Made by a program: the position numbers and the translations under genes
The notes under the pieces: model-generated
Told to the model about the DNA's origin: nothing
Seen by the model: only the letters and a program-made list of their open reading frames with translations
The model's database searches: none
In this document: one piece after another, positions 1 through 64,000 of the stretch
Layout: each line of letters begins with the position of its first letter
Position numbering within the stretch: the stretch's first letter is position 1
Assembly: GCF_000312045.1 (NCBI RefSeq)
Contig: NZ_HE978634.1
Span: forward strand, 427,192 to 491,191
Length of the DNA: 64,000 nucleotides
Source of the DNA: Noviherbaspirillum massiliense JC206
GTDB lineage: Bacteria > Pseudomonadota > Gammaproteobacteria > Burkholderiales > Burkholderiaceae_D
Reading direction: 5' to 3'

Positions 1-96
1 GAGGCAGGCGATCCGGCGCGCCGTTTCAATCTGGGTAGCGCCGGAACCGAGGACGCCATCCAGCGCAAAAGCGTGTTCACTCAAGTCAACCTCCAT
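1..96 (-). CDS. Partial unknown protein, N-terminal 32 residues only
   Basis: An open frame starts with ATG at 96 and runs off the left edge. It begins about 30 bases after the stop of the methyltransferase gene upstream of it on the same strand, so the two could be co-transcribed. No clear Shine-Dalgarno sequence precedes the ATG, and 32 residues are too few to recognise a family. This is an edge fragment whose existence is inferred mainly from position and the open frame. Confidence 0.35.
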   Translation of the reverse strand, partial: MEVDLSEHAFALDGVLGSGATQIETARRIACL

Positions 97-126
97 GTGT
101 GGTGTAAGGCGGGAACAGCAATTGCG

Positions 127-774
127 TCAGACGGGTTTTCTTCCGAGCACGGACCAGTAGCAGTTCAGCAGGAACAGCTGGTAGTACTTCTGGTCGTGAA
201 TATGCAAGCCGAGCTTCTTCATCGATTCCGGATAGTTGTAGATCTTGTGGACGGCGTTGCCCGCAAAGGCCCAGAAGAACAGGACCGCGCCATACCAATA
301 GGCGACCTTGAAGGCTCGGCTGAGAAGATTCCCGGTGGGATAGGAAAAGTCACCGACGACCACATGTGCGCCGGGCTTGCCGAGCTTGATGAGATGCTCC
401 AGCACGCGCACCATCATGGCTTCATCGAACACGTTGAGGAAGAAGTTCGCGACAACCATGTCGTACTGCTCGTATTCCTCCACCTTCATGATGTCGCTAT
501 GCACCTGGCGAATCTTGATGGTGATCCCTTCCTTATCCAGATTGGCCTGGAATTTCTTCAGCATGGTTTCGGAAAGATCGACCACCGTGACCTTGGCGCC
601 GAGCTTGGCTGCATGCACCGCATCCTTGCCATGGCCAACGCCAGCAAACAGCACCTTGTCGCCCGGCTTGAGGCGGTCGAGCATGGCCACCTTGCAGCGA
701 TGAATCGATTTGCCGCTGTAGACGGCGCTCAGCCAATCGTAGATCGGGCCTACCAGCTTGTACTTGTCTTTCAT
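127..774 (-). CDS. Class I SAM-dependent methyltransferase
   Basis: The 215-residue product has a Rossmann-type methyltransferase core. The SAM-binding motif I reads VLFAGVGHGKDAVHAAKLGA and is followed by the acidic VTVVDLSE strand that normally binds the ribose hydroxyls. MVVANFFLNVF matches the motif IV region. The C-terminal third is hydrophobic and aromatic (YWYGAVLFFWAF), suggesting membrane association or a lipid/quinone-like substrate; this is inference and the substrate is unknown. I chose ATG 774 because AAGGGG lies about 7 bases upstream. In-frame starts at 804 and 909 would add residues without a good ribosome-binding site. It is host backbone, about 840 bp left of the island boundary. 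Confidence 0.8.
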   Translation of the reverse strand: MKDKYKLVGPIYDWLSAVYSGKSIHRCKVAMLDRLKPGDKVLFAGVGHGKDAVHAAKLGAKVTVVDLSETMLKKFQANLDKEGITIKIRQVHSDIMKVEEYEQYDMVVANFFLNVFDEAMMVRVLEHLIKLGKPGAHVVVGDFSYPTGNLLSRAFKVAYWYGAVLFFWAFAGNAVHKIYNYPESMKKLGLHIHDQKYYQLFLLNCYWSVLGRKPV

Positions 775-909
775 TGCTTGTCCCCTTAGTTTTTCCACGC
801 TCATGCTTGTCGCAGCCATCCGCAAACAAGACACCAGCGGGCCCCCTTGATATGAAGGCAACCACAAATTCCGAGAGAGCTTTTCAGAAGCTTCTTGTAT
901 GCCACTCAT

Positions 910-1612
910 CCCTGCAGCGCGGCTCTTGGCGGCCTTGAATGCAGGATGAAGCCTTGCCGTACTACGCCGCGGTAAGTCGCATCAAAGCGCCGCGCGACGG
1001 GGATGGTTAGATTAGCCAATATCGAATTCGGGAATTGCCTTCGCTCTTGGCTTGGGAGTGCCAAATTTGTGACCTTGAAAGTCAAGTCGGAAGATTGTTC
1101 CCATGTGGAATTTTTATGCTCGCAAACGTTTCCGAATTGAAAGAGTCGGCTTGCGTGCTGCGGTGTTAATGTTTGATTTTCCGCAAGACAGTGATGCGGG
1201 AAAATAATTGAAGGAAGGGGTTGAACAAAGGGAGGGAAACGTTACGCTATTACGCGATTTCCCGCTACTGCATCGCAGGTGTTACATGTAGGACTCTGGA
1301 ATTCCAGCGACCCTCTGATTCAACCAAAGTGTGCAGTCGGCACGGTGCGCGAATGGTCATATTGAAAGAAGATGCGGCTGCAGGGTAGTCCATTTCTTCC
1401 AGTCCCATCTCGCCGCCAAGCAAGCTGATGAGCTCAGGCCAAGTCAGGCTTGTGCGTCCTATGAATACGTCGAAGACCACATTTACTTTTTAAAGATACA
1501 AGCTTGCCATCTCCGGATAAGAATCCAGCATGACCGCATGCCGAAGGAGATTCTGCAAGACATATAGAAGCTGTCTTGCGCGGGAAAAACTGCTGAAGAG
1601 CAGCTTGGAATA
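910..1612. other. Gene-free host flank left of the island
   Basis: About 700 bases lie between the methyltransferase gene and the left att repeat. The sequence is relatively A+T-rich from about 1000 to 1260. A 71-codon frame at 1265-1480 on the minus strand has no ribosome-binding site or recognisable family. I see no RNA gene or mobile-element remnant other than the tRNA fragment that begins at 1613. Confidence 0.4.
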
Positions 1613-1661
1613 TGGCGCGGCTGGCGGGGATCGAACCCACGACCCTTGGCTTCGGAGGCCA
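1613..1661 (-). repeat. attL: 49-bp tRNA-Arg 3' fragment
   Basis: This stretch is identical over 49 bp to the 3' part of the tRNA-Arg(CCG) gene at the other end of the island. It covers the encoded CCA, the acceptor 3' strand, the T arm, the variable loop and most of the anticodon arm. Identity stops after GGCCA: the next base is c here and a in the tRNA copy. The fragment lacks the D arm and 5' acceptor strand, so it is not a functional tRNA. Confidence 0.93.
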
Positions 1662-1787
1662 CGAAAAACCACGTTTCTCGGCGTTGACCAGCATCCCCAC
1701 CAAGCTTAATTTCATATAAAAATCAATAACTTACGCAAAACCCGCTTTTCCTTGTGTTGACTGACATTGCCTGATATCCTCGCAAAA

Positions 1788-1810
1788 GGAGTACACAGCG
1801 GGTACACGGA
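1788..1810 (+). repeat. Candidate integrase arm-type site (left end)
   Basis: A pair of GTACAC-like motifs, ending in GGGTACACGGA, lies between attL and the integrase start. A 23-bp sequence matching at 17 positions, including the core GGGTACACG, lies at 46491-46513 inside the right end. Paired, same-orientation motifs near both ends fit integrase arm-binding sites. This is inferred from position and similarity alone. Because it sits just upstream of the integrase gene it could also be an autoregulatory site. Confidence 0.4.
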
Positions 1811-1828
1811 GTCACGGGAAAGGTTCAC

Positions 1829-3187
1829 ATGGCAAAGGTCAGGTTCACGGCAGGACGGGTGCGCGACTTCCAGTGCGCGCCCGGCAACCGCCCCGCGTTC
1901 TTGTGGGATGCCGGCGCGCCCGGGCTGGGATTGCGCGCCACGCCGGGGGGCAGCAAGGCCTACATCTTCCAGGCGAAGCTGCGCGGCAACGTCATTCGGC
2001 TTACCATCGGCGACCCTGCCACCTGGGACATCGCGGCGGCGCAGGCCGAGGCCACGCGCCTGCGCATGATGATCGACAACGGGCAGGACCCTCGCCAAGT
2101 CAGGGCGGACGCACTGGCCGCCGAGCAAGCCACGCGCGAGGCGCGGCAGGCTGCCGAAGCTGCCGCGCAAGCCGAGCGGGCGCGCCTAGCGCAGCTGGAA
2201 ATGCTCGAGAACAGGAAGCGCGCGCTCCTGGCCCGTGTCGCCTGGGACGCCTACCTGGCCGCGCGGCGCGGCAAGTGGGGCCAACAGCACTACGTTGACC
2301 ACGTGATAGCTGCCAGTGAAGGCGGCACCCGGGCGAAGATCGGCGACCGGCAGACCAAGGCGGGCCCGCTCGCCACCCTGCTCGACCGGCCGCTGCATGC
2401 GATCACGGCACCTGTCGTGCGCGAGTGGCTGGCCGCCGAGTGCCAGCTACGACCGACCTTCGCCCATAACGCCTACCGGAAGTTCCGGACCTTCATCCAG
2501 TGGTGCACCCGGCAACCGTCCTACCAGGACATCGTCCACGTAGACTGCTGCGTGACCGAGGAAGTCAAGGACGTCGTCCCCACCAAGAAGACGAAGGACG
2601 GGGACTGCCTGCAGCGCGAGCAACTGCCGGCCTGGTTCAGCGCCGTGCGGCGCCTGTCCAACCCCGTAATCAGCGCTTACCTGCAGGGCTTGCTGATTAC
2701 CGGGGCACGGCGGGAAGAACTGGCGCAGTTGCGCTGGACCGACGTCGACTTCCAGTGGCGCAGCCTGACAATCCACGACAAGGTCGAGGGGATGCGCACG
2801 ATCCCGCTCACGCCCTACCTGGCCACCCTGCTGGACGCTCTGCCCCGCCGCAACGAGTGGGTATTCAGCAGCCCGACCGCCAGCACCGGCCGGCTGGCCG
2901 AGCCGCGCATTGCGCATACGAAGGCCCTGGCCGAAGCAGGACTGCCGCACGTGTCGCTGCATGGCTTGCGCCGCTCGTTCGGCACGCTCTGCGAGTGGAT
3001 CGAGATGCCCAGCGGCGTGTCAGCCCAGATCATGGGCCACAAGCCGAGCGCGTTGGCCGAGAAGCACTACCGCCGCCGGCCGCTCGACCTGCTGCGCATG
3101 TGGCACGACAAGATCGAGGCATGGATGCTTCAGCAGGCGGGCATTGCATTTTGGGTCGACGGCACCTTGCAATCATTAAAAGGTTAG
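1829..3187 (+). CDS. P4-type tyrosine integrase (site-specific recombinase)
   Basis: This 452-residue recombinase inserts and excises the island at the tRNA-Arg 3' end. The N-terminal about 95 residues form the DUF4102-type arm-binding region (GLGLRATPGGSKAYIFQAK, then the GDPATWDIAAAQAEA segment). A helical linker rich in Ala, Arg and Glu follows. The C-terminal catalytic core shows the active-site set: Arg in LITGARREELAQLRW (about residue 293), His378-x-x-Arg381 in HGLRRSFGT, a further His in MGHKPSALA, and the nucleophilic Tyr in EKHYRR (about residue 414). Length and domain order are usual for P4/CP4-type integrases. The gene lies about 170 bp from attL and points inward. It is the strongest single indicator of mobility; excisionase candidates are at 13265 and 19177. 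Confidence 0.95.
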   Translation: MAKVRFTAGRVRDFQCAPGNRPAFLWDAGAPGLGLRATPGGSKAYIFQAKLRGNVIRLTIGDPATWDIAAAQAEATRLRMMIDNGQDPRQVRADALAAEQATREARQAAEAAAQAERARLAQLEMLENRKRALLARVAWDAYLAARRGKWGQQHYVDHVIAASEGGTRAKIGDRQTKAGPLATLLDRPLHAITAPVVREWLAAECQLRPTFAHNAYRKFRTFIQWCTRQPSYQDIVHVDCCVTEEVKDVVPTKKTKDGDCLQREQLPAWFSAVRRLSNPVISAYLQGLLITGARREELAQLRWTDVDFQWRSLTIHDKVEGMRTIPLTPYLATLLDALPRRNEWVFSSPTASTGRLAEPRIAHTKALAEAGLPHVSLHGLRRSFGTLCEWIEMPSGVSAQIMGHKPSALAEKHYRRRPLDLLRMWHDKIEAWMLQQAGIAFWVDGTLQSLKG

Positions 3188-3462
3188 GACTTGAGCTATA
3201 ACCCCTACACAGAGCCTTGCAAGGCTCTGCTCAAGAAGATAGAAGGCATTGACCTAGTACGGCGTACACGGGTTAACAAGCTCGACCAACACGACCAGTT
3301 CGACCTGGACGCGACGCATTCGGCAGTGTCCAACGCCTACTGCATAAAGCAATGCTTCGTTCAGGACTGGCTGCTGATTCTGGCCTGCACGCCACCATGC
3401 TCCGGAAACAGCGCTGGCGTAAAGTCCAAGCACAGTTCTCCCGGCATGGAAACCGGGATCCG

Positions 3463-3751
3463 GACGATTGCGCCGGCTGGACTCCCTGACCATGAAACCG
3501 CGTTTGCAATGACGATTCACAAATCTCAAGAATCGGAATTTGACCGCGTTATGCTCATCTTGCCCGACAAGCCCAGTCGTATTGTCACGCGCGAGCAGCT
3601 TTATACCGGCATTACCCGTACGCGCAAGCACCTCCGGATCGTCGCCTCAAATGCAGTACTTACCCAAGCGATCACCTGTGCGACTAAACGGCACTCCGGA
3701 TTAATCGACCGTCTCAGGGAGATGGGCGATGTCGCAACGTCCCATCATTAA
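3463..3751 (+). pseudogene. RecD-type helicase C-terminal remnant
   Basis: The readable frame (within 3191-3751) contains the last about 95 residues of a RecD-like exodeoxyribonuclease V alpha subunit. HETAFAMTIHKSQ and SEFDRVMLILP are the family's motif V region, and REQLYTGITRTRKHLRI is motif VI. The Walker A and N-terminal domains are missing, and the sequence before 3463 does not continue the family. This is a truncated relic of a helicase and cannot be functional alone. It lies directly between the integrase and the PLD/SNF2 operon and probably records an earlier cargo or a deletion event. Confidence 0.7.
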
Positions 3752-3762
3752 CTTCCTTTCTC

Positions 3763-5025
3763 ATGCCATATTTCTTTACGCTTCTTGATGAAAGCCTGCG
3801 TCCCCGGGGTAGTCGCGATCCCCTTGGCGCAGAGCTGATCTGGTCCGGCGCAGGCCGTGAATTGGTCGGCAACCTGACTACCGTCACTGCGCACCTGGAC
3901 AACTTTGTTTTTGCGTTACTTGGTCTTCATTTGGCCAGCGATGATAGAAGCGCTCCGGAATGGCGCCACTTTCAGCGGTTTGAGCAAGTTACCGGGCATG
4001 TGCGCGTTCGTCTCGGCAAACCAGACGGCGTACTTGGGCGTCGCCGAATCCAAGAGCGCGTGTCGACCGATTCGATTGATCTTGGGCCCAGAGCGAAAAT
4101 CCTTGAGAACCAACGTCAGGCAGGAATGTGGGGCTTGTATTCAAGTGCGCTGACGGTAACAGGATTGATCAAAGAAGACCGGAGTCTGACTGCGGCAGGT
4201 AGACGTCTCGCCGAGCAATTCCTGGCGAAAGGCACCGATCTCGCGTGGTTAAGCCGTTTATGGACGGCGCAAAGCATTGCAGGCAATGATCTAGAAGCAA
4301 TTACACATTTTGTTCGCCAAATGCTAAGCAGCCATAAGGCGCGTCGCGAACTCGCGAATCAATTGCTTACCGGCGGAGAGAAGGCGCCGTTATGGCAAAA
4401 AGAAGTCTATGACCAGGCTCGGCAGTTTTTACAAAGCACGCCTGCCGGCGCCGGGGCAAGGCAATTCCTTATCCATCTTAAAAATCATTCAAGCGTAGTG
4501 GGAGAGTTCGCATCGCGCGTGGAAAAACTGGATAACGCATTGATCCTGGCGGACGTGATTTTTTCTATGTTGCTTGGCAAGCATGGGGTCGGTGAAGAGA
4601 AAATATTTCAGGCAATGGAAGGTTTACTCGACTGGCCGCAGCGCACAGAAATGCGCGTTCCACACTTCCCTGAAGTCCACAATAAAGAATTGCACACCCG
4701 CCTCGGCCGGCTTCGGGAGTTTGTCATGGCGTTTGCAGCGGGCGATCTTGCCAAGGCAACCGGATTACTCCTCAATCATCATGAAAAGGTGGCGATCCAG
4801 CGTGGCGGCGTAGCCTGGTGCTTCTGGGAGAACGGAAAACTCAAGGTGGTGACCAGCGAGCATGCGAAACCTTTGCCTGGCAAACAAGACCTGGAGCAAC
4901 GATTCGGGGACTGGGCAGCTAAACGGACCAATGGGTTTTTCCTGACGTCTTTTCTGGCGGTATTGGCGCAATCAGGCATAACAAAACAGATCGCTGCACA
5001 AACTAACCCGGAGGCCGTAACATGA
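3763..5025 (+). CDS. Unknown protein, first gene of PLD-SNF2 operon
   Basis: I do not recognise the family of this 420-residue protein. It is predicted soluble, mostly helical, and has no signal peptide, membrane segment, Walker motif or cysteine cluster. Its stop overlaps the next start by four bases (ATGA), indicating translational coupling with the phospholipase D-fold gene and, through it, with the helicase. Strict linkage suggests a subunit or adaptor of the same complex. Start ATG 3763 has a poor ribosome-binding site, but there is no better upstream start before the RecD remnant. In multi-gene PLD/helicase defence systems such genes often encode recognition or scaffold subunits; applying that here is inference. 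Confidence 0.75.
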   Translation: MPYFFTLLDESLRPRGSRDPLGAELIWSGAGRELVGNLTTVTAHLDNFVFALLGLHLASDDRSAPEWRHFQRFEQVTGHVRVRLGKPDGVLGRRRIQERVSTDSIDLGPRAKILENQRQAGMWGLYSSALTVTGLIKEDRSLTAAGRRLAEQFLAKGTDLAWLSRLWTAQSIAGNDLEAITHFVRQMLSSHKARRELANQLLTGGEKAPLWQKEVYDQARQFLQSTPAGAGARQFLIHLKNHSSVVGEFASRVEKLDNALILADVIFSMLLGKHGVGEEKIFQAMEGLLDWPQRTEMRVPHFPEVHNKELHTRLGRLREFVMAFAAGDLAKATGLLLNHHEKVAIQRGGVAWCFWENGKLKVVTSEHAKPLPGKQDLEQRFGDWAAKRTNGFFLTSFLAVLAQSGITKQIAAQTNPEAVT

Positions 5026-7055
5026 CTCACCCGCGATGGGAAACACTGGCCGACGGACTGGCCAAGCAACTCGAAGGACAGGAAGTCACGCATGCGGTGT
5101 TCACTACCTACGCGTTCGAGCCCGAATTCTTCGAGTCCAGTATTTTCCCGCTACTCCTGGCAGAAAAGGCAGAAGGATTGTCGCTGCATTCTGCCATCCG
5201 GCGCTTGCAACTCGAGCAGATACTACGTGACGCACCCATTCCAACGGACGTCTATTTTGACGCTACCGTAGCTGTACCAGGGGTGCCGTGGTTACCGTAC
5301 TCCTTGCACCCGGTTCGCCTCCAGGGCGAGTTCCACGGCAAGATTATCCTGCTGCGACTGAGGGAAGAAAAAAGCAGCAAAATCCGCTGGCTGCTTGGCG
5401 CAGGTTCAGCCAATTTAACCAAGGCCGGGTGGTGGGAAAACATCGAGGTCTGGCATTTCGCCCCCTTATTTGATCCGGGCTCGATCCCGCACGGAATCGA
5501 GCCCGGCTTAAGATCTCTGCTGAACTTCTTATCCAAAAGTCAGGCCAGGTTCAACAACGCTGCACGACAAGTCTCTGCAGTCCAATTCATGACCAAAGAA
5601 ATTGCCAAGGCAAGCACTAGGCGGCGCCTTACTGGTGAAGCTAAATTCGGCGTATTCCTGCCCGGCGGCGAGCGGTTCCCTACCTGGATTCATTCGCAGT
5701 CGCCGGCGCATAACGAAACGACTGCGGAGGTCGTCTCCCCGTATTTCGCCGACAATGACCACGCCCGGCTGATCGATGAAACACAGTCGGCCTTGGGCAC
5801 CTCCCAATTGCAAGTCTGGCTTCCCCATGATCCCTGGGAAGCAGGAAACGCTGTCTTGATGCGAGAGGACCAGTATCACGGAATTGAAAAAGGTGCCACA
5901 TGGTGTCAGTTTTCAGAGGCGACTCTGGCCGCCAAAAGAAAGCCTTCCGAGGTACCGCGTTTTTTGCATGCCAAAGTGTTTCGCGTGCCCGGCGTATTTA
6001 GCTTTATCGGCTCGGTCAACTTTAGCTTCAAAGCGTTTTATCAGAACTATGAGGCTGGATTTTTAGTCAAGGATACCACTCCCTCATGGCTTGAACCTAC
6101 GACGCTAAGGCCTGGCCAATTCATAGCGCCGCCGGACGCTGCGCTGCAACGCGAAGAAGCGACTTCTCTTGGCATCATTGGCCTTTTCGACTGGAAAACT
6201 TGTTCCCTTACGATTCAGTTTTCCAAAGCAGCGCTGAAACAATACGCGGGTCAGCGGGTTGCCATCCTCGATTCCAATGGTCAAAAAGCGACCGGGGCGA
6301 CGATCCCCGAAGAGGGCAATCTGGATTTTTCCTTCAAGTGCCAGGAGCCGCTTTGCGAAGCCCTACGCCATTGCACCTGGATTACTCTTTCCTTCCCCGA
6401 TGCTTCGTCTCTGGTTTGGGTACAGCAGATCGGCTTGGAATACCGTCCTCCGCCAGCCGAGCTCCGGCCCGATGCCTGGCGCATCCTCGATTTCTGGCGC
6501 AGCCTCATCGGTGGAAAACCCGGCTCGCATCCTGACGTATTTCACAACCTCGAATTTCAGCTGACAAAAGATGGAGACCGCGGCGAAGAGATACTGGCCG
6601 GATCGCTTTCCAAGGATGTCTTTACCAGCATGGCTGTGGCGCATGGAAGTTTCCATGCCCTCAGGGAAGCGCTGGCCCGTCTCAAACGAGAAGAGAACTT
6701 GCCACGCCGGCTGTATTACTTTGCCGCTGACCGCCCCGATACGCTCCATAGCCTCATTAGTCGTCTGCAGGAATACTCGATAGCCGCGGATGCCACTACC
6801 AACTCTGAAATTGATCCGGTTGATGCCTGGACCATGCTCAACTGGGTGCGGCAGTTATGCCTGGAGCATGCCGATCTTCCGGAAGCGAAAAAAATATTAA
6901 GGCAGGCGAAGCATGTAATGGACACGCTTGAATCCAGAGATCCCTTGGCTTCCGTCGAAAAAGAATGGCTAGCCTGGACGGCCGCCATGTTCATCTGCAA
7001 GCCCGGCAAAGAAAGCCTGACGACAAAACGTCTGTTAAATAAGACTATCCAATAA
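5022..7055 (+). CDS. Phospholipase D-fold nuclease-like protein
   Basis: The 677-residue protein has two PLD-type half-sites. The first is H105-G-K107 in EFHGKIILLR, followed by GAGSANLTKAGWW (about 126-139). The second is HAKVF (His near 316), followed by FIGSVNFSFKAF. The paired HxK plus GSxN(L/F)(T/S) arrangement is that of PLD-superfamily nucleases, where the two histidines act in phosphodiester cleavage. The C-terminal about 250 residues are not recognised. It overlaps the preceding gene by ATGA and the following helicase by TAATG, so all three are probably made together. PLD nucleases with SNF2 helicases occur in defence systems such as DISARM (DrmC with DrmD), but the DISARM markers DrmB/DUF1998 and methylases are absent. 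Nuclease function is inferred from the motifs. Confidence 0.82.
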   Translation: MTHPRWETLADGLAKQLEGQEVTHAVFTTYAFEPEFFESSIFPLLLAEKAEGLSLHSAIRRLQLEQILRDAPIPTDVYFDATVAVPGVPWLPYSLHPVRLQGEFHGKIILLRLREEKSSKIRWLLGAGSANLTKAGWWENIEVWHFAPLFDPGSIPHGIEPGLRSLLNFLSKSQARFNNAARQVSAVQFMTKEIAKASTRRRLTGEAKFGVFLPGGERFPTWIHSQSPAHNETTAEVVSPYFADNDHARLIDETQSALGTSQLQVWLPHDPWEAGNAVLMREDQYHGIEKGATWCQFSEATLAAKRKPSEVPRFLHAKVFRVPGVFSFIGSVNFSFKAFYQNYEAGFLVKDTTPSWLEPTTLRPGQFIAPPDAALQREEATSLGIIGLFDWKTCSLTIQFSKAALKQYAGQRVAILDSNGQKATGATIPEEGNLDFSFKCQEPLCEALRHCTWITLSFPDASSLVWVQQIGLEYRPPPAELRPDAWRILDFWRSLIGGKPGSHPDVFHNLEFQLTKDGDRGEEILAGSLSKDVFTSMAVAHGSFHALREALARLKREENLPRRLYYFAADRPDTLHSLISRLQEYSIAADATTNSEIDPVDAWTMLNWVRQLCLEHADLPEAKKILRQAKHVMDTLESRDPLASVEKEWLAWTAAMFICKPGKESLTTKRLLNKTIQ

Positions 7056-10000
7056 TGTCACACGCATTCCCTAAACAACGATATTGGTCGAAAGAAGCTG
7101 CCGCAACTTTGCTTAATATGGCAGGAGACATCGAAGGCTTTGCAGAATTAGGGCAAAAGCAACTGGAAGCGGCAGTCGCACTTCAGCATATGCTCCTGGA
7201 GCATGGCGTAGCGTACCTGGCGGACGAAGTCGGCATGGGAAAAACCTATGTCGCTCTTGCCGTGGTGGCCATGATGCGCCATGTTCAACCGGACTTTAAA
7301 GTGTTGTACCTGGTCCCGTCGAAAAATGTCCAGAGCAAATGGCGCGATCGCGAGCTGCCTGCCTTTATTCGTGACAATATCCGAATTGACGGCCCGGCAA
7401 AGCGGTCAGGCAGCGCTGATCCCGCCAGTGCAGTTGCCTGCTCCAATGTCGAAGAGTGGGTTCACACCGCGCGGACGCAGCGCCATGTACGCGACACCTT
7501 TTTGCGCTTCTCGGCGCTGAGCTTTGAGCTAAGCGAAGACCAAGACAAGCAGCGCCAACGTGTGGCCAAGCTCGCTGAGATTGCAGGCATCGATATCAAC
7601 CTGGGAAACACCACGAAAAAAGGCCGCTTCAAAGCCCGGGCAGCGGAAATCGTCAATGCCGTGCTTCCGCGCTACGACCTAATCGTCGTGGATGAAGCGC
7701 ACCTCCTCAAAGACGGCACCGGATTAAACGCATCCGATCGCGCCCAATTCATGGCCCGCTCGCTTGGCGCGCTTGGAACAGGCGGCCGCAGGCGATTTCG
7801 GGGCGCCCTACTGCTTTCAGGCACGCCATTCGATCGCGACCTGAAGCAGTTCTCGCGACAGCTACAAGTATTTGCGCTTTCCGATAACCGCAACGCGCCA
7901 TACAGGCAAATTGAAGATTTGGCGGACCAACGGCGCCAGGGAATGAAATGGCACGATATCCACAAAGGGTTGGCACCGTTCCTGGTTCGGCGGGTGCAAA
8001 AAATGTTAATCGGCGGGACACTCCTTAGCCGCAACCAATATCGCCGCGAACACCGTGAGACAGCGGCAATTTCTTTGCTCAAGTCCGCATCCGATCCCAA
8101 AGCCGCCAAGCAACGGCTCTTTACCGCCCTGGTGCAGAAACGCTTAATTGACTATCTCGGCAACGAGTGCGCCGGCCGTTTTCCCCAGGCCATGTTTGCT
8201 TCCTGGGAGGCTTATACGCCCCCTCAACATGCGTCTTCGAATGCTGAAACGAAAGCCGCAACGGACGAAGCCATGGACACGGACCATAAAGGGGTGCCGG
8301 CAAAAGAGACAAAAGCCATCGACAGCGCCTGGATCCAAACCCTGGTTGGTTGTCACAAAGATCGGTTCGACGGCGACTTACCCCCTCATCCTAAGCTCGA
8401 AAACGAAGCACTCAGGCTGGGAATGGACACGTTTTCAAAAGGCCATAAGCAGTTGGTGTTCGTCAGGCGACTGGCCAGCCTGGGCGATCTGTATTGGCGG
8501 ATAAACCGCGAATACAACCGCCACCTTGCAACGTATCTTGAACAAGAAGGCGTGCTGACGGCAAAAAACTGGCACGAGGCAACGAAAAACTTTCTGAAGG
8601 GCGAACGAGAGCCCCATGCCACTCCGCCACCACCCCAGAAAAGCCCGGGCGAAGAACAGCATGCCCTAGACCAGGAAGAACTCGAAGCCACGAAGGATAC
8701 CCTATTTAGCTGGTTTTTCAGAGGAAAGCTCGATGCTGCTGGCGTCCGGTTTGCCGACCGCCATAAATTGCCTCCGCCTTCGATCCTGCGAACCAGGCTG
8801 CGCACGCCGGAAGACTGGGAGTGCATGATTGGCGAATTAGACTGGCGAGGGTATTTGCTGCGACGCGTTGGCCTCGAGGTCGATATCGGCTTCGACGCTC
8901 TGGCCCGTGAAGCCTCTGCCATTAAGGGCCCTGACGATCGGGTTGACCGCTACCGCCGCCTGCAATATGCATTTTTGAAGCTGGCAAGTGAACAGTGCCA
9001 GGGTGCGCAAGCCAATGCATTAGCGTGCATCGCAACGTATTACCGCGACCATGTGATCGGAAAAACAGGCGCTCATTCTGCTGAAATGAAGGTCGGCACG
9101 GCCAAAGAGTTGCTTGAATGCCCAACGATTGCATTGTCGCTCGCGCTAGACGAAAAAGGCCGGGAGGCGATCTCCGACTGGGACGAGACCTGGAACGCGG
9201 TAATGGACATCGATAATCCGAAACGGTTGCGCCAGCTCCAGTCGCTGGATCTGCATGTCGAAGTACTCTTTTCTCTTTTACGGCTTGATCATCCATTTAT
9301 CGATCTCTATATTGGCTGGCTCCCATTGGCAGGCGAGCATGGCACGCAAAAGGTGGCCGCTGCCTTAGTCCAACGAATCACCAGCCTTTTTCGGACCAGC
9401 ATGTATGGGTTTGGAACGGTAAGGATTCTCCTGAATCTCGCCAGTGGTTGGCCCCAGGTGTTAAAAACCAATTTTGCAAACTTGATAAATAGTGATAAGC
9501 CGGCACAGCGCTTAGCGTGGCGCCAGCAGATTCAGCAACTCGTTGGAACCGAAGGGCCCGTCGAATGGGCCAGTGGCGACAAATCGGCCAGCCGCAATGC
9601 CGTGGCGCGCCGGTTCCGCATGCCAGGCTACCCAATGGTTCTGATTGCGACGAGCGTGCTGCAGGAGGGGGAGGACCTGCATGTATTTTGTGACCGCGTA
9701 ACGCACTTTGGTATTACGGGCAGCCCCATAGGCATTGAACAAAAGAATGGCCGAGTCGATCGGATCGGGGCGCTCGCGCAGCGCAATCTGATGACAAATC
9801 CTTCCGTGGAGGACGCCGGGATCCAGATCTGGTTTCCCCATTTAGCAGAGAGCCTGGAGTGGTACCAGATCCGCGAGCTCTGCGCACGGCTAAATGAATA
9901 TCTGCATTCCATGCACACCGTAATGCCCGCTGCGCGCGCTGGAAGCGATCAGCTTCTTAACGACGTCATTGCCAGCGGCTCGCCCATCCCGGCGCAATTA

Positions 10001-10528
10001 GACGAAACACTTCATTCGCCTTTCGAACCACTGATACAGGAAAAAGAAGGCGCGATAACCAGCAACGAACTGGCAGCATGGGGCGAAGAAACCAAACTAC
10101 AACCTAACGCCATCTCAGGAGCAGGCAGTGCAATCGCCTGCTTAAACAATGCGTCGTCCCTGGTTTCTCATCTTGATGGAACGCCACGAATTTCCAGTAT
10201 CTTGCACGCCCATTCTTTGCAACTTCGGCAAACCAAGTCCGGGAAATCAATCGCCGTTATTAACAATGAACCTGCTTTTAAAAAGCGGTTCAAGACGGAC
10301 CGGATGGCAAAGTTAATCAATAACGAGCTCTATATCACGCTCCCTGCTCTTCATAAGGTGGCTCATCATCTTATAAACCAAGTACAGCAACCGCTGCTGA
10401 CGATTACCTCATCAAACAGCAATCGGCTTGGCATGGAATATCCGGGCTTTGATACCACAAATTGTTCCGAGGAACAGTTAATCTACTTAGTTAAGGAACT
10501 GATGTCGGCGGCGAACCAGGCCAATTGA
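7055..10528 (+). CDS. Large SNF2/DEAH-type helicase or translocase
   Basis: This 1157-residue superfamily 2 ATPase has Walker A ADEVGMGKTYVA (G60-T64) and Walker B VVDEAH (near residue 214). LLLSGTPFDRD is motif III-like, with Ser-Gly-Thr as usual in SNF2 enzymes. The C-terminal RecA-like domain carries IATSVLQEGEDLH and EQKNGRVDRIGA (about 895-908). A long insertion of roughly 450 residues separates the two halves. The family normally translocates on double-stranded DNA rather than unwinding it. The start codon shares one base with the stop of the PLD gene. By context it should load or move the PLD nuclease along DNA; this is inference. Confidence 0.88.
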   Translation: MSHAFPKQRYWSKEAAATLLNMAGDIEGFAELGQKQLEAAVALQHMLLEHGVAYLADEVGMGKTYVALAVVAMMRHVQPDFKVLYLVPSKNVQSKWRDRELPAFIRDNIRIDGPAKRSGSADPASAVACSNVEEWVHTARTQRHVRDTFLRFSALSFELSEDQDKQRQRVAKLAEIAGIDINLGNTTKKGRFKARAAEIVNAVLPRYDLIVVDEAHLLKDGTGLNASDRAQFMARSLGALGTGGRRRFRGALLLSGTPFDRDLKQFSRQLQVFALSDNRNAPYRQIEDLADQRRQGMKWHDIHKGLAPFLVRRVQKMLIGGTLLSRNQYRREHRETAAISLLKSASDPKAAKQRLFTALVQKRLIDYLGNECAGRFPQAMFASWEAYTPPQHASSNAETKAATDEAMDTDHKGVPAKETKAIDSAWIQTLVGCHKDRFDGDLPPHPKLENEALRLGMDTFSKGHKQLVFVRRLASLGDLYWRINREYNRHLATYLEQEGVLTAKNWHEATKNFLKGEREPHATPPPPQKSPGEEQHALDQEELEATKDTLFSWFFRGKLDAAGVRFADRHKLPPPSILRTRLRTPEDWECMIGELDWRGYLLRRVGLEVDIGFDALAREASAIKGPDDRVDRYRRLQYAFLKLASEQCQGAQANALACIATYYRDHVIGKTGAHSAEMKVGTAKELLECPTIALSLALDEKGREAISDWDETWNAVMDIDNPKRLRQLQSLDLHVEVLFSLLRLDHPFIDLYIGWLPLAGEHGTQKVAAALVQRITSLFRTSMYGFGTVRILLNLASGWPQVLKTNFANLINSDKPAQRLAWRQQIQQLVGTEGPVEWASGDKSASRNAVARRFRMPGYPMVLIATSVLQEGEDLHVFCDRVTHFGITGSPIGIEQKNGRVDRIGALAQRNLMTNPSVEDAGIQIWFPHLAESLEWYQIRELCARLNEYLHSMHTVMPAARAGSDQLLNDVIASGSPIPAQLDETLHSPFEPLIQEKEGAITSNELAAWGEETKLQPNAISGAGSAIACLNNASSLVSHLDGTPRISSILHAHSLQLRQTKSGKSIAVINNEPAFKKRFKTDRMAKLINNELYITLPALHKVAHHLINQVQQPLLTITSSNSNRLGMEYPGFDTTNCSEEQLIYLVKELMSAANQAN

Positions 10529-10538
10529 TCCGGGCCGC

Positions 10539-10576
10539 GACAAGAATCCGCGCTACCAAAACCGTGGATTCTTGTC
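10539..10576 (+). terminator. Inverted repeat after the PLD-SNF2 operon
   Basis: An 11-bp perfect inverted repeat (GACAAGAATCC, then GGATTCTTGTC) with a 16-base loop begins 11 bases after the helicase stop. It is well placed for a transcript end, but no T run follows, so it may be a factor-dependent terminator, an RNA 3' stabiliser or a protein-binding site. Confidence 0.4.
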
Positions 10577-10709
10577 ACTCTGGGAACGATGCGTCGTCGC
10601 AGCAAACGGCAGCGTTTTGGCGCCAAGCCACCGCTTCGCTTGCTGATGACGTACCTTGGCGGACCACTACAAGGGAAAAGGGACCGGTCTTCATTGCCCC
10701 TTGCTGCCG

Positions 10710-11552
10710 TCAGTCCGTGCAATTGATTTGGCTGAAGATGTCCATTGCCGCCTGCCGGGCCAGCGTATCCCGTTCGACATCGAGCGGCGCGAGCTTGACG
10801 CCGCCAAGGCCATCAACATAGACCGCCCCGCCGACGTCGTCATCGTAGGGCGAGCCGCCTTCATGGACGGCGTGATAATCATCCGCGGTCAGGTCGGTGC
10901 CTAGCAATTCAGCGAGATAGATCCACGTCCAGCAGCGAGACGAATCGCCGGCATCGTGGGTGTCGATCAACTCGCGCATGGCGTCCGTGTCTCCTGCTTG
11001 CGCTGCCAGAGTGAGCCACTTGCCTGCATCGCCTTTGCGCCCCAGGCGTTGGGCAAGGTCAGCCACCCAGGCCGGATCGGCATCGACGTCGGAATGTCCC
11101 TGCTCGAAGAATGCCGGATCACCGGACTGGTCCGCGAGGTCGAGCAACGCAAGGGGCTCGCCGAGGCGGGCTGCCTCAAGGAGATGGTGTGCATGCTTCG
11201 CGGTTCGGGCAAGATGCGCTGCGTGCGCCTCGGCCCATTCCTTGGGCACTCCGGTCAGCACCTGCCCTTGCTGTGCCCGGGCATACCAGTACGCGCTCCC
11301 GGCCTCGTGCGAATTTTCGTTGTGGTTCGGGTCATGGATCAGCGCTAAGGCGTAGTGTGCCAGCCCAATGCCTTTGTCTGCGGCGGCTTCCAAGCCCTCG
11401 AGCAGGATGGGATTGACCAAGTCGCGCGGAGCCGTCCAGCGACCCTGCGGCAACCCATCCCAGGTATTTTCATCGTTGCCGTCATCGGGATCATCATCCA
11501 AATCGACGAATACATCCCGTAATTTGCCGACCAACTCGGCTAGGCCCAGCAC
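10710..11552 (-). CDS. Sel1-like repeat protein (probable 3' part of a frameshifted gene)
   Basis: The 280-residue product has helical Sel1/TPR-like repeats, for example GIGLAHYALALIHDP, GEPLALLDLADQSGD, KGDAGKWLTLAAQAGD and DTDAMRELIDTHDAGD. Such repeats mediate protein-protein contacts. The only start is GTG 11552, without a ribosome-binding site and 13 bases inside the preceding reading frame. A single-base shift near 11558-11565 would join LATFLAG to RRITVLGLAELVGKLRD, giving one continuous protein of about 380 residues with the 11540-11839 frame. I therefore favour one ancestral gene broken by a frameshift, with translational coupling as the alternative. No enzymatic motif is visible. 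Confidence 0.65.
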   Translation of the reverse strand: MLGLAELVGKLRDVFVDLDDDPDDGNDENTWDGLPQGRWTAPRDLVNPILLEGLEAAADKGIGLAHYALALIHDPNHNENSHEAGSAYWYARAQQGQVLTGVPKEWAEAHAAHLARTAKHAHHLLEAARLGEPLALLDLADQSGDPAFFEQGHSDVDADPAWVADLAQRLGRKGDAGKWLTLAAQAGDTDAMRELIDTHDAGDSSRCWTWIYLAELLGTDLTADDYHAVHEGGSPYDDDVGGAVYVDGLGGVKLAPLDVERDTLARQAAMDIFSQINCTD

Positions 11553-11839
11553 TGTAATCCGCCTGCCAGGAAGGTGGCTAATGCGGAACCGGCCTGGTCC
11601 GCAATGGCGGGTGGGTAACCGAGGTCGAGGTAGCGCTGGCGGACAGCCGCACTACTGGGCAACGTCCCGCCGCTGCCATGCGGCCGTTGCGCGAAGACGG
11701 CGTGGGTATTCAGCGCCGCGTAGGATTGGAAGCCGAACGAGGCGGCAATCAGTTCATAGAGGTGAGTCCGCTTGAAAGACTGGCCGGTGGCGGCTTGGAG
11801 ATGCTGCTGGGCAGCGTAGGCGACGGCCTTGAGAGTCAT
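11540..11839 (-). CDS. Small N-terminal domain protein, probably split from the Sel1 gene
   Basis: The 99-residue frame (MTLKAVAYAAQQHLQAATGQ) resembles the N-terminal helical domain of large bacterial proteins annotated as glyoxalase-related. Typical features are a KRTHLYELIAASFGFQSYAAL segment, followed by RQRYLDLGYPPAIADQAGSALATFLAG. Start ATG 11839 has AAAGG upstream and is preferred to the TTG at 11845. The frame ends just after entering the Sel1 frame, consistent with a frameshift. In intact relatives this domain precedes a repeat region. Function is unknown. Confidence 0.6.
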   Translation of the reverse strand: MTLKAVAYAAQQHLQAATGQSFKRTHLYELIAASFGFQSYAALNTHAVFAQRPHGSGGTLPSSAAVRQRYLDLGYPPAIADQAGSALATFLAGGLQCWA

Positions 11840-12195
11840 GATCAACCTTTCTTTAACGTCGCGCCAGTATCAGGGCAAGCGCACACGTTTAAGACCCCCG
11901 TGACGCGGATCAAAGAGAAGTGGTCAATGACAGAAAATCGAAATGCCTATTTTTACTCGTGTGCAAGTAGGGTGGGCACCGTGCCGAATTCTAGCTTGCA
12001 CGTATGGTTCTGTCCATGCACCCTTCCAGTAAGAAGGTGTCGAATGCGAAGTTGCTTATGAACAACATGCTGTATGCGATAAAATCGGAGTGGAATGCTG
12101 GAAAGAGTTTCGAACCGCCCCCGTCTAAATTTAGGAACAGGCACGTGTGCGTTGACTGTCTTCCCAGCTGCTGATGAAGAACTGGAGAAGCGCCA

Positions 12196-13062
12196 ATGCA
12201 AATTAATTTTGTCTCACTATTTGACGCCGTTAGGGCGATCGCCCCCAGGATCGAAGTTTCGCAAGGCGAAGTGGACCTCTATGCAGATCTGCCTGGTGAA
12301 GACGACTCCTTTGGACGGCTACTTGCCCAAGCGTCGTTACGTCAATTCTTTCAGAAGTCAAGAGCAGCCTTCAGACTCTTGAATTGCCTTTTTAATACGC
12401 CGGCTGCAATTCGGTGGTTCGACATCGCCCTAACGGGATTCCCGCTGCAATCGGAGGACGCGCGGAAGGAAGGACGGGACGAATTGGTGCGCTGGACCAA
12501 ACAAGAGCAAGAGTTCCAGGCGAACGTCGATCGCATGCGCCGTCTTTCCCCACGCTGGCGCGATGCCACTCCCGATACCACAAACGAAAAGTCGCTCAGC
12601 CTCAATCCGCCAAAGAGCCCCCGCTCCTGTTCCATTGGATTCGACCGGATCGAGTTGATCCGAATCCTGGACCAAAATACCATTCCTCACAACCTTGGCG
12701 AGCTCCCGCCTTTTATCAACGAGCATATCGACGACAGCATCGCCGTGCCGCTAGTCGCAGCAGATACTCCAACAGCGGCCGAACCCTCAGCCTCAACGCA
12801 AAAGAAGCGTCGGCAGTTCAGAGGCCCTCTGGCAGAAGTCTTGAAAATGGCGCAGGAAGCTGCCAAAGATCCCGACGACCCTCAGTCCGTCTGGATAGCA
12901 CTTGTGAATATTGCCCGCCGCAAGGACCGTCCCCTTCCAATCCTTGGGTATGTGGATAACGAAAACGTAGTTCAGTGGGAGGATGAAGGCGCGAAGGCGG
13001 ACGAAGAGAAAGTACGGTACTTCGGCAGAAGCGACATGACGCGGCGCTTTCGGCAATCGTAA
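12196..13062 (+). CDS. Hypothetical protein
   Basis: I do not recognise this 288-residue protein. The start ATG 12196 has GGAG eight bases upstream. The N-terminal half (DAVRAIAPRIEVSQGEVDLYADLP and FRLLNCLFNTPAAIRWFDIAL) looks globular and helical. A central Pro/Ser/Thr-rich linker follows, then a C-terminal segment (ALVNIARRKDRPLPILGYVDNENVVQWEDEG). There is no signal peptide or membrane helix. It is transcribed away from the Sel1 gene and towards the DUF3987 block, so it may belong to the island core. The 356 bases upstream (11840-12195) contain no other gene that I can support. Confidence 0.65.
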   Translation: MQINFVSLFDAVRAIAPRIEVSQGEVDLYADLPGEDDSFGRLLAQASLRQFFQKSRAAFRLLNCLFNTPAAIRWFDIALTGFPLQSEDARKEGRDELVRWTKQEQEFQANVDRMRRLSPRWRDATPDTTNEKSLSLNPPKSPRSCSIGFDRIELIRILDQNTIPHNLGELPPFINEHIDDSIAVPLVAADTPTAAEPSASTQKKRRQFRGPLAEVLKMAQEAAKDPDDPQSVWIALVNIARRKDRPLPILGYVDNENVVQWEDEGAKADEEKVRYFGRSDMTRRFRQS

Positions 13063-13087
13063 AACGGGACTGCCATGGATCACCAAT

Positions 13088-13127
13088 CCATAAATCACCA
13101 TAACTATCCATAAATTGCCATAACAAA
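13088..13127 (+). promoter_or_regulatory. Four phased CCATAA repeats
   Basis: CCATAA begins at 13088, 13098, 13108 and 13118, an exact 10-bp period. The first and third are CCATAAAT and the second and fourth CCATAAC, so there is also a 20-bp repeat. The array lies about 140 bp upstream of the small HTH gene at 13265. Spacing of one helical turn suggests cooperative protein binding on one DNA face, as for an excisionase or autoregulator, or iteron-like sites. Binding is inferred. Confidence 0.5.
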
Positions 13128-13264
13128 CAACGGTAAATTCTGTGCCATTAGCCTTGCTTCCAGCGATTCGCATTGCATTGCTGTGAGCGAGGTAGACAGG
13201 CGTTGACCAACTCCCAGCCAATGCGGGGCGCGAAACCCCTTTTTTAATTAGCTTGGAGTTGAAC

Positions 13265-13483
13265 ATGAATTTCACTGGCAGTACTCCTCCACACACGTCC
13301 ATCGGACGTCACCTCACCACTGAGGAACTTGCGCATTTCCTCTCGCTGAAGTCCCAGTCCATCCGCAAGCGCTATTCCCTGACCGGCAGCTACCACGGTG
13401 TGCGCCCGATTAAGCTGCCGAACCGCCGCCTGCTCTGGCCGGCGGATTCGCTGGAGCAGCTTGCTAAGGAGGGCCAACAATGA
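13265..13483 (+). CDS. Small helix-turn-helix (excisionase/AlpA-like) protein
   Basis: This 72-residue protein has the layout of a winged-helix excisionase or MerR-like DNA-binding fragment: HLTTEELAHFLSLKSQSIRKRY, a short loop (GVRPIKLPNRRLLWPA), then a terminal helix (DSLEQLAKEG). Start ATG 13265 follows a GGAG six bases upstream; an in-frame TTG at 13253 is less likely. It overlaps the next gene by ATGA and is the first gene of a three-gene operon with the 138-residue protein and DUF3987. Its likely role is DNA bending for excision or control of the operon; the phased CCATAA repeats upstream are a candidate site. Specificity is unknown. Confidence 0.7.
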   Translation: MNFTGSTPPHTSIGRHLTTEELAHFLSLKSQSIRKRYSLTGSYHGVRPIKLPNRRLLWPADSLEQLAKEGQQ

Positions 13484-13896
13484 ACGCCTTTCATAGTCAG
13501 GAGCACGCTGACGGCAAAAAGTTCGCCAGCGGCGCCGAAGATCTGCTGACTGCACTCGATGCGTTGCATCCCGCAGAGCAGCAACAGAAACATGATCTCT
13601 TTGCCAAGGCCTACCCGGGAATCATGCGGGCCATCGCCCGCAAAGTCCCGCAGAAGGACATCCTCGCCGCGCTGAGCCGCAGCGGCTTGAAGCTGCACCC
13701 GGTGCGCTACCGGGAGATGCTCGCGGAAGAACACAAGCACCGCGGTGAGAACGGCGAGCGCGTCTGCTGTGAAGCCTGCGGGGCCGCGCTGACTCCCGGC
13801 GAGCAGCCGACGCCGGCAAGCTCGGCCGAGGGCAATCCACCGGGCAACGGCACCACGATGAGTCAGGCTCTGGGCACGCTGAAAGGGGACAAATAA
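13480..13896 (+). CDS. Hypothetical island protein with CxxC
   Basis: The 138-residue protein is translationally coupled on both sides: ATGA overlap upstream, TAATG overlap downstream, with AAGGAGG eight bases before its start. It has a helical middle (LHPAEQQQKHDLFAKAYPGIMRAIARKVPQKDILAALSRSGLKL) that resembles small helical proteins common in integrative elements and plasmids. A CCEACG segment could bind metal but lacks a second pair, so zinc binding is doubtful. The tail is Pro/Ser/Gly-rich. Its role is unknown, but its fixed position between an HTH protein and DUF3987 suggests function in element maintenance or excision. Confidence 0.65.
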   Translation: MNAFHSQEHADGKKFASGAEDLLTALDALHPAEQQQKHDLFAKAYPGIMRAIARKVPQKDILAALSRSGLKLHPVRYREMLAEEHKHRGENGERVCCEACGAALTPGEQPTPASSAEGNPPGNGTTMSQALGTLKGDK

Positions 13897-15347
13897 TGAA
13901 TGCAATTGTTACGCCCCCGTATCCGCTGGGTGCCTTCCACTTGATCATCCGAAATGCATTGGAAGAAGTATGCCGGCACGTGCAGGCACCGGATGCACTG
14001 GTCGGCATGGCATTTCTTACCACCCTGTCGGTGTCGTGCCAAGGACTGATCGATGTCCGCCTGCCGAGCGGTCAAGTGCGCCCTGTTTCGCTTAATATCA
14101 AGACGGTAGCGGACTCAGGCGAACGCAAGTCCGCAGTCGACAGCCTCGCTTCAGCACCGATCTATGCTTACGACGAGGCGCGCGCGAAGAAATACGAAGC
14201 CGACCTCGCAGAATACTACGTCGAGCTGCGATTCTGGAGGGCGGTGGACGCCGGCATCCGCCACCAGGTCACAAAGAGGACACAGAAAGGCGAGCCGGTG
14301 GATGACCTGCACCGACAACTGTCCGAGCACGCGGCAAAAGCACCGCGCAAGCCCCGCCTGCGTCGGATTATGCGCCACAACGCGACGGAGCGGTCCATCA
14401 TGGAGGCGCTCGAAGGCGATGGCGAGTCAATCGCGTTCATGAGTGACGAAGGCGAAGTCATCCTGAAGGGTGGAGCAATGAATCAAACTGGCCTACGCAA
14501 CAAGGGCTGGGACGGCGCACGACTGCTGGCATTCGACCGTGCCGATGCAGAAAGCATCATCGCGCGCAACCCGCGGGTGACGGTCGCATTCATGGTCCAG
14601 CAGGCGGTGCTCCGGGCGTTCGTCGAGCGCCATGGGGACGTGGCCCGCGGATCCGGCCACTGGGCAAGGTATCTCGTCGGCTGGCCATCTTCGACGCAGG
14701 GCATGCGCTTCATGTCGTATGCCGACCCCGTGTGGGTGCATCTTCCGGCATTCCATGCACGCGTGACCGAGATGCTCGAAGAGTACGGTCGCAGTATCGA
14801 CGCGGGCAAAGTGGAGCGGACAGTCGTGGAATTCTCCGACGAGGCGAAGGCGCGCTGGATTGACATGGTCAACACGACGGAATCGATGGTGCAGCCCTGG
14901 GGCTACCTGAACGACATCAAGGACTTCGCCTCGAAGGCGATGGAGATCGTCGCGCGCGTCGCCGCCCTGCTCCACTGGTTTACGCAACAGGAAGGAAAGC
15001 TCTCGCTCGACACACTTAACCGCGCGCTGACGATTGTGGAATGGCATATCCACGAATTCAAGCGGATCTTTTCCCCACAATGCGCGATACCGCAGGTTCA
15101 GGTCGACGCGCAGGCACTGGAGCACTATCTTTATACGCATTATTGGTGCAACCACTTTACGATCGCACCGAAGAACGACGCGCTGAAGAATGGCCCAGTC
15201 CGGCCGAGTCAACGGTTTGAGACTGCACTCGAGTATCTCCGTGCGCTGGGTCGCGTCTGGATCACCGCGGATAACAAGCGCAAGCGGTACATTAATCTCC
15301 ATGCGCAGCACTTCGGCAGCATGCCTGGTGCAATTCAAGTCGTGTAA
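13896..15347 (+). CDS. DUF3987 (YfjI-like) protein
   Basis: The 483-residue protein matches DUF3987/YfjI proteins, which are common in prophages and integrative elements and resemble replication-helicase ATPases. The N-terminal region contains DALVGMAFLTTLSVSCQGLIDV and a Walker-A-like ADSGERKSA (Lys78-Ser79), where the usual glycine is replaced. FMSDEGEVILKGGAMNQTGLRNKGWDGARL corresponds to the Walker B/acidic region. The C-terminal part (FASKAMEIVARVAALLHWF) is the conserved helical domain. It is the third gene of the coupled operon starting at 13265. A role in element replication or maintenance is usual for the family but not proven here. Confidence 0.82.
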   Translation: MNAIVTPPYPLGAFHLIIRNALEEVCRHVQAPDALVGMAFLTTLSVSCQGLIDVRLPSGQVRPVSLNIKTVADSGERKSAVDSLASAPIYAYDEARAKKYEADLAEYYVELRFWRAVDAGIRHQVTKRTQKGEPVDDLHRQLSEHAAKAPRKPRLRRIMRHNATERSIMEALEGDGESIAFMSDEGEVILKGGAMNQTGLRNKGWDGARLLAFDRADAESIIARNPRVTVAFMVQQAVLRAFVERHGDVARGSGHWARYLVGWPSSTQGMRFMSYADPVWVHLPAFHARVTEMLEEYGRSIDAGKVERTVVEFSDEAKARWIDMVNTTESMVQPWGYLNDIKDFASKAMEIVARVAALLHWFTQQEGKLSLDTLNRALTIVEWHIHEFKRIFSPQCAIPQVQVDAQALEHYLYTHYWCNHFTIAPKNDALKNGPVRPSQRFETALEYLRALGRVWITADNKRKRYINLHAQHFGSMPGAIQVV

Positions 15348-16025
15348 GGGCAACCTGTATTAGATGCGGAACCGGCGGGAGCGATGACGCGTTGCTCCCG
15401 TATTATTTTTCAACGACGGGCGGCAAGCAAGAGAAATCAAAGACGGGCAACCAAGATGCAACTGCAGGGCAAGAGGATTCCGTCCTCAGGCAGCCATCAG
15501 CCCGGCCTAGGCCATCTTGCAGCCCATGTCGCGATTACCCTAGCATGCCGATGCGCTTCCTGTCAGCCAGGCACGGCGTCTCTGCAGTTCCCGCAGACAA
15601 TCCTGCCGGAAACACGATAGTTTGCTCAAAAATCTTTCTAGGCCCGTCAATCTTGATGCGATTCATGCGACTAATCGCATGAATCGCCTTTCTCTGGCCT
15701 CGTTGTCCATCATTTTATTCCCCGAGACGTGACTGGACTCGCCCGAAGCGGGGACAGGGATCAGACAAACATGAGGCAATGATGGCAGGGAAAATTAGTG
15801 CGCAACCAAGAATGAGTATCCAGGCCAAAGTTTCTTCCTGCAACCGCCCCCCCGCTAGGCCGATTCCCATCGTAGACGGGAAAGAACGGTCCCCGTCGAC
15901 AGGCGACCTTTGTCCACCGCGTTGTCGACACCGGCTCGCTTCAAATCGGCGTCAGCCTGACCTTCCTTTCATCCAGCATGTACTTACAGGGCCCCGTGTC
16001 GCCCTTCGTTGACACCGCCTCGCTA
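15348..16025. other. Non-coding stretch with a strong hairpin
   Basis: About 680 bases separate DUF3987 from the convergent relaxase gene. Short frames here have no ribosome-binding sites and poor composition. The clear feature is the perfect inverted repeat at 15658-15687, listed separately. Confidence 0.4.
15658..15687. repeat. 13-bp perfect inverted repeat with CTAA loop
   Basis: GCGATTCATGCGA and TCGCATGAATCGC flank a four-base loop. The hairpin lies between the convergent DUF3987 and mobA genes. It has no adjoining T run on either strand, so it could be a factor-dependent bidirectional terminator, a protein operator or a replication-associated structure. Confidence 0.5.
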
Positions 16026-16736
16026 TCATTCTTGGCTTTGTCGTGCTGCGACGTATCGCTCCTTGTCCGCGGGCGACATGTTCCTGATACGCGCCGGGCC
16101 TAGGTGCTGCTCCGGCATTCGGTTGATACTCTGCTGCTTGAGCGTGCGATGGTCGACGCGGGCGGCGTGCCCGTGCTTGGCCAGCGCGACGTTCTGTAGT
16201 TCAGCACACTTCCTGCGTGTCTCGATGACTTCATTCCGCAAGACCAACGAGTTCTTTCCACCACTATCCTTCCTGCATCCACCAAGATCGGGATGCTTTC
16301 CGTTATACCGGCTGAACGTTTGTTCAGGCGATCGTTCTATCCCATCCTGCATCCGGTCCGCATACATCAGGTGCAGGTGCGTATTGGAAGCGCCTCCAAG
16401 CGCGGAACTGGGCGCATGTATGGCGAACTGGAACGGCTTGTCGCCCACGAGCGCTGCAATAAGCTCGTCAACCAGTTCTTTCTGCTGATCGCGCGTGAGT
16501 TCGTCCGGAAGTGCAATTTCGTGTTCACGGTAGACCGCGCCATTGGCGCGCTCATGCCTGTCTGCTGTTTTCCAAAAAGAGGACGGAGCGTTCTCCGCCC
16601 ACTTCGGCATGTTGCCGTAACCTGTGCAGACCAGGTCTTCTCGCTGGCTGTGCTTGCCCTGCCGGGCGATATAGGCCGCGTGGTCAGCAGCTGTTCCTTT
16701 CTTGCCGCTCTTGATACGATGATGGAAACTCGCCAT
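16026..16736 (-). CDS. mobA: MobA/MobL-family relaxase (MOBQ)
   Basis: The 236-residue protein resembles the relaxase domain of RSF1010 MobA from end to end. Shared landmarks are the AAYIARQGKH segment with the likely catalytic Tyr22, MPKWAENAPSSFWKTADRHERANG, LPDELTRDQQK, the metal-binding HLHLM (His120, His122) followed by ADRMQDGIERS, FSRYNGKHPD, and ARVDHRTLKQQSINRMPEQHLGP. RSF1010 MobA also carries a primase domain after this point; here the protein stops, so it is relaxase-only. The enzyme would nick oriT and lead the strand into a conjugative pore supplied by another element. The gene starts next to a 24-bp palindrome and a nic-like sequence. No other mob or transfer gene is nearby. 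Confidence 0.9.
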   Translation of the reverse strand: MASFHHRIKSGKKGTAADHAAYIARQGKHSQREDLVCTGYGNMPKWAENAPSSFWKTADRHERANGAVYREHEIALPDELTRDQQKELVDELIAALVGDKPFQFAIHAPSSALGGASNTHLHLMYADRMQDGIERSPEQTFSRYNGKHPDLGGCRKDSGGKNSLVLRNEVIETRRKCAELQNVALAKHGHAARVDHRTLKQQSINRMPEQHLGPARIRNMSPADKERYVAARQSQE

Positions 16737-16771
16737 GGTGCACTACCCTTTCTCTACGGTGCATAAAAAGT

Positions 16772-16795
16772 GCCAGTGAAACTAGTTTCACTGGC
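16772..16795. repeat. 24-bp perfect palindrome upstream of mobA
   Basis: The half-site GCCAGTGAAACT is followed immediately by its reverse complement AGTTTCACTGGC. The palindrome is centred about 47 bp upstream of the mobA start and about 60 bp from the nic-like sequence. A perfect palindrome without loop is more typical of an operator for a dimeric repressor than of a terminator; autoregulation of mobA or an accessory part of oriT are both possible. Confidence 0.55.
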
Positions 16796-16819
16796 CATGG
16801 AAGAGACGTGTAATTCCGA

Positions 16820-16865
16820 GATTGCGTTGGCCGGAACAAGAAACGGTAAGTGCGCATTCCTTATT
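16820..16865 (+). other. Candidate origin of transfer (RSF1010-type nic)
   Basis: CGGTAAGTGCGCATTCC at about 16844-16860 closely matches the RSF1010/R1162 nic region, in which MobA cuts within the conserved TAAGTGCGC-CCT context. It lies about 110 bp upstream of the MobA-type relaxase gene, as expected for oriT. The adjacent inverted repeat seen in RSF1010 is not conserved here in an obvious form. The match and location are visible; nicking is inferred. Confidence 0.6.
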
Positions 16866-17383
16866 CTCCCCTTCTCTACAACTCTCAATCAATTACAAGG
16901 ACATCTCTCCCACATAGCATGCGTAACGCAGTAAAAAAATATATCGATAACAGTAGACGAGGGGCAGTGCATACGGGAGAACGGCTTCAGGATCGAATTG
17001 CAGAGCGCTACGACCAGGTGGCGAAGTACGGTGTCATCCACCAAACAAGAGCTCCGATGCACTTGTTTCTGTACTCCGGCCGATTGCAAGAAATCTCAGC
17101 CCTATATTCTTGTAACGAGGCAGGGTAACGGCTGATTCCGCAGCCACGGAAATCTTTACTGGGCTTGAACGAGACTGAATTTCCTACGAAACGACGCCGC
17201 TTCGCTTTCTTCACGGCGATGCTTCCGCTTCGCCTCCATGTTAAGCACCTTGTGGCGCCTTTCGAAGGTGAGCACTTTCACCTTCCTACCCTTTCTTCAC
17301 CTTCCCAGGACGCACGGATTCCTGCTGCGACCTCGTTCGCACCGGGGGCTGCCGTGTGCAACATAATTGTTAGGAGATTTTTT
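16866..17383. other. Leader region before the DUF932 gene, no gene supported
   Basis: About 520 bases hold a weak 92-codon frame (16850-17128, no ribosome-binding site) and a 7-bp inverted repeat GAAGGTG/CACCTTC at 17264-17285. The long upstream extension of the DUF932 frame is not conserved-looking. A long untranslated leader is possible. Confidence 0.35.
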
Positions 17384-18343
17384 ATGACACACCTGGTTGA
17401 AACCATGGCGTATGTCGGCGCCACACCATGGCATGGCTTGGGGAATGCGCTTCTTGCCGGTCAATCCATCGATCTCTGGGCCAGGCAAGCCGGCATGGAT
17501 TGGGAAATCCACGAAGCACCGGTGCAGTTCATGATCGACAACACTGACCGCGTGGACACTGCTGCATCCTTTTCGGGGTACAAGGTCCTATACCGTTCCG
17601 ACACGCACGCGCCGCTGTCGGTGGTCAGCCAGCGCTTCCAGGTCGTGCAGCCACGTGACATCCTGGAGTTCTACCGGGACCTGACAGAGCTGTCCGGCTT
17701 CGAGTTGGAAACGGCGGGAGTGCTGAAGGGCGGCCGCAAGATGTGGGCCTTGGCAAAAACGGGACAGTCGGCCGCATTGAAGGGCAACGACGTGACGAAG
17801 GGATACGTGTTGCTGGCCACCGCCTGCGATGGCACGCTGGCGACCACCGCGCAGTTCACGTCAATCCGGGTGGTGTGCAACAACACCCTGGCCATCGCCC
17901 TGGCAGGCAACCCCGGTGCCGTGAAAGTGCCCCACAGCACAGCCTTCGATCCACAAGCGGTCAAGCAGCAACTCGGCATCTCCGTTTCTGCCTGGGATAC
18001 TTTCATGTACCGGATGAGGCAACTCAGCGAACGGCCGGTGACGTCGAAGGAAGCCATAAGTTACTTCGTGCGCGTCTTTACCTGTCCGTACGAAACTGCG
18101 AAGCGTCACGTGACCCAACGCAGCCTGTTGCAAGCCATGACCTTGTTTGACGCAGAGAACCGTGGAGCGCAACTGGCATCGGCAAAAGGCACGGCATATG
18201 GCTTGCTCAATGCCGTGACCACGTATGTCGACCATGAGCGGCGGGCAAAGAGTACCGACCATCGGCTGGACTCGGCGTGGTTCGGCCAGGGGGCGCGCCT
18301 GAAGCAAAGAGCCCTCGACCACGCGCTGCTGCTGGTCTCCTGA
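17384..18343 (+). CDS. DUF932 (phage/plasmid-like) protein
   Basis: The 319-residue protein belongs to the DUF932/TIGR03299 group found on plasmids, phages and islands. Recognisable segments are TPWHGLGNAL near the N terminus, VQFMIDN, YKVLYRSDTHAPLSVVSQRFQVVQPRDILEFYRDL, and TSIRVVCNNTLAIAL. Start ATG 17384 has TAGGAG eight bases upstream; the open frame extends back to 17165 but without family resemblance. Function is not established; plasmid-borne relatives are among the most common accessory genes and are suspected to act in element stability or anti-restriction. It is followed by a terminator-like hairpin. Confidence 0.85.
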   Translation: MTHLVETMAYVGATPWHGLGNALLAGQSIDLWARQAGMDWEIHEAPVQFMIDNTDRVDTAASFSGYKVLYRSDTHAPLSVVSQRFQVVQPRDILEFYRDLTELSGFELETAGVLKGGRKMWALAKTGQSAALKGNDVTKGYVLLATACDGTLATTAQFTSIRVVCNNTLAIALAGNPGAVKVPHSTAFDPQAVKQQLGISVSAWDTFMYRMRQLSERPVTSKEAISYFVRVFTCPYETAKRHVTQRSLLQAMTLFDAENRGAQLASAKGTAYGLLNAVTTYVDHERRAKSTDHRLDSAWFGQGARLKQRALDHALLLVS

Positions 18344-18363
18344 AAACTCTATTCCCTGTATCC

Positions 18364-18397
18364 AGGCCCGGACGAGCTGATCGCTTGCCGGGCCTTT
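18364..18397 (+). terminator. Terminator-like hairpin after DUF932 gene
   Basis: GGCCCGG and CCGGGCC, separated by about 18 bases, are followed by TTTTTC. This fits a rho-independent terminator about 20 bases after the DUF932 stop, leaving the next gene with partial read-through or its own promoter. Confidence 0.6.
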
Positions 18398-18418
18398 TTC
18401 ATTTTTGAGGAGCAAGAC

Positions 18419-18811
18419 ATGTCTTATGCCTGGAGTAAACTGCGGTTGGCTGTGCGCTGCCTTGCAGATGCCGGATCCCCACGGGAACGGCTGGCGTTGG
18501 CGATTGCAGAGCACCTGGTCTGCCTGCGGCCGAAGGACTTGCCGTCGGCTTGGCGCGCTGAATTCGCGTCGGTGATCAATCGCCTCTGCCTTCGCCGCGT
18601 AGTGGAGCAGGATGCCTCGGTCCAGCGGATGGTCGAGGTGCTTGACGATGCCGAAGTCGGTGCCATGATTGCTTCCATCCTCCGCCTCTACGATGCGGTG
18701 ACGCGATATCAGCCGATGCAATCGACGATCGAAATACCGGAATCAGCCACCACTCCGCCCCCACCGTATAAAAACTCTATGGTGGCCTCTAGTAAAAAAA
18801 TACTGGACTAG
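18419..18811 (+). CDS. Hypothetical small island protein
   Basis: The 130-residue protein starts at ATG 18419 with GAGGAG seven bases upstream. It is a compact helical protein (SPRERLALAIAEHLVCLRPKDLPSAWRAEFASVINRL, then VEVLDDAEVGAMIASILRLYDAVTRY) with a Pro-rich, probably disordered tail. There is no membrane segment or known catalytic motif. It follows DUF932 across a terminator-like hairpin and precedes a structured intergenic region. Such small proteins are frequent companions of DUF932 and AlpA genes in integrative elements. I cannot assign a function. Confidence 0.65.
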   Translation: MSYAWSKLRLAVRCLADAGSPRERLALAIAEHLVCLRPKDLPSAWRAEFASVINRLCLRRVVEQDASVQRMVEVLDDAEVGAMIASILRLYDAVTRYQPMQSTIEIPESATTPPPPYKNSMVASSKKILD

Positions 18812-19176
18812 CCCATGATCTGTCAGTGGGAGGGGTCCGCACTGGCCACCCGGTAAAACGAGGCGAAAAATGGGGGCGGAGCCCTGTGTGTGTTATTACT
18901 CTTATTCTTAGGGAGGTATGGAATACCTCCCTCACTTCAGGAGTTGAAGCATAGCTTCATTAGACAACACGAGAGACGAAAACGAGAGAAAGATGACAAA
19001 GAAGAGTAGCCAGGAAACATTTAACCGCAGACTCCGTGTCGATAGCTGACTAAATTGGGTAGCAGCCCCTTAATCAATCCAGTATCTCAACCTGTCTTGC
19101 GCATTCCCCGTCGTGGTTCGTACCCAGACGAACCTGACGTTGTCCCCTATCTTCAAGAAAGAGAAAGCCAGGTACT
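18812..19176. other. Structured intergenic region with two hairpins
   Basis: No gene is supported. There are two close hairpins: a 10-bp stem (AGGGAGGTAT/ATACCTCCCT, loop GGA) at 18910-18932 and TGAAGC-ATA-GCTTCA at about 18945-18959. Neither has a T run. A small RNA or an untranslated leader of the AlpA gene is possible. Confidence 0.4.
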
Positions 19177-19398
19177 ATGTCTGAAAAACACTCAAAGGAT
19201 GGTCTCCCGGTTACCGGATTTATCCGATTAGCCCAATTGGTCCCACACATTATCCCGATAGGCCGCTCAACACTGTGGCTGAAGGTGAAAACCGGGGAGT
19301 TTCCACAACCTGTCAAATTATCCGCGCGTATCACGGCTTGGCGCGTAGAAGATGTTCGGGCGTGGATGGATTCGCGTAAATCACACTCTGAAGGGTGA
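19177..19398 (+). CDS. alpA: AlpA-family regulator / excisionase
   Basis: This 73-residue protein is a typical AlpA-type DNA-binding protein (winged-helix, MerR-like). The signature is FIRLAQLVPHIIPIGRSTLWLKVKTGEFPQPVKLSARITAWRVEDVRAWMDSR, where GRSTLW...GEFPxPVKLS..xxAWxxxDVxxWM is the family core. The start has AGG at suitable distance. Known role: AlpA activates intA and promotes excision of the CP4-57 prophage in E. coli; P4-like islands use similar proteins. Here it is the best candidate for control of the integrase at 1829 despite the 16-kb distance. It is the second small HTH protein on the island, besides the one at 13265. Confidence 0.9.
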   Translation: MSEKHSKDGLPVTGFIRLAQLVPHIIPIGRSTLWLKVKTGEFPQPVKLSARITAWRVEDVRAWMDSRKSHSEG

Positions 19399-20181
19399 CT
19401 TTGGCAAGAATTGATAGCATTGGTGCAGCGCAGTAAAATTCAGTAAGTGGCTAATGCACTAAGGAACGTGTTTGACATGAACTTCCCGGCAGGCAAACTT
19501 ACTGCCCCGTTTTGCCAAGTTCTCAAAGCACTTACCCGTACTGGTGGATCCAGTTTTCCATAAACTTCGACAGAAAGGTGAAAAGACAACTTGTATAACG
19601 TCCATATAAAACTGATGAATAGAAAGTTGTGCGCCCACACCTAAGTGGCGGCAGTGAAATTGGTGCGCGGAGTACACTTGACGAGTTTATCCAGGCGATC
19701 GGATCCACAGCTTGAAATTGATTTTTCGACAGTCCCTTTTCTCTCTTGGGAACTTTTATTCGTGAAATATCGGATGCGAGCCCACTCCAGAAAGTAATAC
19801 CGGCGTAGTTTCCAAGCTGCTAAAGCAAAGACGTAGCAATTCAGGGCATAGAGAATGAGGCAAATTGCCGCCGGCAGGCCGGACCAAAGCGGTAGGGCTG
19901 CAATGAAATCGCTGTCTAGTCGTAGATAACCGGCTTACATTCACAGAGACTGCACGGATGGTAACCGCTGCGTCAAAAGCGATCATATATGCCACAAGAT
20001 GAGATAGTAAAGTATGCGTTGGGCGTACCGGCAATACTGACGGTACAGCATCTAGTCCCGTTGTCCAAACACTGGGATTCACCTACGAGTCGGTCTTAAT
20101 CCCCGCTATAAAGAGGGTACTATGGCTGAGCCATGCGAGATCAACGCGCACGACTTGGGCTGAAGAATTTCAGCTGTAACA
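19399..20181. other. Gene-free A+T-rich stretch
   Basis: About 780 bases between the AlpA gene and the next plausible gene. Short frames on both strands lack ribosome-binding sites or recognisable sequence. I see no RNA gene, insertion sequence or repeat array. It may be the junction between the mobilisation core and the cargo to its right. Confidence 0.4.
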
Positions 20182-20715
20182 TTGTTTCTGAGCACTGTAA
20201 TCGCACGGGCTGGATTCAGTGATGATTATCCCAATTATCGGCCTTACTTTGCCGGCCGGGACAAACAGTTAACCATTAGCAAAAAGTACATCATGAAAGC
20301 ACGCAGTGAAGACCAAGCGTTTTCTTCCGCAGAGAAAGTGGCGGCAGTTGCCACAAAAATTGTGTTTCTTCTAGACAAGGTCCACGAGGCGCTCAGACAG
20401 CTCTCGTCAAATAACGTAACAAGCCCCCTTATTACTCCATATGCGCTCTTAACCGAAGAATACGCCCTAAGATTTCGAGCGAATATTCTGAGAACGGATG
20501 CCGCAAGGTTTGTGATGTCAGATTTTGAAAAATCGCACGACGAGCTGATGAACTCTCTATCGGCGATTGAAGCGAAACTGAACAAGGTCACTAATCCCGA
20601 CGATTTATCTGATCTCCTAAATAGTTTGATGCTATTTTCAAATTCCATTATCTCCAAGAAAAAGCAAATCATTTCTCTGCTATTTGAGAACTTGGTTGAT
20701 GCGACAGCTCATTAA
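20182..20715 (+). CDS. Hypothetical helical protein
   Basis: The frame encodes up to 177 residues and I do not recognise it. The C-terminal 140 residues are strongly helical (KVAAVATKIVFLLDKVHEALRQLSS, then DFEKSHDELMNSLSAIEAKLNKVTNPDDLSDLLNSLMLF), with a four-helix-bundle look. The start is uncertain: TTG 20182 opens the frame and ATG 20293 is the first ATG, neither with a good ribosome-binding site. Base composition is more A+T-rich than its neighbours. It stands alone, facing the convergent ATPase gene at 21217-26001. Confidence 0.5.
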   Translation: MFLSTVIARAGFSDDYPNYRPYFAGRDKQLTISKKYIMKARSEDQAFSSAEKVAAVATKIVFLLDKVHEALRQLSSNNVTSPLITPYALLTEEYALRFRANILRTDAARFVMSDFEKSHDELMNSLSAIEAKLNKVTNPDDLSDLLNSLMLFSNSIISKKKQIISLLFENLVDATAH

Positions 20716-21216
20716 CGTTGCGCTGTTCCTTAACGATTCAGGATAATGAAGCAAGACGAGCCAACATTACGTTCTTGGATCAAGAGGTCGTTGATAGTCA
20801 CTTCTGATGATTTGGTTACGCAGTGCGGTGCAGGACATGTCCATGCGCCTTAAAAAGTGAGGTGGCGCTTTACATCCCGACGCAAGTTGACCTGTTTGAC
20901 GCATGAGTGGAACTTGGGGCCCAAGCTGCCTGCCCTAGGGACTTTACTGAAAGAAAAGGCTTGAGGATTCGCGGTTTATAACAATACTGCGGTAGGATTG
21001 CAGAGGAGTGTGTGAGGCATGCTGCGCAGCTTCTTTTACTTCAAGATAACAGGCGACGAAATCAGTTTAGCCGCCCTTGGCCTGTTCTCCTCTTGCCACA
21101 AAATCCACCCGACCTGAAAGAAAACGACGAAGTCAGGTGGAAGGCCATCCTACAATGCGCAGTAGACCTTTGCTTCAGCCTACGGTGGCAGGTCAGCAAG
21201 CTGAGCGTCATTCAGT
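20716..21216. other. Intergenic stretch between convergent genes
   Basis: About 500 bases with no supportable gene; the 21012-21317 frame overlaps the 3' end of the ATPase gene and has no signal. No clear terminator is visible. Confidence 0.35.
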
Positions 21217-24200
21217 TCAGGAATGATAGTTCGCATCGTCTTCCTCAACCACCGCCATCGCCTGTAAATTCAAAGTCACTGTGCGTCGACCGATGGTCTC
21301 AAACTCGATTGACATGACACGTGTCGATCCTGTTATTTCCATCGATTCGATCTGACCAAAGCCATAATGCTGATGCTTCACCCTGGTGCCTGTGATGAAG
21401 GCAAGCGAAGGGTCAGCACGTTCATCAGTGGCTACATCGCGCCAATTGCCATCGAACATGAATGACGTAACTTGTGCTGCAGGATTGCGGATCGCATGAA
21501 CGCGTGTGTGTTCTGGATCCGAAGCAAATTCAACCACATACAACCAGTAACGCTCACCGTACTCTTGGGCGTTGCTGAACTGGAGCCTCGACAGACCAAC
21601 ACCGGTCTGATTCCACTCCCCGTTGACACCTTTCACCTCAATGAACCGGTCTTCACCTGTCAATGGATTGCGGCTGATGATGTCATAACCAGGGTGCGTT
21701 TGGGCCATCTGCTCAGCAACACGACCTCGTGCCTTTTCATAGGTGCAGACAGCGGCGCGGGCCACCGCTTCAACAGCCAAATTGTGCTCCGAGCGGTTAT
21801 CTTGTTCGTCAGCATGCGCAGCTTCTTCTCGCTTCTTCCGCACGTAGGAGAGCAGTCGCCGGTCCCACTGCTCTTTATACTTTGGGCGTGGCTTCTTCAT
21901 GCGCTCTTCGCTCGCCAAAGTGCCCGTATTGTCACTGTGCCTTAAAGGTTGGCTATTTTCTACAGCCTGTTTCTCTTGCGTGCCCGCAGATTTTGTCTCA
22001 AGTCTTTTCTGATCTGAGGAAGCATTATTCTTAGTACTAACTGGAGCCTCACCAGGCGGTCGACTCGTGTTATGACGGTCCGATGAATGGTGTTGGCCGC
22101 TTTGCCCTTCGTCTAGCGTGCTCTCCGATTCGTTCTCGGGCTGGTGGGCTGAGTCGGTCGTGCTCCCTAGGTCATCGATACTCGAAGAGGTCAAATCACC
22201 TGTCTGTCCGTATTCGCTTTCGGTATCCATATAGGGAATGCCTGCCTCGGTCAGCTCGCGGTGAGCCTCTTCGATTGGCATACTCATCAGTGGGCGAAGC
22301 ATGAGCGTCAGTTTCGAGATCTCGCTTCCTGGTTCCTCTGGCATCAATTGGTGAAAGATGGCATTTAAGACATGCGGCCAGCTCCGCTCGCTCACGGGAC
22401 GCGCAAGGATCAATTGATGTTTACCGATATCGTAGAAGGCGTGAGCTGTCGTAGGTGGCGCCGATACACGGTCCCCACCGACGTGCACAGACGCTTGAAT
22501 CCGCAACAGCTCGTAGCTGGTGGCCTCCAGTGCCGAAAGAGCCTTGCGGACCTTTCGTCTGACCATGGTCGGTTTGTCGTGGAGCAGTCGGGCAAGGATA
22601 TCGATCCTTTCCATTAGCTTCTCGGCGATCTGCGGCTCTTCAGACCTGATGCCATCGACGAACTCGAGCGCAACTTCGGCACACTCGCTGAGGCGCCTAA
22701 CGCCTAATTTTTCGATGAACGGCCAGAGTTCTGGAGCAGGTTTGCACAGCGCACTGTCGAGCTCGCCATTGAAAAATCCTACGTGCCATTCACTATCTTG
22801 GAGGAGTACTTCGTCCAGATGCGTCGGCTGTCCCAGGAGATTCAATATCGATGGAGCCTCCTGCAATTTTCGAATGTCAATAGCATGAATTTGCTCGTGG
22901 TCGTCTGCAATAGATGAGCCGATCAAGCAGGCGTCATAGACAGATCGATCCGATCCAGTAACGCGCTTGGACTGTTCGAAGTGTTCCCCAGCGATATCCA
23001 ACAGGATATCAATGAAGTCTCGACCCTCGGGAGCGTTCTTCACACCAATTGCGGAGAACAGCGGTTTAAACCCTTCTAGATTCCCAGGAATGGTGAAGGC
23101 GTATCGACCAAGCTGCTGTGGCGACCAGTAAACCTGATTTGGCCGTACGAAAGTCTTCTGGCTCTCGGCGTAAATACATCTCGAGCCCGCCAATGTCGAG
23201 ATCAGCGGATCGCCCCGCTGAGCCCGCTCATTCAGAACCTGATAGGTCGATACATGGGGTTGGACGCCCGTCTTGACACAGTACTGCAGATGGTCGATCA
23301 CCAACTGCGTTTCCGGGTTGATGGTGACGCCGAGATCCTCCAATAGCTCCGTTTTCAAGCGTGCCGTGTTCCTGAAATCGAGGATGTTCGCCTGTGAACG
23401 GAATGCCTCCGCGCGATAGGGCGCATAGAGTGAATCCGCCGAGTGCCAGTTCTCCGCATCGCCTTCGGCTGGGAAGCACACCGCCCCTCGGAGTTCGGCG
23501 ATAGCATCCTGAAAGAACGTCCTTTCCTTCCATTCCTCGTAGTGGTCGCAAAGGACATAGAAAGCCTCACTGCTTGCACGCTTTGCCTCGTCTGTCGGTA
23601 AATACTTTTCTGCGATGAAGAGCATCCGGTCCACCAGATGTCTCGCGATGGGCGAGCGACGAATCCCGAGGCTGTCGATGAAGGTGTGGACCGAACGGGC
23701 GCTCGGCATTCGACTGGCGTCCAGCCAAAGGTGCGTTGCGTCGCCGAGAACCTTCACCAAGTCCTCTGTACGTCTATAGGTATTGTTGGGGCTCGACCAC
23801 CGTCCATCTTGCGTCGGTACGATGGGGAGTGCTCCTAACAGTCGTCGGATATCTTCATCGTTCACGAGCGCTGGGTGATTGGAAAGTTCACCGATGAGTC
23901 GGGCGTACTTTTTCTCATTCAGAGGTCCGGCTTCAGTGAAGAACCTCGGCAGCACGTTCTGTACGAACGTCTCGATCGTCTGAGTGTGAACACCAAGCTT
24001 GCTCACCATGAATTCTCGGACTGAATCGGTCAGGATGGACGTGTCTAGGAGATCGGCCAATCCGGTAGGATCGCTGAAGTTGCCAGGAATAAAAGCTTGG
24101 TTTGCTTTGATCAAACCTTCACTGGAGAGCCAGATCGGCAGGTTCCGAAGCGCTTGATACACCGCCTTTTCGACATTACCTTGGCGATCCAGCTCCGCGA

Positions 24201-26001
24201 ACATGGCATACAGGTCGCGTAATTCGTGCTTTTCCACACCGATGATGTTTTCGATGCGCTCGGTGGTGCACATCGTGTTGATGTGATTGACGACGGCACC
24301 GAGTTCGAGTGGTTGGATCAGCCGCGCAATCTTTGGGAATCCCAGCATGTGCTGCGCCGCAATCGCCAGCCTTGGCACCAATGAAGCGACTTGACCAGCA
24401 TCCAACGAGGCAGGCGACGCGAAGGACTCGTTGATCGTAACGACGTACCGATCCTCCGTGAGGATGAAGGGGATGGCCAGCAATCGCCGAATGGCCGCCT
24501 TTGCTCCTGCGTTCGGAGCAACCGCTTCCGGAAGCAAATCATTGACCATGCCCCAAAGTGGCTGGTAGAAGCTCTCGAGCTTTTCCTCTTCGACTTGCTG
24601 CGCTCCAGGAGCCTGTTGCGCCATGGCTTGCTCAAGCAGTGTTACCAACCGCTCAAATGTCAATAACGGCGCCCCCAGTTGGTTAATGGCCGTTCGGAAC
24701 TGGCGTAACTCTTCAACGACAACACTTCCTCCCATTTCTTGCAGGGCCTTCACCTGGAATGGAGTCAGCGCCTTGTCTGGGAAAAAGACAGCGCTAGGGC
24801 ATTGTAAACTTCCGTCCTGAGCAAGAGCAATCCGTGCTTGAGAGGCGCTCACCACCAAGCGTTCCCAGAAGCGCTTAAAACAAGCCGGGTGGTTCAATGG
24901 CTTCGAAAGGTCAAACGCACGCCCTAAGATCTGCCAGAGCTGCACGCTGCCGAGTATTTGCAACAAGCCCTCCGGGTCTCGCGAAAGTTCAGCGGCAGCG
25001 ACGTCGATGAGCATTTCGTTCCACGCCTGCTCGTGCTGGTGGCCAGCAAAGATAACCGCTTTCCGATCGGATTCGGGAAAGAAGTCAGCATTGATATGGA
25101 TCGGCAGCCCAGTCGACTGCTCCGTGGGCAGGAACGCGTAAAGTACCCCCTCAGTGAGAGGCATAGGGTCGATCCGCAGCCCGATACTGATCTTGGTCCC
25201 ACGACCAAGCGACTCAAGACGAGGATGAGTAGCATACAATTGCGCGGCAGACTCCGCAGCATCAGCTCGCAAGATGTGCCAATGCTCGACCTCGCCGCTT
25301 GGTCGAAAACTGACGATCAAGTCGGATCCATCGCCGCGGTCTAGATCACATGCTAAGAGCAGCTCACCGTTTCGCCGAACTTCCGCCTTCTCGACGTGAC
25401 GCAGGAACAGCAGGCTCTTTCGAAGGACCTTTTGAAAGTCCTCCGTGAGCTGATCGATATGAACGGCGCTGATGTGCGACGTCCCAAGTGCAAGCCGAGC
25501 TTCGGTATTAGGGTCGTTTGCCCAAGGCAAGAAGAAAGTGGTGCCGTTAGATTGATCAATTTGCTCGATGAACCATTGCCCTACTTCCGGGTGGAGTGTC
25601 AGCTTAACGCCAGAGGACCGGATCTCCGGATGGTCGGTAACTTGATACGTTGAAACGAAACCAATCCCGAAACGTCCGATGTTCTCCCCGCGAGAGAGCT
25701 TTCCTCCACTTCCTACGTCCGCAATGCGGTGGTAGTCACAGCTATAGTTGTGGCTGGTGAGGAAGCCACATGGGCGGGTGTGCAGGTCGCCGCAGTAGGT
25801 AAACGTGGCGCTGTTAGTGACAAACAGGCCGCGGTCGGTGATGTCGAAAACGATTGATTCTGCTTTGGCGTCATCCGCGTTCTGGATGAGTTCAAGGGCC
25901 ATCACGTCGTAGCCTTGCAGTGCAGCGAGATGGCTTTTGATGTTTCCGAGTAGGTTTGCGGTGTACGAACCACTTCTGCGGAATGGGGTTTTCTCATCCA
26001 T
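21217..26001 (-). CDS. Sacsin/Hsp90-like ATPase with DUF3883 nuclease-like domain
   Basis: This 1594-residue protein begins with a GHKL (Bergerat-fold) ATPase: N box ELIQNADDAKA (Asn41), and G-rich GENIGRFGIGFVSTYQ (about 106-120), as in the sacsin and Hsp90 families. A long, mainly helical middle follows, then a hydrophilic linker (about 1260-1400). A C-terminal DUF3883-type region has HPGYDIISRNPLTGEDRFIEVKG (about 1437-1458), with the D...E-x-K pattern of PD-(D/E)xK folds. The last 57 residues (GTRVKHQHYGFGQIESMEI) resemble the Tudor-like C-terminal domain of PcrA/UvrD. ATP-driven conformational change coupled to a nuclease on DNA is a plausible defence role, by inference. The gene is monocistronic, with about 400 bp of leader upstream. 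Confidence 0.85.
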   Translation of the reverse strand: MDEKTPFRRSGSYTANLLGNIKSHLAALQGYDVMALELIQNADDAKAESIVFDITDRGLFVTNSATFTYCGDLHTRPCGFLTSHNYSCDYHRIADVGSGGKLSRGENIGRFGIGFVSTYQVTDHPEIRSSGVKLTLHPEVGQWFIEQIDQSNGTTFFLPWANDPNTEARLALGTSHISAVHIDQLTEDFQKVLRKSLLFLRHVEKAEVRRNGELLLACDLDRGDGSDLIVSFRPSGEVEHWHILRADAAESAAQLYATHPRLESLGRGTKISIGLRIDPMPLTEGVLYAFLPTEQSTGLPIHINADFFPESDRKAVIFAGHQHEQAWNEMLIDVAAAELSRDPEGLLQILGSVQLWQILGRAFDLSKPLNHPACFKRFWERLVVSASQARIALAQDGSLQCPSAVFFPDKALTPFQVKALQEMGGSVVVEELRQFRTAINQLGAPLLTFERLVTLLEQAMAQQAPGAQQVEEEKLESFYQPLWGMVNDLLPEAVAPNAGAKAAIRRLLAIPFILTEDRYVVTINESFASPASLDAGQVASLVPRLAIAAQHMLGFPKIARLIQPLELGAVVNHINTMCTTERIENIIGVEKHELRDLYAMFAELDRQGNVEKAVYQALRNLPIWLSSEGLIKANQAFIPGNFSDPTGLADLLDTSILTDSVREFMVSKLGVHTQTIETFVQNVLPRFFTEAGPLNEKKYARLIGELSNHPALVNDEDIRRLLGALPIVPTQDGRWSSPNNTYRRTEDLVKVLGDATHLWLDASRMPSARSVHTFIDSLGIRRSPIARHLVDRMLFIAEKYLPTDEAKRASSEAFYVLCDHYEEWKERTFFQDAIAELRGAVCFPAEGDAENWHSADSLYAPYRAEAFRSQANILDFRNTARLKTELLEDLGVTINPETQLVIDHLQYCVKTGVQPHVSTYQVLNERAQRGDPLISTLAGSRCIYAESQKTFVRPNQVYWSPQQLGRYAFTIPGNLEGFKPLFSAIGVKNAPEGRDFIDILLDIAGEHFEQSKRVTGSDRSVYDACLIGSSIADDHEQIHAIDIRKLQEAPSILNLLGQPTHLDEVLLQDSEWHVGFFNGELDSALCKPAPELWPFIEKLGVRRLSECAEVALEFVDGIRSEEPQIAEKLMERIDILARLLHDKPTMVRRKVRKALSALEATSYELLRIQASVHVGGDRVSAPPTTAHAFYDIGKHQLILARPVSERSWPHVLNAIFHQLMPEEPGSEISKLTLMLRPLMSMPIEEAHRELTEAGIPYMDTESEYGQTGDLTSSSIDDLGSTTDSAHQPENESESTLDEGQSGQHHSSDRHNTSRPPGEAPVSTKNNASSDQKRLETKSAGTQEKQAVENSQPLRHSDNTGTLASEERMKKPRPKYKEQWDRRLLSYVRKKREEAAHADEQDNRSEHNLAVEAVARAAVCTYEKARGRVAEQMAQTHPGYDIISRNPLTGEDRFIEVKGVNGEWNQTGVGLSRLQFSNAQEYGERYWLYVVEFASDPEHTRVHAIRNPAAQVTSFMFDGNWRDVATDERADPSLAFITGTRVKHQHYGFGQIESMEITGSTRVMSIEFETIGRRTVTLNLQAMAVVEEDDANYHS

Positions 26002-26402
26002 TGTAGTTATAAGCCTTATCCCTGTCGAACTGCTTCAAACGAAGCACTTGATCTACGACATAAATTCGCTATCCATCTACTCTACTTGGGCGCTATTCCT
26101 AAACCGTGATGCGGTTCAAACCGATGGAGCCATAACGAACATCACCTACTCAGATGTTGAGTCGTTATCATCGCATGTTGTCGGCAATAAGTGGAAACGG
26201 TGTATCTGCTTGGATCAGCCTAACCAGTTCGCATGAAGTGCTTGTTGGCGGTAGAGGTATCCTTGCCTTGCCCCCATAGCGTATCCATTGGGTTAAGTTC
26301 CGGTGCAGGGTCATCATGTCCGAAGATTGGTCACGCATTGCGCTTGCGGGACATGTTCATGCAGCCTCGCGATCAAAAACAAGATAGTTTGTCGCTTGAA
26401 TG
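26002..26402. other. Intergenic region, promoter side of the sacsin-like gene
   Basis: About 400 A+T-rich bases upstream of the ATPase gene and downstream of the regulator gene, both on the minus strand. It must contain the ATPase promoter, but no convincing -35/-10 pair or operator stands out. Confidence 0.35.
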
Positions 26403-26999
26403 CTAGTCGAGAAGTTTTTTTAGAGCCGGAAAATATTTCGACAGAGATTCCTCCTCCATCGCGTCGATTTTCTGGCGCAACCAAAGCTTCTTTGCCTGAG
26501 TTCCAATGGGTTCACGGACCAAAAATAACGGATCAACCGCAAGATTAACTGAGGCATCCAGACCGAAGAAACGCAACAAACCTTCACTATGTTTGGCGGA
26601 GGGTCTTTGCTCGCCCCCCTTCCATTTATAGACAGTAATCGGTGTCACGCTTAGGTAAGCCGCAAGGCGTGATTTTCCTCCGTGCTCCAGCGAATTTAGG
26701 AGAAACTTAAGATTTTCCAGAAAGATATCTACTCCTTCCAGAAGATCTCCAAACACGATTTGTTCGGAATCGACCTGAGCGGCCGTCGCGATCAACTGCA
26801 GTTCGCGATCAGAGACTTGCTTGCCTCCAGACAATATCTGCCGGGCCCGATCCACCCCGCATTCACACCAATTTGCTAGATGGTTTTCCCACTGGTCGGG
26901 CACGACATTATCCCTCCACAGTAGGCATGCAAGGTTTCTCGGAATGTTTGCAAGTTGGGACATATCGCGCACGTTGCCATAAGCTAACAATTTCGTCAA
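26403..26999 (-). CDS. XRE-type helix-turn-helix regulator
   Basis: The 198-residue protein appears to contain two helix-turn-helix units. The first is around WCECGVDRARQILSGGKQVSDRELQLIATAAQV. The second is GGKSRLAAYLSVTPITVYKWKGGEQRPSAKHSEGLLRFFGL, a classic Cro/CI-type layout with the recognition helix in TPITVYKWKGG. It is transcribed away from the helicase-TGT operon, with only about 90 bp between the starts, so it probably controls that divergent promoter. In defence islands such regulators often repress the effector genes. The C-terminal tail is charged and has no enzymatic motif. Confidence 0.8.
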   Translation of the reverse strand: MTKLLAYGNVRDMSQLANIPRNLACLLWRDNVVPDQWENHLANWCECGVDRARQILSGGKQVSDRELQLIATAAQVDSEQIVFGDLLEGVDIFLENLKFLLNSLEHGGKSRLAAYLSVTPITVYKWKGGEQRPSAKHSEGLLRFFGLDASVNLAVDPLFLVREPIGTQAKKLWLRQKIDAMEEESLSKYFPALKKLLD

Positions 27000-27089
27000 A
27001 AGTATTCTGCAATCAGCACGTATTTTCTGGATTTCTTCTATACTGCTTATGGCGATTTCATTCCTTTTTTGGTTTATAACGGCATATTT
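27000..27089. promoter_or_regulatory. Divergent promoter region of the 7-deazaguanine system
   Basis: This short A+T-rich gap separates the XRE regulator (leftward) and the helicase-TGT operon (rightward). TATACT at about 27040 could be a -10 element for the rightward operon. No operator repeat is obvious by eye, but this is the expected site of action of the regulator. Confidence 0.4.
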
Positions 27090-29456
27090 GTGACAAGCTT
27101 TCTTCCTCGTGGCCTTACTCCGCCGCAGCAGCAGATCATGGACATGGGGCTATTGGACTCAGGGTTCAATTGTGTATTACAAATGAGCACTGGGAGCGGT
27201 AAGACATGGCTGGCCGACCGCACCATCGAGAAGACGCTAAATGACGGGCGGCGAGCGATCTACGTGTGTCCAACGCGCGCTCTTGCTGCAGAGCGATATG
27301 AACACTGGCATGAGCGGAGCCATGGGTACCAGGTTGGCATTTTTACCGGTGATTTTGGGAAGTCCGGATCTGCTTATCCGGTCAGCTTTTCAGAAGCGCA
27401 CCTCCTACTTATGACACCGGAACGGCTCGACAGCTGTACTCGGAACTGGCGTAGCCATTGGGATTGGATTCCAGAAACTGACCTCGTCGTCATCGACGAA
27501 TTCCATCTTATTGGCGATGGATATCGCGGTGCTCGCCTGGAAGGCGCGCTCATGCGACTCCGACGACTAAACCCATTTCTCCGTATCGTGGCGCTGTCCG
27601 CCACATTTGGGAATCGCGAGGAACTTGCCGAGTGGCTTGACGGCGTCGATTACGTCGCCAATTGGCGACCAGTACCTCTCACATGGAAATACGTTCACTA
27701 CAAGCGCGCCGAAGAAAAGCCCGATTTACTGGTCCAAGAGGTTCACCAAACAACGCGTCACGGCGGAAAGAGCCTCGTCTTTGCCCAAAGCCGGCGACGC
27801 GCTGAAGCTCTGGCAGGTCATCTTAAATTGAACGGATTTCGAGCAAGTCATCATCATGCAGGATTGGAATATGACACGCGACGAAAGATAGAGCACCAAT
27901 TCCGGGGGACAGACATCGACATTGTTGTCGCGACATCGACGCTGGAGGTCGGCCTGAATATGCCGGTAAGGCAAGTCGTGCTTTACGATGTTCAGCAGTT
28001 TGATGGATCAGATTTCGTACCATTATCCAAGACCAAAGTATGGCAAAGGGTGGGGCGAGCAGGACGCTTTGGCTTAGATACTAGAGGAGAAGCGGTTCTC
28101 TTCACGCCTTCGTGGGGAGGCAAAGGCACGGACTATGAACAACAAAGCTTTGAGCCATGCCAATCTTCATTGGCAAATCCTCGAGCGCTTGCCGAACAGA
28201 TTGTCGCTGAGCTTGCGAGCGGACTTTCCCGCACAAGAACTGAACTGCGACGCACATTGAGCGAATCGCTAGCGTCCTTCCAAAATCGCTTAGCCAATGT
28301 AGAGTCGCTTTTGGACGACATGCTCAAAGGTGGGTTACTCACTGAGCACGACCGGACTAATCAGAATGAAAAGGAATTTCGGCTAAAGCTAACCAAAATT
28401 GGCCGGATCGCTTCGCGCCATATGCTTTCACCGCAAACGGTTCTGATGTTTCGAACGCTACTGGGCCGCTGTGAATCGCCGACCTTCTTCGACCTCCTGA
28501 TCATAGCTTGCGTGTCCGATGATTGCGATCCAGTTCTTCCGGTTTCCTTTGAGGAAATTCCCTCACTTTCGGACCAATTGGCTTGCGAGAGGTCTTCATT
28601 ACTGAACCGCGGTCCTCATGAACTCCCGGTCTTGTGCGGTATCTCGCCTCGCCGCTTTTTGGCAGCACTGAAGATGGCGCTCGCGGTTCGTGGATATACT
28701 CGTTGCGGTGAATGTGAAGACGTGGCGGAAGGGCTGGACTGTTATCCACTGGAGATTAAACGGGTCTGTGAATCGGTAGAACGACTCCTAACCGCGATGG
28801 CTTCGATCGCTGAACTGACCATCACGACCTCTAACGAGATCGATGTATTCACGAGCCCTGCGGAAGTGCCCAAAAAGATTAGGTTACTGACCCAAATGGT
28901 CGGGGCTGGCTTGAACGAAGAAGAAATTAGCCTGACTTTTGTACCGGGGATTGGTACCACATGGGCTAAACGGCTTGTCGGCGTAGGGGTCAGGCATGTT
29001 GAGGACTTGGCGCAATGCCGCGAAGACGATCTCATTGCACTTGGTGGTATTTCCAGGAATCGGGCAAAGCAGTGGGTCGAACAGGCAGCCCACTTAATGG
29101 CATCGGACGACATATATCTGCTGCGTGACGTTGGAGAAAAAATTGGCCAACGCATGTGTGATTGGCCAAGTGAAATTGATCCCTACCGGTTGAGGCGCGC
29201 GCGCTCGCTTGCTGTGAGACGAGCGGAACACCGAGAGTTTGTTGTTACAGGCGGCTCTGATCCACATAAAGTGGTTAGAGGCGCGGGGAACATTTACGAA
29301 TGCGATTGCATTGACTTTGCAAAGGGATATCGCTGCAAACATCTTCTTGCCGTGCAGTCGCATGTAGGTGATAAGGAGGTTATGCGCGCATCATCGCTGA
29401 TGTCGGACAGCAGCCAATCGCCGACGATCGATCTTTTCCAATTGTGGATGTCATAA
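27090..29456 (+). CDS. Ski2/Hel308-like helicase with HhH and SWIM zinc finger
   Basis: The 788-residue superfamily 2 helicase has Walker A STGSGKT (33-39), DEFH as motif II (136-139), LSATFGN as motif III, ATSTLEVGLNMP as motif V and QRVGRAGRFG as motif VI. The C-terminal part adds a helix-hairpin-helix segment (FVPGIGTTWAKRLVGVGV then LIALGGISRNRAKQWV). It ends with a SWIM zinc finger, YECDCIDFAKGYRCKHLLAV, a DNA- or protein-binding module. The overall plan resembles archaeal Hel308/Ski2 helicases. GTG 27090 is preferred over TTG 27069, though neither has a good ribosome-binding site. It is followed two bases after its stop by the TGT paralogue, so the helicase likely opens DNA for base exchange or checks modification status; that pairing is inference. 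Confidence 0.85.
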   Translation: MTSFLPRGLTPPQQQIMDMGLLDSGFNCVLQMSTGSGKTWLADRTIEKTLNDGRRAIYVCPTRALAAERYEHWHERSHGYQVGIFTGDFGKSGSAYPVSFSEAHLLLMTPERLDSCTRNWRSHWDWIPETDLVVIDEFHLIGDGYRGARLEGALMRLRRLNPFLRIVALSATFGNREELAEWLDGVDYVANWRPVPLTWKYVHYKRAEEKPDLLVQEVHQTTRHGGKSLVFAQSRRRAEALAGHLKLNGFRASHHHAGLEYDTRRKIEHQFRGTDIDIVVATSTLEVGLNMPVRQVVLYDVQQFDGSDFVPLSKTKVWQRVGRAGRFGLDTRGEAVLFTPSWGGKGTDYEQQSFEPCQSSLANPRALAEQIVAELASGLSRTRTELRRTLSESLASFQNRLANVESLLDDMLKGGLLTEHDRTNQNEKEFRLKLTKIGRIASRHMLSPQTVLMFRTLLGRCESPTFFDLLIIACVSDDCDPVLPVSFEEIPSLSDQLACERSSLLNRGPHELPVLCGISPRRFLAALKMALAVRGYTRCGECEDVAEGLDCYPLEIKRVCESVERLLTAMASIAELTITTSNEIDVFTSPAEVPKKIRLLTQMVGAGLNEEEISLTFVPGIGTTWAKRLVGVGVRHVEDLAQCREDDLIALGGISRNRAKQWVEQAAHLMASDDIYLLRDVGEKIGQRMCDWPSEIDPYRLRRARSLAVRRAEHREFVVTGGSDPHKVVRGAGNIYECDCIDFAKGYRCKHLLAVQSHVGDKEVMRASSLMSDSSQSPTIDLFQLWMS

Positions 29457-29458
29457 GC

Positions 29459-30343
29459 ATGGCAAGGTCAATAAATACTCGTAAGGGAGAAATACGTTTC
29501 CCCGCTTACGTCCCCGTGACAACGTTCGGGAAAAAATATCCGCTGGACGAATTGGTTCGCCCATACTTGACTCGGCTCGCATCTGCTGTGATGGTCTCGT
29601 ATCACTACGCGAAGCAACAGAAAAGTGCGATCCGCCTCCCGATGATGATTGATTCGGGTGGCTTCGCCAGCCTCTTTGAGAATGCAAGAGTCGTTGAAGT
29701 CAATGGCCTGGGCATTATCGAGATTAAGACGGACACGGGCATCGAAACAATTACCCCGAGCGAACTGCTCGAATTTCAGGAGCAAAACGCGGAAATCGCC
29801 TTTACTCTCGACTTCCCGATTCCGCCATCACTCGACCTTGAACGGGCGAAAGAGAGGCAACGACTCACCATCGAAAATGCTTACTGGGCGATTGAGAATC
29901 GCAGACGCCGAGACATGCCTCTTTACGCTTGTATTCAAGGCTGGGATTTAGAATCGTTTCTTGCGTGTGCCAGGTCATTTGTTGACTGCAAATTCGATGG
30001 TGTAGCGATCGGTGGACTGGTTCCACGCGCGAAAGATAGAGATTTCCTGAGATCGGTTGTACGTCAAACCCGCGAGATCGTCGGCGAAACGCCGATACAC
30101 GTCTTCGGAATCGGCAAGCCAGAACTCGCTGACCTCGTATTTCGCGCTGGCGCCGATTCGGTAGACTCTAGCTCATACTTGAAATTAGCTGCGGACGGTA
30201 AGCTCTGGGGGGCGGATACAGTGACTATAACTAATCCAACGCCGACGCAGCTTCTCCACCTAGCGCTATGTAACCTCGCAAACGCAACTCGAGGAAGCCT
30301 CCCTCTTTCCGTCTCACCGCATCTCCGGAGAAATTACTTTTGA
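29459..30343 (+). CDS. Short TGT-family transglycosylase paralogue (DpdA-like)
   Basis: The 294-residue protein is a tRNA-guanine-transglycosylase fold enzyme. Landmarks are ID65SGGF (equivalent of the TGT general-acid Asp in DSGGFQ), ACIQGWD (Gln160-Gly161, base recognition), AIGGLVPR (GGLAVGE equivalent) and GADSVD236SSSY, where Asp236 matches the catalytic nucleophile of canonical TGT (GVDMFD). The C-terminal zinc motif CxCxxC...H of true TGTs is absent and the protein is shorter than housekeeping TGT (about 370). Within the Dpd systems, such paralogues exchange guanine in DNA for a 7-deazaguanine. Start ATG 29459 is chosen; GTG 29444 would overlap the helicase. Coupling to a SWIM helicase instead of a tRNA gene argues for DNA as substrate. 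Confidence 0.82.
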   Translation: MARSINTRKGEIRFPAYVPVTTFGKKYPLDELVRPYLTRLASAVMVSYHYAKQQKSAIRLPMMIDSGGFASLFENARVVEVNGLGIIEIKTDTGIETITPSELLEFQEQNAEIAFTLDFPIPPSLDLERAKERQRLTIENAYWAIENRRRRDMPLYACIQGWDLESFLACARSFVDCKFDGVAIGGLVPRAKDRDFLRSVVRQTREIVGETPIHVFGIGKPELADLVFRAGADSVDSSSYLKLAADGKLWGADTVTITNPTPTQLLHLALCNLANATRGSLPLSVSPHLRRNYF

Positions 30344-30422
30344 TTCATGGCCCCGACCTTGTGCATCAACACTTAAAACTTCACAAAGTGTAATAAAAAA
30401 CTTCAGCCACCAAAGCCGTAGC

Positions 30423-31628
30423 TCAATCACGAGATGAGTGCCCCCAGCCTTCCTCTTTAGATTTAAAACCGGGCAGCTTCGGATGTGTTTCCCCAGTTTT
30501 CCTCCCAAACGTCTTCTGAAAATCCGGGCAATAGGTGCGCGAATCGCAAACGGTACAGGTGTTCTCATCCGACGCGTTCCGCTCCCACGCATCCATAACA
30601 GGCAACCCTTTTGCCTCTTTCCCCTTGCACGTTTCTATTCGCTTAACTACTTCGTCAAACGCATTCAACGCGTCCGCAATTGATTCATCGTTGATAGGTA
30701 AGGCGCGCAAAGAGCGCTGTAGCCGATAATCGAATGGTAGCAACGGTGCTTCCTTTTCCTTCGATGGCCAACTCTTGAGAATTGCTTCCGCCTCGCTTCC
30801 AAGTTTGGGCGGAATATCGGTCTTACCTCTTTTTACCTCGCGTCTGATAGTCTCAAAATCAGTCTTGGTCGGATAAAGTTCATTCAGGTAGACAAGCACA
30901 CCCGCCGCGACTGGCAACGCGTCGGGCTGTCTTCGTCGCAACTCTCCATACGTCTGAAGTTGCCAAGCATACTGAGCCCAATAACTACCCCCACTTACCG
31001 GTGGCCGGCGCATTCCTTTGTAATCGATGATAACTTCAAAGTTTTCTACAGGCATCTTCGGCAGGGAAGCGAGGACCGCCCTGACGATGGGATTATCTTG
31101 ATGCTTCGGGTCTTGCAATTCGACATGTGTCACGACATCGATAACTCCAACCATTTCGTAGCGGTCAGCCTCCCGGAATTCCCACGACTTGTCGATACTC
31201 GGTAGCGCACGAGCGCCGTACAGTCGGACTTCTGCGCGATGAATCAACGGAAAAAGGTGCGGCCCCATTTCCTGAATCGCTGCAGTAGCACGTAAATCAC
31301 CAAGTCGCTCCAAGTCGTCGTCCCATGGCACCAATCCTCGAGCAGAAAGGCGCTTCTTGATGAGCTCAAAGATGCTATTCAATTCATCAGCCGCCCATGG
31401 TGGCAGAGCATGCTCACCCTTTTTGAATCGTTCTTGATAGCGACGAAACGCTTCTTCAAGCACCCCATGGATGAACTCACCGAACCATAGCTGTACAGGG
31501 CGAGAAGAAGGCAGCTTGCCGATTCTGGTGTAACGATACTGAAGTCCACACCTCAAATATCCCAGTAAATCTCCAGTTAGGCTATACGAAGGGAGGGAAT
31601 AAACTTTCGGGCGCACTGATAGTTTCAT
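30423..31628 (-). CDS. AddB/Cas4-type Fe-S exonuclease (PD-(D/E)xK)
   Basis: The 401-residue protein is a RecB-family nuclease. It shows GEFIHGVLEEA (His54, motif I), MVGVIDVVTH (Asp164), VIIDYKG (Asp202, Lys204) and QLQTY (223-227). One cysteine near the N terminus (C27 in LRCGLQ) plus CTVCDSRTYC (C358, C361, C367) near the C terminus form the C-x(n)-CxxC-x5-C set that ligates a 4Fe-4S cluster in AddB, Cas4 and related nucleases. ATG 31628 has GAGG six bases upstream and lies seven bases after the UvrD-like gene, so the two are co-translated. It probably works with that helicase as a two-subunit, AddAB-like end-processing machine, here dedicated to the island system. It is last in the operon. 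Confidence 0.87.
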   Translation of the reverse strand: MKLSVRPKVYSLPSYSLTGDLLGYLRCGLQYRYTRIGKLPSSRPVQLWFGEFIHGVLEEAFRRYQERFKKGEHALPPWAADELNSIFELIKKRLSARGLVPWDDDLERLGDLRATAAIQEMGPHLFPLIHRAEVRLYGARALPSIDKSWEFREADRYEMVGVIDVVTHVELQDPKHQDNPIVRAVLASLPKMPVENFEVIIDYKGMRRPPVSGGSYWAQYAWQLQTYGELRRRQPDALPVAAGVLVYLNELYPTKTDFETIRREVKRGKTDIPPKLGSEAEAILKSWPSKEKEAPLLPFDYRLQRSLRALPINDESIADALNAFDEVVKRIETCKGKEAKGLPVMDAWERNASDENTCTVCDSRTYCPDFQKTFGRKTGETHPKLPGFKSKEEGWGHSSRD

Positions 31629-31635
31629 AAGAGCC

Positions 31636-33969
31636 TCAAATCTTGGTAAACGGCAGATTCTTGCCCGCCCAATGGCACACGCCGATGCGATCCCACCCGG
31701 TCGCGACGTTCGCAACATTTCCACCGGGCAGGGTAGGATTTATGCCAACAAGAATCAAGACATCTTGTGGACGACTGAAAGCGACAAAAAACTGACGATA
31801 CAAGTCGTCGAAGGCGCGATCACGCGGTGATCTCGTTGGCGGGCCAAGTGACGAATGACGACGAAGCATATCTTCCATCCGATGAGGCGGCCCGCCGTCA
31901 CTCGGAAAACGCTTGAAACGTTGCGCCGCGTAGTTGCCTTTAAAGTCAGATCCCACATCGACAATCGTAAGAGGAAACTCCAACCCCTTGGACTGATGAA
32001 TTGACAATACGCTAAGTTGATCTCGAGGAAAGGATTCGATTAATTCTTCATCTACTGACGTCGTTCCAGCCGCTATCGGGCCGAAAAAATCACGCAATAA
32101 TTCTTTAATGGAAGCCTGGCCCAACCCTGGATCATCAGCGTTGTATGCCATTCGTCCTTTAAATTTCCCTGTTTGCTCACAAGCCGCTAACTGCCGCGTA
32201 AACACCTCCAGATAGACTTGCCCCTCGGCTGTGTTGTGAAGGGATGGGAAGTAATGAACAACCCCGTAGATCAGTTGGATGATCGAAATTGACTTGGGCC
32301 ATTCGTATCCTGCTCGGCCCGGGTCACGGGCTGCCCATCCAGCGATGTATTCTGTCAGTCCCTTTGGCACTTCTCCCAAGCTCACCAAAGTATTTGCAGA
32401 GTCTACCCAGTCTCGCAATTTGTCTGAAACGTTCTGAGGAATCCCGGAAACACCGGCATTAAGCACCGTACAATCCGGATCAACTGCTTTCAGCAGAAAC
32501 CCGCCGAAGTTCTGCACGAGCGGGATGCTCGCAATATCTTCCCCCCGCGGATTGAACACCTCGACTGGTCGTGGCTTCACTGCCAACGCTTGCCGCAAAA
32601 GAAGCGGCAAGCGCTCCTTACCGCCACTGGAATACTCAGCCGGACTACTACACAATAATGCACAATCCCCGATGTCTCCCCCGCTATCGCTGTCACAACT
32701 AATGTGGCCATGTCCCGGAACTGAGAACCCCTTTCCGCGAAAAACATCGTAAATCAAGTCGGCGAGGTCGTCGGCCAGTTCACCAACGGTCGGTCGAAAC
32801 ATGCCCAAAACCGGCACCCCGTCATTCGCGAACGAGGGATAAGCCAACTGCGGTTTGCCTTTGACGCGGACCGACTGGTAGCCTGCGTCAAGCCCAGCAT
32901 AGGCATTGACGAAACTAATAATGGATTTCGTAGAACGATAGTTATTGGCCAGAAATTCCTTCTCCGCTGCTTTTCCGTAGGTCGTTCTATAACGCGATTC
33001 AAAGTCTCGAAAAAGATCGACTGTGGCACCGCGAAAGCGATAGAGGCTCTGGTCGTCGTCCCCAACAACGCAGAGCGCTCCATTGCAAGATTTCGCCAAC
33101 TGAAAGTAAATCTGCTCTTGAAGCAGATTGGTATCCTGGTATTCGTCTACCAAGACAACCCGCAGACCTTGACGAAATTCATCCAGTTGCCCGTTACGCA
33201 GTCTCTGCAATACCTCGAACTCAAGGAGCGCAAAGTCCACCATTCCTCGATCCTGCAACGATTTGTGATAATCACTGACAATGTCGCCGAGGATTTGCCG
33301 CGCCTTAACTTGGTCGGCTGGGGATTGGGAAAGGAGGTGTTCCCAATCGACCAGATCATTAAAAAGTCGCCCCCAAAGCGATTGAACAAGATTTAACTTG
33401 GCGCTCAGGTTGTAGCCATACCCACCACCACCTTCTGAGTGCAGCGCACGGAGTAGCGCGTCGAGATCGTCATCGTCGTAGCGATGGCCTGCAAACATAC
33501 CGTCGCGTAGTAGTAAGGTTCTTGCGACGAATTCATCTGCTAGCACGGGCGGTTGTGTTCCGGGCGGCCGATGGTCGCGTAACAACTGTTCGCAGAGACT
33601 GTCGATTGTTCCGGTCCAGACTTGGTTAATGTCGAGCCCAGCAAGTTTTTCGTGCGTTTCCGGCCCTATCCTGCTATCTGCAAGCAGACGGTCCAATATC
33701 TGAAACCCCCACCCTAGAACACGAGAACGTAATTCTTGCGCTGCCTTCTTGGTAAAAGTCGTCGCTACGATACCAGGAGGCGGGACGCCATCGACTAGTA
33801 CCAGTTTCAAAATACGAAGCGTTAGTACTGTTGTCTTTCCAGATCCTGGACCTGCGACGATCATCAGCCCGCAATCAACAGGTTTCTCGATTGCACGCTT
33901 TTGTTCATCATCGGGTTCGTGACCACGGAACGCCTTAACAGCACGATAAAGCTCAGCAAGTTCAATCAT
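31636..33969 (-). CDS. UvrD/PcrA-like SF1 DNA helicase
   Basis: This 777-residue 3'-5' helicase has Walker A AGPGSGKTTV (39-48), motif II VLVDEYQDTN, motif III VVGDDDQSLYRFRGA, motif IV LANNYRST, motif V SIHQSKGLEFPLTIV and motif VI FVAFSRPQDVLIL. The nuclease domain found in AddA and RecB is not visible at the C terminus, so it resembles UvrD with the nuclease supplied by the next gene. The gene starts about 100 bp after the preceding helicase gene, the largest gap in the operon, which might contain an internal promoter. Role in DNA degradation or end resection is inferred from the partner. Confidence 0.92.
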   Translation of the reverse strand: MIELAELYRAVKAFRGHEPDDEQKRAIEKPVDCGLMIVAGPGSGKTTVLTLRILKLVLVDGVPPPGIVATTFTKKAAQELRSRVLGWGFQILDRLLADSRIGPETHEKLAGLDINQVWTGTIDSLCEQLLRDHRPPGTQPPVLADEFVARTLLLRDGMFAGHRYDDDDLDALLRALHSEGGGGYGYNLSAKLNLVQSLWGRLFNDLVDWEHLLSQSPADQVKARQILGDIVSDYHKSLQDRGMVDFALLEFEVLQRLRNGQLDEFRQGLRVVLVDEYQDTNLLQEQIYFQLAKSCNGALCVVGDDDQSLYRFRGATVDLFRDFESRYRTTYGKAAEKEFLANNYRSTKSIISFVNAYAGLDAGYQSVRVKGKPQLAYPSFANDGVPVLGMFRPTVGELADDLADLIYDVFRGKGFSVPGHGHISCDSDSGGDIGDCALLCSSPAEYSSGGKERLPLLLRQALAVKPRPVEVFNPRGEDIASIPLVQNFGGFLLKAVDPDCTVLNAGVSGIPQNVSDKLRDWVDSANTLVSLGEVPKGLTEYIAGWAARDPGRAGYEWPKSISIIQLIYGVVHYFPSLHNTAEGQVYLEVFTRQLAACEQTGKFKGRMAYNADDPGLGQASIKELLRDFFGPIAAGTTSVDEELIESFPRDQLSVLSIHQSKGLEFPLTIVDVGSDFKGNYAAQRFKRFPSDGGPPHRMEDMLRRHSSLGPPTRSPRDRAFDDLYRQFFVAFSRPQDVLILVGINPTLPGGNVANVATGWDRIGVCHWAGKNLPFTKI

Positions 33970-34073
33970 GATTTCTTCTAGTTCTCCCCCTGAACTGAAG
34001 AATATAGCAGCAATTTAACTTCTGGCAACACGAAGCAACTACTGCTCACCTCCCTTTTATCTGATCGCGCCGC

Positions 34074-36338
34074 TTACATAAGTCGCTTCCTGGTAAACGA
34101 CGCTATCCTCTTGGCAATATCACGTCGAATCCCTCTGGCGATCAATCCTTCATAACCTAGTTTTTGTAGCTCACTAAACGAGGTCACTCCTGCTTCTTCG
34201 AGCTTGCGTATGGATTGAATTCCGACTCCGGCGCGCCCGCCTGCGGAGCGTTTGAGTTGCTTGAGTAACGGACCTAATGCTGAGCAATACTTGATTTGCT
34301 CTTGCATATCGAATGTCTCGTGACGCATTTTTCCGAGTAAGCGTTTGACACGTTGGATCCGCTCTGGAGATGCTTCGCAAGTTTCTTTAAGATGGTAGAA
34401 AAACACCTTGATGTCCAGCATGCGGCTTACGCCACCAAGCAACCACAACAACCCGTCGCGCCATCCCTCTTCAATTCCTTCGAAATTTTTGATGCCGTAC
34501 TGTTTCTCGATGGCGTCGTTGGAGGTTCCCATAGAACGCTCGTGTAACACGATCGCCAGAAAAGTTGCTTTGTACGCTTCCTTGCGTGCAGCTTCCTTTC
34601 GAGCATCGAGACTTTTACCTTCGACCGAAACACCTAACGACCCGAGGATTTCGTGAGCTGATGAGTAGCCCTTTCCGCCCCTCACCCACTTTTGAAATAT
34701 GTGGGGCGCAAACTGCGCGTTGCGTTCGGCCCATCCATCGACAAATTTAGCGAGCGCTTCGCTGAACGGCCGCAATGATGGCGTACGGTCATAGAGAAGG
34801 TTAAGGCATATGAGATGATCCAGGGGCTTCCAGTTGGTGAGGATGTGATCTTCACAATCACCCTCCAACAAATCCCGAAGCAGACGGGCGTACCCTGCGG
34901 CTAATGCAGATGGTAAGACGCTGAGCGCTGTAGTTCGCCCAAGCGCCGTCAACTTATAATGCACACGCTCATCCGAGTATGCCAGCTTGCGTGTCTCCAA
35001 CCAATTGAGAGCCTCACCTGTCAAGGCGGCTAGATGCTGCCCACCGAACGAGCGCAGGAAGAACGCCTCAATATCTGACCGGGATGCACCCGCATCACTC
35101 TTGCGTGAAAGCAGGGATAGCACCTGTGTGGTTCCGGCTGGCAGGTCGCCCCCCTGTTCTGCGCATATAGCAAATGCAGAGCGAAACTCCGGGAGCCGTT
35201 CCTCGTCCAGCATCCGCTGTAGTTCGCAGACCGCCCATCCATCACTGGGTTTACATATAGCGATTGCGGTACCGGATTGATCGCCGCGCCCAGCCCGTCC
35301 CATCATTTGCAACAGGTCCCCAACTTCTGGGGAGTCTGCGTTAGGATATGTGAGATCGCGGACTACTACGTGCGTTGCTGGAAGATTCACGCCCATCGCA
35401 AGCGCACTAGTTGTCACCACCACGCGACACGTCCTATTTAAGAACGCCTGCCGCGAAAGATCCCGTTGTGCGACACTCATCTTACCGTGATACACCATTG
35501 CGCCGGCTATTCCAGCCGATTCCCCGAGGGATGCCGTCAACTGCCTCGCCAACTTTTCTGTCGAGGCCGTCTGATACACAAACACCAAAGCTTGGTGCTG
35601 CTGTTCCTGCAAGACCGCTCTCAACCATCGCGTCACAGCGTCATCAGCTGTCTCACCGGCGCCGACTTCTACGACCTGTTTCGTTAGCGGTGGATAACGC
35701 TCTGACACCTGAACCACGTCGCACGGTTCCAGCCATGACTTGGCAGCCTCAACATTACCCAGCGTCGCGGACAATAGAAAAAGGCGGGGTGGCGCTGGCA
35801 ACGCAAGAAAACTGGTGATCAGATACTCGAGTGTCGGCCCCCTTCGTGGGTTGGAAATCAGGTGTGCTTCATCGACACAAACGGCACCGATGGTGTCGAG
35901 CCAGGATGCGTGATCGGGATTGCGAAGGATCGCCTCCAGGCGTTCCGGCGTGGCGATGATCAACTCCCCCCCGGGGGCCGGGTCGGCGTACGACTCGTCG
36001 TCCAGACGATAGTCACCGGTCGTGACCTTGACGTTGAATGTCCAACCAAGAGACTTCTTGAGATCGGCAGCCAGACGTTCGATCTCTTCACCCTTTTCAC
36101 GAGCCAGGGCGCGCAGCGGTTCGAGCAAGATTGCGCGCTTGCCCCGATGGACGGCCTGGAGCAACCCGATCAAACCCACCAAACTCTTGCCGCTGTTCGT
36201 CGGCGCAGCAACGACCATGTTTCGTCGTCCGGAACACAAACCGTTGGCAAATGCTCGTTGTTGAACGACGCGCTGGGCTCGCTCTCCAAGCAATTCAGTC
36301 TCTACTTTGTTCCAGTCAGGAAAGGCTGTCTGGGTCAC
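34074..36338 (-). CDS. Second Hel308/Ski2-like helicase
   Basis: The 754-residue superfamily 2 helicase has Walker A APTNSGKS (45-52), DEAH (156-159), LSATLGN, the motif V region TTSALAMGVNLPATHVVVRDL and QMMGRAGRGDQSG. The C-terminal portion ends in helix-hairpin-helix elements (GVGIQSIRKLEEAGVTSFSELQKLGYEGLIARGIRRDIAKRIASF), as in Hel308. It differs from the helicase at 27090 in lacking a SWIM finger. The operon therefore supplies two distinct Hel308-like motors. It starts 15 bases after the 607-residue protein and is presumably co-expressed with HerA and NurA. Confidence 0.88.
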   Translation of the reverse strand: MTQTAFPDWNKVETELLGERAQRVVQQRAFANGLCSGRRNMVVAAPTNSGKSLVGLIGLLQAVHRGKRAILLEPLRALAREKGEEIERLAADLKKSLGWTFNVKVTTGDYRLDDESYADPAPGGELIIATPERLEAILRNPDHASWLDTIGAVCVDEAHLISNPRRGPTLEYLITSFLALPAPPRLFLLSATLGNVEAAKSWLEPCDVVQVSERYPPLTKQVVEVGAGETADDAVTRWLRAVLQEQQHQALVFVYQTASTEKLARQLTASLGESAGIAGAMVYHGKMSVAQRDLSRQAFLNRTCRVVVTTSALAMGVNLPATHVVVRDLTYPNADSPEVGDLLQMMGRAGRGDQSGTAIAICKPSDGWAVCELQRMLDEERLPEFRSAFAICAEQGGDLPAGTTQVLSLLSRKSDAGASRSDIEAFFLRSFGGQHLAALTGEALNWLETRKLAYSDERVHYKLTALGRTTALSVLPSALAAGYARLLRDLLEGDCEDHILTNWKPLDHLICLNLLYDRTPSLRPFSEALAKFVDGWAERNAQFAPHIFQKWVRGGKGYSSAHEILGSLGVSVEGKSLDARKEAARKEAYKATFLAIVLHERSMGTSNDAIEKQYGIKNFEGIEEGWRDGLLWLLGGVSRMLDIKVFFYHLKETCEASPERIQRVKRLLGKMRHETFDMQEQIKYCSALGPLLKQLKRSAGGRAGVGIQSIRKLEEAGVTSFSELQKLGYEGLIARGIRRDIAKRIASFTRKRLM

Positions 36339-36353
36339 AGGTCTACTAACCTT

Positions 36354-38177
36354 CTAAACAACAACCAGTGAGGTCGGAGCTCCTGTACTCGCCGACGTTT
36401 TCACATCGCTCAAGAAGGCAGCCAATTTATCTATCTCGTCGGGATAAAAAATCCCATCGGCGCCCGCTTCGACGAGACGCTGGATGTGTGCAGCAGACCA
36501 AGTGCCGTCGATCACCAGAGCAACCTTGCCTACATCACTCTTGGGGATCAACCCACCCTTGGCCGCCCGAGTCACGCGCAGCATGCCAATGCGCCCCATG
36601 AGCTCCTTTGTTTTGTGTGCAACCCCCTTGTCACTAGCGGATTGCCAAACAATCATCTTGTTCCCAGCGTGCATCACATCTGTCGTTGCGACTCCCTTCT
36701 TCCCAAGCACTTCAGTGAGCAGAGTTGGGGTCCGCTTGTTGCGAGTCCCACTGGCCTTGCCGAGATGCCGAACAATCAGTAACGCAAGCGGATCGAATGC
36801 TGCGATTTTGTAGATCTTGTCTTCAAATAGTCCGCGCAAATAAAACCCAGCAATATCTATGTAGGCTCCGGGAATCCAACCACTCAATCCGCCAATCCGC
36901 TTAGATAACGCCTTTGAAATTCCATCGAGGATGTCTTTTGGCAGTGGTTTGCGCCGCTGAAGATAAGGTGAGAGAACAACCCCGGCGGTTGCGGCAATCT
37001 CAAATCGGAAGCCGCTTTCATCCCCAAGACGGGTATACCCATACCCCTGTTGCTTACCTGTGCTTGCCTTGATTGCAACCATCAAGTATTCGAATAACCA
37101 ATTACCTTGCTGAGCTGGGTTGCTCAGACCCAAATTCTCGCCGAGCACGTTGTCTGGATTCTTGTAGCAGTCTTCCAGCGCGGTTCTGAGTCCAGACATT
37201 GTTGAGAGCTTCGCGACATTCTTCGCAACGAACTGATGGAACTTTGGAAAATCATTTGACTGAGCTATCGAGAACGATGCTTGGCGTAGCGCCTGAGAAA
37301 TTTTCTTGGTGTCGCGCCAGAGAGCAACCACCTCATCGTCAGTAATGATCTGGCACAACCCTACAATTTCTGGGTCCTCGATACGGTGCTTCTTCCCGCC
37401 AGCAACTGGGCTAGCGAGCCCAAGCGCGACCATATACGGCGGAACGTCAATCGGTGACTGAGAACGGATTGCCGCCAAAAGTTTGCGCAAGTCTGTCTCA
37501 TCTGAGATCGGCAACAACCTTCCAAGGCCACGTCTGACCGACGTGATACGACGCGCCGGAATACGCGGCGTAGGTCGGGTCTTATGCATGGCCTGCGATG
37601 CACCGAACCAACCTGAAGACAACTTCGATGTCGCGGATAGTGTTTTCTCGAGCTCAGCAGCGAAAGACTGAACTGTTTTCTTCGCCTTCGGATTTGCCTT
37701 GAGTTCGCCCCGAACGAACGCAACGCGGTCGACCTTTGCAACCTTCCCCTTTTTGACGCGAGCGGTCAGATCCTCGCCAAGCTTGAGCAAATCATTCCCA
37801 TAGGCTGCGCGATCCGCTTCGAGGAATCCGTCGAACAACGCCTCGCTTACGACCGCTAGCTGCCGCTTTTGACCGGAATCGAAAACGATGTTCGCAATAA
37901 TGGTCTTGAAGCCAAGTGCCAGACGCGCATCGACGAACTCACCGATATTGCGCCAGAACTTCTTTTCAGATGCACGCTCAGCATTGGTGTGACTTATCTG
38001 AAGGATGATTCGTGGATGGTCTTTATCGACACCAATTGTGAGGTCGGGCTTGATCGTGATGCCCTTCGGCTTCTGTTCATAGAACGCCTGCTCGCCCTTC
38101 TTGAAAACCTTGGTGCTGTCCTCAAGGGCAATCTGTGTAATGACTTCGTAAATGTGTCCAAGAACTTCGTTAGCCAT
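36354..38177 (-). CDS. Unknown 607-residue protein, possible restriction nuclease
   Basis: I do not recognise the full protein. Its N terminus has KPDLTIGVDKDHPRIILQIS (Asp45 ... Gln60-x-Ser) followed by EKKFWRNIGEFVDARLAL. This layout, an Asp strand followed by a (Q/E)-x-(K/S) strand and a helix with K-x-x-W-R, is what I would expect of a divergent PD-(D/E)xK restriction endonuclease with Gln in place of Glu. That match is weak. The middle contains a basic linker (KTRPTPRIPARRITSVRRGLGRL), and the rest is probably globular. It begins two bases after herA and is therefore almost surely co-translated with HerA-NurA. In a modification system it could be the subunit that distinguishes modified from plain DNA. 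Confidence 0.6.
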   Translation of the reverse strand: MANEVLGHIYEVITQIALEDSTKVFKKGEQAFYEQKPKGITIKPDLTIGVDKDHPRIILQISHTNAERASEKKFWRNIGEFVDARLALGFKTIIANIVFDSGQKRQLAVVSEALFDGFLEADRAAYGNDLLKLGEDLTARVKKGKVAKVDRVAFVRGELKANPKAKKTVQSFAAELEKTLSATSKLSSGWFGASQAMHKTRPTPRIPARRITSVRRGLGRLLPISDETDLRKLLAAIRSQSPIDVPPYMVALGLASPVAGGKKHRIEDPEIVGLCQIITDDEVVALWRDTKKISQALRQASFSIAQSNDFPKFHQFVAKNVAKLSTMSGLRTALEDCYKNPDNVLGENLGLSNPAQQGNWLFEYLMVAIKASTGKQQGYGYTRLGDESGFRFEIAATAGVVLSPYLQRRKPLPKDILDGISKALSKRIGGLSGWIPGAYIDIAGFYLRGLFEDKIYKIAAFDPLALLIVRHLGKASGTRNKRTPTLLTEVLGKKGVATTDVMHAGNKMIVWQSASDKGVAHKTKELMGRIGMLRVTRAAKGGLIPKSDVGKVALVIDGTWSAAHIQRLVEAGADGIFYPDEIDKLAAFLSDVKTSASTGAPTSLVVV

Positions 38178-38179
38178 AG

Positions 38180-39994
38180 TTAATCACCAAGTAGATCGTA
38201 ATCGGGAACTTGAATTGGCAATGGTACGTCTCGGTACGAAGCAGTAACGATCACTTGCCCCTTCCCCATCACCTGCAACTCTTTTTCGAATCCTGCAAGA
38301 TCAGCGGACGCATTCCTAACCGCTTCGCGCCGTTCCTGCTCATTACCCAACGCCATGTTGAGTTCTGTATTGAGCTGTGTGAGCACCCCGGAATCGATTT
38401 CGGTCACCTGCTGCGAGACCACCGTTAGCCCAATGCCAAACTTCCGGCCTTGCCGCGAAATGTCCCTGAACACCGATCCAAACCGCATCCGTGCCGGGTT
38501 GAGGATGCTGGGCGCTTCCTCGACGACCACATTGACATAGGGCAGCTTGTCCTGGGCGATGGGTTTGCCGTCCTGGATGTACGGGAGTTCGCCAGATTCC
38601 ATCTTGGCCAATAGCACCTCAACCAACGCCCGTTGTCCCGGGGAGATTTCAGAACCGTCTTCATGCAACTCATTGCCAAACGCGGCACGGATCGCAGTGG
38701 GCAGTTCGGCCACGGTCTCGACGCTGCGCAATGCTCGCCTCAGGGTGAATAGGGTCCGAGCAACGATGGTTGTCACCAGGAACTGCTCCAACTCGCTCAT
38801 CAACGTGGTATCGACGACCAAAATACGGCCACGCTCTAGCGCGCAGATGATCTCGGGCAGCAAGGATTCGTAGTCGTAACCCTTTTCAGGGAAATAGGCG
38901 GAGAAGACCCGCGTCGAACCCGTGGCTAGGAACCCCAAACGACGCTGAACTGCGCCCACGGTGCCTTCCATATAGTCGGGTCCGTCGCCATCGTCATCTT
39001 CGCGACGCAGTTCATTGTTGAGGACACGCGTCACCCATTCGTGGCCCCAGTTGCCGAACTGCTGGTTGGCAAAGGCTGTTTGCTGCTCGCTGAACTCGGT
39101 TATGCTGACGAGGTCTTGCGGCAGAACATCCGCGCGGGACAGCACTATCTGCCGTGCCATGTCTTCGTCAGTAATCGTCCTTGCGGTGAGGTAGTAGAAC
39201 GGTTCGACCAGGGCGTTCTTTTCGTCCTGGCTCATCGCGCCGACCATGCCCGCCATGCCGTCTGCGCCGCCGGTCCGGTTGGCATGCCAACGCCGGAACT
39301 CATCGTGAGGGTCGATGGCGAAGAGACTGGCCGCCGGTTCGCTATTGTCTTTAGTCACCCAACGCTGCCGGTTGTAGTCGAGCACGGCGCGGATCAGCAC
39401 CATCATAAGGTTGCTCTTACCAACGCCGGTACGTCCGAAGGCTCCAATGTGATGAGAGAGAGCGTATGCCGGCAGAAACACCTTGACGCCATTGAGTGCT
39501 TGTTCGCCCGCGAGCAGGTCGCCGATATACAACCCTTTCGATCCGAGCTGCGATTCAAACAACAACTGGATGACTTCGGCCGACTCGCTACTTTCCGGGT
39601 CAATCCGATAGACATTGGTCAGGTGCTCCGGAAGCCGGCGCGGACGACGGAAGACCCATTTCTCACCCTCAAACTCGGCGTACCCCATCACGACACCCTT
39701 GAGCTCGATGAGTTGCTCTTCGATCAGATCTTCACTGCGATAGGAATCCGGCATCGTGAGTTTGTTACGCGCCACGTCGCCGATGTCGATGGCCCGATTG
39801 AGGACGTTGGCGTACTCACTGGTGCGAAAGACGTAGAAGCGCTCCTTGCCACCCCGCCGACTCGGCATGAGGAATAAATCGCCCACGGCCACGTCGCCGT
39901 TGTGCGCCACGACCGTCAGTTGATGAGTGTCGCTCTGCGCCAATACGCCAAACTCGCGCCCTAATTTGCCGATGAGATCATCGTATATCGTCAC
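38180..39994 (-). CDS. herA: HerA-like DNA translocase (DUF87)
   Basis: The 604-residue protein starts with a HAS-barrel region (residues 1 to about 120) and has Walker A GRTGVGKSN (187-195), GRILVVDTTLM as Walker B, VVVEEAPSILNP and the arginine-rich SRQGRKFGIGLTVVSQQ sensor region. This is the HerA/FtsK-type hexameric ATPase family that pumps duplex DNA. Start GTG 39994 has GGGAGG five bases upstream; the in-frame ATG at 40024 lies inside nurA. It follows nurA by ten bases. In archaea HerA and NurA form a helicase-nuclease complex for end resection; in bacteria the pair appears mostly in defence settings. Here it likely forms a DNA-degrading complex. Confidence 0.92.
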   Translation of the reverse strand: MTIYDDLIGKLGREFGVLAQSDTHQLTVVAHNGDVAVGDLFLMPSRRGGKERFYVFRTSEYANVLNRAIDIGDVARNKLTMPDSYRSEDLIEEQLIELKGVVMGYAEFEGEKWVFRRPRRLPEHLTNVYRIDPESSESAEVIQLLFESQLGSKGLYIGDLLAGEQALNGVKVFLPAYALSHHIGAFGRTGVGKSNLMMVLIRAVLDYNRQRWVTKDNSEPAASLFAIDPHDEFRRWHANRTGGADGMAGMVGAMSQDEKNALVEPFYYLTARTITDEDMARQIVLSRADVLPQDLVSITEFSEQQTAFANQQFGNWGHEWVTRVLNNELRREDDDGDGPDYMEGTVGAVQRRLGFLATGSTRVFSAYFPEKGYDYESLLPEIICALERGRILVVDTTLMSELEQFLVTTIVARTLFTLRRALRSVETVAELPTAIRAAFGNELHEDGSEISPGQRALVEVLLAKMESGELPYIQDGKPIAQDKLPYVNVVVEEAPSILNPARMRFGSVFRDISRQGRKFGIGLTVVSQQVTEIDSGVLTQLNTELNMALGNEQERREAVRNASADLAGFEKELQVMGKGQVIVTASYRDVPLPIQVPDYDLLGD

Positions 39995-40004
39995 GTGTGC
40001 CTCC

Positions 40005-41222
40005 CTATGCATGCCCGGTGGCAATGGAAACGTCTTTGAACAGCGTGCGTTTCATGCCTGCGGCCACCGCGGCATCGATAATCTGTTTTCTGAGTGCGAC
40101 CCGCTCGGCCATCTTCATGGATGTGCGGTCATGGCACGCCTTGATCGGATACGGGTAGCCAAATGCCCGTTGATCGTGGCTGGCGTAGTCCAGGTCGCCA
40201 AACGCTTTGGCTTCGTTGGCCGACGTGGCAGCGTAATCCGAGCCGCGTAGATACTGCTGCCAATAGTTGAAGTCGACATCGAGGCGCATGATTGGCGTGT
40301 TGCGATGGAAACGCACCAAGTAACTGACCGCACCATAGGGCGGCACCCGCTTTCCATCTGGCAAAGGGAAGGCCCATGGATCGACGTTGGGAATTGGCAG
40401 GCGGATAAACCAGTGCTCGGCATGTGAATTGCCCATCGCCATGGCTTTATCGCGAACGAGGGCATCGACCTGCTCGACCGATGGCAAGCCATGGGACTTA
40501 CTCAACGCAAAAAAGCCAATCCCCCGCTTGGTGGCCTCAACACAGCATAGACGCTTGAGATGCTCGAAGAACAGTGAACCAGATTGCGTCACTAACGGTA
40601 GTGACATGGTGGTATCAACGAGCACATAGTTGGGGCGTTGGTCGCTACAGATTAATCGCAATGCAGCGCCCATCTCGGCCGTTGTGCGCAACTGGATCCC
40701 AAGATTCCCAGCATCTGTTGGGTGAGGCAGTATCAGCCCGTCAAATAATTCGTCGACGGTTCCCGATCTGCGCCCTGCGGTTGCGCGGAGCTTCATGTAA
40801 TCTGATTGTGCGATGACTTCCTTGACATCGCTTCCAGCCAGATAGGCGAATGCGTCAAGCAGTACTTCCTTGCGCTTAGTTTCGTGCTCAGGGATCCAGG
40901 TTACGTGCACGACAGGGTCTGAGAGCACAGGAAGTTCCTTGAGCCCGGTATCAATCGTACTTTCGTACACCACGCCCTGCGCAACTGTGAAATAAACAGC
41001 ACAATCGGCATAGGTAAGCGCCGGGAAGTCGCCACTACCGTCGACTCCCCCATAGCGCATTGATTGGCGTTGTTTAGTGTGTTCGAAGAAGCAAATGCGC
41101 TGGTTGATAGCCTCACGTTCTTTTTCTCGCAGCGTAGGGTCGGTTTCCCACGCCTTCATCTCCTGAGCCACCTCGGAAATTTGACGTTTTACAACCTCTC
41201 GCAGATGCAAGTCAAAGCGCAT
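40005..41222 (-). CDS. nurA: NurA-like nuclease
   Basis: The 405-residue protein matches the NurA nuclease family (RNase H-like fold). It has the catalytic GGVDGSG (Asp61), VLVDTTMSL (Asp near 208), SKSHGLP, and a C-terminal YPYPIKACHDRTSMKMAE with the conserved His. It shares one base (TAATG) with the stop of the DpdA-like gene upstream and lies ten bases before herA; the order transglycosylase-nurA-herA implies a fixed stoichiometry. NurA acts as a 5'-3' exonuclease/endonuclease when bound to HerA. Here it is the most likely main nuclease against unmodified DNA, which is inference from context. Confidence 0.87.
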   Translation of the reverse strand: MRFDLHLREVVKRQISEVAQEMKAWETDPTLREKEREAINQRICFFEHTKQRQSMRYGGVDGSGDFPALTYADCAVYFTVAQGVVYESTIDTGLKELPVLSDPVVHVTWIPEHETKRKEVLLDAFAYLAGSDVKEVIAQSDYMKLRATAGRRSGTVDELFDGLILPHPTDAGNLGIQLRTTAEMGAALRLICSDQRPNYVLVDTTMSLPLVTQSGSLFFEHLKRLCCVEATKRGIGFFALSKSHGLPSVEQVDALVRDKAMAMGNSHAEHWFIRLPIPNVDPWAFPLPDGKRVPPYGAVSYLVRFHRNTPIMRLDVDFNYWQQYLRGSDYAATSANEAKAFGDLDYASHDQRAFGYPYPIKACHDRTSMKMAERVALRKQIIDAAVAAGMKRTLFKDVSIATGHA

Positions 41223-43264
41223 TAGCCAACCTCTTCGGCCGTCAAATCGAGATTCATTTGAGAATCTGGATCATCGCTTCTGAGCGAAGAGGCAATGACC
41301 TCGCCAGCCAGTGCACGCTGCATCAACCTATAAAACGCATATGTGTTGTGAAAACCGCGGCGGCGATTACGGTTGTTACCACGGAAAATGACGACATCAA
41401 TACCATGCTTACGGCAAATGTCGCAAGGACAGGATTTCCATGGCTTAGCTTCAAGTGTCTTTCGGAGGTATTTACGATTGTCTTGACGTTCTGGTGTAAT
41501 AAGTTGGTCGTATTCGTATAGGACTTCCAGGACATGATCAACCGAATGCTCTCCCCGATCAAAGGCATGCAGTATGTCGATGCATGCACGTTCGAGCTTT
41601 CGTACTTGGTCAAGTGTGGCACGCCCATCAGACACCATGCGCTTTGCTCTGAAGCTCTTTTCAGCCTCTGGAATGCGAATGGCCCCATATTCGACGCCGT
41701 CCACCGTCAAATAGTTATTGCCAGAGCCGCCTAACCATGCCTTACGTAAGCATGAGGCACTATCAGCAGAGTTGACACCTGCACGAGCCAAATCATTAAT
41801 CGCATTTAATCGTGCAACACCAAACAAATGCAACTTCGTTTCTGCAGGAATGACATTGCGTACCGCTTTTACGATCGACAAGATCTCTGGAGTACGACGA
41901 CGCACCATGGCACCAACCGCGATGTATCGATATCCCATCGCCGCATACTGTTTTGCAGCCTTGGCGAAGCTCGCTTCATCCCAGCCTTGAAGTGCGCCTA
42001 TCGGAGTCCAATTGAGCCCAAGTTTGTTGTGCTCCGCGATGAAGTCTCGCGCATTCTCAATGGTCAGCTCATAACGCCTCTTACGATCCGCGTCCTCGCC
42101 AATTGCGAAGTGATCGATCGAAACCCCATAGTCGAAATCCAGGCGAGTGTAGTACTCGAGGATTTCATTGGTCGTAAAAGGCGGTTCGTAATCATTGATA
42201 TAGCCAAACGCACCGCAGTCCCCCATGATCGGAAAATCGCGTGGCACTCTAAGATGGCGATGCACTCCTAGTTGGTTGATTCGTTCCGCTTTTTTCTTGC
42301 TCTGTTCTGCGACAATCTTCGAAATCAGTATGCCGTCGTAGTTTGGTTCCTTGAACATCTGGTGGGCATATACCTGATTCGACCAGTCACCGGTCCCACC
42401 GGAGTGTGTGTCAGTTTCAAAATCGAAATCAGGATCAACTTGATCGTCCCAATCTGGAATGAAATAAGCAAGCTTGGATCGGTGTACTTTATTACGCCAT
42501 GAATTAGGGAGGTCAATCACACGGTCAACCTCCGGTTTTGCATGTCCAGCGCTTCGTGTTGTCTTTGAGCTTGCGGCTCCACCTACCAGTAGGCTGAGAA
42601 GCTCCTCCCCTGAATGAAGAAACTCATTCAAGCGGCTGGGCGCAGCTGACAGTTGTTCAAGGAGTCGAGCAGCTAATTCGCCCTTTATACCCACCATACC
42701 GCACGAAAAGCGTGTGGCATCACTATTAGCCAGCACGGTCATGTGCATGCCTTCTAACTTAGGTAACTTCTTTGCAGTCGCCTTTCCACCAAAGAGCAGT
42801 GTTGGGCCTCCAAGCTTCACTGACTCGTCCAGCTCGCACGCAGCCAGGTAGTCCTCGCCCAGCAAAATAAGTCCGAGATCATATGGCTCGGCGAGTGTCC
42901 TGCGGATGGCCTCCGGCACGCCCAACTGCCTTGCCCACTTTTTTAGCTCTACAGACTTCATTGTCGCGAAGGTGACTTCATACGGTGCGACCTTACGGTC
43001 ATGCGGAACAAGACCATACCCCGCTGACAGAATTCGCAAGTCACACTGCACTACGCCGCTCTGGCGCGCCACCTTTACACCACGCATCAATCGTTGATGC
43101 TGCATACCAGTGTAAAGATCTTCCGCGGGAACAAGCTTATGCTTTAATTTCTTCTCTCTTGCGGTAACATGGGCCGCCCCCTGCGCAAAATCATTCAGGG
43201 TGAGTTGAAGGTCATCCTCGACGCTCTTCTCGCCAGTACAGGACGTAATAACCAAAATACGCAA
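41222..43264 (-). CDS. YaaA/DUF6884-TGT fusion, DpdA-like transglycosylase
   Basis: This 680-residue two-domain protein heads the long operon. Residues 1 to about 200 resemble YaaA/DUF6884 proteins: ILVITSCTGEKS, PAEDLYTGMQ, LRILSAGYGLVPHDRKVAPYE. From about 320 it is a TGT fold: MGDCGAFGYI (Asp near 349), GALQGWD, AVGAMVRR and GVNSADSAS, whose second Asp (near 500) aligns with the TGT nucleophile. Unlike the 294-residue paralogue it keeps a zinc-type CPCDIC (near 611-616) with a downstream His. Known DpdA proteins are TGT paralogues that insert preQ0 into DNA; this one probably does the same. The YaaA-like domain may bind DNA. It begins 304 bp from the queE stop, leaving room for its own promoter. 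Confidence 0.85.
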   Translation of the reverse strand: MRILVITSCTGEKSVEDDLQLTLNDFAQGAAHVTAREKKLKHKLVPAEDLYTGMQHQRLMRGVKVARQSGVVQCDLRILSAGYGLVPHDRKVAPYEVTFATMKSVELKKWARQLGVPEAIRRTLAEPYDLGLILLGEDYLAACELDESVKLGGPTLLFGGKATAKKLPKLEGMHMTVLANSDATRFSCGMVGIKGELAARLLEQLSAAPSRLNEFLHSGEELLSLLVGGAASSKTTRSAGHAKPEVDRVIDLPNSWRNKVHRSKLAYFIPDWDDQVDPDFDFETDTHSGGTGDWSNQVYAHQMFKEPNYDGILISKIVAEQSKKKAERINQLGVHRHLRVPRDFPIMGDCGAFGYINDYEPPFTTNEILEYYTRLDFDYGVSIDHFAIGEDADRKRRYELTIENARDFIAEHNKLGLNWTPIGALQGWDEASFAKAAKQYAAMGYRYIAVGAMVRRRTPEILSIVKAVRNVIPAETKLHLFGVARLNAINDLARAGVNSADSASCLRKAWLGGSGNNYLTVDGVEYGAIRIPEAEKSFRAKRMVSDGRATLDQVRKLERACIDILHAFDRGEHSVDHVLEVLYEYDQLITPERQDNRKYLRKTLEAKPWKSCPCDICRKHGIDVVIFRGNNRNRRRGFHNTYAFYRLMQRALAGEVIASSLRSDDPDSQMNLDLTAEEVG

Positions 43265-43567
43265 AACAAAACTCCTCGTTCAGTTCTTTAATGCCGGATT
43301 CAACGACACATAACTTTATTCAATCAATTGGTGCGGCGAGTAAGAAATTTCTGTTCACGACCGTAGCGCACACACCTTTTTCCCAATATAAATCTCATGG
43401 CTCAAACACACGTATCGCGAATAGCAGCCGATCCTGAAATCTTGGACGAGTAGCATCTTCTTGTCGGGAAATGCATACATATTTACTAAGCAAGTATATT
43501 GCATGAAGGCATCTTTCGACCACCGGTTAGAAGAGTAAGCACGCAGCCTTACTTGATCGAGATCAGT
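43265..43567. promoter_or_regulatory. Intergenic leader of the DpdA-nurA-herA operon
   Basis: About 300 A+T-rich bases without a gene lie between queE and the transglycosylase gene on the same strand. The operon promoter is expected here. I see no riboswitch that I can name and no clear terminator after queE, so read-through from queD-queE is possible. Confidence 0.4.
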
Positions 43568-44203
43568 TCAAGCGATTCCGATCACTTTGTGCATCTGAAT
43601 GCCAAGGCGCCATTTGGGATGGACTTGGCAATATTCGATGGCGAGCCGCGTGTTCTTCTCCCGATCGGGTCCATCCATCGGCTGCAGAAAAAAATGCCGA
43701 AAATCGAGCGCTTCGAATTTCTCCGGCGTTGCATCCTGCTGGGGATAGACGAGCTTCAATTCGTCGCCCGATCGAAGAACCACCTCGGCAATGCCTTTTG
43801 GGCTAACACAAATCCAGTCGATTCCTGGCGGCGCACTTTGCGTGCCATTCGTTTCAACGGCCACTTCAAATCCACGCTCGTGCAGCGCATCGATTAACGG
43901 TTCGTCGAGCTGCAGCAACGGCTCCCCGCCCGTACATACCACCAGGCGATTGATCGCTTGGTCACTAGGCCAGTGCCGGCTAATCGCGTCCGCGAGATCC
44001 GCTGGGTTTTTGAATTTTCCGCCACCGACGCCGTCCGTGCCGACGAAGTCGGTGTCACAGAACCGGCAAACTGCTGCTGCGCGATCGCGCTCTAAGCCGG
44101 TCCAGAGATTACATCCCGCAAAGCGGCAAAATACCGCGGAGCGACCTACATTCGCCCCTTCCCCTTGCAGAGTATAGAAAATTTCTTTGACGCTGTAAGT
44201 CAT
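43568..44203 (-). CDS. queE: 7-carboxy-7-deazaguanine synthase QueE
   Basis: QueE converts 6-carboxytetrahydropterin to 7-carboxy-7-deazaguanine, a radical-SAM step towards preQ0. The 211-residue product begins SVKEIFYTLQGEGANVG, the QueE hallmark. It carries the atypical cluster C31-x14-C46-x2-C49 seen in proteobacterial QueE. CTGGEPLLQLDEPLIDAL is the GGEPL motif that binds SAM. Start ATG 44203 overlaps the QueD stop by ATGA; an upstream in-frame start at 44251 is inside queD. Length is normal. It is the island's own copy, so it would supply preQ0 for DNA modification in parallel with any housekeeping queuosine pathway. Confidence 0.95.
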   Translation of the reverse strand: MTYSVKEIFYTLQGEGANVGRSAVFCRFAGCNLWTGLERDRAAAVCRFCDTDFVGTDGVGGGKFKNPADLADAISRHWPSDQAINRLVVCTGGEPLLQLDEPLIDALHERGFEVAVETNGTQSAPPGIDWICVSPKGIAEVVLRSGDELKLVYPQQDATPEKFEALDFRHFFLQPMDGPDREKNTRLAIEYCQVHPKWRLGIQMHKVIGIA

Positions 44204-45294
44204 ATCGGTAACGCCGGACCTGCTGCGCCCCAAGACAGGATCACGCCACAACCTTTCGTTTCGTAGAGATCGATGCGATCCAGCTGCGATAGATTGGGCT
44301 GCGTTTGTTCACGAATCCATTTTGCCAAGCTTGCCGTATCCGCATCGTGGTCCCCGACGATTTCATGCAGCGGGTGATGATCGAGCTGCTTAAACACTGG
44401 ATTGAAAATTTCTTTCACGTCACCGAAATCAACGGTCCAACCCATGACTTCATCCAGCGGGGCGTGCAAGTGCAATCGCAAGGTATAGGTATGTCCATGA
44501 ATGCGGCGGCGCGGATCCCCTACCGGTGCATGTTTCAAGCACACTGAGCTATCCAGCGTCATTTCCTTCCAAATTCGATGGTGCGTGCCATCAAAATGCG
44601 CTCCACAACTCGCTGTCTCATAGACCGTCACCCATGACAGTTCCGGCAGCTCGGGCTTGAGGCGCTGCCATATCCAACGCGAGATCACTTCACTTGTGGG
44701 ATTTTCGAGTCCGGGGATGTCATTAAGACAGGCAAAATTCAGTTCCGCGTTAATGGGTGCCCAAAGCTTATCCAGGCAATCGTAATCAATCCCGATTTCC
44801 CGGCCGCCGAGATCTTGGTCGGCATGCAAAATCACTTCAAACCCATGACCGTGCATCCGCCCGCATTTGTGCCCTAATGGCACGTTCGGCAATTGATGCG
44901 CCGATTGCAGCAGGTATCGGCGCCAGATATGTGCATGGTCATTACTGGAAAGATCGACGCCTTCATCTTGCGTACTTTGAATACCGACTGCATCAATGCC
45001 TTCCAGGTCCAAACGAGCCCGCACCCACCGCGACAAATTCTCGTCAGTTGGCTGGTCAAGTAGGCCATTTAAATGCGCGTAATCGAGCGGAGACACGGCC
45101 GCAACCAAACGTTCCCGCAATTTCACCACCTCGCCTCCTTGGAAATCTGCCCAATTGTTGGGCAACGCGACTCGCACATTTGCAAGGAAACTATGCCCAT
45201 GGAGGCGACGGGAACGATGACCTTCTGGCAGCAGATCTACCTGACGTGCCGCTTCGAAGTTGATTGCAGCAGCATAAAGAAGATGTTCAGTCAT
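44200..45294 (-). CDS. queD: Triple QueD-like fusion (6-carboxytetrahydropterin synthase)
   Basis: QueD makes 6-carboxy-5,6,7,8-tetrahydropterin from dihydroneopterin triphosphate and is normally about 120 residues. This protein is 364 residues and contains three successive T-fold units, each with HGH (32-34, 148-150, 266-268). Only the middle unit keeps the full active site: SAH (His133), GHKCGRMHGHGFE (catalytic Cys144), and VYET. In unit 1 the Cys is Ser28 and the first zinc His is Arg17. In unit 3 the Cys position is Arg and the zinc His is Val, though LDHHPLHE and YETKGCG remain. The flanking units are therefore probably structural or regulatory. The stop overlaps queE (ATGA). Confidence 0.92.
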   Translation of the reverse strand: MTEHLLYAAAINFEAARQVDLLPEGHRSRRLHGHSFLANVRVALPNNWADFQGGEVVKLRERLVAAVSPLDYAHLNGLLDQPTDENLSRWVRARLDLEGIDAVGIQSTQDEGVDLSSNDHAHIWRRYLLQSAHQLPNVPLGHKCGRMHGHGFEVILHADQDLGGREIGIDYDCLDKLWAPINAELNFACLNDIPGLENPTSEVISRWIWQRLKPELPELSWVTVYETASCGAHFDGTHHRIWKEMTLDSSVCLKHAPVGDPRRRIHGHTYTLRLHLHAPLDEVMGWTVDFGDVKEIFNPVFKQLDHHPLHEIVGDHDADTASLAKWIREQTQPNLSQLDRIDLYETKGCGVILSWGAAGPALPI

Positions 45295-45510
45295 TTTTAT
45301 TCTTTACAAAGTACTAAGTGTGCAGATTGATGGCACCTGATTGAAGTAATTCTCATTTTCACAAGAGACAGAAGTGGCGCTAATGACAAGGTTAGCCGTC
45401 AAGACCATGGTGGTAAAAGCTCCAGGGCCGGATATTCGAAGACTTCGCACAACAGATACAGCGTTGTTACCGTATTGTTTACGGACAGTAGGCAACGTCC
45501 AGACTCCCAC
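45295..45510. promoter_or_regulatory. Leader and likely promoter of queD-queE
   Basis: This stretch separates the transporter's terminator from the queD start on the same strand, so it must carry the queD-queE promoter. Several A+T-rich boxes are present but no pair is convincing by eye. No riboswitch is identified. Confidence 0.4.
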
Positions 45511-45551
45511 AAAAAATTGCCTCACGAATGTCCGGTGCATTCGTGAGGCAA
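45511..45551 (-). terminator. Rho-independent terminator after the VUT transporter
   Basis: A 14-bp perfect stem (TTGCCTCACGAATG and its complement) with a seven-base loop is followed, on the minus strand, by TTTTTT. It lies about 25 bases after the transporter stop and separates that gene from queD-queE. Confidence 0.9.
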
Positions 45552-45576
45552 GTTGAGTCCCAAGTTGATTGGGTAT

Positions 45577-46077
45577 TTATAGTTTTGTGCTAATTGTGCC
45601 TCTCGCTTTATCTAGCAAAAATGCCCAGAAAACTCCCCCACAAGTCTTCGCCAAAAACTGAGCAATGACGATCTGTGGCAGCAGCACGCCGAATGCCAGG
45701 GTAGGAAACATCACCGAATCAACTGCAGCTCCCACAACATTGCTTCCGATGCTTCGCCGCATCCACGTGCCACCAAGCTTAGAAAAGGCGATCCAGTCTG
45801 CGACCGCGGCAAATGCAAAACTGAGGGCGCTTGCAAGGGCAATCGTTTGTGCCGCCGGATTAAGAATGTATGTCAAGACGCCCGAAAATCCGATTAACGC
45901 ACCCATCTGCCAAGGGCGCATTCTCAAATGCAGCCAATCTCGCAGGCTCAGATCCAATCCAATAAAAAGGAACGCTAAAATCGGTGTAATTGCAGGCCCG
46001 AATTGAGCAACAAGCAGGTTAGAGGCGATAATTGTTCCGGTATAAACAGCAAGGGCAAGATAGAGGGAAATTTGCAT
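45577..46077 (-). CDS. VUT-family queuosine-precursor transporter
   Basis: The 166-residue protein is almost entirely membrane-embedded, with about five or six helices (SLYLALAVYTGTIIASNLLVA, PILAFLFIGLDLSLRDWLHL, MGALIGFSGVLTYILNPAAQ, TIALASALSFAFAAVADWIA, VDSVMFPTLAFGV). The LDLSLRDWLHL and GSNVVGAAVDSVMFP segments are characteristic of the VUT/YhhQ family. E. coli YhhQ imports preQ0 and preQ1, so this gene may let the cell salvage the precursor from outside. It is the first gene of the island's 7-deazaguanine block and has its own terminator. Specificity is inferred from family and neighbours. Confidence 0.85.
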   Translation of the reverse strand: MQISLYLALAVYTGTIIASNLLVAQFGPAITPILAFLFIGLDLSLRDWLHLRMRPWQMGALIGFSGVLTYILNPAAQTIALASALSFAFAAVADWIAFSKLGGTWMRRSIGSNVVGAAVDSVMFPTLAFGVLLPQIVIAQFLAKTCGGVFWAFLLDKARGTISTKL

Positions 46078-46576
46078 TTTTGGAAAGGTTTAGTAGCGAA
46101 GGGAAGCACGCCATAATCTTGACATTGTCCTGCCACGAGCAGGTGCTATTGTAAGGCGCCAGGAATTTTTTTCATAACGCAATACGAATGTTCATTGCGC
46201 TGCGAGTATGCTATTAAAATTGCGTGGTGCCGACCGAAACTAACGTCGACAGACACCGGTCGTCGCAATAGCCAGCCCAATCACCTATCGCCTCCATGCT
46301 ATTGCGTTCAAAGCGGAGCAATCACTTCACGACTCTAAATTGCATGGTTGACCCTACCATTGTTCTGAGGTGCAGCCCAATGTCTCTTTCCTAGCGGCGT
46401 TACTTGTCAGTGCTGATTCTTACGTAAGCACGAGAACGTGCCGCTCTGTGCCCAACAACGCCGAAATAGCAAGGCCACGTTCCTTCAAATGGGGTACATG
46501 CGGGGTACACGAAGCAGCAGAAACAACGAGTCAGCGAAAAACCGGATGAGATTTTTTCCTAACCTATTGATTTAAT
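46078..46576. other. Right end of the island, no gene
   Basis: About 500 bases between the transporter start and attR. It holds the transporter promoter and the candidate integrase arm-type site. No open frame is convincing. Confidence 0.4.
46491..46513 (+). repeat. Candidate integrase arm-type site (right end)
   Basis: GGGGTACATG then CGGGGTACACG, similar to the motif pair at 1788-1810 (17 of 23 positions identical, same orientation). It lies 63 bp inside attR. Confidence 0.4.
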
Positions 46577-46625
46577 TGGCGCGGCTGGCGGGGATCGAAC
46601 CCACGACCCTTGGCTTCGGAGGCCA
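46577..46625 (-). repeat. attR: 49-bp repeat within tRNA-Arg
   Basis: The right copy of the 49-bp direct repeat coincides with the tRNA 3' part, from the CCA to inside the anticodon stem. It defines the right edge of the island. Confidence 0.92.
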
Positions 46626-46652
46626 ATACTCTATCCACTGAGCTACAGCCGC
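46577..46652 (-). tRNA. tRNA-Arg (anticodon CCG)
   Basis: This 76-base gene folds as a full cloverleaf: acceptor GCGGCTG/CAGCCGC, D arm GCTC...GAGT, anticodon stem TTGGC/GCCAA with loop CTCCGAA, T arm GTGGG/CCCGC around TTCGATC, and an encoded CCA. The anticodon CCG reads CGG codons. It is the integration target of the island: its 3' 49 bases are repeated at 1613-1661. Because the element lies on the 3' side, the present 3' end is supplied by the element's att site and the tRNA remains intact. Confidence 0.97.
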
Positions 46653-46841
46653 GTTGGAAGAATGGTGAGAGGCATGAAGGATACCGGTTTTCCGTGTCGG
46701 CGTCCACGCAATGTGCCCGGTTTCCATGCCACAGGGTTAAGTTTACGTCTATAATCAAGGGTTTTTGCGAGGTATTGCGTTGCGGCAGCAATGCGCGATG
46801 CCGACCTCGCGGCCGGTTTCGAAAATTGCATTGAGGGAATA

Positions 46842-47756
46842 ATGAGCAACGCACATAACGAACACGAATCCGTGATCAAGACGCCCAAGCAGCTCGTCGC
46901 AGCAGTGGTTGCCGGCTTTCTGGTCCCCATCATTTGCATCATCTTGCTGGTGCAATATGTCACCAGCGAGGAAAGAACCGGTGCCGGTTCGCAAAGCCAG
47001 TCTCCCGAAGCGATCGCTGCACGTCTGAAACCGGTTGCAGACGAAGGATTTACCCTCAAGGATGTTAACGCGCCGAAGCAGTTGCAGGCCGGCGATGCCG
47101 TGTACAAGGCAGTTTGCGCCGCGTGTCATGCCACTGGCGCGGCCGGTGCACCGAAGGTAGGCGACAACGGAGCCTGGAGCGCCCGTATCAGTCAGGGCTA
47201 CAACACCCTCGTTTCTCATGCCGTCAATGGTATCCGTGCCATGCCGCCCAAAGGTGGGAACCCCGATCTGGATGACGTGGAAGTTGCGCGTGCCGTCGTG
47301 TACATGGCTAACCAGTCGGGAGCCAAGTTCAAGGAGCCGGAAGTGAAAGGCGCCGCGCCTGCGGCAGCCGCTGCTGACGCCGGTTCCGCCAGCGCGCCTG
47401 CTCCGGCTGCCGGTGCGCCGGCCGCGCCCTCTTCGGAGCCGCCGGCTTCGTCAGCCCAGGCTGCAAAGGGCGCAACGAATGGCGCAAGTGGCGGAACTGT
47501 ATCTGCCGACGCAGGCAAGAAGGTGTATGAAGCCACCTGCCAGGCTTGCCATGGCGCAGGCATTGCCGGCGCACCAAAGTTCGGCGACAAGGCCGCATGG
47601 GCGCCACGCCTGCAACAGGGCAAGGCTACATTGTATGACCATGCAATCAAAGGCTTCCAGGGCAAAAGCGGCATGATGCCGGCCAAGGGCGGTTCCTCCG
47701 CCTCCGATGAGGAAGTCAAGGCAGCCGTCGATTACATGGCAGCAGCTGCGAAATAA
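46842..47756 (+). CDS. Membrane-anchored diheme cytochrome c5-type protein
   Basis: The 304-residue protein has an N-terminal membrane anchor (LVAAVVAGFLVPIICIILLVQYV) and two cytochrome c domains. The haem-binding motifs are CAACH (92-96) and CQACH (233-237), with likely distal ligands in MPPKGG and GMMPAKGG. The domains are joined by an Ala/Pro/Ser-rich linker. Class I c5-like cytochromes pass electrons in the periplasm. ATG 46842 has GAGGGA five bases upstream and removes a spurious N-terminal extension. A strong terminator follows. This is the first backbone gene right of the tRNA, typical of Burkholderiales. Confidence 0.9.
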   Translation: MSNAHNEHESVIKTPKQLVAAVVAGFLVPIICIILLVQYVTSEERTGAGSQSQSPEAIAARLKPVADEGFTLKDVNAPKQLQAGDAVYKAVCAACHATGAAGAPKVGDNGAWSARISQGYNTLVSHAVNGIRAMPPKGGNPDLDDVEVARAVVYMANQSGAKFKEPEVKGAAPAAAAADAGSASAPAPAAGAPAAPSSEPPASSAQAAKGATNGASGGTVSADAGKKVYEATCQACHGAGIAGAPKFGDKAAWAPRLQQGKATLYDHAIKGFQGKSGMMPAKGGSSASDEEVKAAVDYMAAAAK

Positions 47757-47771
47757 GCCAGCCCATCAAGC

Positions 47772-47801
47772 AAAAAGCCGACCCGGAGGTCGGCTTTTTT
47801 T
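47772..47801 (+). terminator. Rho-independent terminator after cytochrome gene
   Basis: AAGCCGACC and GGTCGGCTT flank a CGGA loop and are followed by a T run; the A run before it also allows function on the other strand, for the convergent OmpA gene. Confidence 0.9.
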
Positions 47802-47825
47802 ATGCCCGTTCAAACCGGGAGGCGC

Positions 47826-48548
47826 TTATCTGGCCGGAGGGGGAGGTGGCACTTGCTGCATCTGCTGCTGCGTAGGCTGGGGAGCCTGGGCGGTCGCCTG
47901 CTGCTCGGCGACAAAGATTTCGACGCGCCGGTTTTTTGCGCGGTTGGCCTCGGTATTGTTCGGTGCCACCGGCTCATGCGAGCCGCGGCCGTCGATGCTG
48001 ATGCGATTCGAAGCGACGCCCCGGTCGACCAGGTAATTGCGGGTGCTGGCAGCGCGGTTCACCGACAGGGGATTGTTGATTGCATCGCTGCCCGTGTTGT
48101 CGGTGTGGCCGATGATGTTAACGTGCGTATAGGGGTTCTCGACCAGCGTCGTGGCGAACTTGTCGAGCACCGGCCGGAAGTTGGGCTTGATATCCGAGCT
48201 GCTGGTGTCAAAGGAAATATCGGACGGGATGTCGAGCTTCAGGCGGTTGTCTGCAGTCTGGGTCACCTGGACTCCAGTCCCCTGGGTCGCCTGCTGCATC
48301 TGGCGCTTCTGCGCTTCCATGCGGGCCGACCAGATATTGCCGATCACTGCGCCGGCAGCGCCGCCTATGGCAGCACCGGTTGCGGTCCTGCGCCCGCCGC
48401 CCCCTCCGGTTGCTGCGCCAAGCACGCCGCCAAGGCCGGCACCGATTCCGGCGCCCGTGGCGGTGCCGCGCTGCACCTCATTCATATTGGCGCACGCACT
48501 CAGGGTCAAGACTGCGGCAAGGGTTGAAACAACAAATTTTGTGTGCAT
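47826..48548 (-). CDS. OmpA-family outer-membrane lipoprotein with glycine zipper
   Basis: The 240-residue protein has a lipoprotein signal (FVVSTLAAVLTLSAC, lipobox LSAC). A glycine-zipper segment (GAGIGAGLGGVLGAATGGGGG and GAAIGGAAGAVIG) follows. The C-terminal OmpA-like peptidoglycan-binding domain has SDISFDTSSSDIKP, NIIGHTDNTGS, NRAASTRNYLVDRGV and NRAKNRRVEIFV. The domain anchors the outer membrane to peptidoglycan. Met codons at 48566, 48554 and 48548 are possible starts; 48548 is favoured because AGAGGA lies five bases upstream. The tail is Gln/Pro-rich. It converges on the cytochrome gene, sharing its terminator. Confidence 0.9.
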   Translation of the reverse strand: MHTKFVVSTLAAVLTLSACANMNEVQRGTATGAGIGAGLGGVLGAATGGGGGRRTATGAAIGGAAGAVIGNIWSARMEAQKRQMQQATQGTGVQVTQTADNRLKLDIPSDISFDTSSSDIKPNFRPVLDKFATTLVENPYTHVNIIGHTDNTGSDAINNPLSVNRAASTRNYLVDRGVASNRISIDGRGSHEPVAPNNTEANRAKNRRVEIFVAEQQATAQAPQPTQQQMQQVPPPPPAR

Positions 48549-48844
48549 CTGCATCCTCTTCTTCATAAGTATTGCGTCCAACGTTGGCTCTGAAGATCCT
48601 GCGCCAGGAGAACAAGCTGCCGTTGCCATTTGAACCGGATCACCGCGCTTATACCCATTTGGCCCGGTTAAAAAGGCACGTCAATGAACTCGGACGGCCA
48701 ATTGCGGAGCCTGCACGGCCGGCGGCTTTTCAACATGGCTGCGCATGCCGTCTGTCAGTTACAAAGGGAAATGCGAACCGGGGAATCGTCCGTGCCCGCC
48801 TGGCATCGAGCCAGCCCTCCGCCGCCTCATCAATTATAGAACCA

Positions 48845-49156
48845 TCAAGCGTTATTCCTGCGTGCAGCCAACAGGCCGACGCACAATCCCAGACCAGTTG
48901 AAATCGCAACCGCCTTCCACGGATTCTGACGCACATACTGATCCGTGTTCTGCGCCACTTCCCTGCCCTTTTCCACCGCAATTGCCTGCATTTCCTGTGC
49001 CCGTTGCGTAGCGGTGTCGAGCAGGACGAGACTCCTCTCGCGCAGCTCCCCGGCTTTCATACCGGTGGAGGACGTCGCTTCACGGAACAGGTCCTGTGCA
49101 TCTCTGAGCAATGTCCGCATATCGTTTCTTACTGTTTTGATGTTCGGTGTCAGCAT
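48845..49156 (-). CDS. DUF883 (ElaB/YqjD-like) ribosome- or membrane-associated protein
   Basis: The 103-residue protein has the DUF883 plan: a long amphipathic helical region (TVRNDMRTLLRDAQDLFREA ... TATQRAQEMQAIAVEKGREVAQNTDQYVRQNP) followed by one C-terminal transmembrane helix, WKAVAISTGLGLCVGLLAARR. In E. coli, YqjD and ElaB are inner-membrane proteins of stationary phase that bind ribosomes. Start ATG 49156 with AGGAG seven bases upstream is clear. The gap of about 300 bases to the OmpA gene downstream has no supportable gene. Confidence 0.88.
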   Translation of the reverse strand: MLTPNIKTVRNDMRTLLRDAQDLFREATSSTGMKAGELRERSLVLLDTATQRAQEMQAIAVEKGREVAQNTDQYVRQNPWKAVAISTGLGLCVGLLAARRNNA

Positions 49157-49461
49157 CGTGATACTCCTGTGAAAAAATGGAAACGGCATGCATGCCTGGT
49201 CTGGATGTATTGCGGCGTGGCATTTAGCCCCGGCTCGATTATTCACTGACAATAAATTGTTTATTTGGTGCCATGCAAAATGCAATTGGTATCAATGTCC
49301 GTTCTGTGGCGGGGCCTGTCCGGGTTAACTTATCAAACGGGAAAAGCCCGCATTTGAGCAATCTGCAATCCAGTGAAGAAACAATCAATTCAGTAATTAA
49401 CGATGGCGGAAGGGCAATCGGAGTCTTATCTGCGGGATGAAGATGTGGTGTCAGACCGACG

Positions 49462-49487
49462 AAAAAAAGCGGCCCGAAAGCCGCTTT
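49462..49487 (-). terminator. Terminator after the Ser/Gly-rich gene
   Basis: AAAGCGGC and GCCGCTTT form a stem; on the minus strand it is followed by a run of T, about 25 bases after the stop at 49511. Confidence 0.85.
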
Positions 49488-49510
49488 CTTGAACTACAGA
49501 ACGTTCCTGC

Positions 49511-50242
49511 TTATTTTCCTGAGCCGTCGGTTGCGCCACCTGCGCCGCTGGCGCCACCGGTACCCTTGGTGCTCGTGCTGCTTTCACCGCCGCCGGAAGC
49601 AGCAGCGCCGGAACTACGTTTTGCCTTCTTTTTCTTTTTCTTGTGAGTGGTGCTCTTGGTGGTGCCGGTATCGGACGAGCCAGAGCTGGCTGACGGGCTG
49701 GAGCTGGCGCCGGATGTGCCGGAAGCGCCGCTGGTGCCTGATGAGCCGGACGAGCCCGAGGAACCGGAAGTACCGGAGGAACCGGACGAGCCGCCGGAGC
49801 TGCCGCCCATTGACGAAGAACCACCGGACGAACCCGAGGAACCGGATGAACCCGAGCTGCCGGACGAGCCGCTGGAGCCGGATTTGTCAGTGGACGAGCC
49901 GGACGAGCCGCTTCCCATTGAAGAAGAGCCCGAGGAACCTCCCGAGCTTCCCATCGACGAGCCTGACGAGCCTGACGAACCCGAGGAGCCCGATGAACCG
50001 GACGAACCCGAGCTGCCGGACGAGCCGCTGGAGCCGGATTTGTCGCTCGAAGAACCGGATGAACCGCTGGAACCGCCGCTCGACGTGCCGGACGAGCCGC
50101 TGCTGCCGGAGCTTTGCGCAATGATCAAGGGCTTCGAGGTCTTGCCTGTATCACCGAGATCGCTTCCAGCCGCCAATACAACCGACGACGCCGAAGCAAT
50201 CACCACGAAAGACAGCGAACGGAGAGTAGTTTTCAATGTCAT
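49511..50242 (-). CDS. Exported Ser/Gly-rich low-complexity protein
   Basis: The 243-residue protein has a signal peptide (TLRSLSFVVIASASSVVLAAG) and then about 180 residues dominated by repeated Ser-Ser-Gly triplets, sometimes interrupted by DKSGSS, SMGSS and GTSGAS. A basic patch (TTKSTTHKKKKKKAKRSS) precedes another Gly/Ser tail. Start ATG 50242 has AGGAGG six bases upstream. Repeats of this kind are disordered and occur in secreted or cell-surface proteins of this group. No catalytic motif is visible. The repetitive DNA also opens long antisense frames that I regard as artefacts. Confidence 0.8.
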   Translation of the reverse strand: MTLKTTLRSLSFVVIASASSVVLAAGSDLGDTGKTSKPLIIAQSSGSSGSSGTSSGGSSGSSGSSSDKSGSSGSSGSSGSSGSSGSSGSSGSSGSSMGSSGGSSGSSSMGSGSSGSSTDKSGSSGSSGSSGSSGSSGSSGGSSSMGGSSGGSSGSSGTSGSSGSSGSSGTSGASGTSGASSSPSASSGSSDTGTTKSTTHKKKKKKAKRSSGAAASGGGESSTSTKGTGGASGAGGATDGSGK

Positions 50243-50687
50243 GAGTACCTCCTGTAGTTAAAGGAAAAGCATCATCGATGCAGCTACTTGGACGCAGGCA
50301 TTTCGCTGCCGTTCATTGGTTTTCTGTCAAACTTCCGCAAATTCTCATAGAAGGTTTGCAAGTCTTTGAATCGCAAAGAATTATCAGAAGTGTAAAATTC
50401 TGTAACCACTAGTTTGCGATCGGCGCGACGCACCGGATGCGAGCTCCGGCCAGCCCTGATCAATGCCATGAAAAGATTCCTCGCAGCTTCGACCGCCAGG
50501 CAGAATTGCCCGCGCAGTCATCCATGAGCAGGGAAAAGCACCTGCAGCAGCATCCGCCCCCCGAAAAACCGCTTGAGCGCATGCAGAATTGCGAATGGGC
50601 TAGTCAAATTCAGAAATCTGCTGTACACTTCGCCCCCTTCAGCGTGGTGACAAACGCGAAGTGTTTGATTGGCTAAGTTTGCGGTAC

Positions 50688-50763
50688 GGGTGCTTAGCTC
50701 AGTTGGTAGAGCGGCGCCCTTACAAGGCGTAGGTCGGGAGTTCGAGCCTCTCAGCACCCACCA
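50688..50763 (+). tRNA. tRNA-Val (anticodon TAC)
   Basis: A complete 76-base cloverleaf: acceptor GGGTGCT/AGCACCC, anticodon loop CTTACAA with TAC, T arm with TTCGAGC, and encoded CCA. It lies 30 bases upstream of tRNA-Asp and is probably co-transcribed with it. Confidence 0.97.
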
Positions 50764-50793
50764 GACAATCAGGCAGATGCAGTACCGGTTTCA

Positions 50794-50870
50794 GGAGTGG
50801 TAGTTCAGTCGGTTAGAATACCGGCCTGTCACGCCGGGGGTCGCGGGTTCGAGTCCCGTCCACTCCGCCA
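50794..50870 (+). tRNA. tRNA-Asp (anticodon GTC)
   Basis: A complete 77-base cloverleaf: acceptor GGAGTGG/CCACTCC, anticodon loop CTGTCAC with GTC, T arm CGGG-TTCGAGT-CCCG, and encoded CCA. A terminator follows within six bases. Confidence 0.97.
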
Positions 50871-50875
50871 TAGCA

Positions 50876-50910
50876 AAAACGCCCGCGCAAGCGGGCGTTT
50901 TCTTTTTTGA
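50876..50910 (+). terminator. tRNA operon terminator
   Basis: AAAACGCCCGC and GCGGGCGTTTT flank a GCAA loop; followed by CTTTTTT. It ends the tRNA-Val/tRNA-Asp transcript. Confidence 0.93.
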
Positions 50911-50925
50911 AGTGGAGTCAGTCCC

Positions 50926-51050
50926 CTGCGGGGCTGACGGCGGGACTCGAAGGGAATCCCTTGCAAGGGATTCCGCGGCCTGCGACACGTAGGCGAGTCC
51001 CGTCCACTCCGCCAATATCAAAAATGCCCGCGCAAGCGGGCATTTTCTTT
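50926..51050 (+). repeat. Duplicated tRNA-Asp tail and terminator
   Basis: A 20-base copy of the tRNA-Asp 3' end (50851-50870) recurs at 50995-51014, followed by a second terminator hairpin (AAAATGCCCGC-GCAA-GCGGGCATTTT, 51021-51046) almost identical to the first. Between the copies is an inverted repeat GGAATCCC/GGGATTCC. The unit looks like a partial duplication of a tRNA end with its terminator, or the scar of an excised element that used tRNA-Asp as target. Confidence 0.7.
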
Positions 51051-51108
51051 TTCTCGACTGGAATCAGTCCCTGCGCGACTGACGGCAGGCATTAGAAGCT
51101 GCAAATAT

Positions 51109-51139
51109 AAAAAAGACGAACCGAGGTTCGTCTTTTTTA
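51109..51139. terminator. Bidirectional terminator between tRNAs and rdgC
   Basis: GACGAACC and GGTTCGTC with a two-base loop, flanked by A and T runs on both sides. It serves the rdgC gene on the minus strand and blocks read-through from the left. Confidence 0.88.
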
Positions 51140-51156
51140 TTCGCCAGTAGGCACCA

Positions 51157-52062
51157 TCAATGCGGTTCGCGGGCTTCGCCCCCGAGCGCTTCCACCAGGT
51201 CATTCAGCAGCTTGCTCAGCTCGCCGGTCATCAGGGTCATGTCCGCATCGAAGCGCTCATCCTCGCCGAATGCGCTCTTGTCCGCATCCTCCTTCAGGAC
51301 ATCGAGCGGGGCCAGCCGCTTGACCGCGAGCGACTCGGTCAGCACGAAGGAAACCCGGTCGGCCCAGGTCATTGCCAGACGCGTGCATTGCTTGCCGGCG
51401 GCGATATGGCGCTGCACGTCCTCGGCTTCGAGCGCGTGCCGCACATAGCGCACGGTTGCCTTGCCTTCGGTGACGGCGCGCAGCTCGGTATCCTGGTCAA
51501 TGGTGAAGCCGGACGGCGCTTCATCCGCGGACAGCCAGTCGGTCATCGCTGCCTGCGGCGAACGTTCCGTGCGCAGGTTCTGTACCGGCAGCTTGTCGAT
51601 CGCTTTCAGCAGCAGCTTGAAGACTTCATCCGCCTTCGCTGTGCTGGCTGCATCGACTACGAGCCAGCCGTTGACCGGATCGATCCAGACCCGGGTGCTG
51701 CGCCGAACGCTGAAGGCGCGCGGCAGCAATTCATCGGTCACCTGCTCCTTGATTTCCTTCATCTGCTTGCGGCCCGGCGCAAAGCCCTGCTGCTCTTCCA
51801 GTTCCGCAGCACGCGCCTTGGCGACCTGGTTGATGACGGTGGACGGCAACAACTTCTTCTCGGTGCCCAGCATGAGCAGCATCTGCTTGTTGACGGTGTG
51901 GACCAGCATGCCGTTGTCGCGCGGAGAAACCCAGCCCTGACTTTGCATGTCGAGATTGGCGCAGGGGGCGAAGGACTGGGCAGCGAGGCGTTCTTCCAGT
52001 TGTTCAGGCGTCACTGTCCATGGAGCGGACAGGCGATAGATCTGCAGATTCTTGAACCACAT
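51157..52062 (-). CDS. rdgC: Recombination-associated protein RdgC
   Basis: The 301-residue protein matches RdgC throughout: [15 protein letters not shown] at the N terminus, [58 protein letters not shown] and [25 protein letters not shown]. RdgC is a ring-shaped, sequence-independent DNA-binding protein of the nucleoid that restrains RecA activity in proteobacteria. Length is normal. It lies between the tRNA pair and dinB, on the minus strand with dinB. It is a backbone gene. Confidence 0.96.
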
Positions 52063-52101
52063 GGCGCGGAGAAAAAAGGGGCCATTCTACACGCCGCATC
52101 C

Positions 52102-53199
52102 TCATGCGTCTGTCGTTTCGCGTGCGCTTGCTATTTCGGCACCGAACAGGCCGAGCTGATTGACATCGTCTTCGTCACTGAGTCTGATGCCGGCACCGAG
52201 CAGGCGCACCGGCTTGCGGCCGCGCTGGTATGCGGTGTACAGCAGCTTGCCGAACTGTTCATAGTCGAGCACGGTACCGACACATTCGGCGGTGGTGCGA
52301 CGAAAGTCGGCGAAGCGGATCTTGATGAACAGCTTGTGAATGTGCCGCTCCGCTTTCGCCCTGCGCACCCGCTCTCCCAGCTTGTCGAACAGCGCCGGCA
52401 ATTGCGCGAGGCAGGCAGCGAGGTCGGGCACATCGGTGACGAAGGTTTCTTCCACGCTGATCGACTTGCGCTCGCGGCTGGGACTGACTTCGCGCAGATC
52501 GATGCCGCGGCACAAGCCATGCAGGCTGGCGCCGAACTTGCCGAAGCGGCGCTGCAGTTCGACGATCGACCAGCTTCGCAGATCGGCGCAGGTGGATGCG
52601 CCGAGTTTTTTCAGCTTGAGCGCGGTGACCTTGCCGACGCCGAACAGCTTGTCGACTGGCAGCGCGGCGACGAAGGCATCCACTTCCTGCGGGCGGATGA
52701 CGAACATGCCATCCGGCTTGTTCCAGTCGCTGGCAATCTTGGCAATGAATTTATTGGGTGCAACGCCGGCAGACGCGGTGATGCCGACGTCTTGCGCAAT
52801 GCGAGCGCGGATGTCTTGCGCGATCAGGGTTGCACTGCCCTTGAAATGCGGGGAATGGGTAACATCGAGATACGCCTCGTCCAGCGACAGCGGTTCCACC
52901 AGGTCGGTGTAATCGCGATAGATGGCAAGGATCTGCTTCGAGGCGGTGCGGTACTTGTCCATCGCCGGCGGCAGCACGATCAGATCCGGACAGCGCTGCA
53001 ATGCCTGCGCAGTCGACATGGCGGAGCGTATGCCGAACTTGCGCGCTTCATAGTTGCAGGTGGCAATCACGCCGCGCTGGTCGGGGCGACCACCTACTGC
53101 CAGCGGCCGACCGCGCAAAGAAGGATCGTCGCGCATTTCCACTGCGGCATAAAAACAGTCGCAATCACAATGGATGATTTTTCGAATAGGCGGCTTCAC
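52102..53199 (-). CDS. dinB: DNA polymerase IV (DinB), Y family
   Basis: The 365-residue translesion polymerase shows IIHCDCDCFYAAVEM (first catalytic Asp12), RKFGIRSAMSTAQALQRCPDL, and SLDEAYLDVT with the catalytic Asp-Glu pair. SASAGVAPNKFIAKIASDWNKPDG, a helix-hairpin-helix region (VDKLFGVGKVTALKLKKLGASTCADL) and the little-finger domain follow. The usual C-terminal beta-clamp-binding motif is represented by QLGLFG. Normal length is about 350. It starts upstream of rdgC with about 40 bases between them, so the two may form an operon concerned with DNA repair. Confidence 0.96.
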   Translation of the reverse strand: MKPPIRKIIHCDCDCFYAAVEMRDDPSLRGRPLAVGGRPDQRGVIATCNYEARKFGIRSAMSTAQALQRCPDLIVLPPAMDKYRTASKQILAIYRDYTDLVEPLSLDEAYLDVTHSPHFKGSATLIAQDIRARIAQDVGITASAGVAPNKFIAKIASDWNKPDGMFVIRPQEVDAFVAALPVDKLFGVGKVTALKLKKLGASTCADLRSWSIVELQRRFGKFGASLHGLCRGIDLREVSPSRERKSISVEETFVTDVPDLAACLAQLPALFDKLGERVRRAKAERHIHKLFIKIRFADFRRTTAECVGTVLDYEQFGKLLYTAYQRGRKPVRLLGAGIRLSDEDDVNQLGLFGAEIASARETTDA

Positions 53200-53290
53200 C
53201 GGTGCGGCAGCATGCGTGCAATGAGAGGCTGCTCATTTTACCGATGCGTTGTAAATGCGCGCAGCATTTACATGAGGAAAAATCAAGATG

Positions 53291-53323
53291 CCCGGGCGCG
53301 CCGAATTGGCGCTGCTGCCCGGG
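53291..53323 (-). terminator. Probable terminator for the exported basic protein
   Basis: CCCGGGC and GCCCGGG enclose an internal GC-rich hairpin; on the minus strand TTGATTTTTC follows. It lies about 35 bases past the stop at 53357. Confidence 0.55.
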
Positions 53324-53356
53324 ACGGTGCTGCGTGGTGCGCTTGCTGTCTGGTAC

Positions 53357-53755
53357 TTACTTGCTCCCCCCCGAAGTTGCTCCGCTTGAAGGTGTGGCGC
53401 TCTTGAGGTCGATATTCTTTTCCTGGTCGGAACGCACACCGGATGCCTTCAATTCCGCGTTGGCTTCCTTCTTGGATTGCCGGTATTCCTTCCTGGCCTC
53501 TTTCTTGGCTTCTTTCTGGTCTGCCGAAGCCGCTTTCTTCTTGGCGCGGTATTCGGACCGTGCCTTGGCCTTTTCCTCGCGGCGCTCGACGAAGGGATCC
53601 TTGGCAGTGCCGCCGGTGGTCGTTGCGGAAGATGAACCGGCAGGCGCAGCGGTCGAGGAACTGGCGGAAGTACCGGTAGCGGAAGTTTGCGCATAAGCGA
53701 AGCCCGCCAGCGCGATCAGTGTGGATCCAAACAAGACTTTGTGCAATTTCGACAT
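53357..53755 (-). CDS. Exported Lys/Glu/Ala-rich small protein
   Basis: The 132-residue protein has a clean signal peptide (KVLFGSTLIALAGFAYAQ, cleavage after AYA) and a Ser/Thr/Ala spacer. A highly charged segment (KDPFVERREEKAKARSEYRAKKKAASADQKEAKKEARKEYRQSKKEANAELKASG) forms a predicted single alpha helix or coiled coil. The start ATG 53755 has GGAG six bases upstream; the frame continues upstream with no family resemblance. Proteins of this type are common in Oxalobacteraceae as hypothetical periplasmic proteins. Function is unknown. Confidence 0.75.
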   Translation of the reverse strand: MSKLHKVLFGSTLIALAGFAYAQTSATGTSASSSTAAPAGSSSATTTGGTAKDPFVERREEKAKARSEYRAKKKAASADQKEAKKEARKEYRQSKKEANAELKASGVRSDQEKNIDLKSATPSSGATSGGSK

Positions 53756-54054
53756 GTGAGCTCCGTAAGAAATAGGTACAGGGACTTGCATCAGCACGCG
53801 GAAAGCTTTACAGCAATGGCAAGCTTTCGTTAATGAAATGACAAAGCCTGCAGGAAAAGGTTCACCTGCTCTCGAAAAACAATTGCAAAAAAATATTTCC
53901 TGCCTTGAAGAGAGACTCAGTGCTGTTGAGGCATGGATATTGCAAAAGACAAGTACGACGCGTTGGCGCATTCCTGCGCCATCACTTGAGCAGCGCCGCA
54001 TTGCCGCCAGACTGCAGCACTTGCGGCGAGCGCAATTCAATTAAGGAGAGAATC

Positions 54055-54489
54055 ATGTCAGCAAGTTTTCTGGACCCGGACAACACGCCTGAACGCGACC
54101 GCAAGCTCGGCAGCGGGCATGGAACGAGCGCCCTCGGCCCCAGCGATACTTCGGATAGCGGCAGCGATGTCCAGGGCGGCCCGGGCTTTCTTCCGGACGA
54201 GATGGGAATAGGACTGGATCGCGGCACCACGTCCGACCCGGACGGCAAGCGTGCGGACCGCACTGCCGGACCGGATGTCGGTGACGCCGCGCTCGACAGC
54301 GACAGCGATTCCAGCGGCACTGGTGAACGTGCTTCCGCGGGAAGGGATACCACTGTTGAAATGGGCGGCGACATCGATGTCGACCAGATCGAGGCGATCG
54401 ATCCGGACATGGACGAAGATGACCAGCGTGCCGACACCGCAGTGCCGCCGCCGCGCCAGGAAGGGCAGATACGGCAGGGGCAGCGCTGA
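54055..54489 (+). CDS. Acidic hypothetical protein
   Basis: The 144-residue protein begins at ATG 54055, six bases after AGGAGAG. It is very acidic, rich in Asp, Gly and Ser (DSDSDSSGTGE, DIDVDQIEAIDPDMDEDDQ), without secondary-structure landmarks, signal peptide or cysteines, so it is likely disordered. Such small acidic proteins appear beside stress genes in this group. I cannot assign a function. Confidence 0.65.
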   Translation: MSASFLDPDNTPERDRKLGSGHGTSALGPSDTSDSGSDVQGGPGFLPDEMGIGLDRGTTSDPDGKRADRTAGPDVGDAALDSDSDSSGTGERASAGRDTTVEMGGDIDVDQIEAIDPDMDEDDQRADTAVPPPRQEGQIRQGQR

Positions 54490-54570
54490 TTCACCGCTAC
54501 ATGCAAGAGGGTTCAGCCAGGAACCATCTGCATGCCCTCAGGCTTGACTTGCCCCTCTAGTGTCCCCTGA

Positions 54571-54600
54571 ACGGGCCGACTCATGGATGAGCCGGCCCGT
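54571..54600. repeat. Near-perfect inverted repeat between genes
   Basis: ACGGGCCG-A-CTCAT and ATGAG-C-CGGCCCGT, separated by two bases with one mismatch. It lies between the acidic protein and the flavoprotein gene. It lacks a T run, so it is a weak terminator candidate or an operator. Confidence 0.45.
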
Positions 54601-54645
54601 TCCGCGCAAGGGGCGGTGCAATGAATACAGGAAGTAGGTACGAAC

Positions 54646-55560
54646 TTGATTTCCAACCCACAGGAGCTGGATTGCATCATCATCGGCGCAGGTGCCGCCG
54701 GACTGACAGCGGCCACCTATCTCGCGCGCTTTCGCCGGCAATTCATCACAATCGATGCTGGCCAAAGCCGCCTGCTGTCGATTCCGACTTCACACAATTA
54801 CCCGGGCTACCCGGCCGGCATCCATGGCCATGACATCCTGGATCGCATGCGCAGCCAGATGGTGCATTACGGGAAAAGCGTGGTCGCCGACAAGGTGCGC
54901 CGGCTGGAGAAGCGGCCCGATGGCAGTTTCATCGCCTCGGGTGAGCACGGGGAATGGCATGCCCGTACCGTCATTCTTGCCACCGGCGTGGTCGACGTGC
55001 CGCCGGATTTTCCCGATGTACAGGATGCGATCGCCCGCGGTTGCCTGCGCTACTGCCCGATATGCGACGGCTACGAAGCGATCGGCAAGAAGGCAGCCGT
55101 GATCGGCAAGGGCAAGGGAGGCTTGGGCGAAGCCATCTTCGTCAGGCATTTTGCGGCGGAAGTCACGCTGCTCTCGCTGACCGAAGCCCTGGACCTCTCC
55201 GAAGAGGACCGCCAGCGGCTGGCGCATGCCTCGGTGCGCGTCATCCATGAGCCGGTGTCATCCATGCGCCTGCGTGAGGAAGGCATGATCGAAGTGCAGT
55301 TGCGCGATGGCGGGCAGGAGCGCTTCGAAGTGGTATACGCGGCCCTGGGCACCCGCGTCAATTCCGAACTGGCACGCTCCCTGGGCGCGGCTTGCGCTCC
55401 CAATGGCGAATTGCGCGTCGACGAACATCAGCAGACTTCCGTCGACGGCCTCTATGCCGTGGGCGATGTGGTCGCCGGCCTGAACCAGATCACGGTAGCG
55501 ATGGGACATGCCGCGATCGCCGCCACGGCGGTCCATAACCGGCTCAGAGAGCGGGACTAG
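54646..55560 (+). CDS. Thioredoxin-reductase-like FAD oxidoreductase
   Basis: The 304-residue flavoprotein has the FAD-binding GxGxxG in CIIIGAGAAGLTAATYLARF. It has an NAD(P)-type segment (KKAAVIGKGKGGLGEAIFV) that is degenerate at the usual glycine triplet, and the redox-active CPIC in RYCPICDGYEA. It ends with SVDGLYAVGDVVAGLNQITVAMGHAAIAATAVHNRL, where the family places its FAD-ribityl site. It resembles bacterial thioredoxin reductase but is slightly shorter than the usual 310-320 residues. The start is TTG 54646, since no ATG is better placed. The physiological partner is unknown; it may reduce a thioredoxin-like protein or act alone. Confidence 0.88.
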   Translation: MISNPQELDCIIIGAGAAGLTAATYLARFRRQFITIDAGQSRLLSIPTSHNYPGYPAGIHGHDILDRMRSQMVHYGKSVVADKVRRLEKRPDGSFIASGEHGEWHARTVILATGVVDVPPDFPDVQDAIARGCLRYCPICDGYEAIGKKAAVIGKGKGGLGEAIFVRHFAAEVTLLSLTEALDLSEEDRQRLAHASVRVIHEPVSSMRLREEGMIEVQLRDGGQERFEVVYAALGTRVNSELARSLGAACAPNGELRVDEHQQTSVDGLYAVGDVVAGLNQITVAMGHAAIAATAVHNRLRERD

Positions 55561-55593
55561 CGCTTGCCCCAGCCACAGGCCGGGATGCCGCGC

Positions 55594-55902
55594 TCATGAC
55601 GCTCTCAGTTGCACCAGAATCCAGGGCTTGACCACCACCGCCCACAAGGAAGCGTCCATCTCCAGCCAGGTGGCAGCCTGCGCATCGCTGACCTTGCCGA
55701 CCCGGCTTTCCGCCATCCACTGCGCCACCACATCCTTGTCATCGTTCGCAATGCATGCTGCCACCTCTATCAGGTCGAGGTCATCGCTGACGGCAATTAC
55801 GACACCGCCTGCGAAATAGCGCAGCAGTTCCTTCCATGGCATACGGGAAGTTTCGAGATTGAGCTTGGCGCGAAGCAATTCGGCCTGATCCTTCGAGGTC
55901 AT
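55594..55902 (-). CDS. DUF2288 family protein
   Basis: The 102-residue protein corresponds to DUF2288: ELLRAKLNLETSRMPWKELLRYFAGGVVIAVSDDLDLIEVAACIANDDKDVVAQWMAESRVGKVSDAQAATWLEMDASLWAVVVKPWILVQ. Relatives occur across beta- and gammaproteobacteria. It is probably cytoplasmic, and no catalytic residues are known to me. Start ATG 55902 has AGGG near. The upstream open frame runs to 56106 but lacks family sequence. Confidence 0.88.
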   Translation of the reverse strand: MTSKDQAELLRAKLNLETSRMPWKELLRYFAGGVVIAVSDDLDLIEVAACIANDDKDVVAQWMAESRVGKVSDAQAATWLEMDASLWAVVVKPWILVQLRAS

Positions 55903-55957
55903 CACCCTACCTTCATGGCAAAAGCCGCAGTGTAGCAGGACGAACCATGCGCGCAGG

Positions 55958-56182
55958 CTAGTAATGCGGAGGCTTTTCCAGTGCCGTGCCAGCCTCGCTC
56001 GCGCCTTCCTGCAAGTCCTTGATATGCCTTGCCATGGCGGAGCAAAGGGTTTCCAGCTCGTCGATTTTCTTCTGCTGCTGATAAACCGTCCGGTTGAGGG
56101 TTTCAAGCATGTCTTCCTGCGCAGCGATCTTGATTTCGATATCGACTATGCGGTCTTCATTAATCACCTTGGGTTCCTCCAT
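55958..56182 (-). CDS. slyX: SlyX family protein
   Basis: The 74-residue protein is a predicted coiled coil: RIVDIEIKIAAQEDMLETLNRTVYQQQKKIDELETLCSAMARHIKDL, ending in PPHY, the typical SlyX tail. Start ATG 56182 gives the expected length of about 70. SlyX proteins are widespread; their role is unclear. The gene lies 55 bases from DUF2288 on the same strand and may share its transcript. Confidence 0.92.
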   Translation of the reverse strand: MEEPKVINEDRIVDIEIKIAAQEDMLETLNRTVYQQQKKIDELETLCSAMARHIKDLQEGASEAGTALEKPPHY

Positions 56183-56352
56183 CAGGCAGAAGTACATGCA
56201 TGTGATGCAGCCTGCGTGCATGAGTTCGCTACAATACATGACTGTATCCACGCATCATTACCTTGCAGCAGCATAATCCAAGCTTCGTGAACGAAAAGAC
56301 GCGCCAGCAATCAACATAGCGCATGCCGTTTCGATTTTGAATCCCGTCCCTC

Positions 56353-56634
56353 ATGAGATCCACCAAAGCCAGCGCTGCCCTTGCCCGCCTCAATGCCCGC
56401 GACACCAGCCACCGGTATTCGATGGGCATGACCGCCAGCGGATTCTTTTACCTGCTGCGCGCCTCGGAATCCGGCACGCTGGAAAAGATCAGCGGCGACC
56501 TGACGCTGGAAGAATTCGTGCAGCACGTCAACCAGACTGGCCCGCAGAAAAAGGTGAAGGTCAGCAAGCTGGATGCCGCCTTTGAAAAGCAGCTGGGCGC
56601 CAAGGCAAGCGGCGCAGACAAAGCACAAAAATAA
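56353..56634 (+). CDS. Conserved hypothetical small protein
   Basis: The 93-residue frame (RSTKASAALARLNARDTSH ... MGMTASGFFYLLRASESGTLEKISGDLTLEEFVQHVNQTG) looks like a real small protein with a helix-rich middle and a Lys-rich tail. It is followed directly by a strong terminator that fits its orientation, supporting expression. I do not recognise a named family. Confidence 0.65.
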   Translation: MRSTKASAALARLNARDTSHRYSMGMTASGFFYLLRASESGTLEKISGDLTLEEFVQHVNQTGPQKKVKVSKLDAAFEKQLGAKASGADKAQK

Positions 56635-56667
56635 AAAGCGGCGGGCCACATATGTCCGCCGCTTTCT
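56635..56667 (+). terminator. Terminator after small conserved gene
   Basis: AAAGCGGCGG and CCGCCGCTTT flank an 11-base loop, followed by CTTCC; A run upstream suggests it could also terminate the convergent FAA-hydrolase-like gene. Confidence 0.7.
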
Positions 56668-56700
56668 TCCTGGCCGGTAAAAGCGTCGACCCTTACACCC

Positions 56701-57498
56701 TTACACCACTTTTACCAGCAGGTTGGGCAGGCCGTCGATATGGCCTTCCATGACGTCGCCGGGCACGACCGGCCCGACATTTTCCGGCGTGCCGGAGTAG
56801 ATAATGTCGCCCGGCATCAGTTCGAATGCTTCCGACAGTTTGCTGATCTGCTCTGCAACCGACCAGATCATCTGGCTGAGGTCGGCTTGCTGCCTGGTCT
56901 GCCCGTTCACTTTCAGCCAGATATTGCCCTTGGTGAAATGCCCGATCTGGGCAACCGGATGCAGCGGTCCGATTGGCGCAGAATGATCGAAGCTCTTGCC
57001 GATCTCCCAAGGCTTCTTCTGCTCGCCCATGCCGCGCTGCAGGTCGCGCCGCGTCATGTCGAGCCCGACTGCGTAGCCGAAGACATGCTGCAGGGCTTGG
57101 TCGACCGGAATATTGCGGCCGCCTTTGTTGAGCGCTGCCACCAGTTCAATTTCGTAATGGTAGTTTTTCGTCAGCGGCGGATAGGGATGATCCGTAGTCT
57201 GGCCCGGCGCTACGAACTGCACCGCGTCGCTCGGCTTCTGGAAAAAGAAGGGCGGCTCGCGCGTCGGATCCGAGCCCATTTCCCGCGCATGCGCCGCGTA
57301 GTTACGGCCGATGCAGTAGATCCGGCGCACCGGGAATTGTTCGCTTGTGCCGACGATCGGAATGGTCGCTTGCGGCACGTCGAAAATCGTCTTTGCGCGA
57401 CTGCTGTTCGCGGTCACCGGCACGGCACAGCCGGCAATGGCACCCATGGCCATGGCACCGGCGGTTTGCAGGACACCGCGGCGATTGATCTTTTCCAT
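56701..57498 (-). CDS. Exported FAA-hydrolase-like protein
   Basis: The 265-residue protein has a twin-arginine-like N terminus (MEKINRRGVLQTAGAMAMGAIAGC) with a lipobox-like AIAGC, followed by a fumarylacetoacetate hydrolase domain. Domain landmarks are RIYCIGRNYAAHAREMG, EPPFFFQKPSDAV, YHYEIELVAALNKGG (metal-binding E-x-E), GYAVGLDMTRRDLQ and MPGDIIYSGTPENVGPV. FAH-family enzymes cleave C-C bonds or isomerise in the cytoplasm, so an export signal is unusual. The signal looks real (RR, hydrophobic core, Cys). Substrate unknown. Confidence 0.85.
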   Translation of the reverse strand: MEKINRRGVLQTAGAMAMGAIAGCAVPVTANSSRAKTIFDVPQATIPIVGTSEQFPVRRIYCIGRNYAAHAREMGSDPTREPPFFFQKPSDAVQFVAPGQTTDHPYPPLTKNYHYEIELVAALNKGGRNIPVDQALQHVFGYAVGLDMTRRDLQRGMGEQKKPWEIGKSFDHSAPIGPLHPVAQIGHFTKGNIWLKVNGQTRQQADLSQMIWSVAEQISKLSEAFELMPGDIIYSGTPENVGPVVPGDVMEGHIDGLPNLLVKVV

Positions 57499-57611
57499 GT
57501 GTCTTCCTCCTCAGCTTTTTCTTATATTGGAACTTCAGAAGTGCGAATCGGGCGAACATAGATATCCGCCCGGTCTTTCAGCTGGTGGCAGGAGAATTCC
57601 TGCCAGCGTCC

Positions 57612-58079
57612 TTACTCCTCGAAGCAGGTGCCCTTGGCATCCACCGCAATCCGGATCAATTCGTTGCCGCCGCCGCCAAACACATTGCCGCCGGTATAGG
57701 TCAGGCAACCTTCACCCTTGTAGAGGGTTTGCAGGCGCTGCGCATCATTGCCGAAATAAAACGGTATCCAGCGCTTGCCGGTTTCATGACGGATCATGTC
57801 GTTGGGCGTGCCGATCAATTCATTGACTTCGCGCATCGTCATGCCGATCTGTACCTTGGCAAACTTGCTCTTGGGTGCCGGATTACCGATGATCTCGCCC
57901 TCGAACTGCCCGTTGCGCGATTTGACGATACGTGCGCCCGGGGTCGATGGCTGGGTCTTTTCAGACGCCGCCTGCGGCGTTGCATCCGCAGTACCCGATT
58001 GATTGGTCGTCTTCTGGCTGGCGCAACCGGCGATCAGTACCGCCAATGCCAACGCACCCATGCTTGCTTTTGCTGCCAT
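57612..58079 (-). CDS. Lipoprotein, BamE/OmlA-like
   Basis: The 155-residue protein has a lipoprotein signal (MGALALAVLIAGC, lipobox LIAGC). Its C-terminal half (FAKVQIGMTMREVNELIGTPNDMIRHETGKRWIPFYFGNDAQRLQTLYKGEGCLTY) has the QIGMT...V..LIG.P pattern of SmpA/OmlA/BamE-type domains. Such lipoproteins are on the inner face of the outer membrane. Two cysteines in the C-terminal half (GEGCLTY, KGTCFEE) might form a disulfide. Not recognised as true BamE because the C-terminal part differs. Confidence 0.75.
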   Translation of the reverse strand: MAAKASMGALALAVLIAGCASQKTTNQSGTADATPQAASEKTQPSTPGARIVKSRNGQFEGEIIGNPAPKSKFAKVQIGMTMREVNELIGTPNDMIRHETGKRWIPFYFGNDAQRLQTLYKGEGCLTYTGGNVFGGGGNELIRIAVDAKGTCFEE

Positions 58080-58211
58080 GCTTTTTTCTCCCTGATTGGA
58101 TGTAGCCTGCTTTAGAGGATCGCGTCCGTATTAACAATGCGGAAATGCGACACCGTATATTGCCACCACCCCATACCGGAAGTCAGCAATGTCCGTGAGA
58201 CTCCGTGTCGT

Positions 58212-60260
58212 TCACGCCACTTTCGGTTTCTGCAGCAAAGCCTTCAAGTTCGCCAGCCGGTTCTGGGGCGTGAGCACTTCCTCTTCGGCCGGCACCGCAT
58301 CGCCCTCATCCAGCTTCATCTCCTTGATGAAGCGCGAGACGTCGCAATGCACGCTTTCGCGCGCGCGCTTGCGCTTCTTGCACCAGGAAATGTGCAGGCT
58401 GCGCTGCGCCCGGGTGATGCCGACATACATCAGGCGCCGCTCTTCCTCGATGCGCGCGCCCAGCGTATCCGCCGGCGCATCGGGGTCGCCCTTGTGCGGC
58501 AGGATGCCCTCTTCCACGCCGACCAGGAACACATGCGGGAATTCCAGTCCCTTGGAAGCATGCAGGGTCGACATGCGTACTGCATCCGGTTCTTCATCGC
58601 GGCCCTCGAGCATGGTCATCAAGGCCACCATCTGCGTCAACTCCAGCAGGCTCTTTTCCGCATCGGTGCCATCCTTGCCGCCCTTGCCCTTGTCCTTCAG
58701 CCAGGTGGTGAAGTCGATCACGTTCTGCCACTTGCTCTGCGCCTGGCGCTCGTCGAAGGTGTCGTACAGGTAGGCTTCGTAATGGATTTCCTTCATCATG
58801 TCGTCGAGCAGCTGCGCCGCATCCTCGCCGCGCTTGCTCGCGCGCGCTTCGAGCTGGTTGATGAAGTTGCAGAAATCGCGCAGCGGCGTGAGCTGGCGGT
58901 CGGCGAGTTTCGATTCGATGCCGCCCTTGAATACCGCTTCGAACAGCGAGCATTGCCACTGGCCGGCGAAAGCGCCGAGCGTTTCCAGCGTCGATTGCCC
59001 GACGCCGCGCCTGGGCGTGGTCACTGCGCGGATGAAAGCGGGATCGTCGTCGGCATTCGCGACCAGGCGCAGATAGCTGATGATGTCCTTGATCTCGGCG
59101 CGGTCGAAAAAACTCTGACCACCGGAAATCGTGTAGGGAATGCGTTCCTTGCGCAGCGCCTGTTCGATCACACGTGCCTGGTGGTTGCCGCGATAGAGGA
59201 TCGCGTAGTCGGAGAATTTCGCGCGGCGCTCGAAACGGTGCGCCGACAGCATGATCGCGACCTGCTCGGCTTCCTGTTCCTCGTCCTGCATCGCCATCAC
59301 CTTGATCGGATCGCCCAGGCCATGCTCCGACCACAGCTTCTTCTCGAACAGCTTGGGATTGTTAGAGATCACGGCATTCGCCGCCTGCAGGATGCGGGTG
59401 GTGGAACGGTAGTTCTGCTCCAGCTTGATGACCTTGAGGTCGGGGAAATCGATCTGCAGCTGCTTCAGGTTTTCCAGCGTCGCGCCGCGCCAGGCATAGA
59501 TCGCCTGGTCATCGTCGCCCACGGCGGTAAACATCGGTTTCTTGCCGATGCCGGTCACCAGGAGCTTCACCAGTTCATACTGGCAGGTGTTGGTGTCCTG
59601 GTACTCGTCGACCAGCAGATAGCGCAGTTTGCGCTGCCACCTGTCGCGCACCGCTTCGTTGTTGCGGAACAGTTCGACCGGCAGCCGGATCAGGTCGTCG
59701 AAGTCCACTGCCTGGTAGGCATTCAGCGTCGCGACATAATTGCGGTAGATGCGCGCGGCCTGCGCCTCGTCTTCGGTGGCAGCCTGCTTGATCGCGGTTT
59801 CGGGATCGACCAGGCCGTTCTTCCACAGCGACATCGCGGTCTGGATGCGGCGGATCGCCTGCTTGTCGGTGGTGGCCGACAAGTCCTGCACCAGCGCGAA
59901 GCAATCGTCGCTGTCGAGAATGGAGAAGCGGTCCTTCAATCCGAGTTCCTTCGCTTCGCGCCGCAGGATCTGCACGCCGAGCGAGTGAAAGGTGCAGACG
60001 GTGAGCTGCTTGGCTTCCTTCGGTTCCTTCAGCAGCTTGGCAATGCGTTCCTGCATTTCAGCTGCCGCCTTGTTGGTGAAGGTGACGGCGGCGATGTTCT
60101 TTGCTTCATAGCCGCAGTGCTCGATCAGGTGCGCGATCTTTTGCGTGATCACGCGCGTCTTGCCGGAACCGGCACCGGCCAGCACCAGACAGGGACCATC
60201 CATGTAGTGCACGGCTTCGCGTTGCGGGGCATTCATACCGGAGTGCGTGGGATGGGACAT
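58212..60260 (-). CDS. rep: ATP-dependent DNA helicase Rep
   Basis: This 682-residue SF1 3'-5' helicase has LAGAGSGKTRV (Walker A 28-35), VTFTNKAAAEM, LVDEYQDTNTCQ, AVGDDDQAIYAWRGAT, NYRSTTRIL, MSTLHASKGLEF and YVGITRAQRSL. The order and length fit UvrD/Rep helicases; Rep is favoured by overall length and by the lack of the long UvrD C-terminal extension. It assists replication-fork progress past proteins. It is a backbone gene, and comparison with the island's UvrD-like protein (31636) shows they are distinct families. Either the ATG at 60260 or an in-frame ATG at 60236 could be the start. Confidence 0.93.
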   Translation of the reverse strand: MSHPTHSGMNAPQREAVHYMDGPCLVLAGAGSGKTRVITQKIAHLIEHCGYEAKNIAAVTFTNKAAAEMQERIAKLLKEPKEAKQLTVCTFHSLGVQILRREAKELGLKDRFSILDSDDCFALVQDLSATTDKQAIRRIQTAMSLWKNGLVDPETAIKQAATEDEAQAARIYRNYVATLNAYQAVDFDDLIRLPVELFRNNEAVRDRWQRKLRYLLVDEYQDTNTCQYELVKLLVTGIGKKPMFTAVGDDDQAIYAWRGATLENLKQLQIDFPDLKVIKLEQNYRSTTRILQAANAVISNNPKLFEKKLWSEHGLGDPIKVMAMQDEEQEAEQVAIMLSAHRFERRAKFSDYAILYRGNHQARVIEQALRKERIPYTISGGQSFFDRAEIKDIISYLRLVANADDDPAFIRAVTTPRRGVGQSTLETLGAFAGQWQCSLFEAVFKGGIESKLADRQLTPLRDFCNFINQLEARASKRGEDAAQLLDDMMKEIHYEAYLYDTFDERQAQSKWQNVIDFTTWLKDKGKGGKDGTDAEKSLLELTQMVALMTMLEGRDEEPDAVRMSTLHASKGLEFPHVFLVGVEEGILPHKGDPDAPADTLGARIEEERRLMYVGITRAQRSLHISWCKKRKRARESVHCDVSRFIKEMKLDEGDAVPAEEEVLTPQNRLANLKALLQKPKVA

Positions 60261-60649
60261 GCGGAAACCTGGAACGACGAAAGCGGCTCATTGTAGCAGC
60301 GCAAGCCGATGCCCATTACGCGTGTGCAAGTTTTGCGACGGTAAAAACTGCTGCCCTTTTCGGAAGCCGGTTATTTTGCTAGTGATTGCGGCGCGTCGCC
60401 AATGCAAGATTGGCATCGCCTCGGATGAAAGCGACTTGACGGACGACTTGCGACATGCCTGCGCAAGCCGGCATATGAAGACTACCGATGCCGTGCCCAG
60501 GGCTGCTTTCGCCAGGCGCGGACGCGCCCGGGTCGCCGGTTATGCGAAAGGCTAATACATCTGGCCTTGCCCAAAGCAGGCACTGTGGTCAGGCGTACGC
60601 TGCACCATGCTGCCGAGCCTAGTCGGCTCAGGCCAGCGCTTTGTGCACC
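60261..60649. other. Intergenic region, no gene supported
   Basis: About 390 bases lie between rep and the Vgb-like gene. Short frames have no ribosome-binding sites. No RNA gene or clear hairpin is visible. Confidence 0.35.
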
Positions 60650-61636
60650 TCACTCCACCACGCCCAGCTTGCCGCTGTGGCTGCCCATGTACCACAGGCG
60701 CCCTTTGGCATCGACGATCATCTTGCGTATGCCTTCGTTTTTGGTGGGCAGGGGAAATACCTGGAAGCGTTCGCTGGCAGGGTCGAACAGCGTGACGGTA
60801 TCGGTGCCGATTTCATTTGCCCAGACCTTGCCCGCGCCGTCGACCGTCACCGCATACGGATTGCCGTTTGGGCCCGCAGGCATGTCGTAGCTCTTGATGA
60901 TACGTGATGTTCCGGCGTCGATATGGGTGAGCTTGCCGTCCCCGTAACGCACCACCCACAGGGTATTGTCGGGCGCTGCTGCAATGCGGCGCGGGTTGGA
61001 ACCGTCACCAAGGTCCAGCTCGGTGATTTTGCCGGACCGCGCGTCGATGCGGCCCACGCGTCGGCCGCTGGCCTGGCAGAACCAGACATTGCCGTCACGG
61101 TCCATCGCCAGGCCATAAGGCCCGTCGCGTGTGCTGAACTCCGACATCTTTTTGGTGCTGCGGTCATAGCGGGTCACCTTGTCCGCCGACTGGTTGGTGA
61201 ACCAGAGCGCGTTGCGACCATCGGAAATGATCGTGTGCGGACTGCCGCCAGAAGGCGTTTTATGCGCGACCATCTTTCCCGGCTGCCCCTCCTCGAAGGG
61301 AATTTCGAGCAGAGTGCCATTGCCGTTGCCGGTCATCCAGACCGTGCCTTGTTCATCGACCACCAGCCCGTGCGGGCGTGTGCCGGCCGGCAGGTCCCAT
61401 TCCTCGAATTTCTGGGTCGCAGGATCGAAACGCGCAAGCTTGTTGCCATGCATGACGGCGATGTAAATCTTGCCGTCGGGGGCGGCAGCCGGGTCGCGCG
61501 CAAACTTCGGTGTCGGCACCGGCCACTCGCTGATCTTGCCCGTGGGCTGCGAAATGCCGGGCGTGATGGTGTAGTTGGAGCCGCCCGCGAGCGCAAGCGC
61601 GGGCAGTAGCGTCGCTATCGGCAGCATCCTTCGCAT
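60650..61636 (-). CDS. Vgb-like beta-propeller protein (exported)
   Basis: The 328-residue protein has a signal peptide (RRMLPIATLLPALALAGG) and a repeated beta-propeller with about six or seven blades, such as RPHGLVVDEQGTVWMTGN, SPHTIISDGRNALWFTNQSADKVTRYD, GPYGLAMDRDGNVWFCQ and NPYAVTVDGAGKVWANEIGTDTVTLFDP. This is the fold of virginiamycin B lyase and NHL proteins; only a catalytic test could show lyase activity, and chromosomal relatives usually have no antibiotic role. Start ATG 61636 has AAAGGAG seven bases upstream; upstream frame to 61858 is not part of the protein. Confidence 0.85.
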   Translation of the reverse strand: MRRMLPIATLLPALALAGGSNYTITPGISQPTGKISEWPVPTPKFARDPAAAPDGKIYIAVMHGNKLARFDPATQKFEEWDLPAGTRPHGLVVDEQGTVWMTGNGNGTLLEIPFEEGQPGKMVAHKTPSGGSPHTIISDGRNALWFTNQSADKVTRYDRSTKKMSEFSTRDGPYGLAMDRDGNVWFCQASGRRVGRIDARSGKITELDLGDGSNPRRIAAAPDNTLWVVRYGDGKLTHIDAGTSRIIKSYDMPAGPNGNPYAVTVDGAGKVWANEIGTDTVTLFDPASERFQVFPLPTKNEGIRKMIVDAKGRLWYMGSHSGKLGVVE

Positions 61637-61784
61637 GGCGCTCTCCTTTCGATGATCGCCTATTGTGGCGCGACCGGACCGCACTTGCGCATCCAAGAGA
61701 CCGCGCTTTGGAGGCAAATCAAAACATCTGCACCCTACGCATGCGCCGTTTCGCCTCGGCTCGTGATGCCCGGGCCAGAATGCC

Positions 61785-62573
61785 CTATCGCGGACGGGCG
61801 AGGTCCATCGTCCAGTATTGCTTGTAGGAGGATGCGTCGTTGCTGACACAGGACACACCCACCTCGGTGAAGCTGCCGTTCATGATGTTGGCGCAGTGTC
61901 CCGGGCTTTGCAGCCAGCCATTCATCACATCCTCCACCGTGCGCTGGCCGGCCGCGATGTTTTCTCCCACGGCGGACCAGGCATAGCCGGCGTCGCTGAT
62001 GCGCTGGCTGAAGCTTCTTCCATCCTGGCTGGTATGGGAAAAGTAGTTATTGTTCGCCATGTCGAGCGAATGACCAGCGGCGGCGTCGAATAGTTTGCCG
62101 TTCCAAGCGAGCGGCGCTGCGGCCTGGTACAGCGTGTTGCCGCACATGCGGCTGGCGGCACGGGCCTGATTCAGGCGATTCAGGATTTCCTGCTGAAAGT
62201 TGGACAGGCCACAGCTTGTCACCGCCGGCACGGTCGGTACCGATGGTGTTCCGGAAGTCGAGCCGGATGTCGAGGCCGTCGGTGACGAGTTCGGCGCTGA
62301 GGCCGGGCTTTGCGTCGCTGCGGGTGATGTGCTGGGTGCGGGGACCGGATTGGATGTCTGCGTCGACGTGGATGATGAAGCCGGAGCGGGAGTTGGCGTC
62401 GAAGTTTGCGCGGAGGCCGGGGCCGATGCGGAAGCCGAGGGGAGGGGCGAGTCCGTGGCCGGCACGGATGTGGCCGCCTGTGCCTCGGATTGCGAGGAAC
62501 TGGAGCCGCCTCCGCCGCATGCGGCAACGGCGAGCGTAAGTGAACAAAGGGATAAGCGGGTGATGCGTTTCAA
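61785..62573 (-). CDS. CAP-domain lipoprotein
   Basis: The 262-residue protein has a lipoprotein signal (LSLCSLTLAVAAC, lipobox VAAC), a long Ser/Pro/Thr/Ala-rich linker (residues about 30-120), and a CAP/SCP domain. CAP landmarks are LNRLNQARAASRMCG, PLAWNGKLFDAAAGHSLDMA, YFSHTSQDGRSFSQRI, AWSAVGENIAAG, VMNGWLQSPGHCANIMNGSFTEVGV and YWTMDLARP. The two His residues and GEN/GHC motifs of the family are present. TTG 62573 is the likely start, with AGGAG six bases upstream. Bacterial CAP proteins are secreted, with varied and mostly unknown roles. Confidence 0.85.
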   Translation of the reverse strand: MKRITRLSLCSLTLAVAACGGGGSSSSQSEAQAATSVPATDSPLPSASASAPASAQTSTPTPAPASSSTSTQTSNPVPAPSTSPAATQSPASAPNSSPTASTSGSTSGTPSVPTVPAVTSCGLSNFQQEILNRLNQARAASRMCGNTLYQAAAPLAWNGKLFDAAAGHSLDMANNNYFSHTSQDGRSFSQRISDAGYAWSAVGENIAAGQRTVEDVMNGWLQSPGHCANIMNGSFTEVGVSCVSNDASSYKQYWTMDLARPR

Positions 62574-62962
62574 GTTGGGCTCCTGCAAGCGGAATATGGG
62601 ACTGCCGCCCGTCGTGACTACGTGGCGGATGGCGCGACATCATTCTTGATCCGAAGCGAAGCGTGCTCCGCGTTTCCGCCTTCTCTGATGCGGTTTCCTG
62701 AAAGACATTGCAGGACTTCAACGAGTTCCGAAAGGAAATAATTTGTTTCACAAAGCCTATTGCCTGAACCGAGACATAACCCGCATCCGACAGGGATGCC
62801 GCAAGCGGCTTTTTCCTTGTCTGGAACACAACGCGATAATGCGTGCCCGGGAGGAGACGGGCAATTCGGGCGTTGGCGCAGTTTCGCGGCAGTCAATGTT
62901 CACAGTGCGTTTGATATGGGTTTACACTGGACGGCTTTCCTTCCCAGTGAGGCCACGCAGTC

Positions 62963-63436
62963 ATGAAGTTTGCCCACCTTGTTGAAATCAACGACCCGCT
63001 CAATCCCCTCATCAGCCGCCTGACGCGCGAGCAATTGTGGCGCGGGCTGGTGGCGCGCGCAGAATCACCCCAGGATTTCATTCCATCTCTGGATCGCTGC
63101 CTGCTGCATGAGCGCACCGAACTCACGCTCGCGCGCGAGCTGCACTTCGGAGACTTGGTGGTGCGCGACCAGGTGACGTTCCTGCCGCAGCACCAGGTGC
63201 GTTACCAGGTGCCGAAGCAAAAGGACATTTCGGCATCGAGCCTGACGATGACCATCGAGGAGCCGGAACCGGATATCTTCTTCGTGCGCTTCGAATATGA
63301 CGACGGCAACGAACCCGTATCGAGTGCCGAAGCCTTCTATGATGAATTCCGCCGGTCGGCATACCAGGAAGCGGACATCGATACGATCCGCATCATCCGG
63401 CAAATGGCCGAGGAAGGCCTGCTCGACGGCGCATAG
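62963..63436 (+). CDS. SRPBCC (DUF1857/AtaL-like) protein
   Basis: The 157-residue protein has the SRPBCC ligand-binding fold: N-terminal FAHLVEINDPLNPLISRLTREQLWRGLVARAESPQDFIPSLDRC, then beta strands (ELTLARELHFGDLVVRDQVTFLPQHQVRYQVP), and a terminal helix (EADIDTIRIIRQMAEEGLL). DUF1857-type proteins share this plan and bind hydrophobic ligands. No catalytic residue is known. Start ATG 62963 has GTGAGGC upstream. It converges on the DUF2382 gene. Confidence 0.83.
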   Translation: MKFAHLVEINDPLNPLISRLTREQLWRGLVARAESPQDFIPSLDRCLLHERTELTLARELHFGDLVVRDQVTFLPQHQVRYQVPKQKDISASSLTMTIEEPEPDIFFVRFEYDDGNEPVSSAEAFYDEFRRSAYQEADIDTIRIIRQMAEEGLLDGA

Positions 63437-63473
63437 AAAAAAAGCCTGCCGGCGCGGCGAACCGGCGCCGGCA
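63437..63473 (-). terminator. Terminator for the DUF2382 gene
   Basis: TGCCGGCGC and GCGCCGGCA flank a nine-base loop; on the minus strand a run of seven T follows within four bases. It lies about 50 bases after the gene's stop. Confidence 0.85.
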
Positions 63474-63524
63474 AGCGAGAGAAGCCTGCCTGTGGCCAAG
63501 GGCAGGCAGGCCATGATGAAAGGA

Positions 63525-64000
63525 CTAGTGGCGTCGTTGGCCGGTCACACGTTCCTTGCCGTAGCGGACCGCATCCTTCACCTTTTCCCAGGCGGTTTCA
63601 GGATGATTGCGTTCCCAATCGCTGCGGATGTCCGCTTCCGAATCGTTCCAGCCAGAAGTCTTGTAGCGATCATTATCGGCGAGCGTCGATCCGTAGCGGT
63701 AGGCGGATGCATAGTCGTCGTAGTTGCCACCCTGCTGACCATAGGCGCTTTGCCAGTGCTTGCGGTAATCGGCATCATCACCCATGCCCATAGTATCCGC
63801 CGTCGTGCCACGCATGCCCGCGGCTCCGGTTGTAGCGGTCTTGCCGCTGCCGTCCGCGCCGAGTTCCTCGACTTCGACGTCGGTCCTGCGTACGGTGTCC
63901 TTGACATCTTCCGTGCGCTGCGTGACTTCCTTGCCGACCTGGACTTCCTCGACGACGCGCGCCGTCTTTGAGACTACCGGCTCTTCCGCCATTTCGCGCA
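63525..64000 (-). CDS. DUF2382 protein, C-terminal part (truncated by window edge)
   Basis: The visible part (MAEEPVVSKTARVVEEVQVGKEVTQRTEDVKDTVRRTDVEVEEL) is the conserved YsnF/AvaK-type DUF2382 repeat. A glycine-rich, hydrophilic tail with DYRKHWQSAYGQQGGNYDDYASAYRYG and ETAWEKVKDAVRYGKERV follows. The frame is open beyond 63992 with Arg-Glu before the Met, and DUF2382 proteins normally have residues before this segment, so the gene surely continues past the window. DUF2382 proteins are linked to general stress response; the tail resembles those of other stress-related proteins. The actual start is outside the window. Confidence 0.8.
   Translation of the reverse strand, partial: REMAEEPVVSKTARVVEEVQVGKEVTQRTEDVKDTVRRTDVEVEELGADGSGKTATTGAAGMRGTTADTMGMGDDADYRKHWQSAYGQQGGNYDDYASAYRYGSTLADNDRYKTSGWNDSEADIRSDWERNHPETAWEKVKDAVRYGKERVTGQRRH

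Follow-up and report, generated by a model that had tools for sequence, protein, structure and literature searches.

A Dpd-type 7-deazaguanine gene set with a different predicted restriction arm on a tRNA-Arg island of Noviherbaspirillum massiliense

Introduction

The Dpd system (DpdA-K, Salmonella Montevideo type) joins modification with restriction. In archaea, HerA and NurA form a repair module in which the HerA translocase adjoins the NurA nuclease. Two further systems resemble the locus described here. BREX-related capture (BRC) has a core of PglZ, DUF6079, a STAND NTPase and DUF4007 together with HerA, and a subset carries a TGT, with a predicted 7-deazaguanine mark; in the cited sections of the report, its authors state that neither DpdB nor DpdC was found (PMC12839542). 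BRIGADE combines YprA-like helicases with a PLD or PDDEXK nuclease and, in the cited part of the source, is described only from halophilic archaea (PMC12458937). According to its cited part, one survey demanded both dpdA and dpdB, and loci like the present one would escape it (PMC11888242).

We analysed a window of 64,000 nucleotides, the whole stretch presented above, in which a block of 13 genes looks like a recurrent Dpd variant whose usual destruction genes have been swapped for another helicase and nuclease set. The block shares DpdA, a DpdC-like domain, nearby QueD and QueE, an island location and, by prediction, modification plus restriction with the Dpd system. It differs from that system in the fusion of the DpdC-like domain to DpdA, in a second TGT and in its helicase/nuclease arm, and no DpdB or DpdD-K set was found in it. 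We consider it likely that the block is a Dpd-type 7-deazaguanine modification-restriction system with another restriction arm, marking and restriction being predicted from the genes. Such a system would probably swap some guanines in the DNA of its host cell for a modified base and destroy unmarked DNA.

The writing genes and precursor supply

The following genes are assigned to writing and precursor supply.

41222-43264, minus strand: DpdC-DpdA fusion, 680 aa (DUF6884/DpdC-like at about residues 1-215, DpdA at about 260-652)
43568-44203, minus strand: QueE-like radical SAM protein, starting at Met17 of a 227-aa open frame
44200-45294, minus strand: QueD, 364 aa, with three PTPS repeats
45577-46077, minus strand: VUT/YhhQ-type putative preQ0 transporter

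The DpdA half of the fusion contains the TGT active-site residues and the CxCxxC zinc motif, and the zinc motif and four TGT positions are conserved in all 24 aligned fusions. The protein scored 436 bits against the NCBIfam DpdA model NF041059 (cut-off 200), and among solved structures it came closest to the DNA-guanine transglycosylase of PDB 7ui4 (E 5e-79). Judged by its sequence, the 680-aa fusion is a true DpdA, and the sole one of the two TGT-domain proteins. The initial annotation had given both TGT paralogues DpdA-like features. The presence of two TGT-domain proteins was borne out, but assignment of both as DpdA was rejected because the second, TGT2, reached only 51.8 bits against the same model and cut-off.

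The N-terminal part of the fusion matched DUF6884 at residues 36-142 (41.9 bits, cut-off 30, Pfam) and the PADLOC DpdC model at residues 2-102 (43 bits), and in a one-to-one comparison canonical DpdC aligned with residues 45-211 at 25% (E 4e-8). No DpdC match was listed in the NCBIfam scan of the fusion. Taken at the level of these matches, DpdC is present as a fused, divergent N-terminal domain, which contradicts the earlier statement that DpdC is missing. The proposal of a different class of system was also abandoned: the writing half is of the Dpd type, with a DpdC-like domain fused to DpdA, and the block is therefore read as a variant of Dpd that has a different arm. The broader part of the initial proposal, a locus for 7-deazaguanine modification of DNA whose non-canonical gene set includes HerA-NurA, was supported.

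QueD and VUT scored over their cut-offs. The radical-SAM match of QueE stayed under its own (23.5 against 29.5), and this assignment is backed by relatives of up to 66% identity that adjoin QueC in sister loci. The block lacks QueC and FolE, as had been claimed, but both are present elsewhere in the host genome, so that the host can supply the missing precursor steps. We presume that the block's QueD and QueE would make preQ0 together with the host's FolE and QueC, or that VUT would import it. By homology, the DpdA half would then exchange guanine in DNA for preQ0, and the DpdC half would convert preQ0 to the amide dADG.

The helicase and nuclease arm

The remaining genes of the block are as follows.

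26403-26999, minus strand: HTH-like protein, 198 aa
27069-29456, plus strand: HelA, 795 aa, Hel308-like DEAD helicase with a helix-hairpin-helix and a SWIM-like C terminus
29444-30343, plus strand: TGT2, 299 aa, TGT paralogue lacking the zinc motif
30423-31628, minus strand: Cas4/AddB-like PD-(D/E)XK nuclease with a C-terminal cysteine cluster
31636-33969, minus strand: UvrD-family helicase, 777 aa
34074-36338, minus strand: HelB, 754 aa, second Hel308-like helicase (DEAD/DEAH)
36354-38177, minus strand: UNK607, 607 aa, member of a conserved family of this arm
38180-40024, minus strand: HerA-type DNA translocase, 614 aa
40005-41222, minus strand: NurA-family nuclease, 405 aa

Pfam matches confirmed HerA (DUF87, 46.5 bits, cut-off 23.2), UvrD, the PD-(D/E)XK nuclease and the two DEAD helicases. 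The start of the nuclease was placed at Met33 of its open frame because a relative aligns from residue 33. NurA was assigned through its relatives: the window protein alone reached Pfam NurA at E 0.27 and fails Pfam, and the Pfam NurA model matched each of the six aligned members at E <=1 (best 8e-6, above cut-off), all of which share an invariant GVDG motif. The frames of HerA and NurA overlap. For HelA and HelB, the best NCBIfam models, Hel308 among them, describe DNA helicases of the archaeal type, and every score was far under cut-off. HelA scored 88.7 bits with PADLOC DpdF and HelB 27.6 bits with PADLOC DpdJ, and other helicase models scored higher with both. The protein first noted as unknown belongs to the UNK607 family, in which an N-terminal E11/D45/K73-x-W-R/E80 pattern suggests a putative nuclease. 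A Pfam scan of this family, a plasmid search with UNK607, and profile searches of the PDB started from the alignments of NurA and UNK607 returned nothing informative. The Pfam match of the HTH-like protein is under cut-off, and its gene is a conserved neighbour of HelA in 13/16 relatives.

As far as the cited parts of the reports describe these systems, the block has HerA, a TGT (found in a subset of BRC) and a predicted 7-deazaguanine mark in common with BRC; in Pfam searches of the 13 block genes, HerA was matched, and PglZ, DUF6079, the STAND NTPase and DUF4007 were not. Predicted 7-deazaguanine synthesis and a non-canonical arm are likewise shared with BRIGADE as the cited part describes it, but the window helicases fit Hel308-type models best; of the YprA-like (DpdJ/ARMADA-like) helicases, canonical DpdJ was unmatched in the window. 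Unlike the archaeal HerA-NurA module, the pair in the block lies on a mobile bacterial island with a DpdC-DpdA fusion.

Recurrence in other genomes

A search with TGT2 returned 18 loci, of which 16 from several phyla were good relatives (11 of them MAGs); L038 (22% identity) and L039 (a fragment) were dropped. In the stretches read, these relatives carry HelA (16/16), HelB (15/16), HerA (12/16, one at 28%), UvrD (11/16), the UNK607 family (10/16) and the PDDEXK nuclease (9/16), and NurA was found in 10/16 whole genomes. The fusion shares a contig with TGT2 in 10 of the 16, or in 13/19 counting the window and two plasmids. It lies on a different contig in two (one match being partial), and a full match is missing in four, in three of which TGT2 is on a short contig or near a contig end. 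A tally of 16/16 for the fusion was set aside, as it includes the weak match of TGT2 itself to the query. Plasmids of Nostoc MS1 and Deinococcus carrying TGT2 without a DpdA match and the viral loci L040-L043 were left out of these counts. The gene set is no chance cluster and recurs in distant genomes, and the association of NurA, HerA and TGT anticipated by the initial annotation was thus found.

It is quite improbable, in our estimate, that two independent sets simply lie side by side here, namely a Dpd-like modification pair and a co-travelling HerA-NurA/Hel308 set for repair or defence. Islands gather defence genes, and TmtA and PDC-M27-like genes occur here too; moreover, the fusion, NurA and HerA lie on contig L040, where TGT2 was not seen in the stretch read. 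Against such independence, the set goes with the fusion in distant genomes, and neither HerA nor NurA nor UNK607 was seen in nine loci where the fusion stands with Dpd genes.

These nine comparison loci (Scytonema NIES-4073, Allocoleopsis PCC 7113, Paenibacillus sp. 37 and six cyanobacterial genomes) carry the same DpdC-DpdA fusion. All nine have DpdB and/or DpdE-K genes, with DpdB and/or DpdE/F/H/J/K where the block has HelA-TGT2-HelB, HerA-NurA and UNK607. The HerA, NurA and UNK607 profiles gave no match in their 697 ORFs, and the UvrD-nuclease pair is present in 4/9. The set excludes the haloarchaeal L009 (unfused), Deinococcus taeanensis L017 and Pelobacter L010, as well as seven of 14 matched cyanobacterial genomes, whose matches were weak or one-sided; it includes G254, in which the fusion is in two frames. 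Conversely, DpdB or a DpdD-K set was seen in none of the 13 cases with the fusion and the arm on one contig, in the stretches read. The arm loci were seeded by TGT2 and the comparison loci otherwise, so that the contrast of 13 and 9 combines sets that were collected differently and are partly related, and the Fisher value of 2e-6, which treats kin loci as independent, is descriptive only. In a tree of the fusion, which leaves out G254 and counts G053 as an arm locus though its fusion and TGT2 are on different contigs, well-supported branches force at least two arm changes. The arms therefore look exchangeable, suggesting that the writing and destroying halves of Dpd are exchangeable modules.

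The own genome gave no match to DpdB, in agreement with the initial annotation. NF041060 had missed two known DpdB-like positives, and the search was therefore redone with PF14072, which found both; neither model matched. When the 2273 ORFs from the window plus the TGT2-arm loci were searched at 1e-3, none matched canonical DpdB, D, E, G, H, I or K; the canonical DpdB, DpdE and DpdI queries missed control loci too, the absence of DpdE in relatives rests on reading of the loci, and that of DpdI is weak. Helicase-level matches in the arm loci were weak (DpdJ 1, DpdF 17), and no set of DpdD-K restriction genes was found in the window or these loci. G044 and G055 each carry a gene of the DndB/DpdB family on a different contig. 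Because DpdB is absent, we infer that it may not be needed in this variant, which offers a chance to learn what DpdB does.

The role of TGT2

TGT2, a TGT without the zinc motif, is encoded in an operon with helicases; its open frame and the end of HelA have 13 bases in common. In the 16 aligned sequences (the window and 15/16 relatives, L035 being left out), the seven checked active-site positions are intact throughout and CxCxxC is missing throughout. The tRNA TGT family combines the active site with a C-terminal zinc site, which TGT2 lacks. In the PDB, TGT2 is closer to 1iq8 (1.5e-13), of the archaeosine/queuine tRNA enzymes, than to the DpdA 7ui4 (1e-5). This proximity would fit a cluster for tRNA modification and DNA repair with both TGTs acting on tRNA, a reading made very improbable by the DpdA nature of the fusion, by a separate full-length Tgt in the host genome outside the block and by the missing zinc motif of TGT2. 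Placement of the TGTs with tRNA enzymes among unrelated neighbours, named at the outset as grounds for rejecting the DNA-modification proposal, is contradicted for DpdA; TGT2, which may act on DNA or on tRNA, lies outside that verdict.

The gene content of the arm, and its position in the place of the Dpd restriction genes of other fusion loci, point to a role in restriction. Unmarked DNA would be attacked by the arm as a whole (HelA-TGT2-HelB, UNK607, HerA-NurA and the UvrD-nuclease pair). The unit of TGT2 and the helicases may check whether guanines carry the mark; degradation of the DNA may fall to HerA-NurA and the helicase-nuclease pair. This suggests that TGT2 is a candidate reader of 7-deazaguanine marks.

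Alternatively, TGT2 and the two helicases may belong to modification, with TGT2 as a second DNA-inserting enzyme and the helicases opening the duplex, the job of DpdB, and with restriction left to HerA-NurA and UvrD-nuclease alone. The active-site positions kept in TGT2, the lack of detected DpdB where TGT2 and the fusion co-occur, and a lone TGT2 among DNA methylase genes on the Nostoc MS1 plasmid, as expected of a self-protection gene, are consistent with this arrangement. We nevertheless regard it as rather unlikely, since G240 has DpdB and a second TGT together and G082 and G254 have neither (stretches read), and since on Deinococcus plasmids, whose records contain no DpdA match, TGT2 is paired with a helicase. 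The simpler idea that TGT2 replaces DpdB was rejected, as neither gene excludes the other across the loci read.

Returning to restriction by the arm, one specific version seems doubtful enough to be called unlikely. TGT2 would be the sensor and first striker: its two Hel308-like partners would move it along DNA, and at recognition sites it would attack unmarked guanine. The outcome, either an abasic site or an intermediate in which the enzyme is covalently bound to DNA, would then be processed by HerA-NurA and UvrD-nuclease. In that case TGT2 would be a restriction enzyme that excises bases and derives from a transglycosylase, and it would be paired to the mark written by its paralogue DpdA. 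Among viral contigs, 46 TGT2 pattern matches included no relative of TGT2.

The island

The whole block is carried by a mobile island of about 45 kb, which bears an integrase and is integrated at a tRNA-Arg gene. Exact 49-bp tRNA-Arg repeats bound it at 1613-46625.

1613-1661, no strand: left 49-bp repeat, exact copy of the tRNA-Arg 3' part, island end
1829-3187, plus strand: tyrosine integrase, immediately inside the left repeat
46577-46625, no strand: right 49-bp repeat within tRNA-Arg(CCG) (46577-46652), island end

In an empty-site comparison, relatives matched the right flank, and the left flank was matched by none. An SNF2 gene of the island (7055-10528), adjoined by a PLD-domain gene, scored 40.8 bits with PADLOC DpdE but 233 with PDC-M27C. 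TmtA and PDC-M27-like genes are also located on the island.

Gene content of the block

The block combines a DpdC-DpdA fusion with a proposed restriction half, here called the TGT2 arm (HelA-TGT2-HelB, UNK607, HerA-NurA, and UvrD-nuclease), in place of the Dpd restriction genes. From left to right (26403-46077), it contains the following genes.

HTH-like gene (-)
27069-29456 (+), HelA, Hel308-like helicase
29444-30343 (+), TGT2, zinc-less TGT paralogue, 299 aa
PD-(D/E)XK nuclease (-)
UvrD (-)
34074-36338 (-), HelB, Hel308-like helicase
36354-38177 (-), UNK607, 607-aa unknown protein
HerA (-)
NurA (-)
41222-43264 (-), DpdC-DpdA fusion, 680 aa
QueE (-)
44200-45294 (-), QueD
VUT (-)

The open frames of HelA and TGT2, both on the plus strand, overlap by 13 bases. 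Walker A and DExx motifs are seen in the helicases, and HerA also has a Walker A motif. The nuclease sequence shows the D...DxK and QxxxY motifs, with a cysteine cluster at the C terminus. QueD has three PTPS repeats in a single chain, and only the middle repeat has a cysteine directly before the HGH motif; the QueD frames of relatives are 120-183 aa long.

The initial annotation had listed DpdC as missing, which proved incorrect, because a DUF6884 domain (Pfam) forms the N terminus of the 680-aa protein and is fused to DpdA. DUF6884 is the Pfam domain of dpdC according to PMC11888242. In a one-to-one comparison, the N-terminal part matched an Enterobacter plasmid protein (25%, E 4e-8) that is annotated as hypothetical and regarded as DpdC from its position before dpdA. 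The C-terminal part matched DpdA (NF041059, 436 bits, cut-off 200) and a DNA-guanine transglycosylase structure (PDB 7ui4, E 5e-79). All 24 aligned fusions keep four TGT residues, the zinc motif, and five of the six positions checked on the DpdC side; the remaining one (S8) is kept in 22.

All 16 aligned TGT2 sequences, which come from the window and from every one of the 16 relatives except locus L035, retain the seven checked active-site positions and have no CxCxxC motif. These positions presumably correspond to those of the Zymomonas enzyme. A PDB search placed TGT2 closer to tRNA enzymes than to DpdA. Candidate roles for TGT2 are those of a reader, a second writer, and a base-excising striker.

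The host genome encodes a full-length Tgt besides the TGTs of the block. QueC (C1:2772918, E 1e-67) and FolE (contig C2) are also present, in agreement with the earlier proposal that the host supplies these functions absent from the block; DpdB, likewise reported absent, was not found in this genome. Among 39 other genomes of the genus, family, and order, fusion matches were obtained in two. In G037, from the order, DpdA is unfused and adjoined by DpdJ and DpdK. In G003, the sole match among 14 genus genomes, the DpdC part alone was matched. The host is probably a betaproteobacterium, since its 16S gene has Cupriavidus metallidurans as nearest match in the plasmid collection, at 93.6% identity.

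Recurrence of the gene set

When the genome collection was scanned once with a TGT2 profile, 18 loci were obtained. Sixteen are good relatives, 46-60% identical across the best segment, and belong to Cyanobacteria, Spirosoma, Verrucomicrobia, Singulisphaera, Holophagaceae, Deltaproteobacteria/Myxococcota, and beta- and gammaproteobacteria; 11 of the 16 assemblies are MAGs and one is single-cell. The NurA-HerA-TGT association, for which a neighbourhood search had been suggested, recurred in these relatives, with HerA in 12 (stretches read; one at 28%) and NurA in 10 genomes. The stretches read also contained HelA in 16, HelB in 15, HTH in 13, and, by profile search, the UNK607 family in 10. UvrD was found in 11 and PDDEXK in nine, counts that include two pairs at 24-30% (G041 and G055), and the G044 genes are in pieces. 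Two divergent UNK607-family copies, matching mainly at the ends, are present in five relatives (L032, L030, L037, L026, and L022 with L099).

The fusion was matched in 12 of the 16 genomes, in ten on the TGT2 contig and in G053 and (partially) G052 on a different contig. Among the four genomes lacking a full match, TGT2 lies on a short contig or near a contig end in G045, G049, and G051, and in G043 the only fusion match is short and lies on an 18.9-kb contig. A Picosynechococcus PCC 73109 plasmid carries the fusion/TGT2 set with all arm genes, and the stretch read of a Nostoc NIES-3756 plasmid (28000-76302 of 76302) has the set but no UvrD-nuclease. The recurrence, like most gene identities, is shown at the sequence level. 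A viral-collection contig (L040:10001-14082) encodes a fusion (53% to that of the window), a NurA relative (32%), a HerA piece (44%), QueC, and QueD.

TGT2 was also found apart from this set. On plasmids of Deinococcus ficus and D. grandis, its neighbour is a HelA-like helicase (33% identity); in D. gobiensis, TGT2 and helicase sequence share one 430-aa frame. The Deinococcus sites are L014:14977-17864, L016:14986-17870, and L015:15028-16320. A search of the plasmid records gave no DpdA match in those Deinococcus records. A Nostoc MS1 plasmid, whose record gave no DpdA match either, carries a lone TGT2 (L013:19977-20912), 82% to that of Nostoc NIES-3756, with MT-A70 and cytosine methylase genes around it.

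Relationship between the TGT2 arm and Dpd genes

The fusion and TGT2 share a single contig in 13 loci (the window, two plasmids, and ten genomes). At 1e-3, the window and TGT2-arm loci (2273 ORFs) gave no match to canonical DpdB, DpdD, DpdE, DpdG, DpdH, DpdI, or DpdK; the DpdB, DpdE, and DpdI queries matched nothing in the control loci either, so the absence of DpdB and DpdE rests on other searches and readings and that of DpdI is weak. Among the same ORFs, DpdJ had one match (7.5e-5), a helicase on a different contig of G040, and DpdF had 17, the best at 4e-11 versus 1e-94 to 8e-104 for the true DpdF of four control loci. PF14072 detected a DndB/DpdB-family gene in G044, G055, and G051, on other contigs.

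All nine comparison fusion loci (three plasmids, and six genomes from an Oscillatoria phylum sample of 386 genomes, 14 with any match) carry DpdB and/or DpdE/F/H/J/K, and the HerA, NurA, and UNK607 profiles gave zero matches in the stretches read. In the loci read, the two arms are separate. The UvrD-nuclease pair is common to both arm types, since four of the nine comparison loci have one (L006, G160, G212, and G240). The TGT2 profile also matched second TGTs in G240, Paenibacillus (L008), and two loci excluded from the comparison set, L009 (haloarchaeal, unfused) and L017 (Deinococcus taeanensis). In the cyanobacterial locus L130 (G240:C125 38571-39575), the fusion lies beside a 334-aa second TGT, DpdB, and DpdJ/K, which argues against DpdB and a second TGT simply excluding one another.

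The well-supported branches of a tree of 24 fusions require the TGT2-arm label to have changed at least twice. Cyanobacterial fusions of either arm are intermixed, and a separate clade holds nine other arm fusions together with two viral-contig fusions. Our main argument that the TGT2 arm restricts is that arms are exchanged behind a single writer; modification of DNA, restriction, and the mechanism in all its steps are what we infer. In the literature that joins DpdA, 7-deazaguanine, or TGT to HerA, NurA, or helicases, PMC12839542 (BRC) is relevant, and so is PMC12458937 (BRIGADE). Passages from these two papers, PMC11888242, and PMC6884629 contain no description of this gene set, which the founding Dpd papers or other reports may mention.

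The genomic island and its other cargo

The sequence also shows an island, bounded by an exact 49-bp copy of the 3' part of tRNA-Arg, with a tyrosine integrase directly inside. Its features include the following.

1613-1661 and 46577-46625, tRNA-Arg repeat
3763-10528 (+), three PDC-M27A/B/C-like genes (PADLOC 29, 51, and 233 bits) that include a PLD domain and an SNF2 helicase
16026-16736 (-), MobA/MobL relaxase-like gene (87 bits, cut-off 26.7)
21217-26001 (-), Sacsin/NO VEIN protein, 1594 aa (full-length PADLOC TmtA match, 2216 bits)

The right flank is conserved in relatives; the left flank matched none of them, so the empty site was not seen. G001, G003, and G004 have a repeat copy of 29-50 bases at a distance of about 8-11 kb from the tRNA, as expected from other islands. 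The MobA/MobL-like gene suggests that the island may be mobilisable. The TmtA-like gene is an additional defence candidate, and the PDC-M27-like genes are a third. The SNF2 gene also matched PADLOC DpdE weakly (40.8 bits versus 233 for PDC-M27C), which we read as common helicase ancestry.
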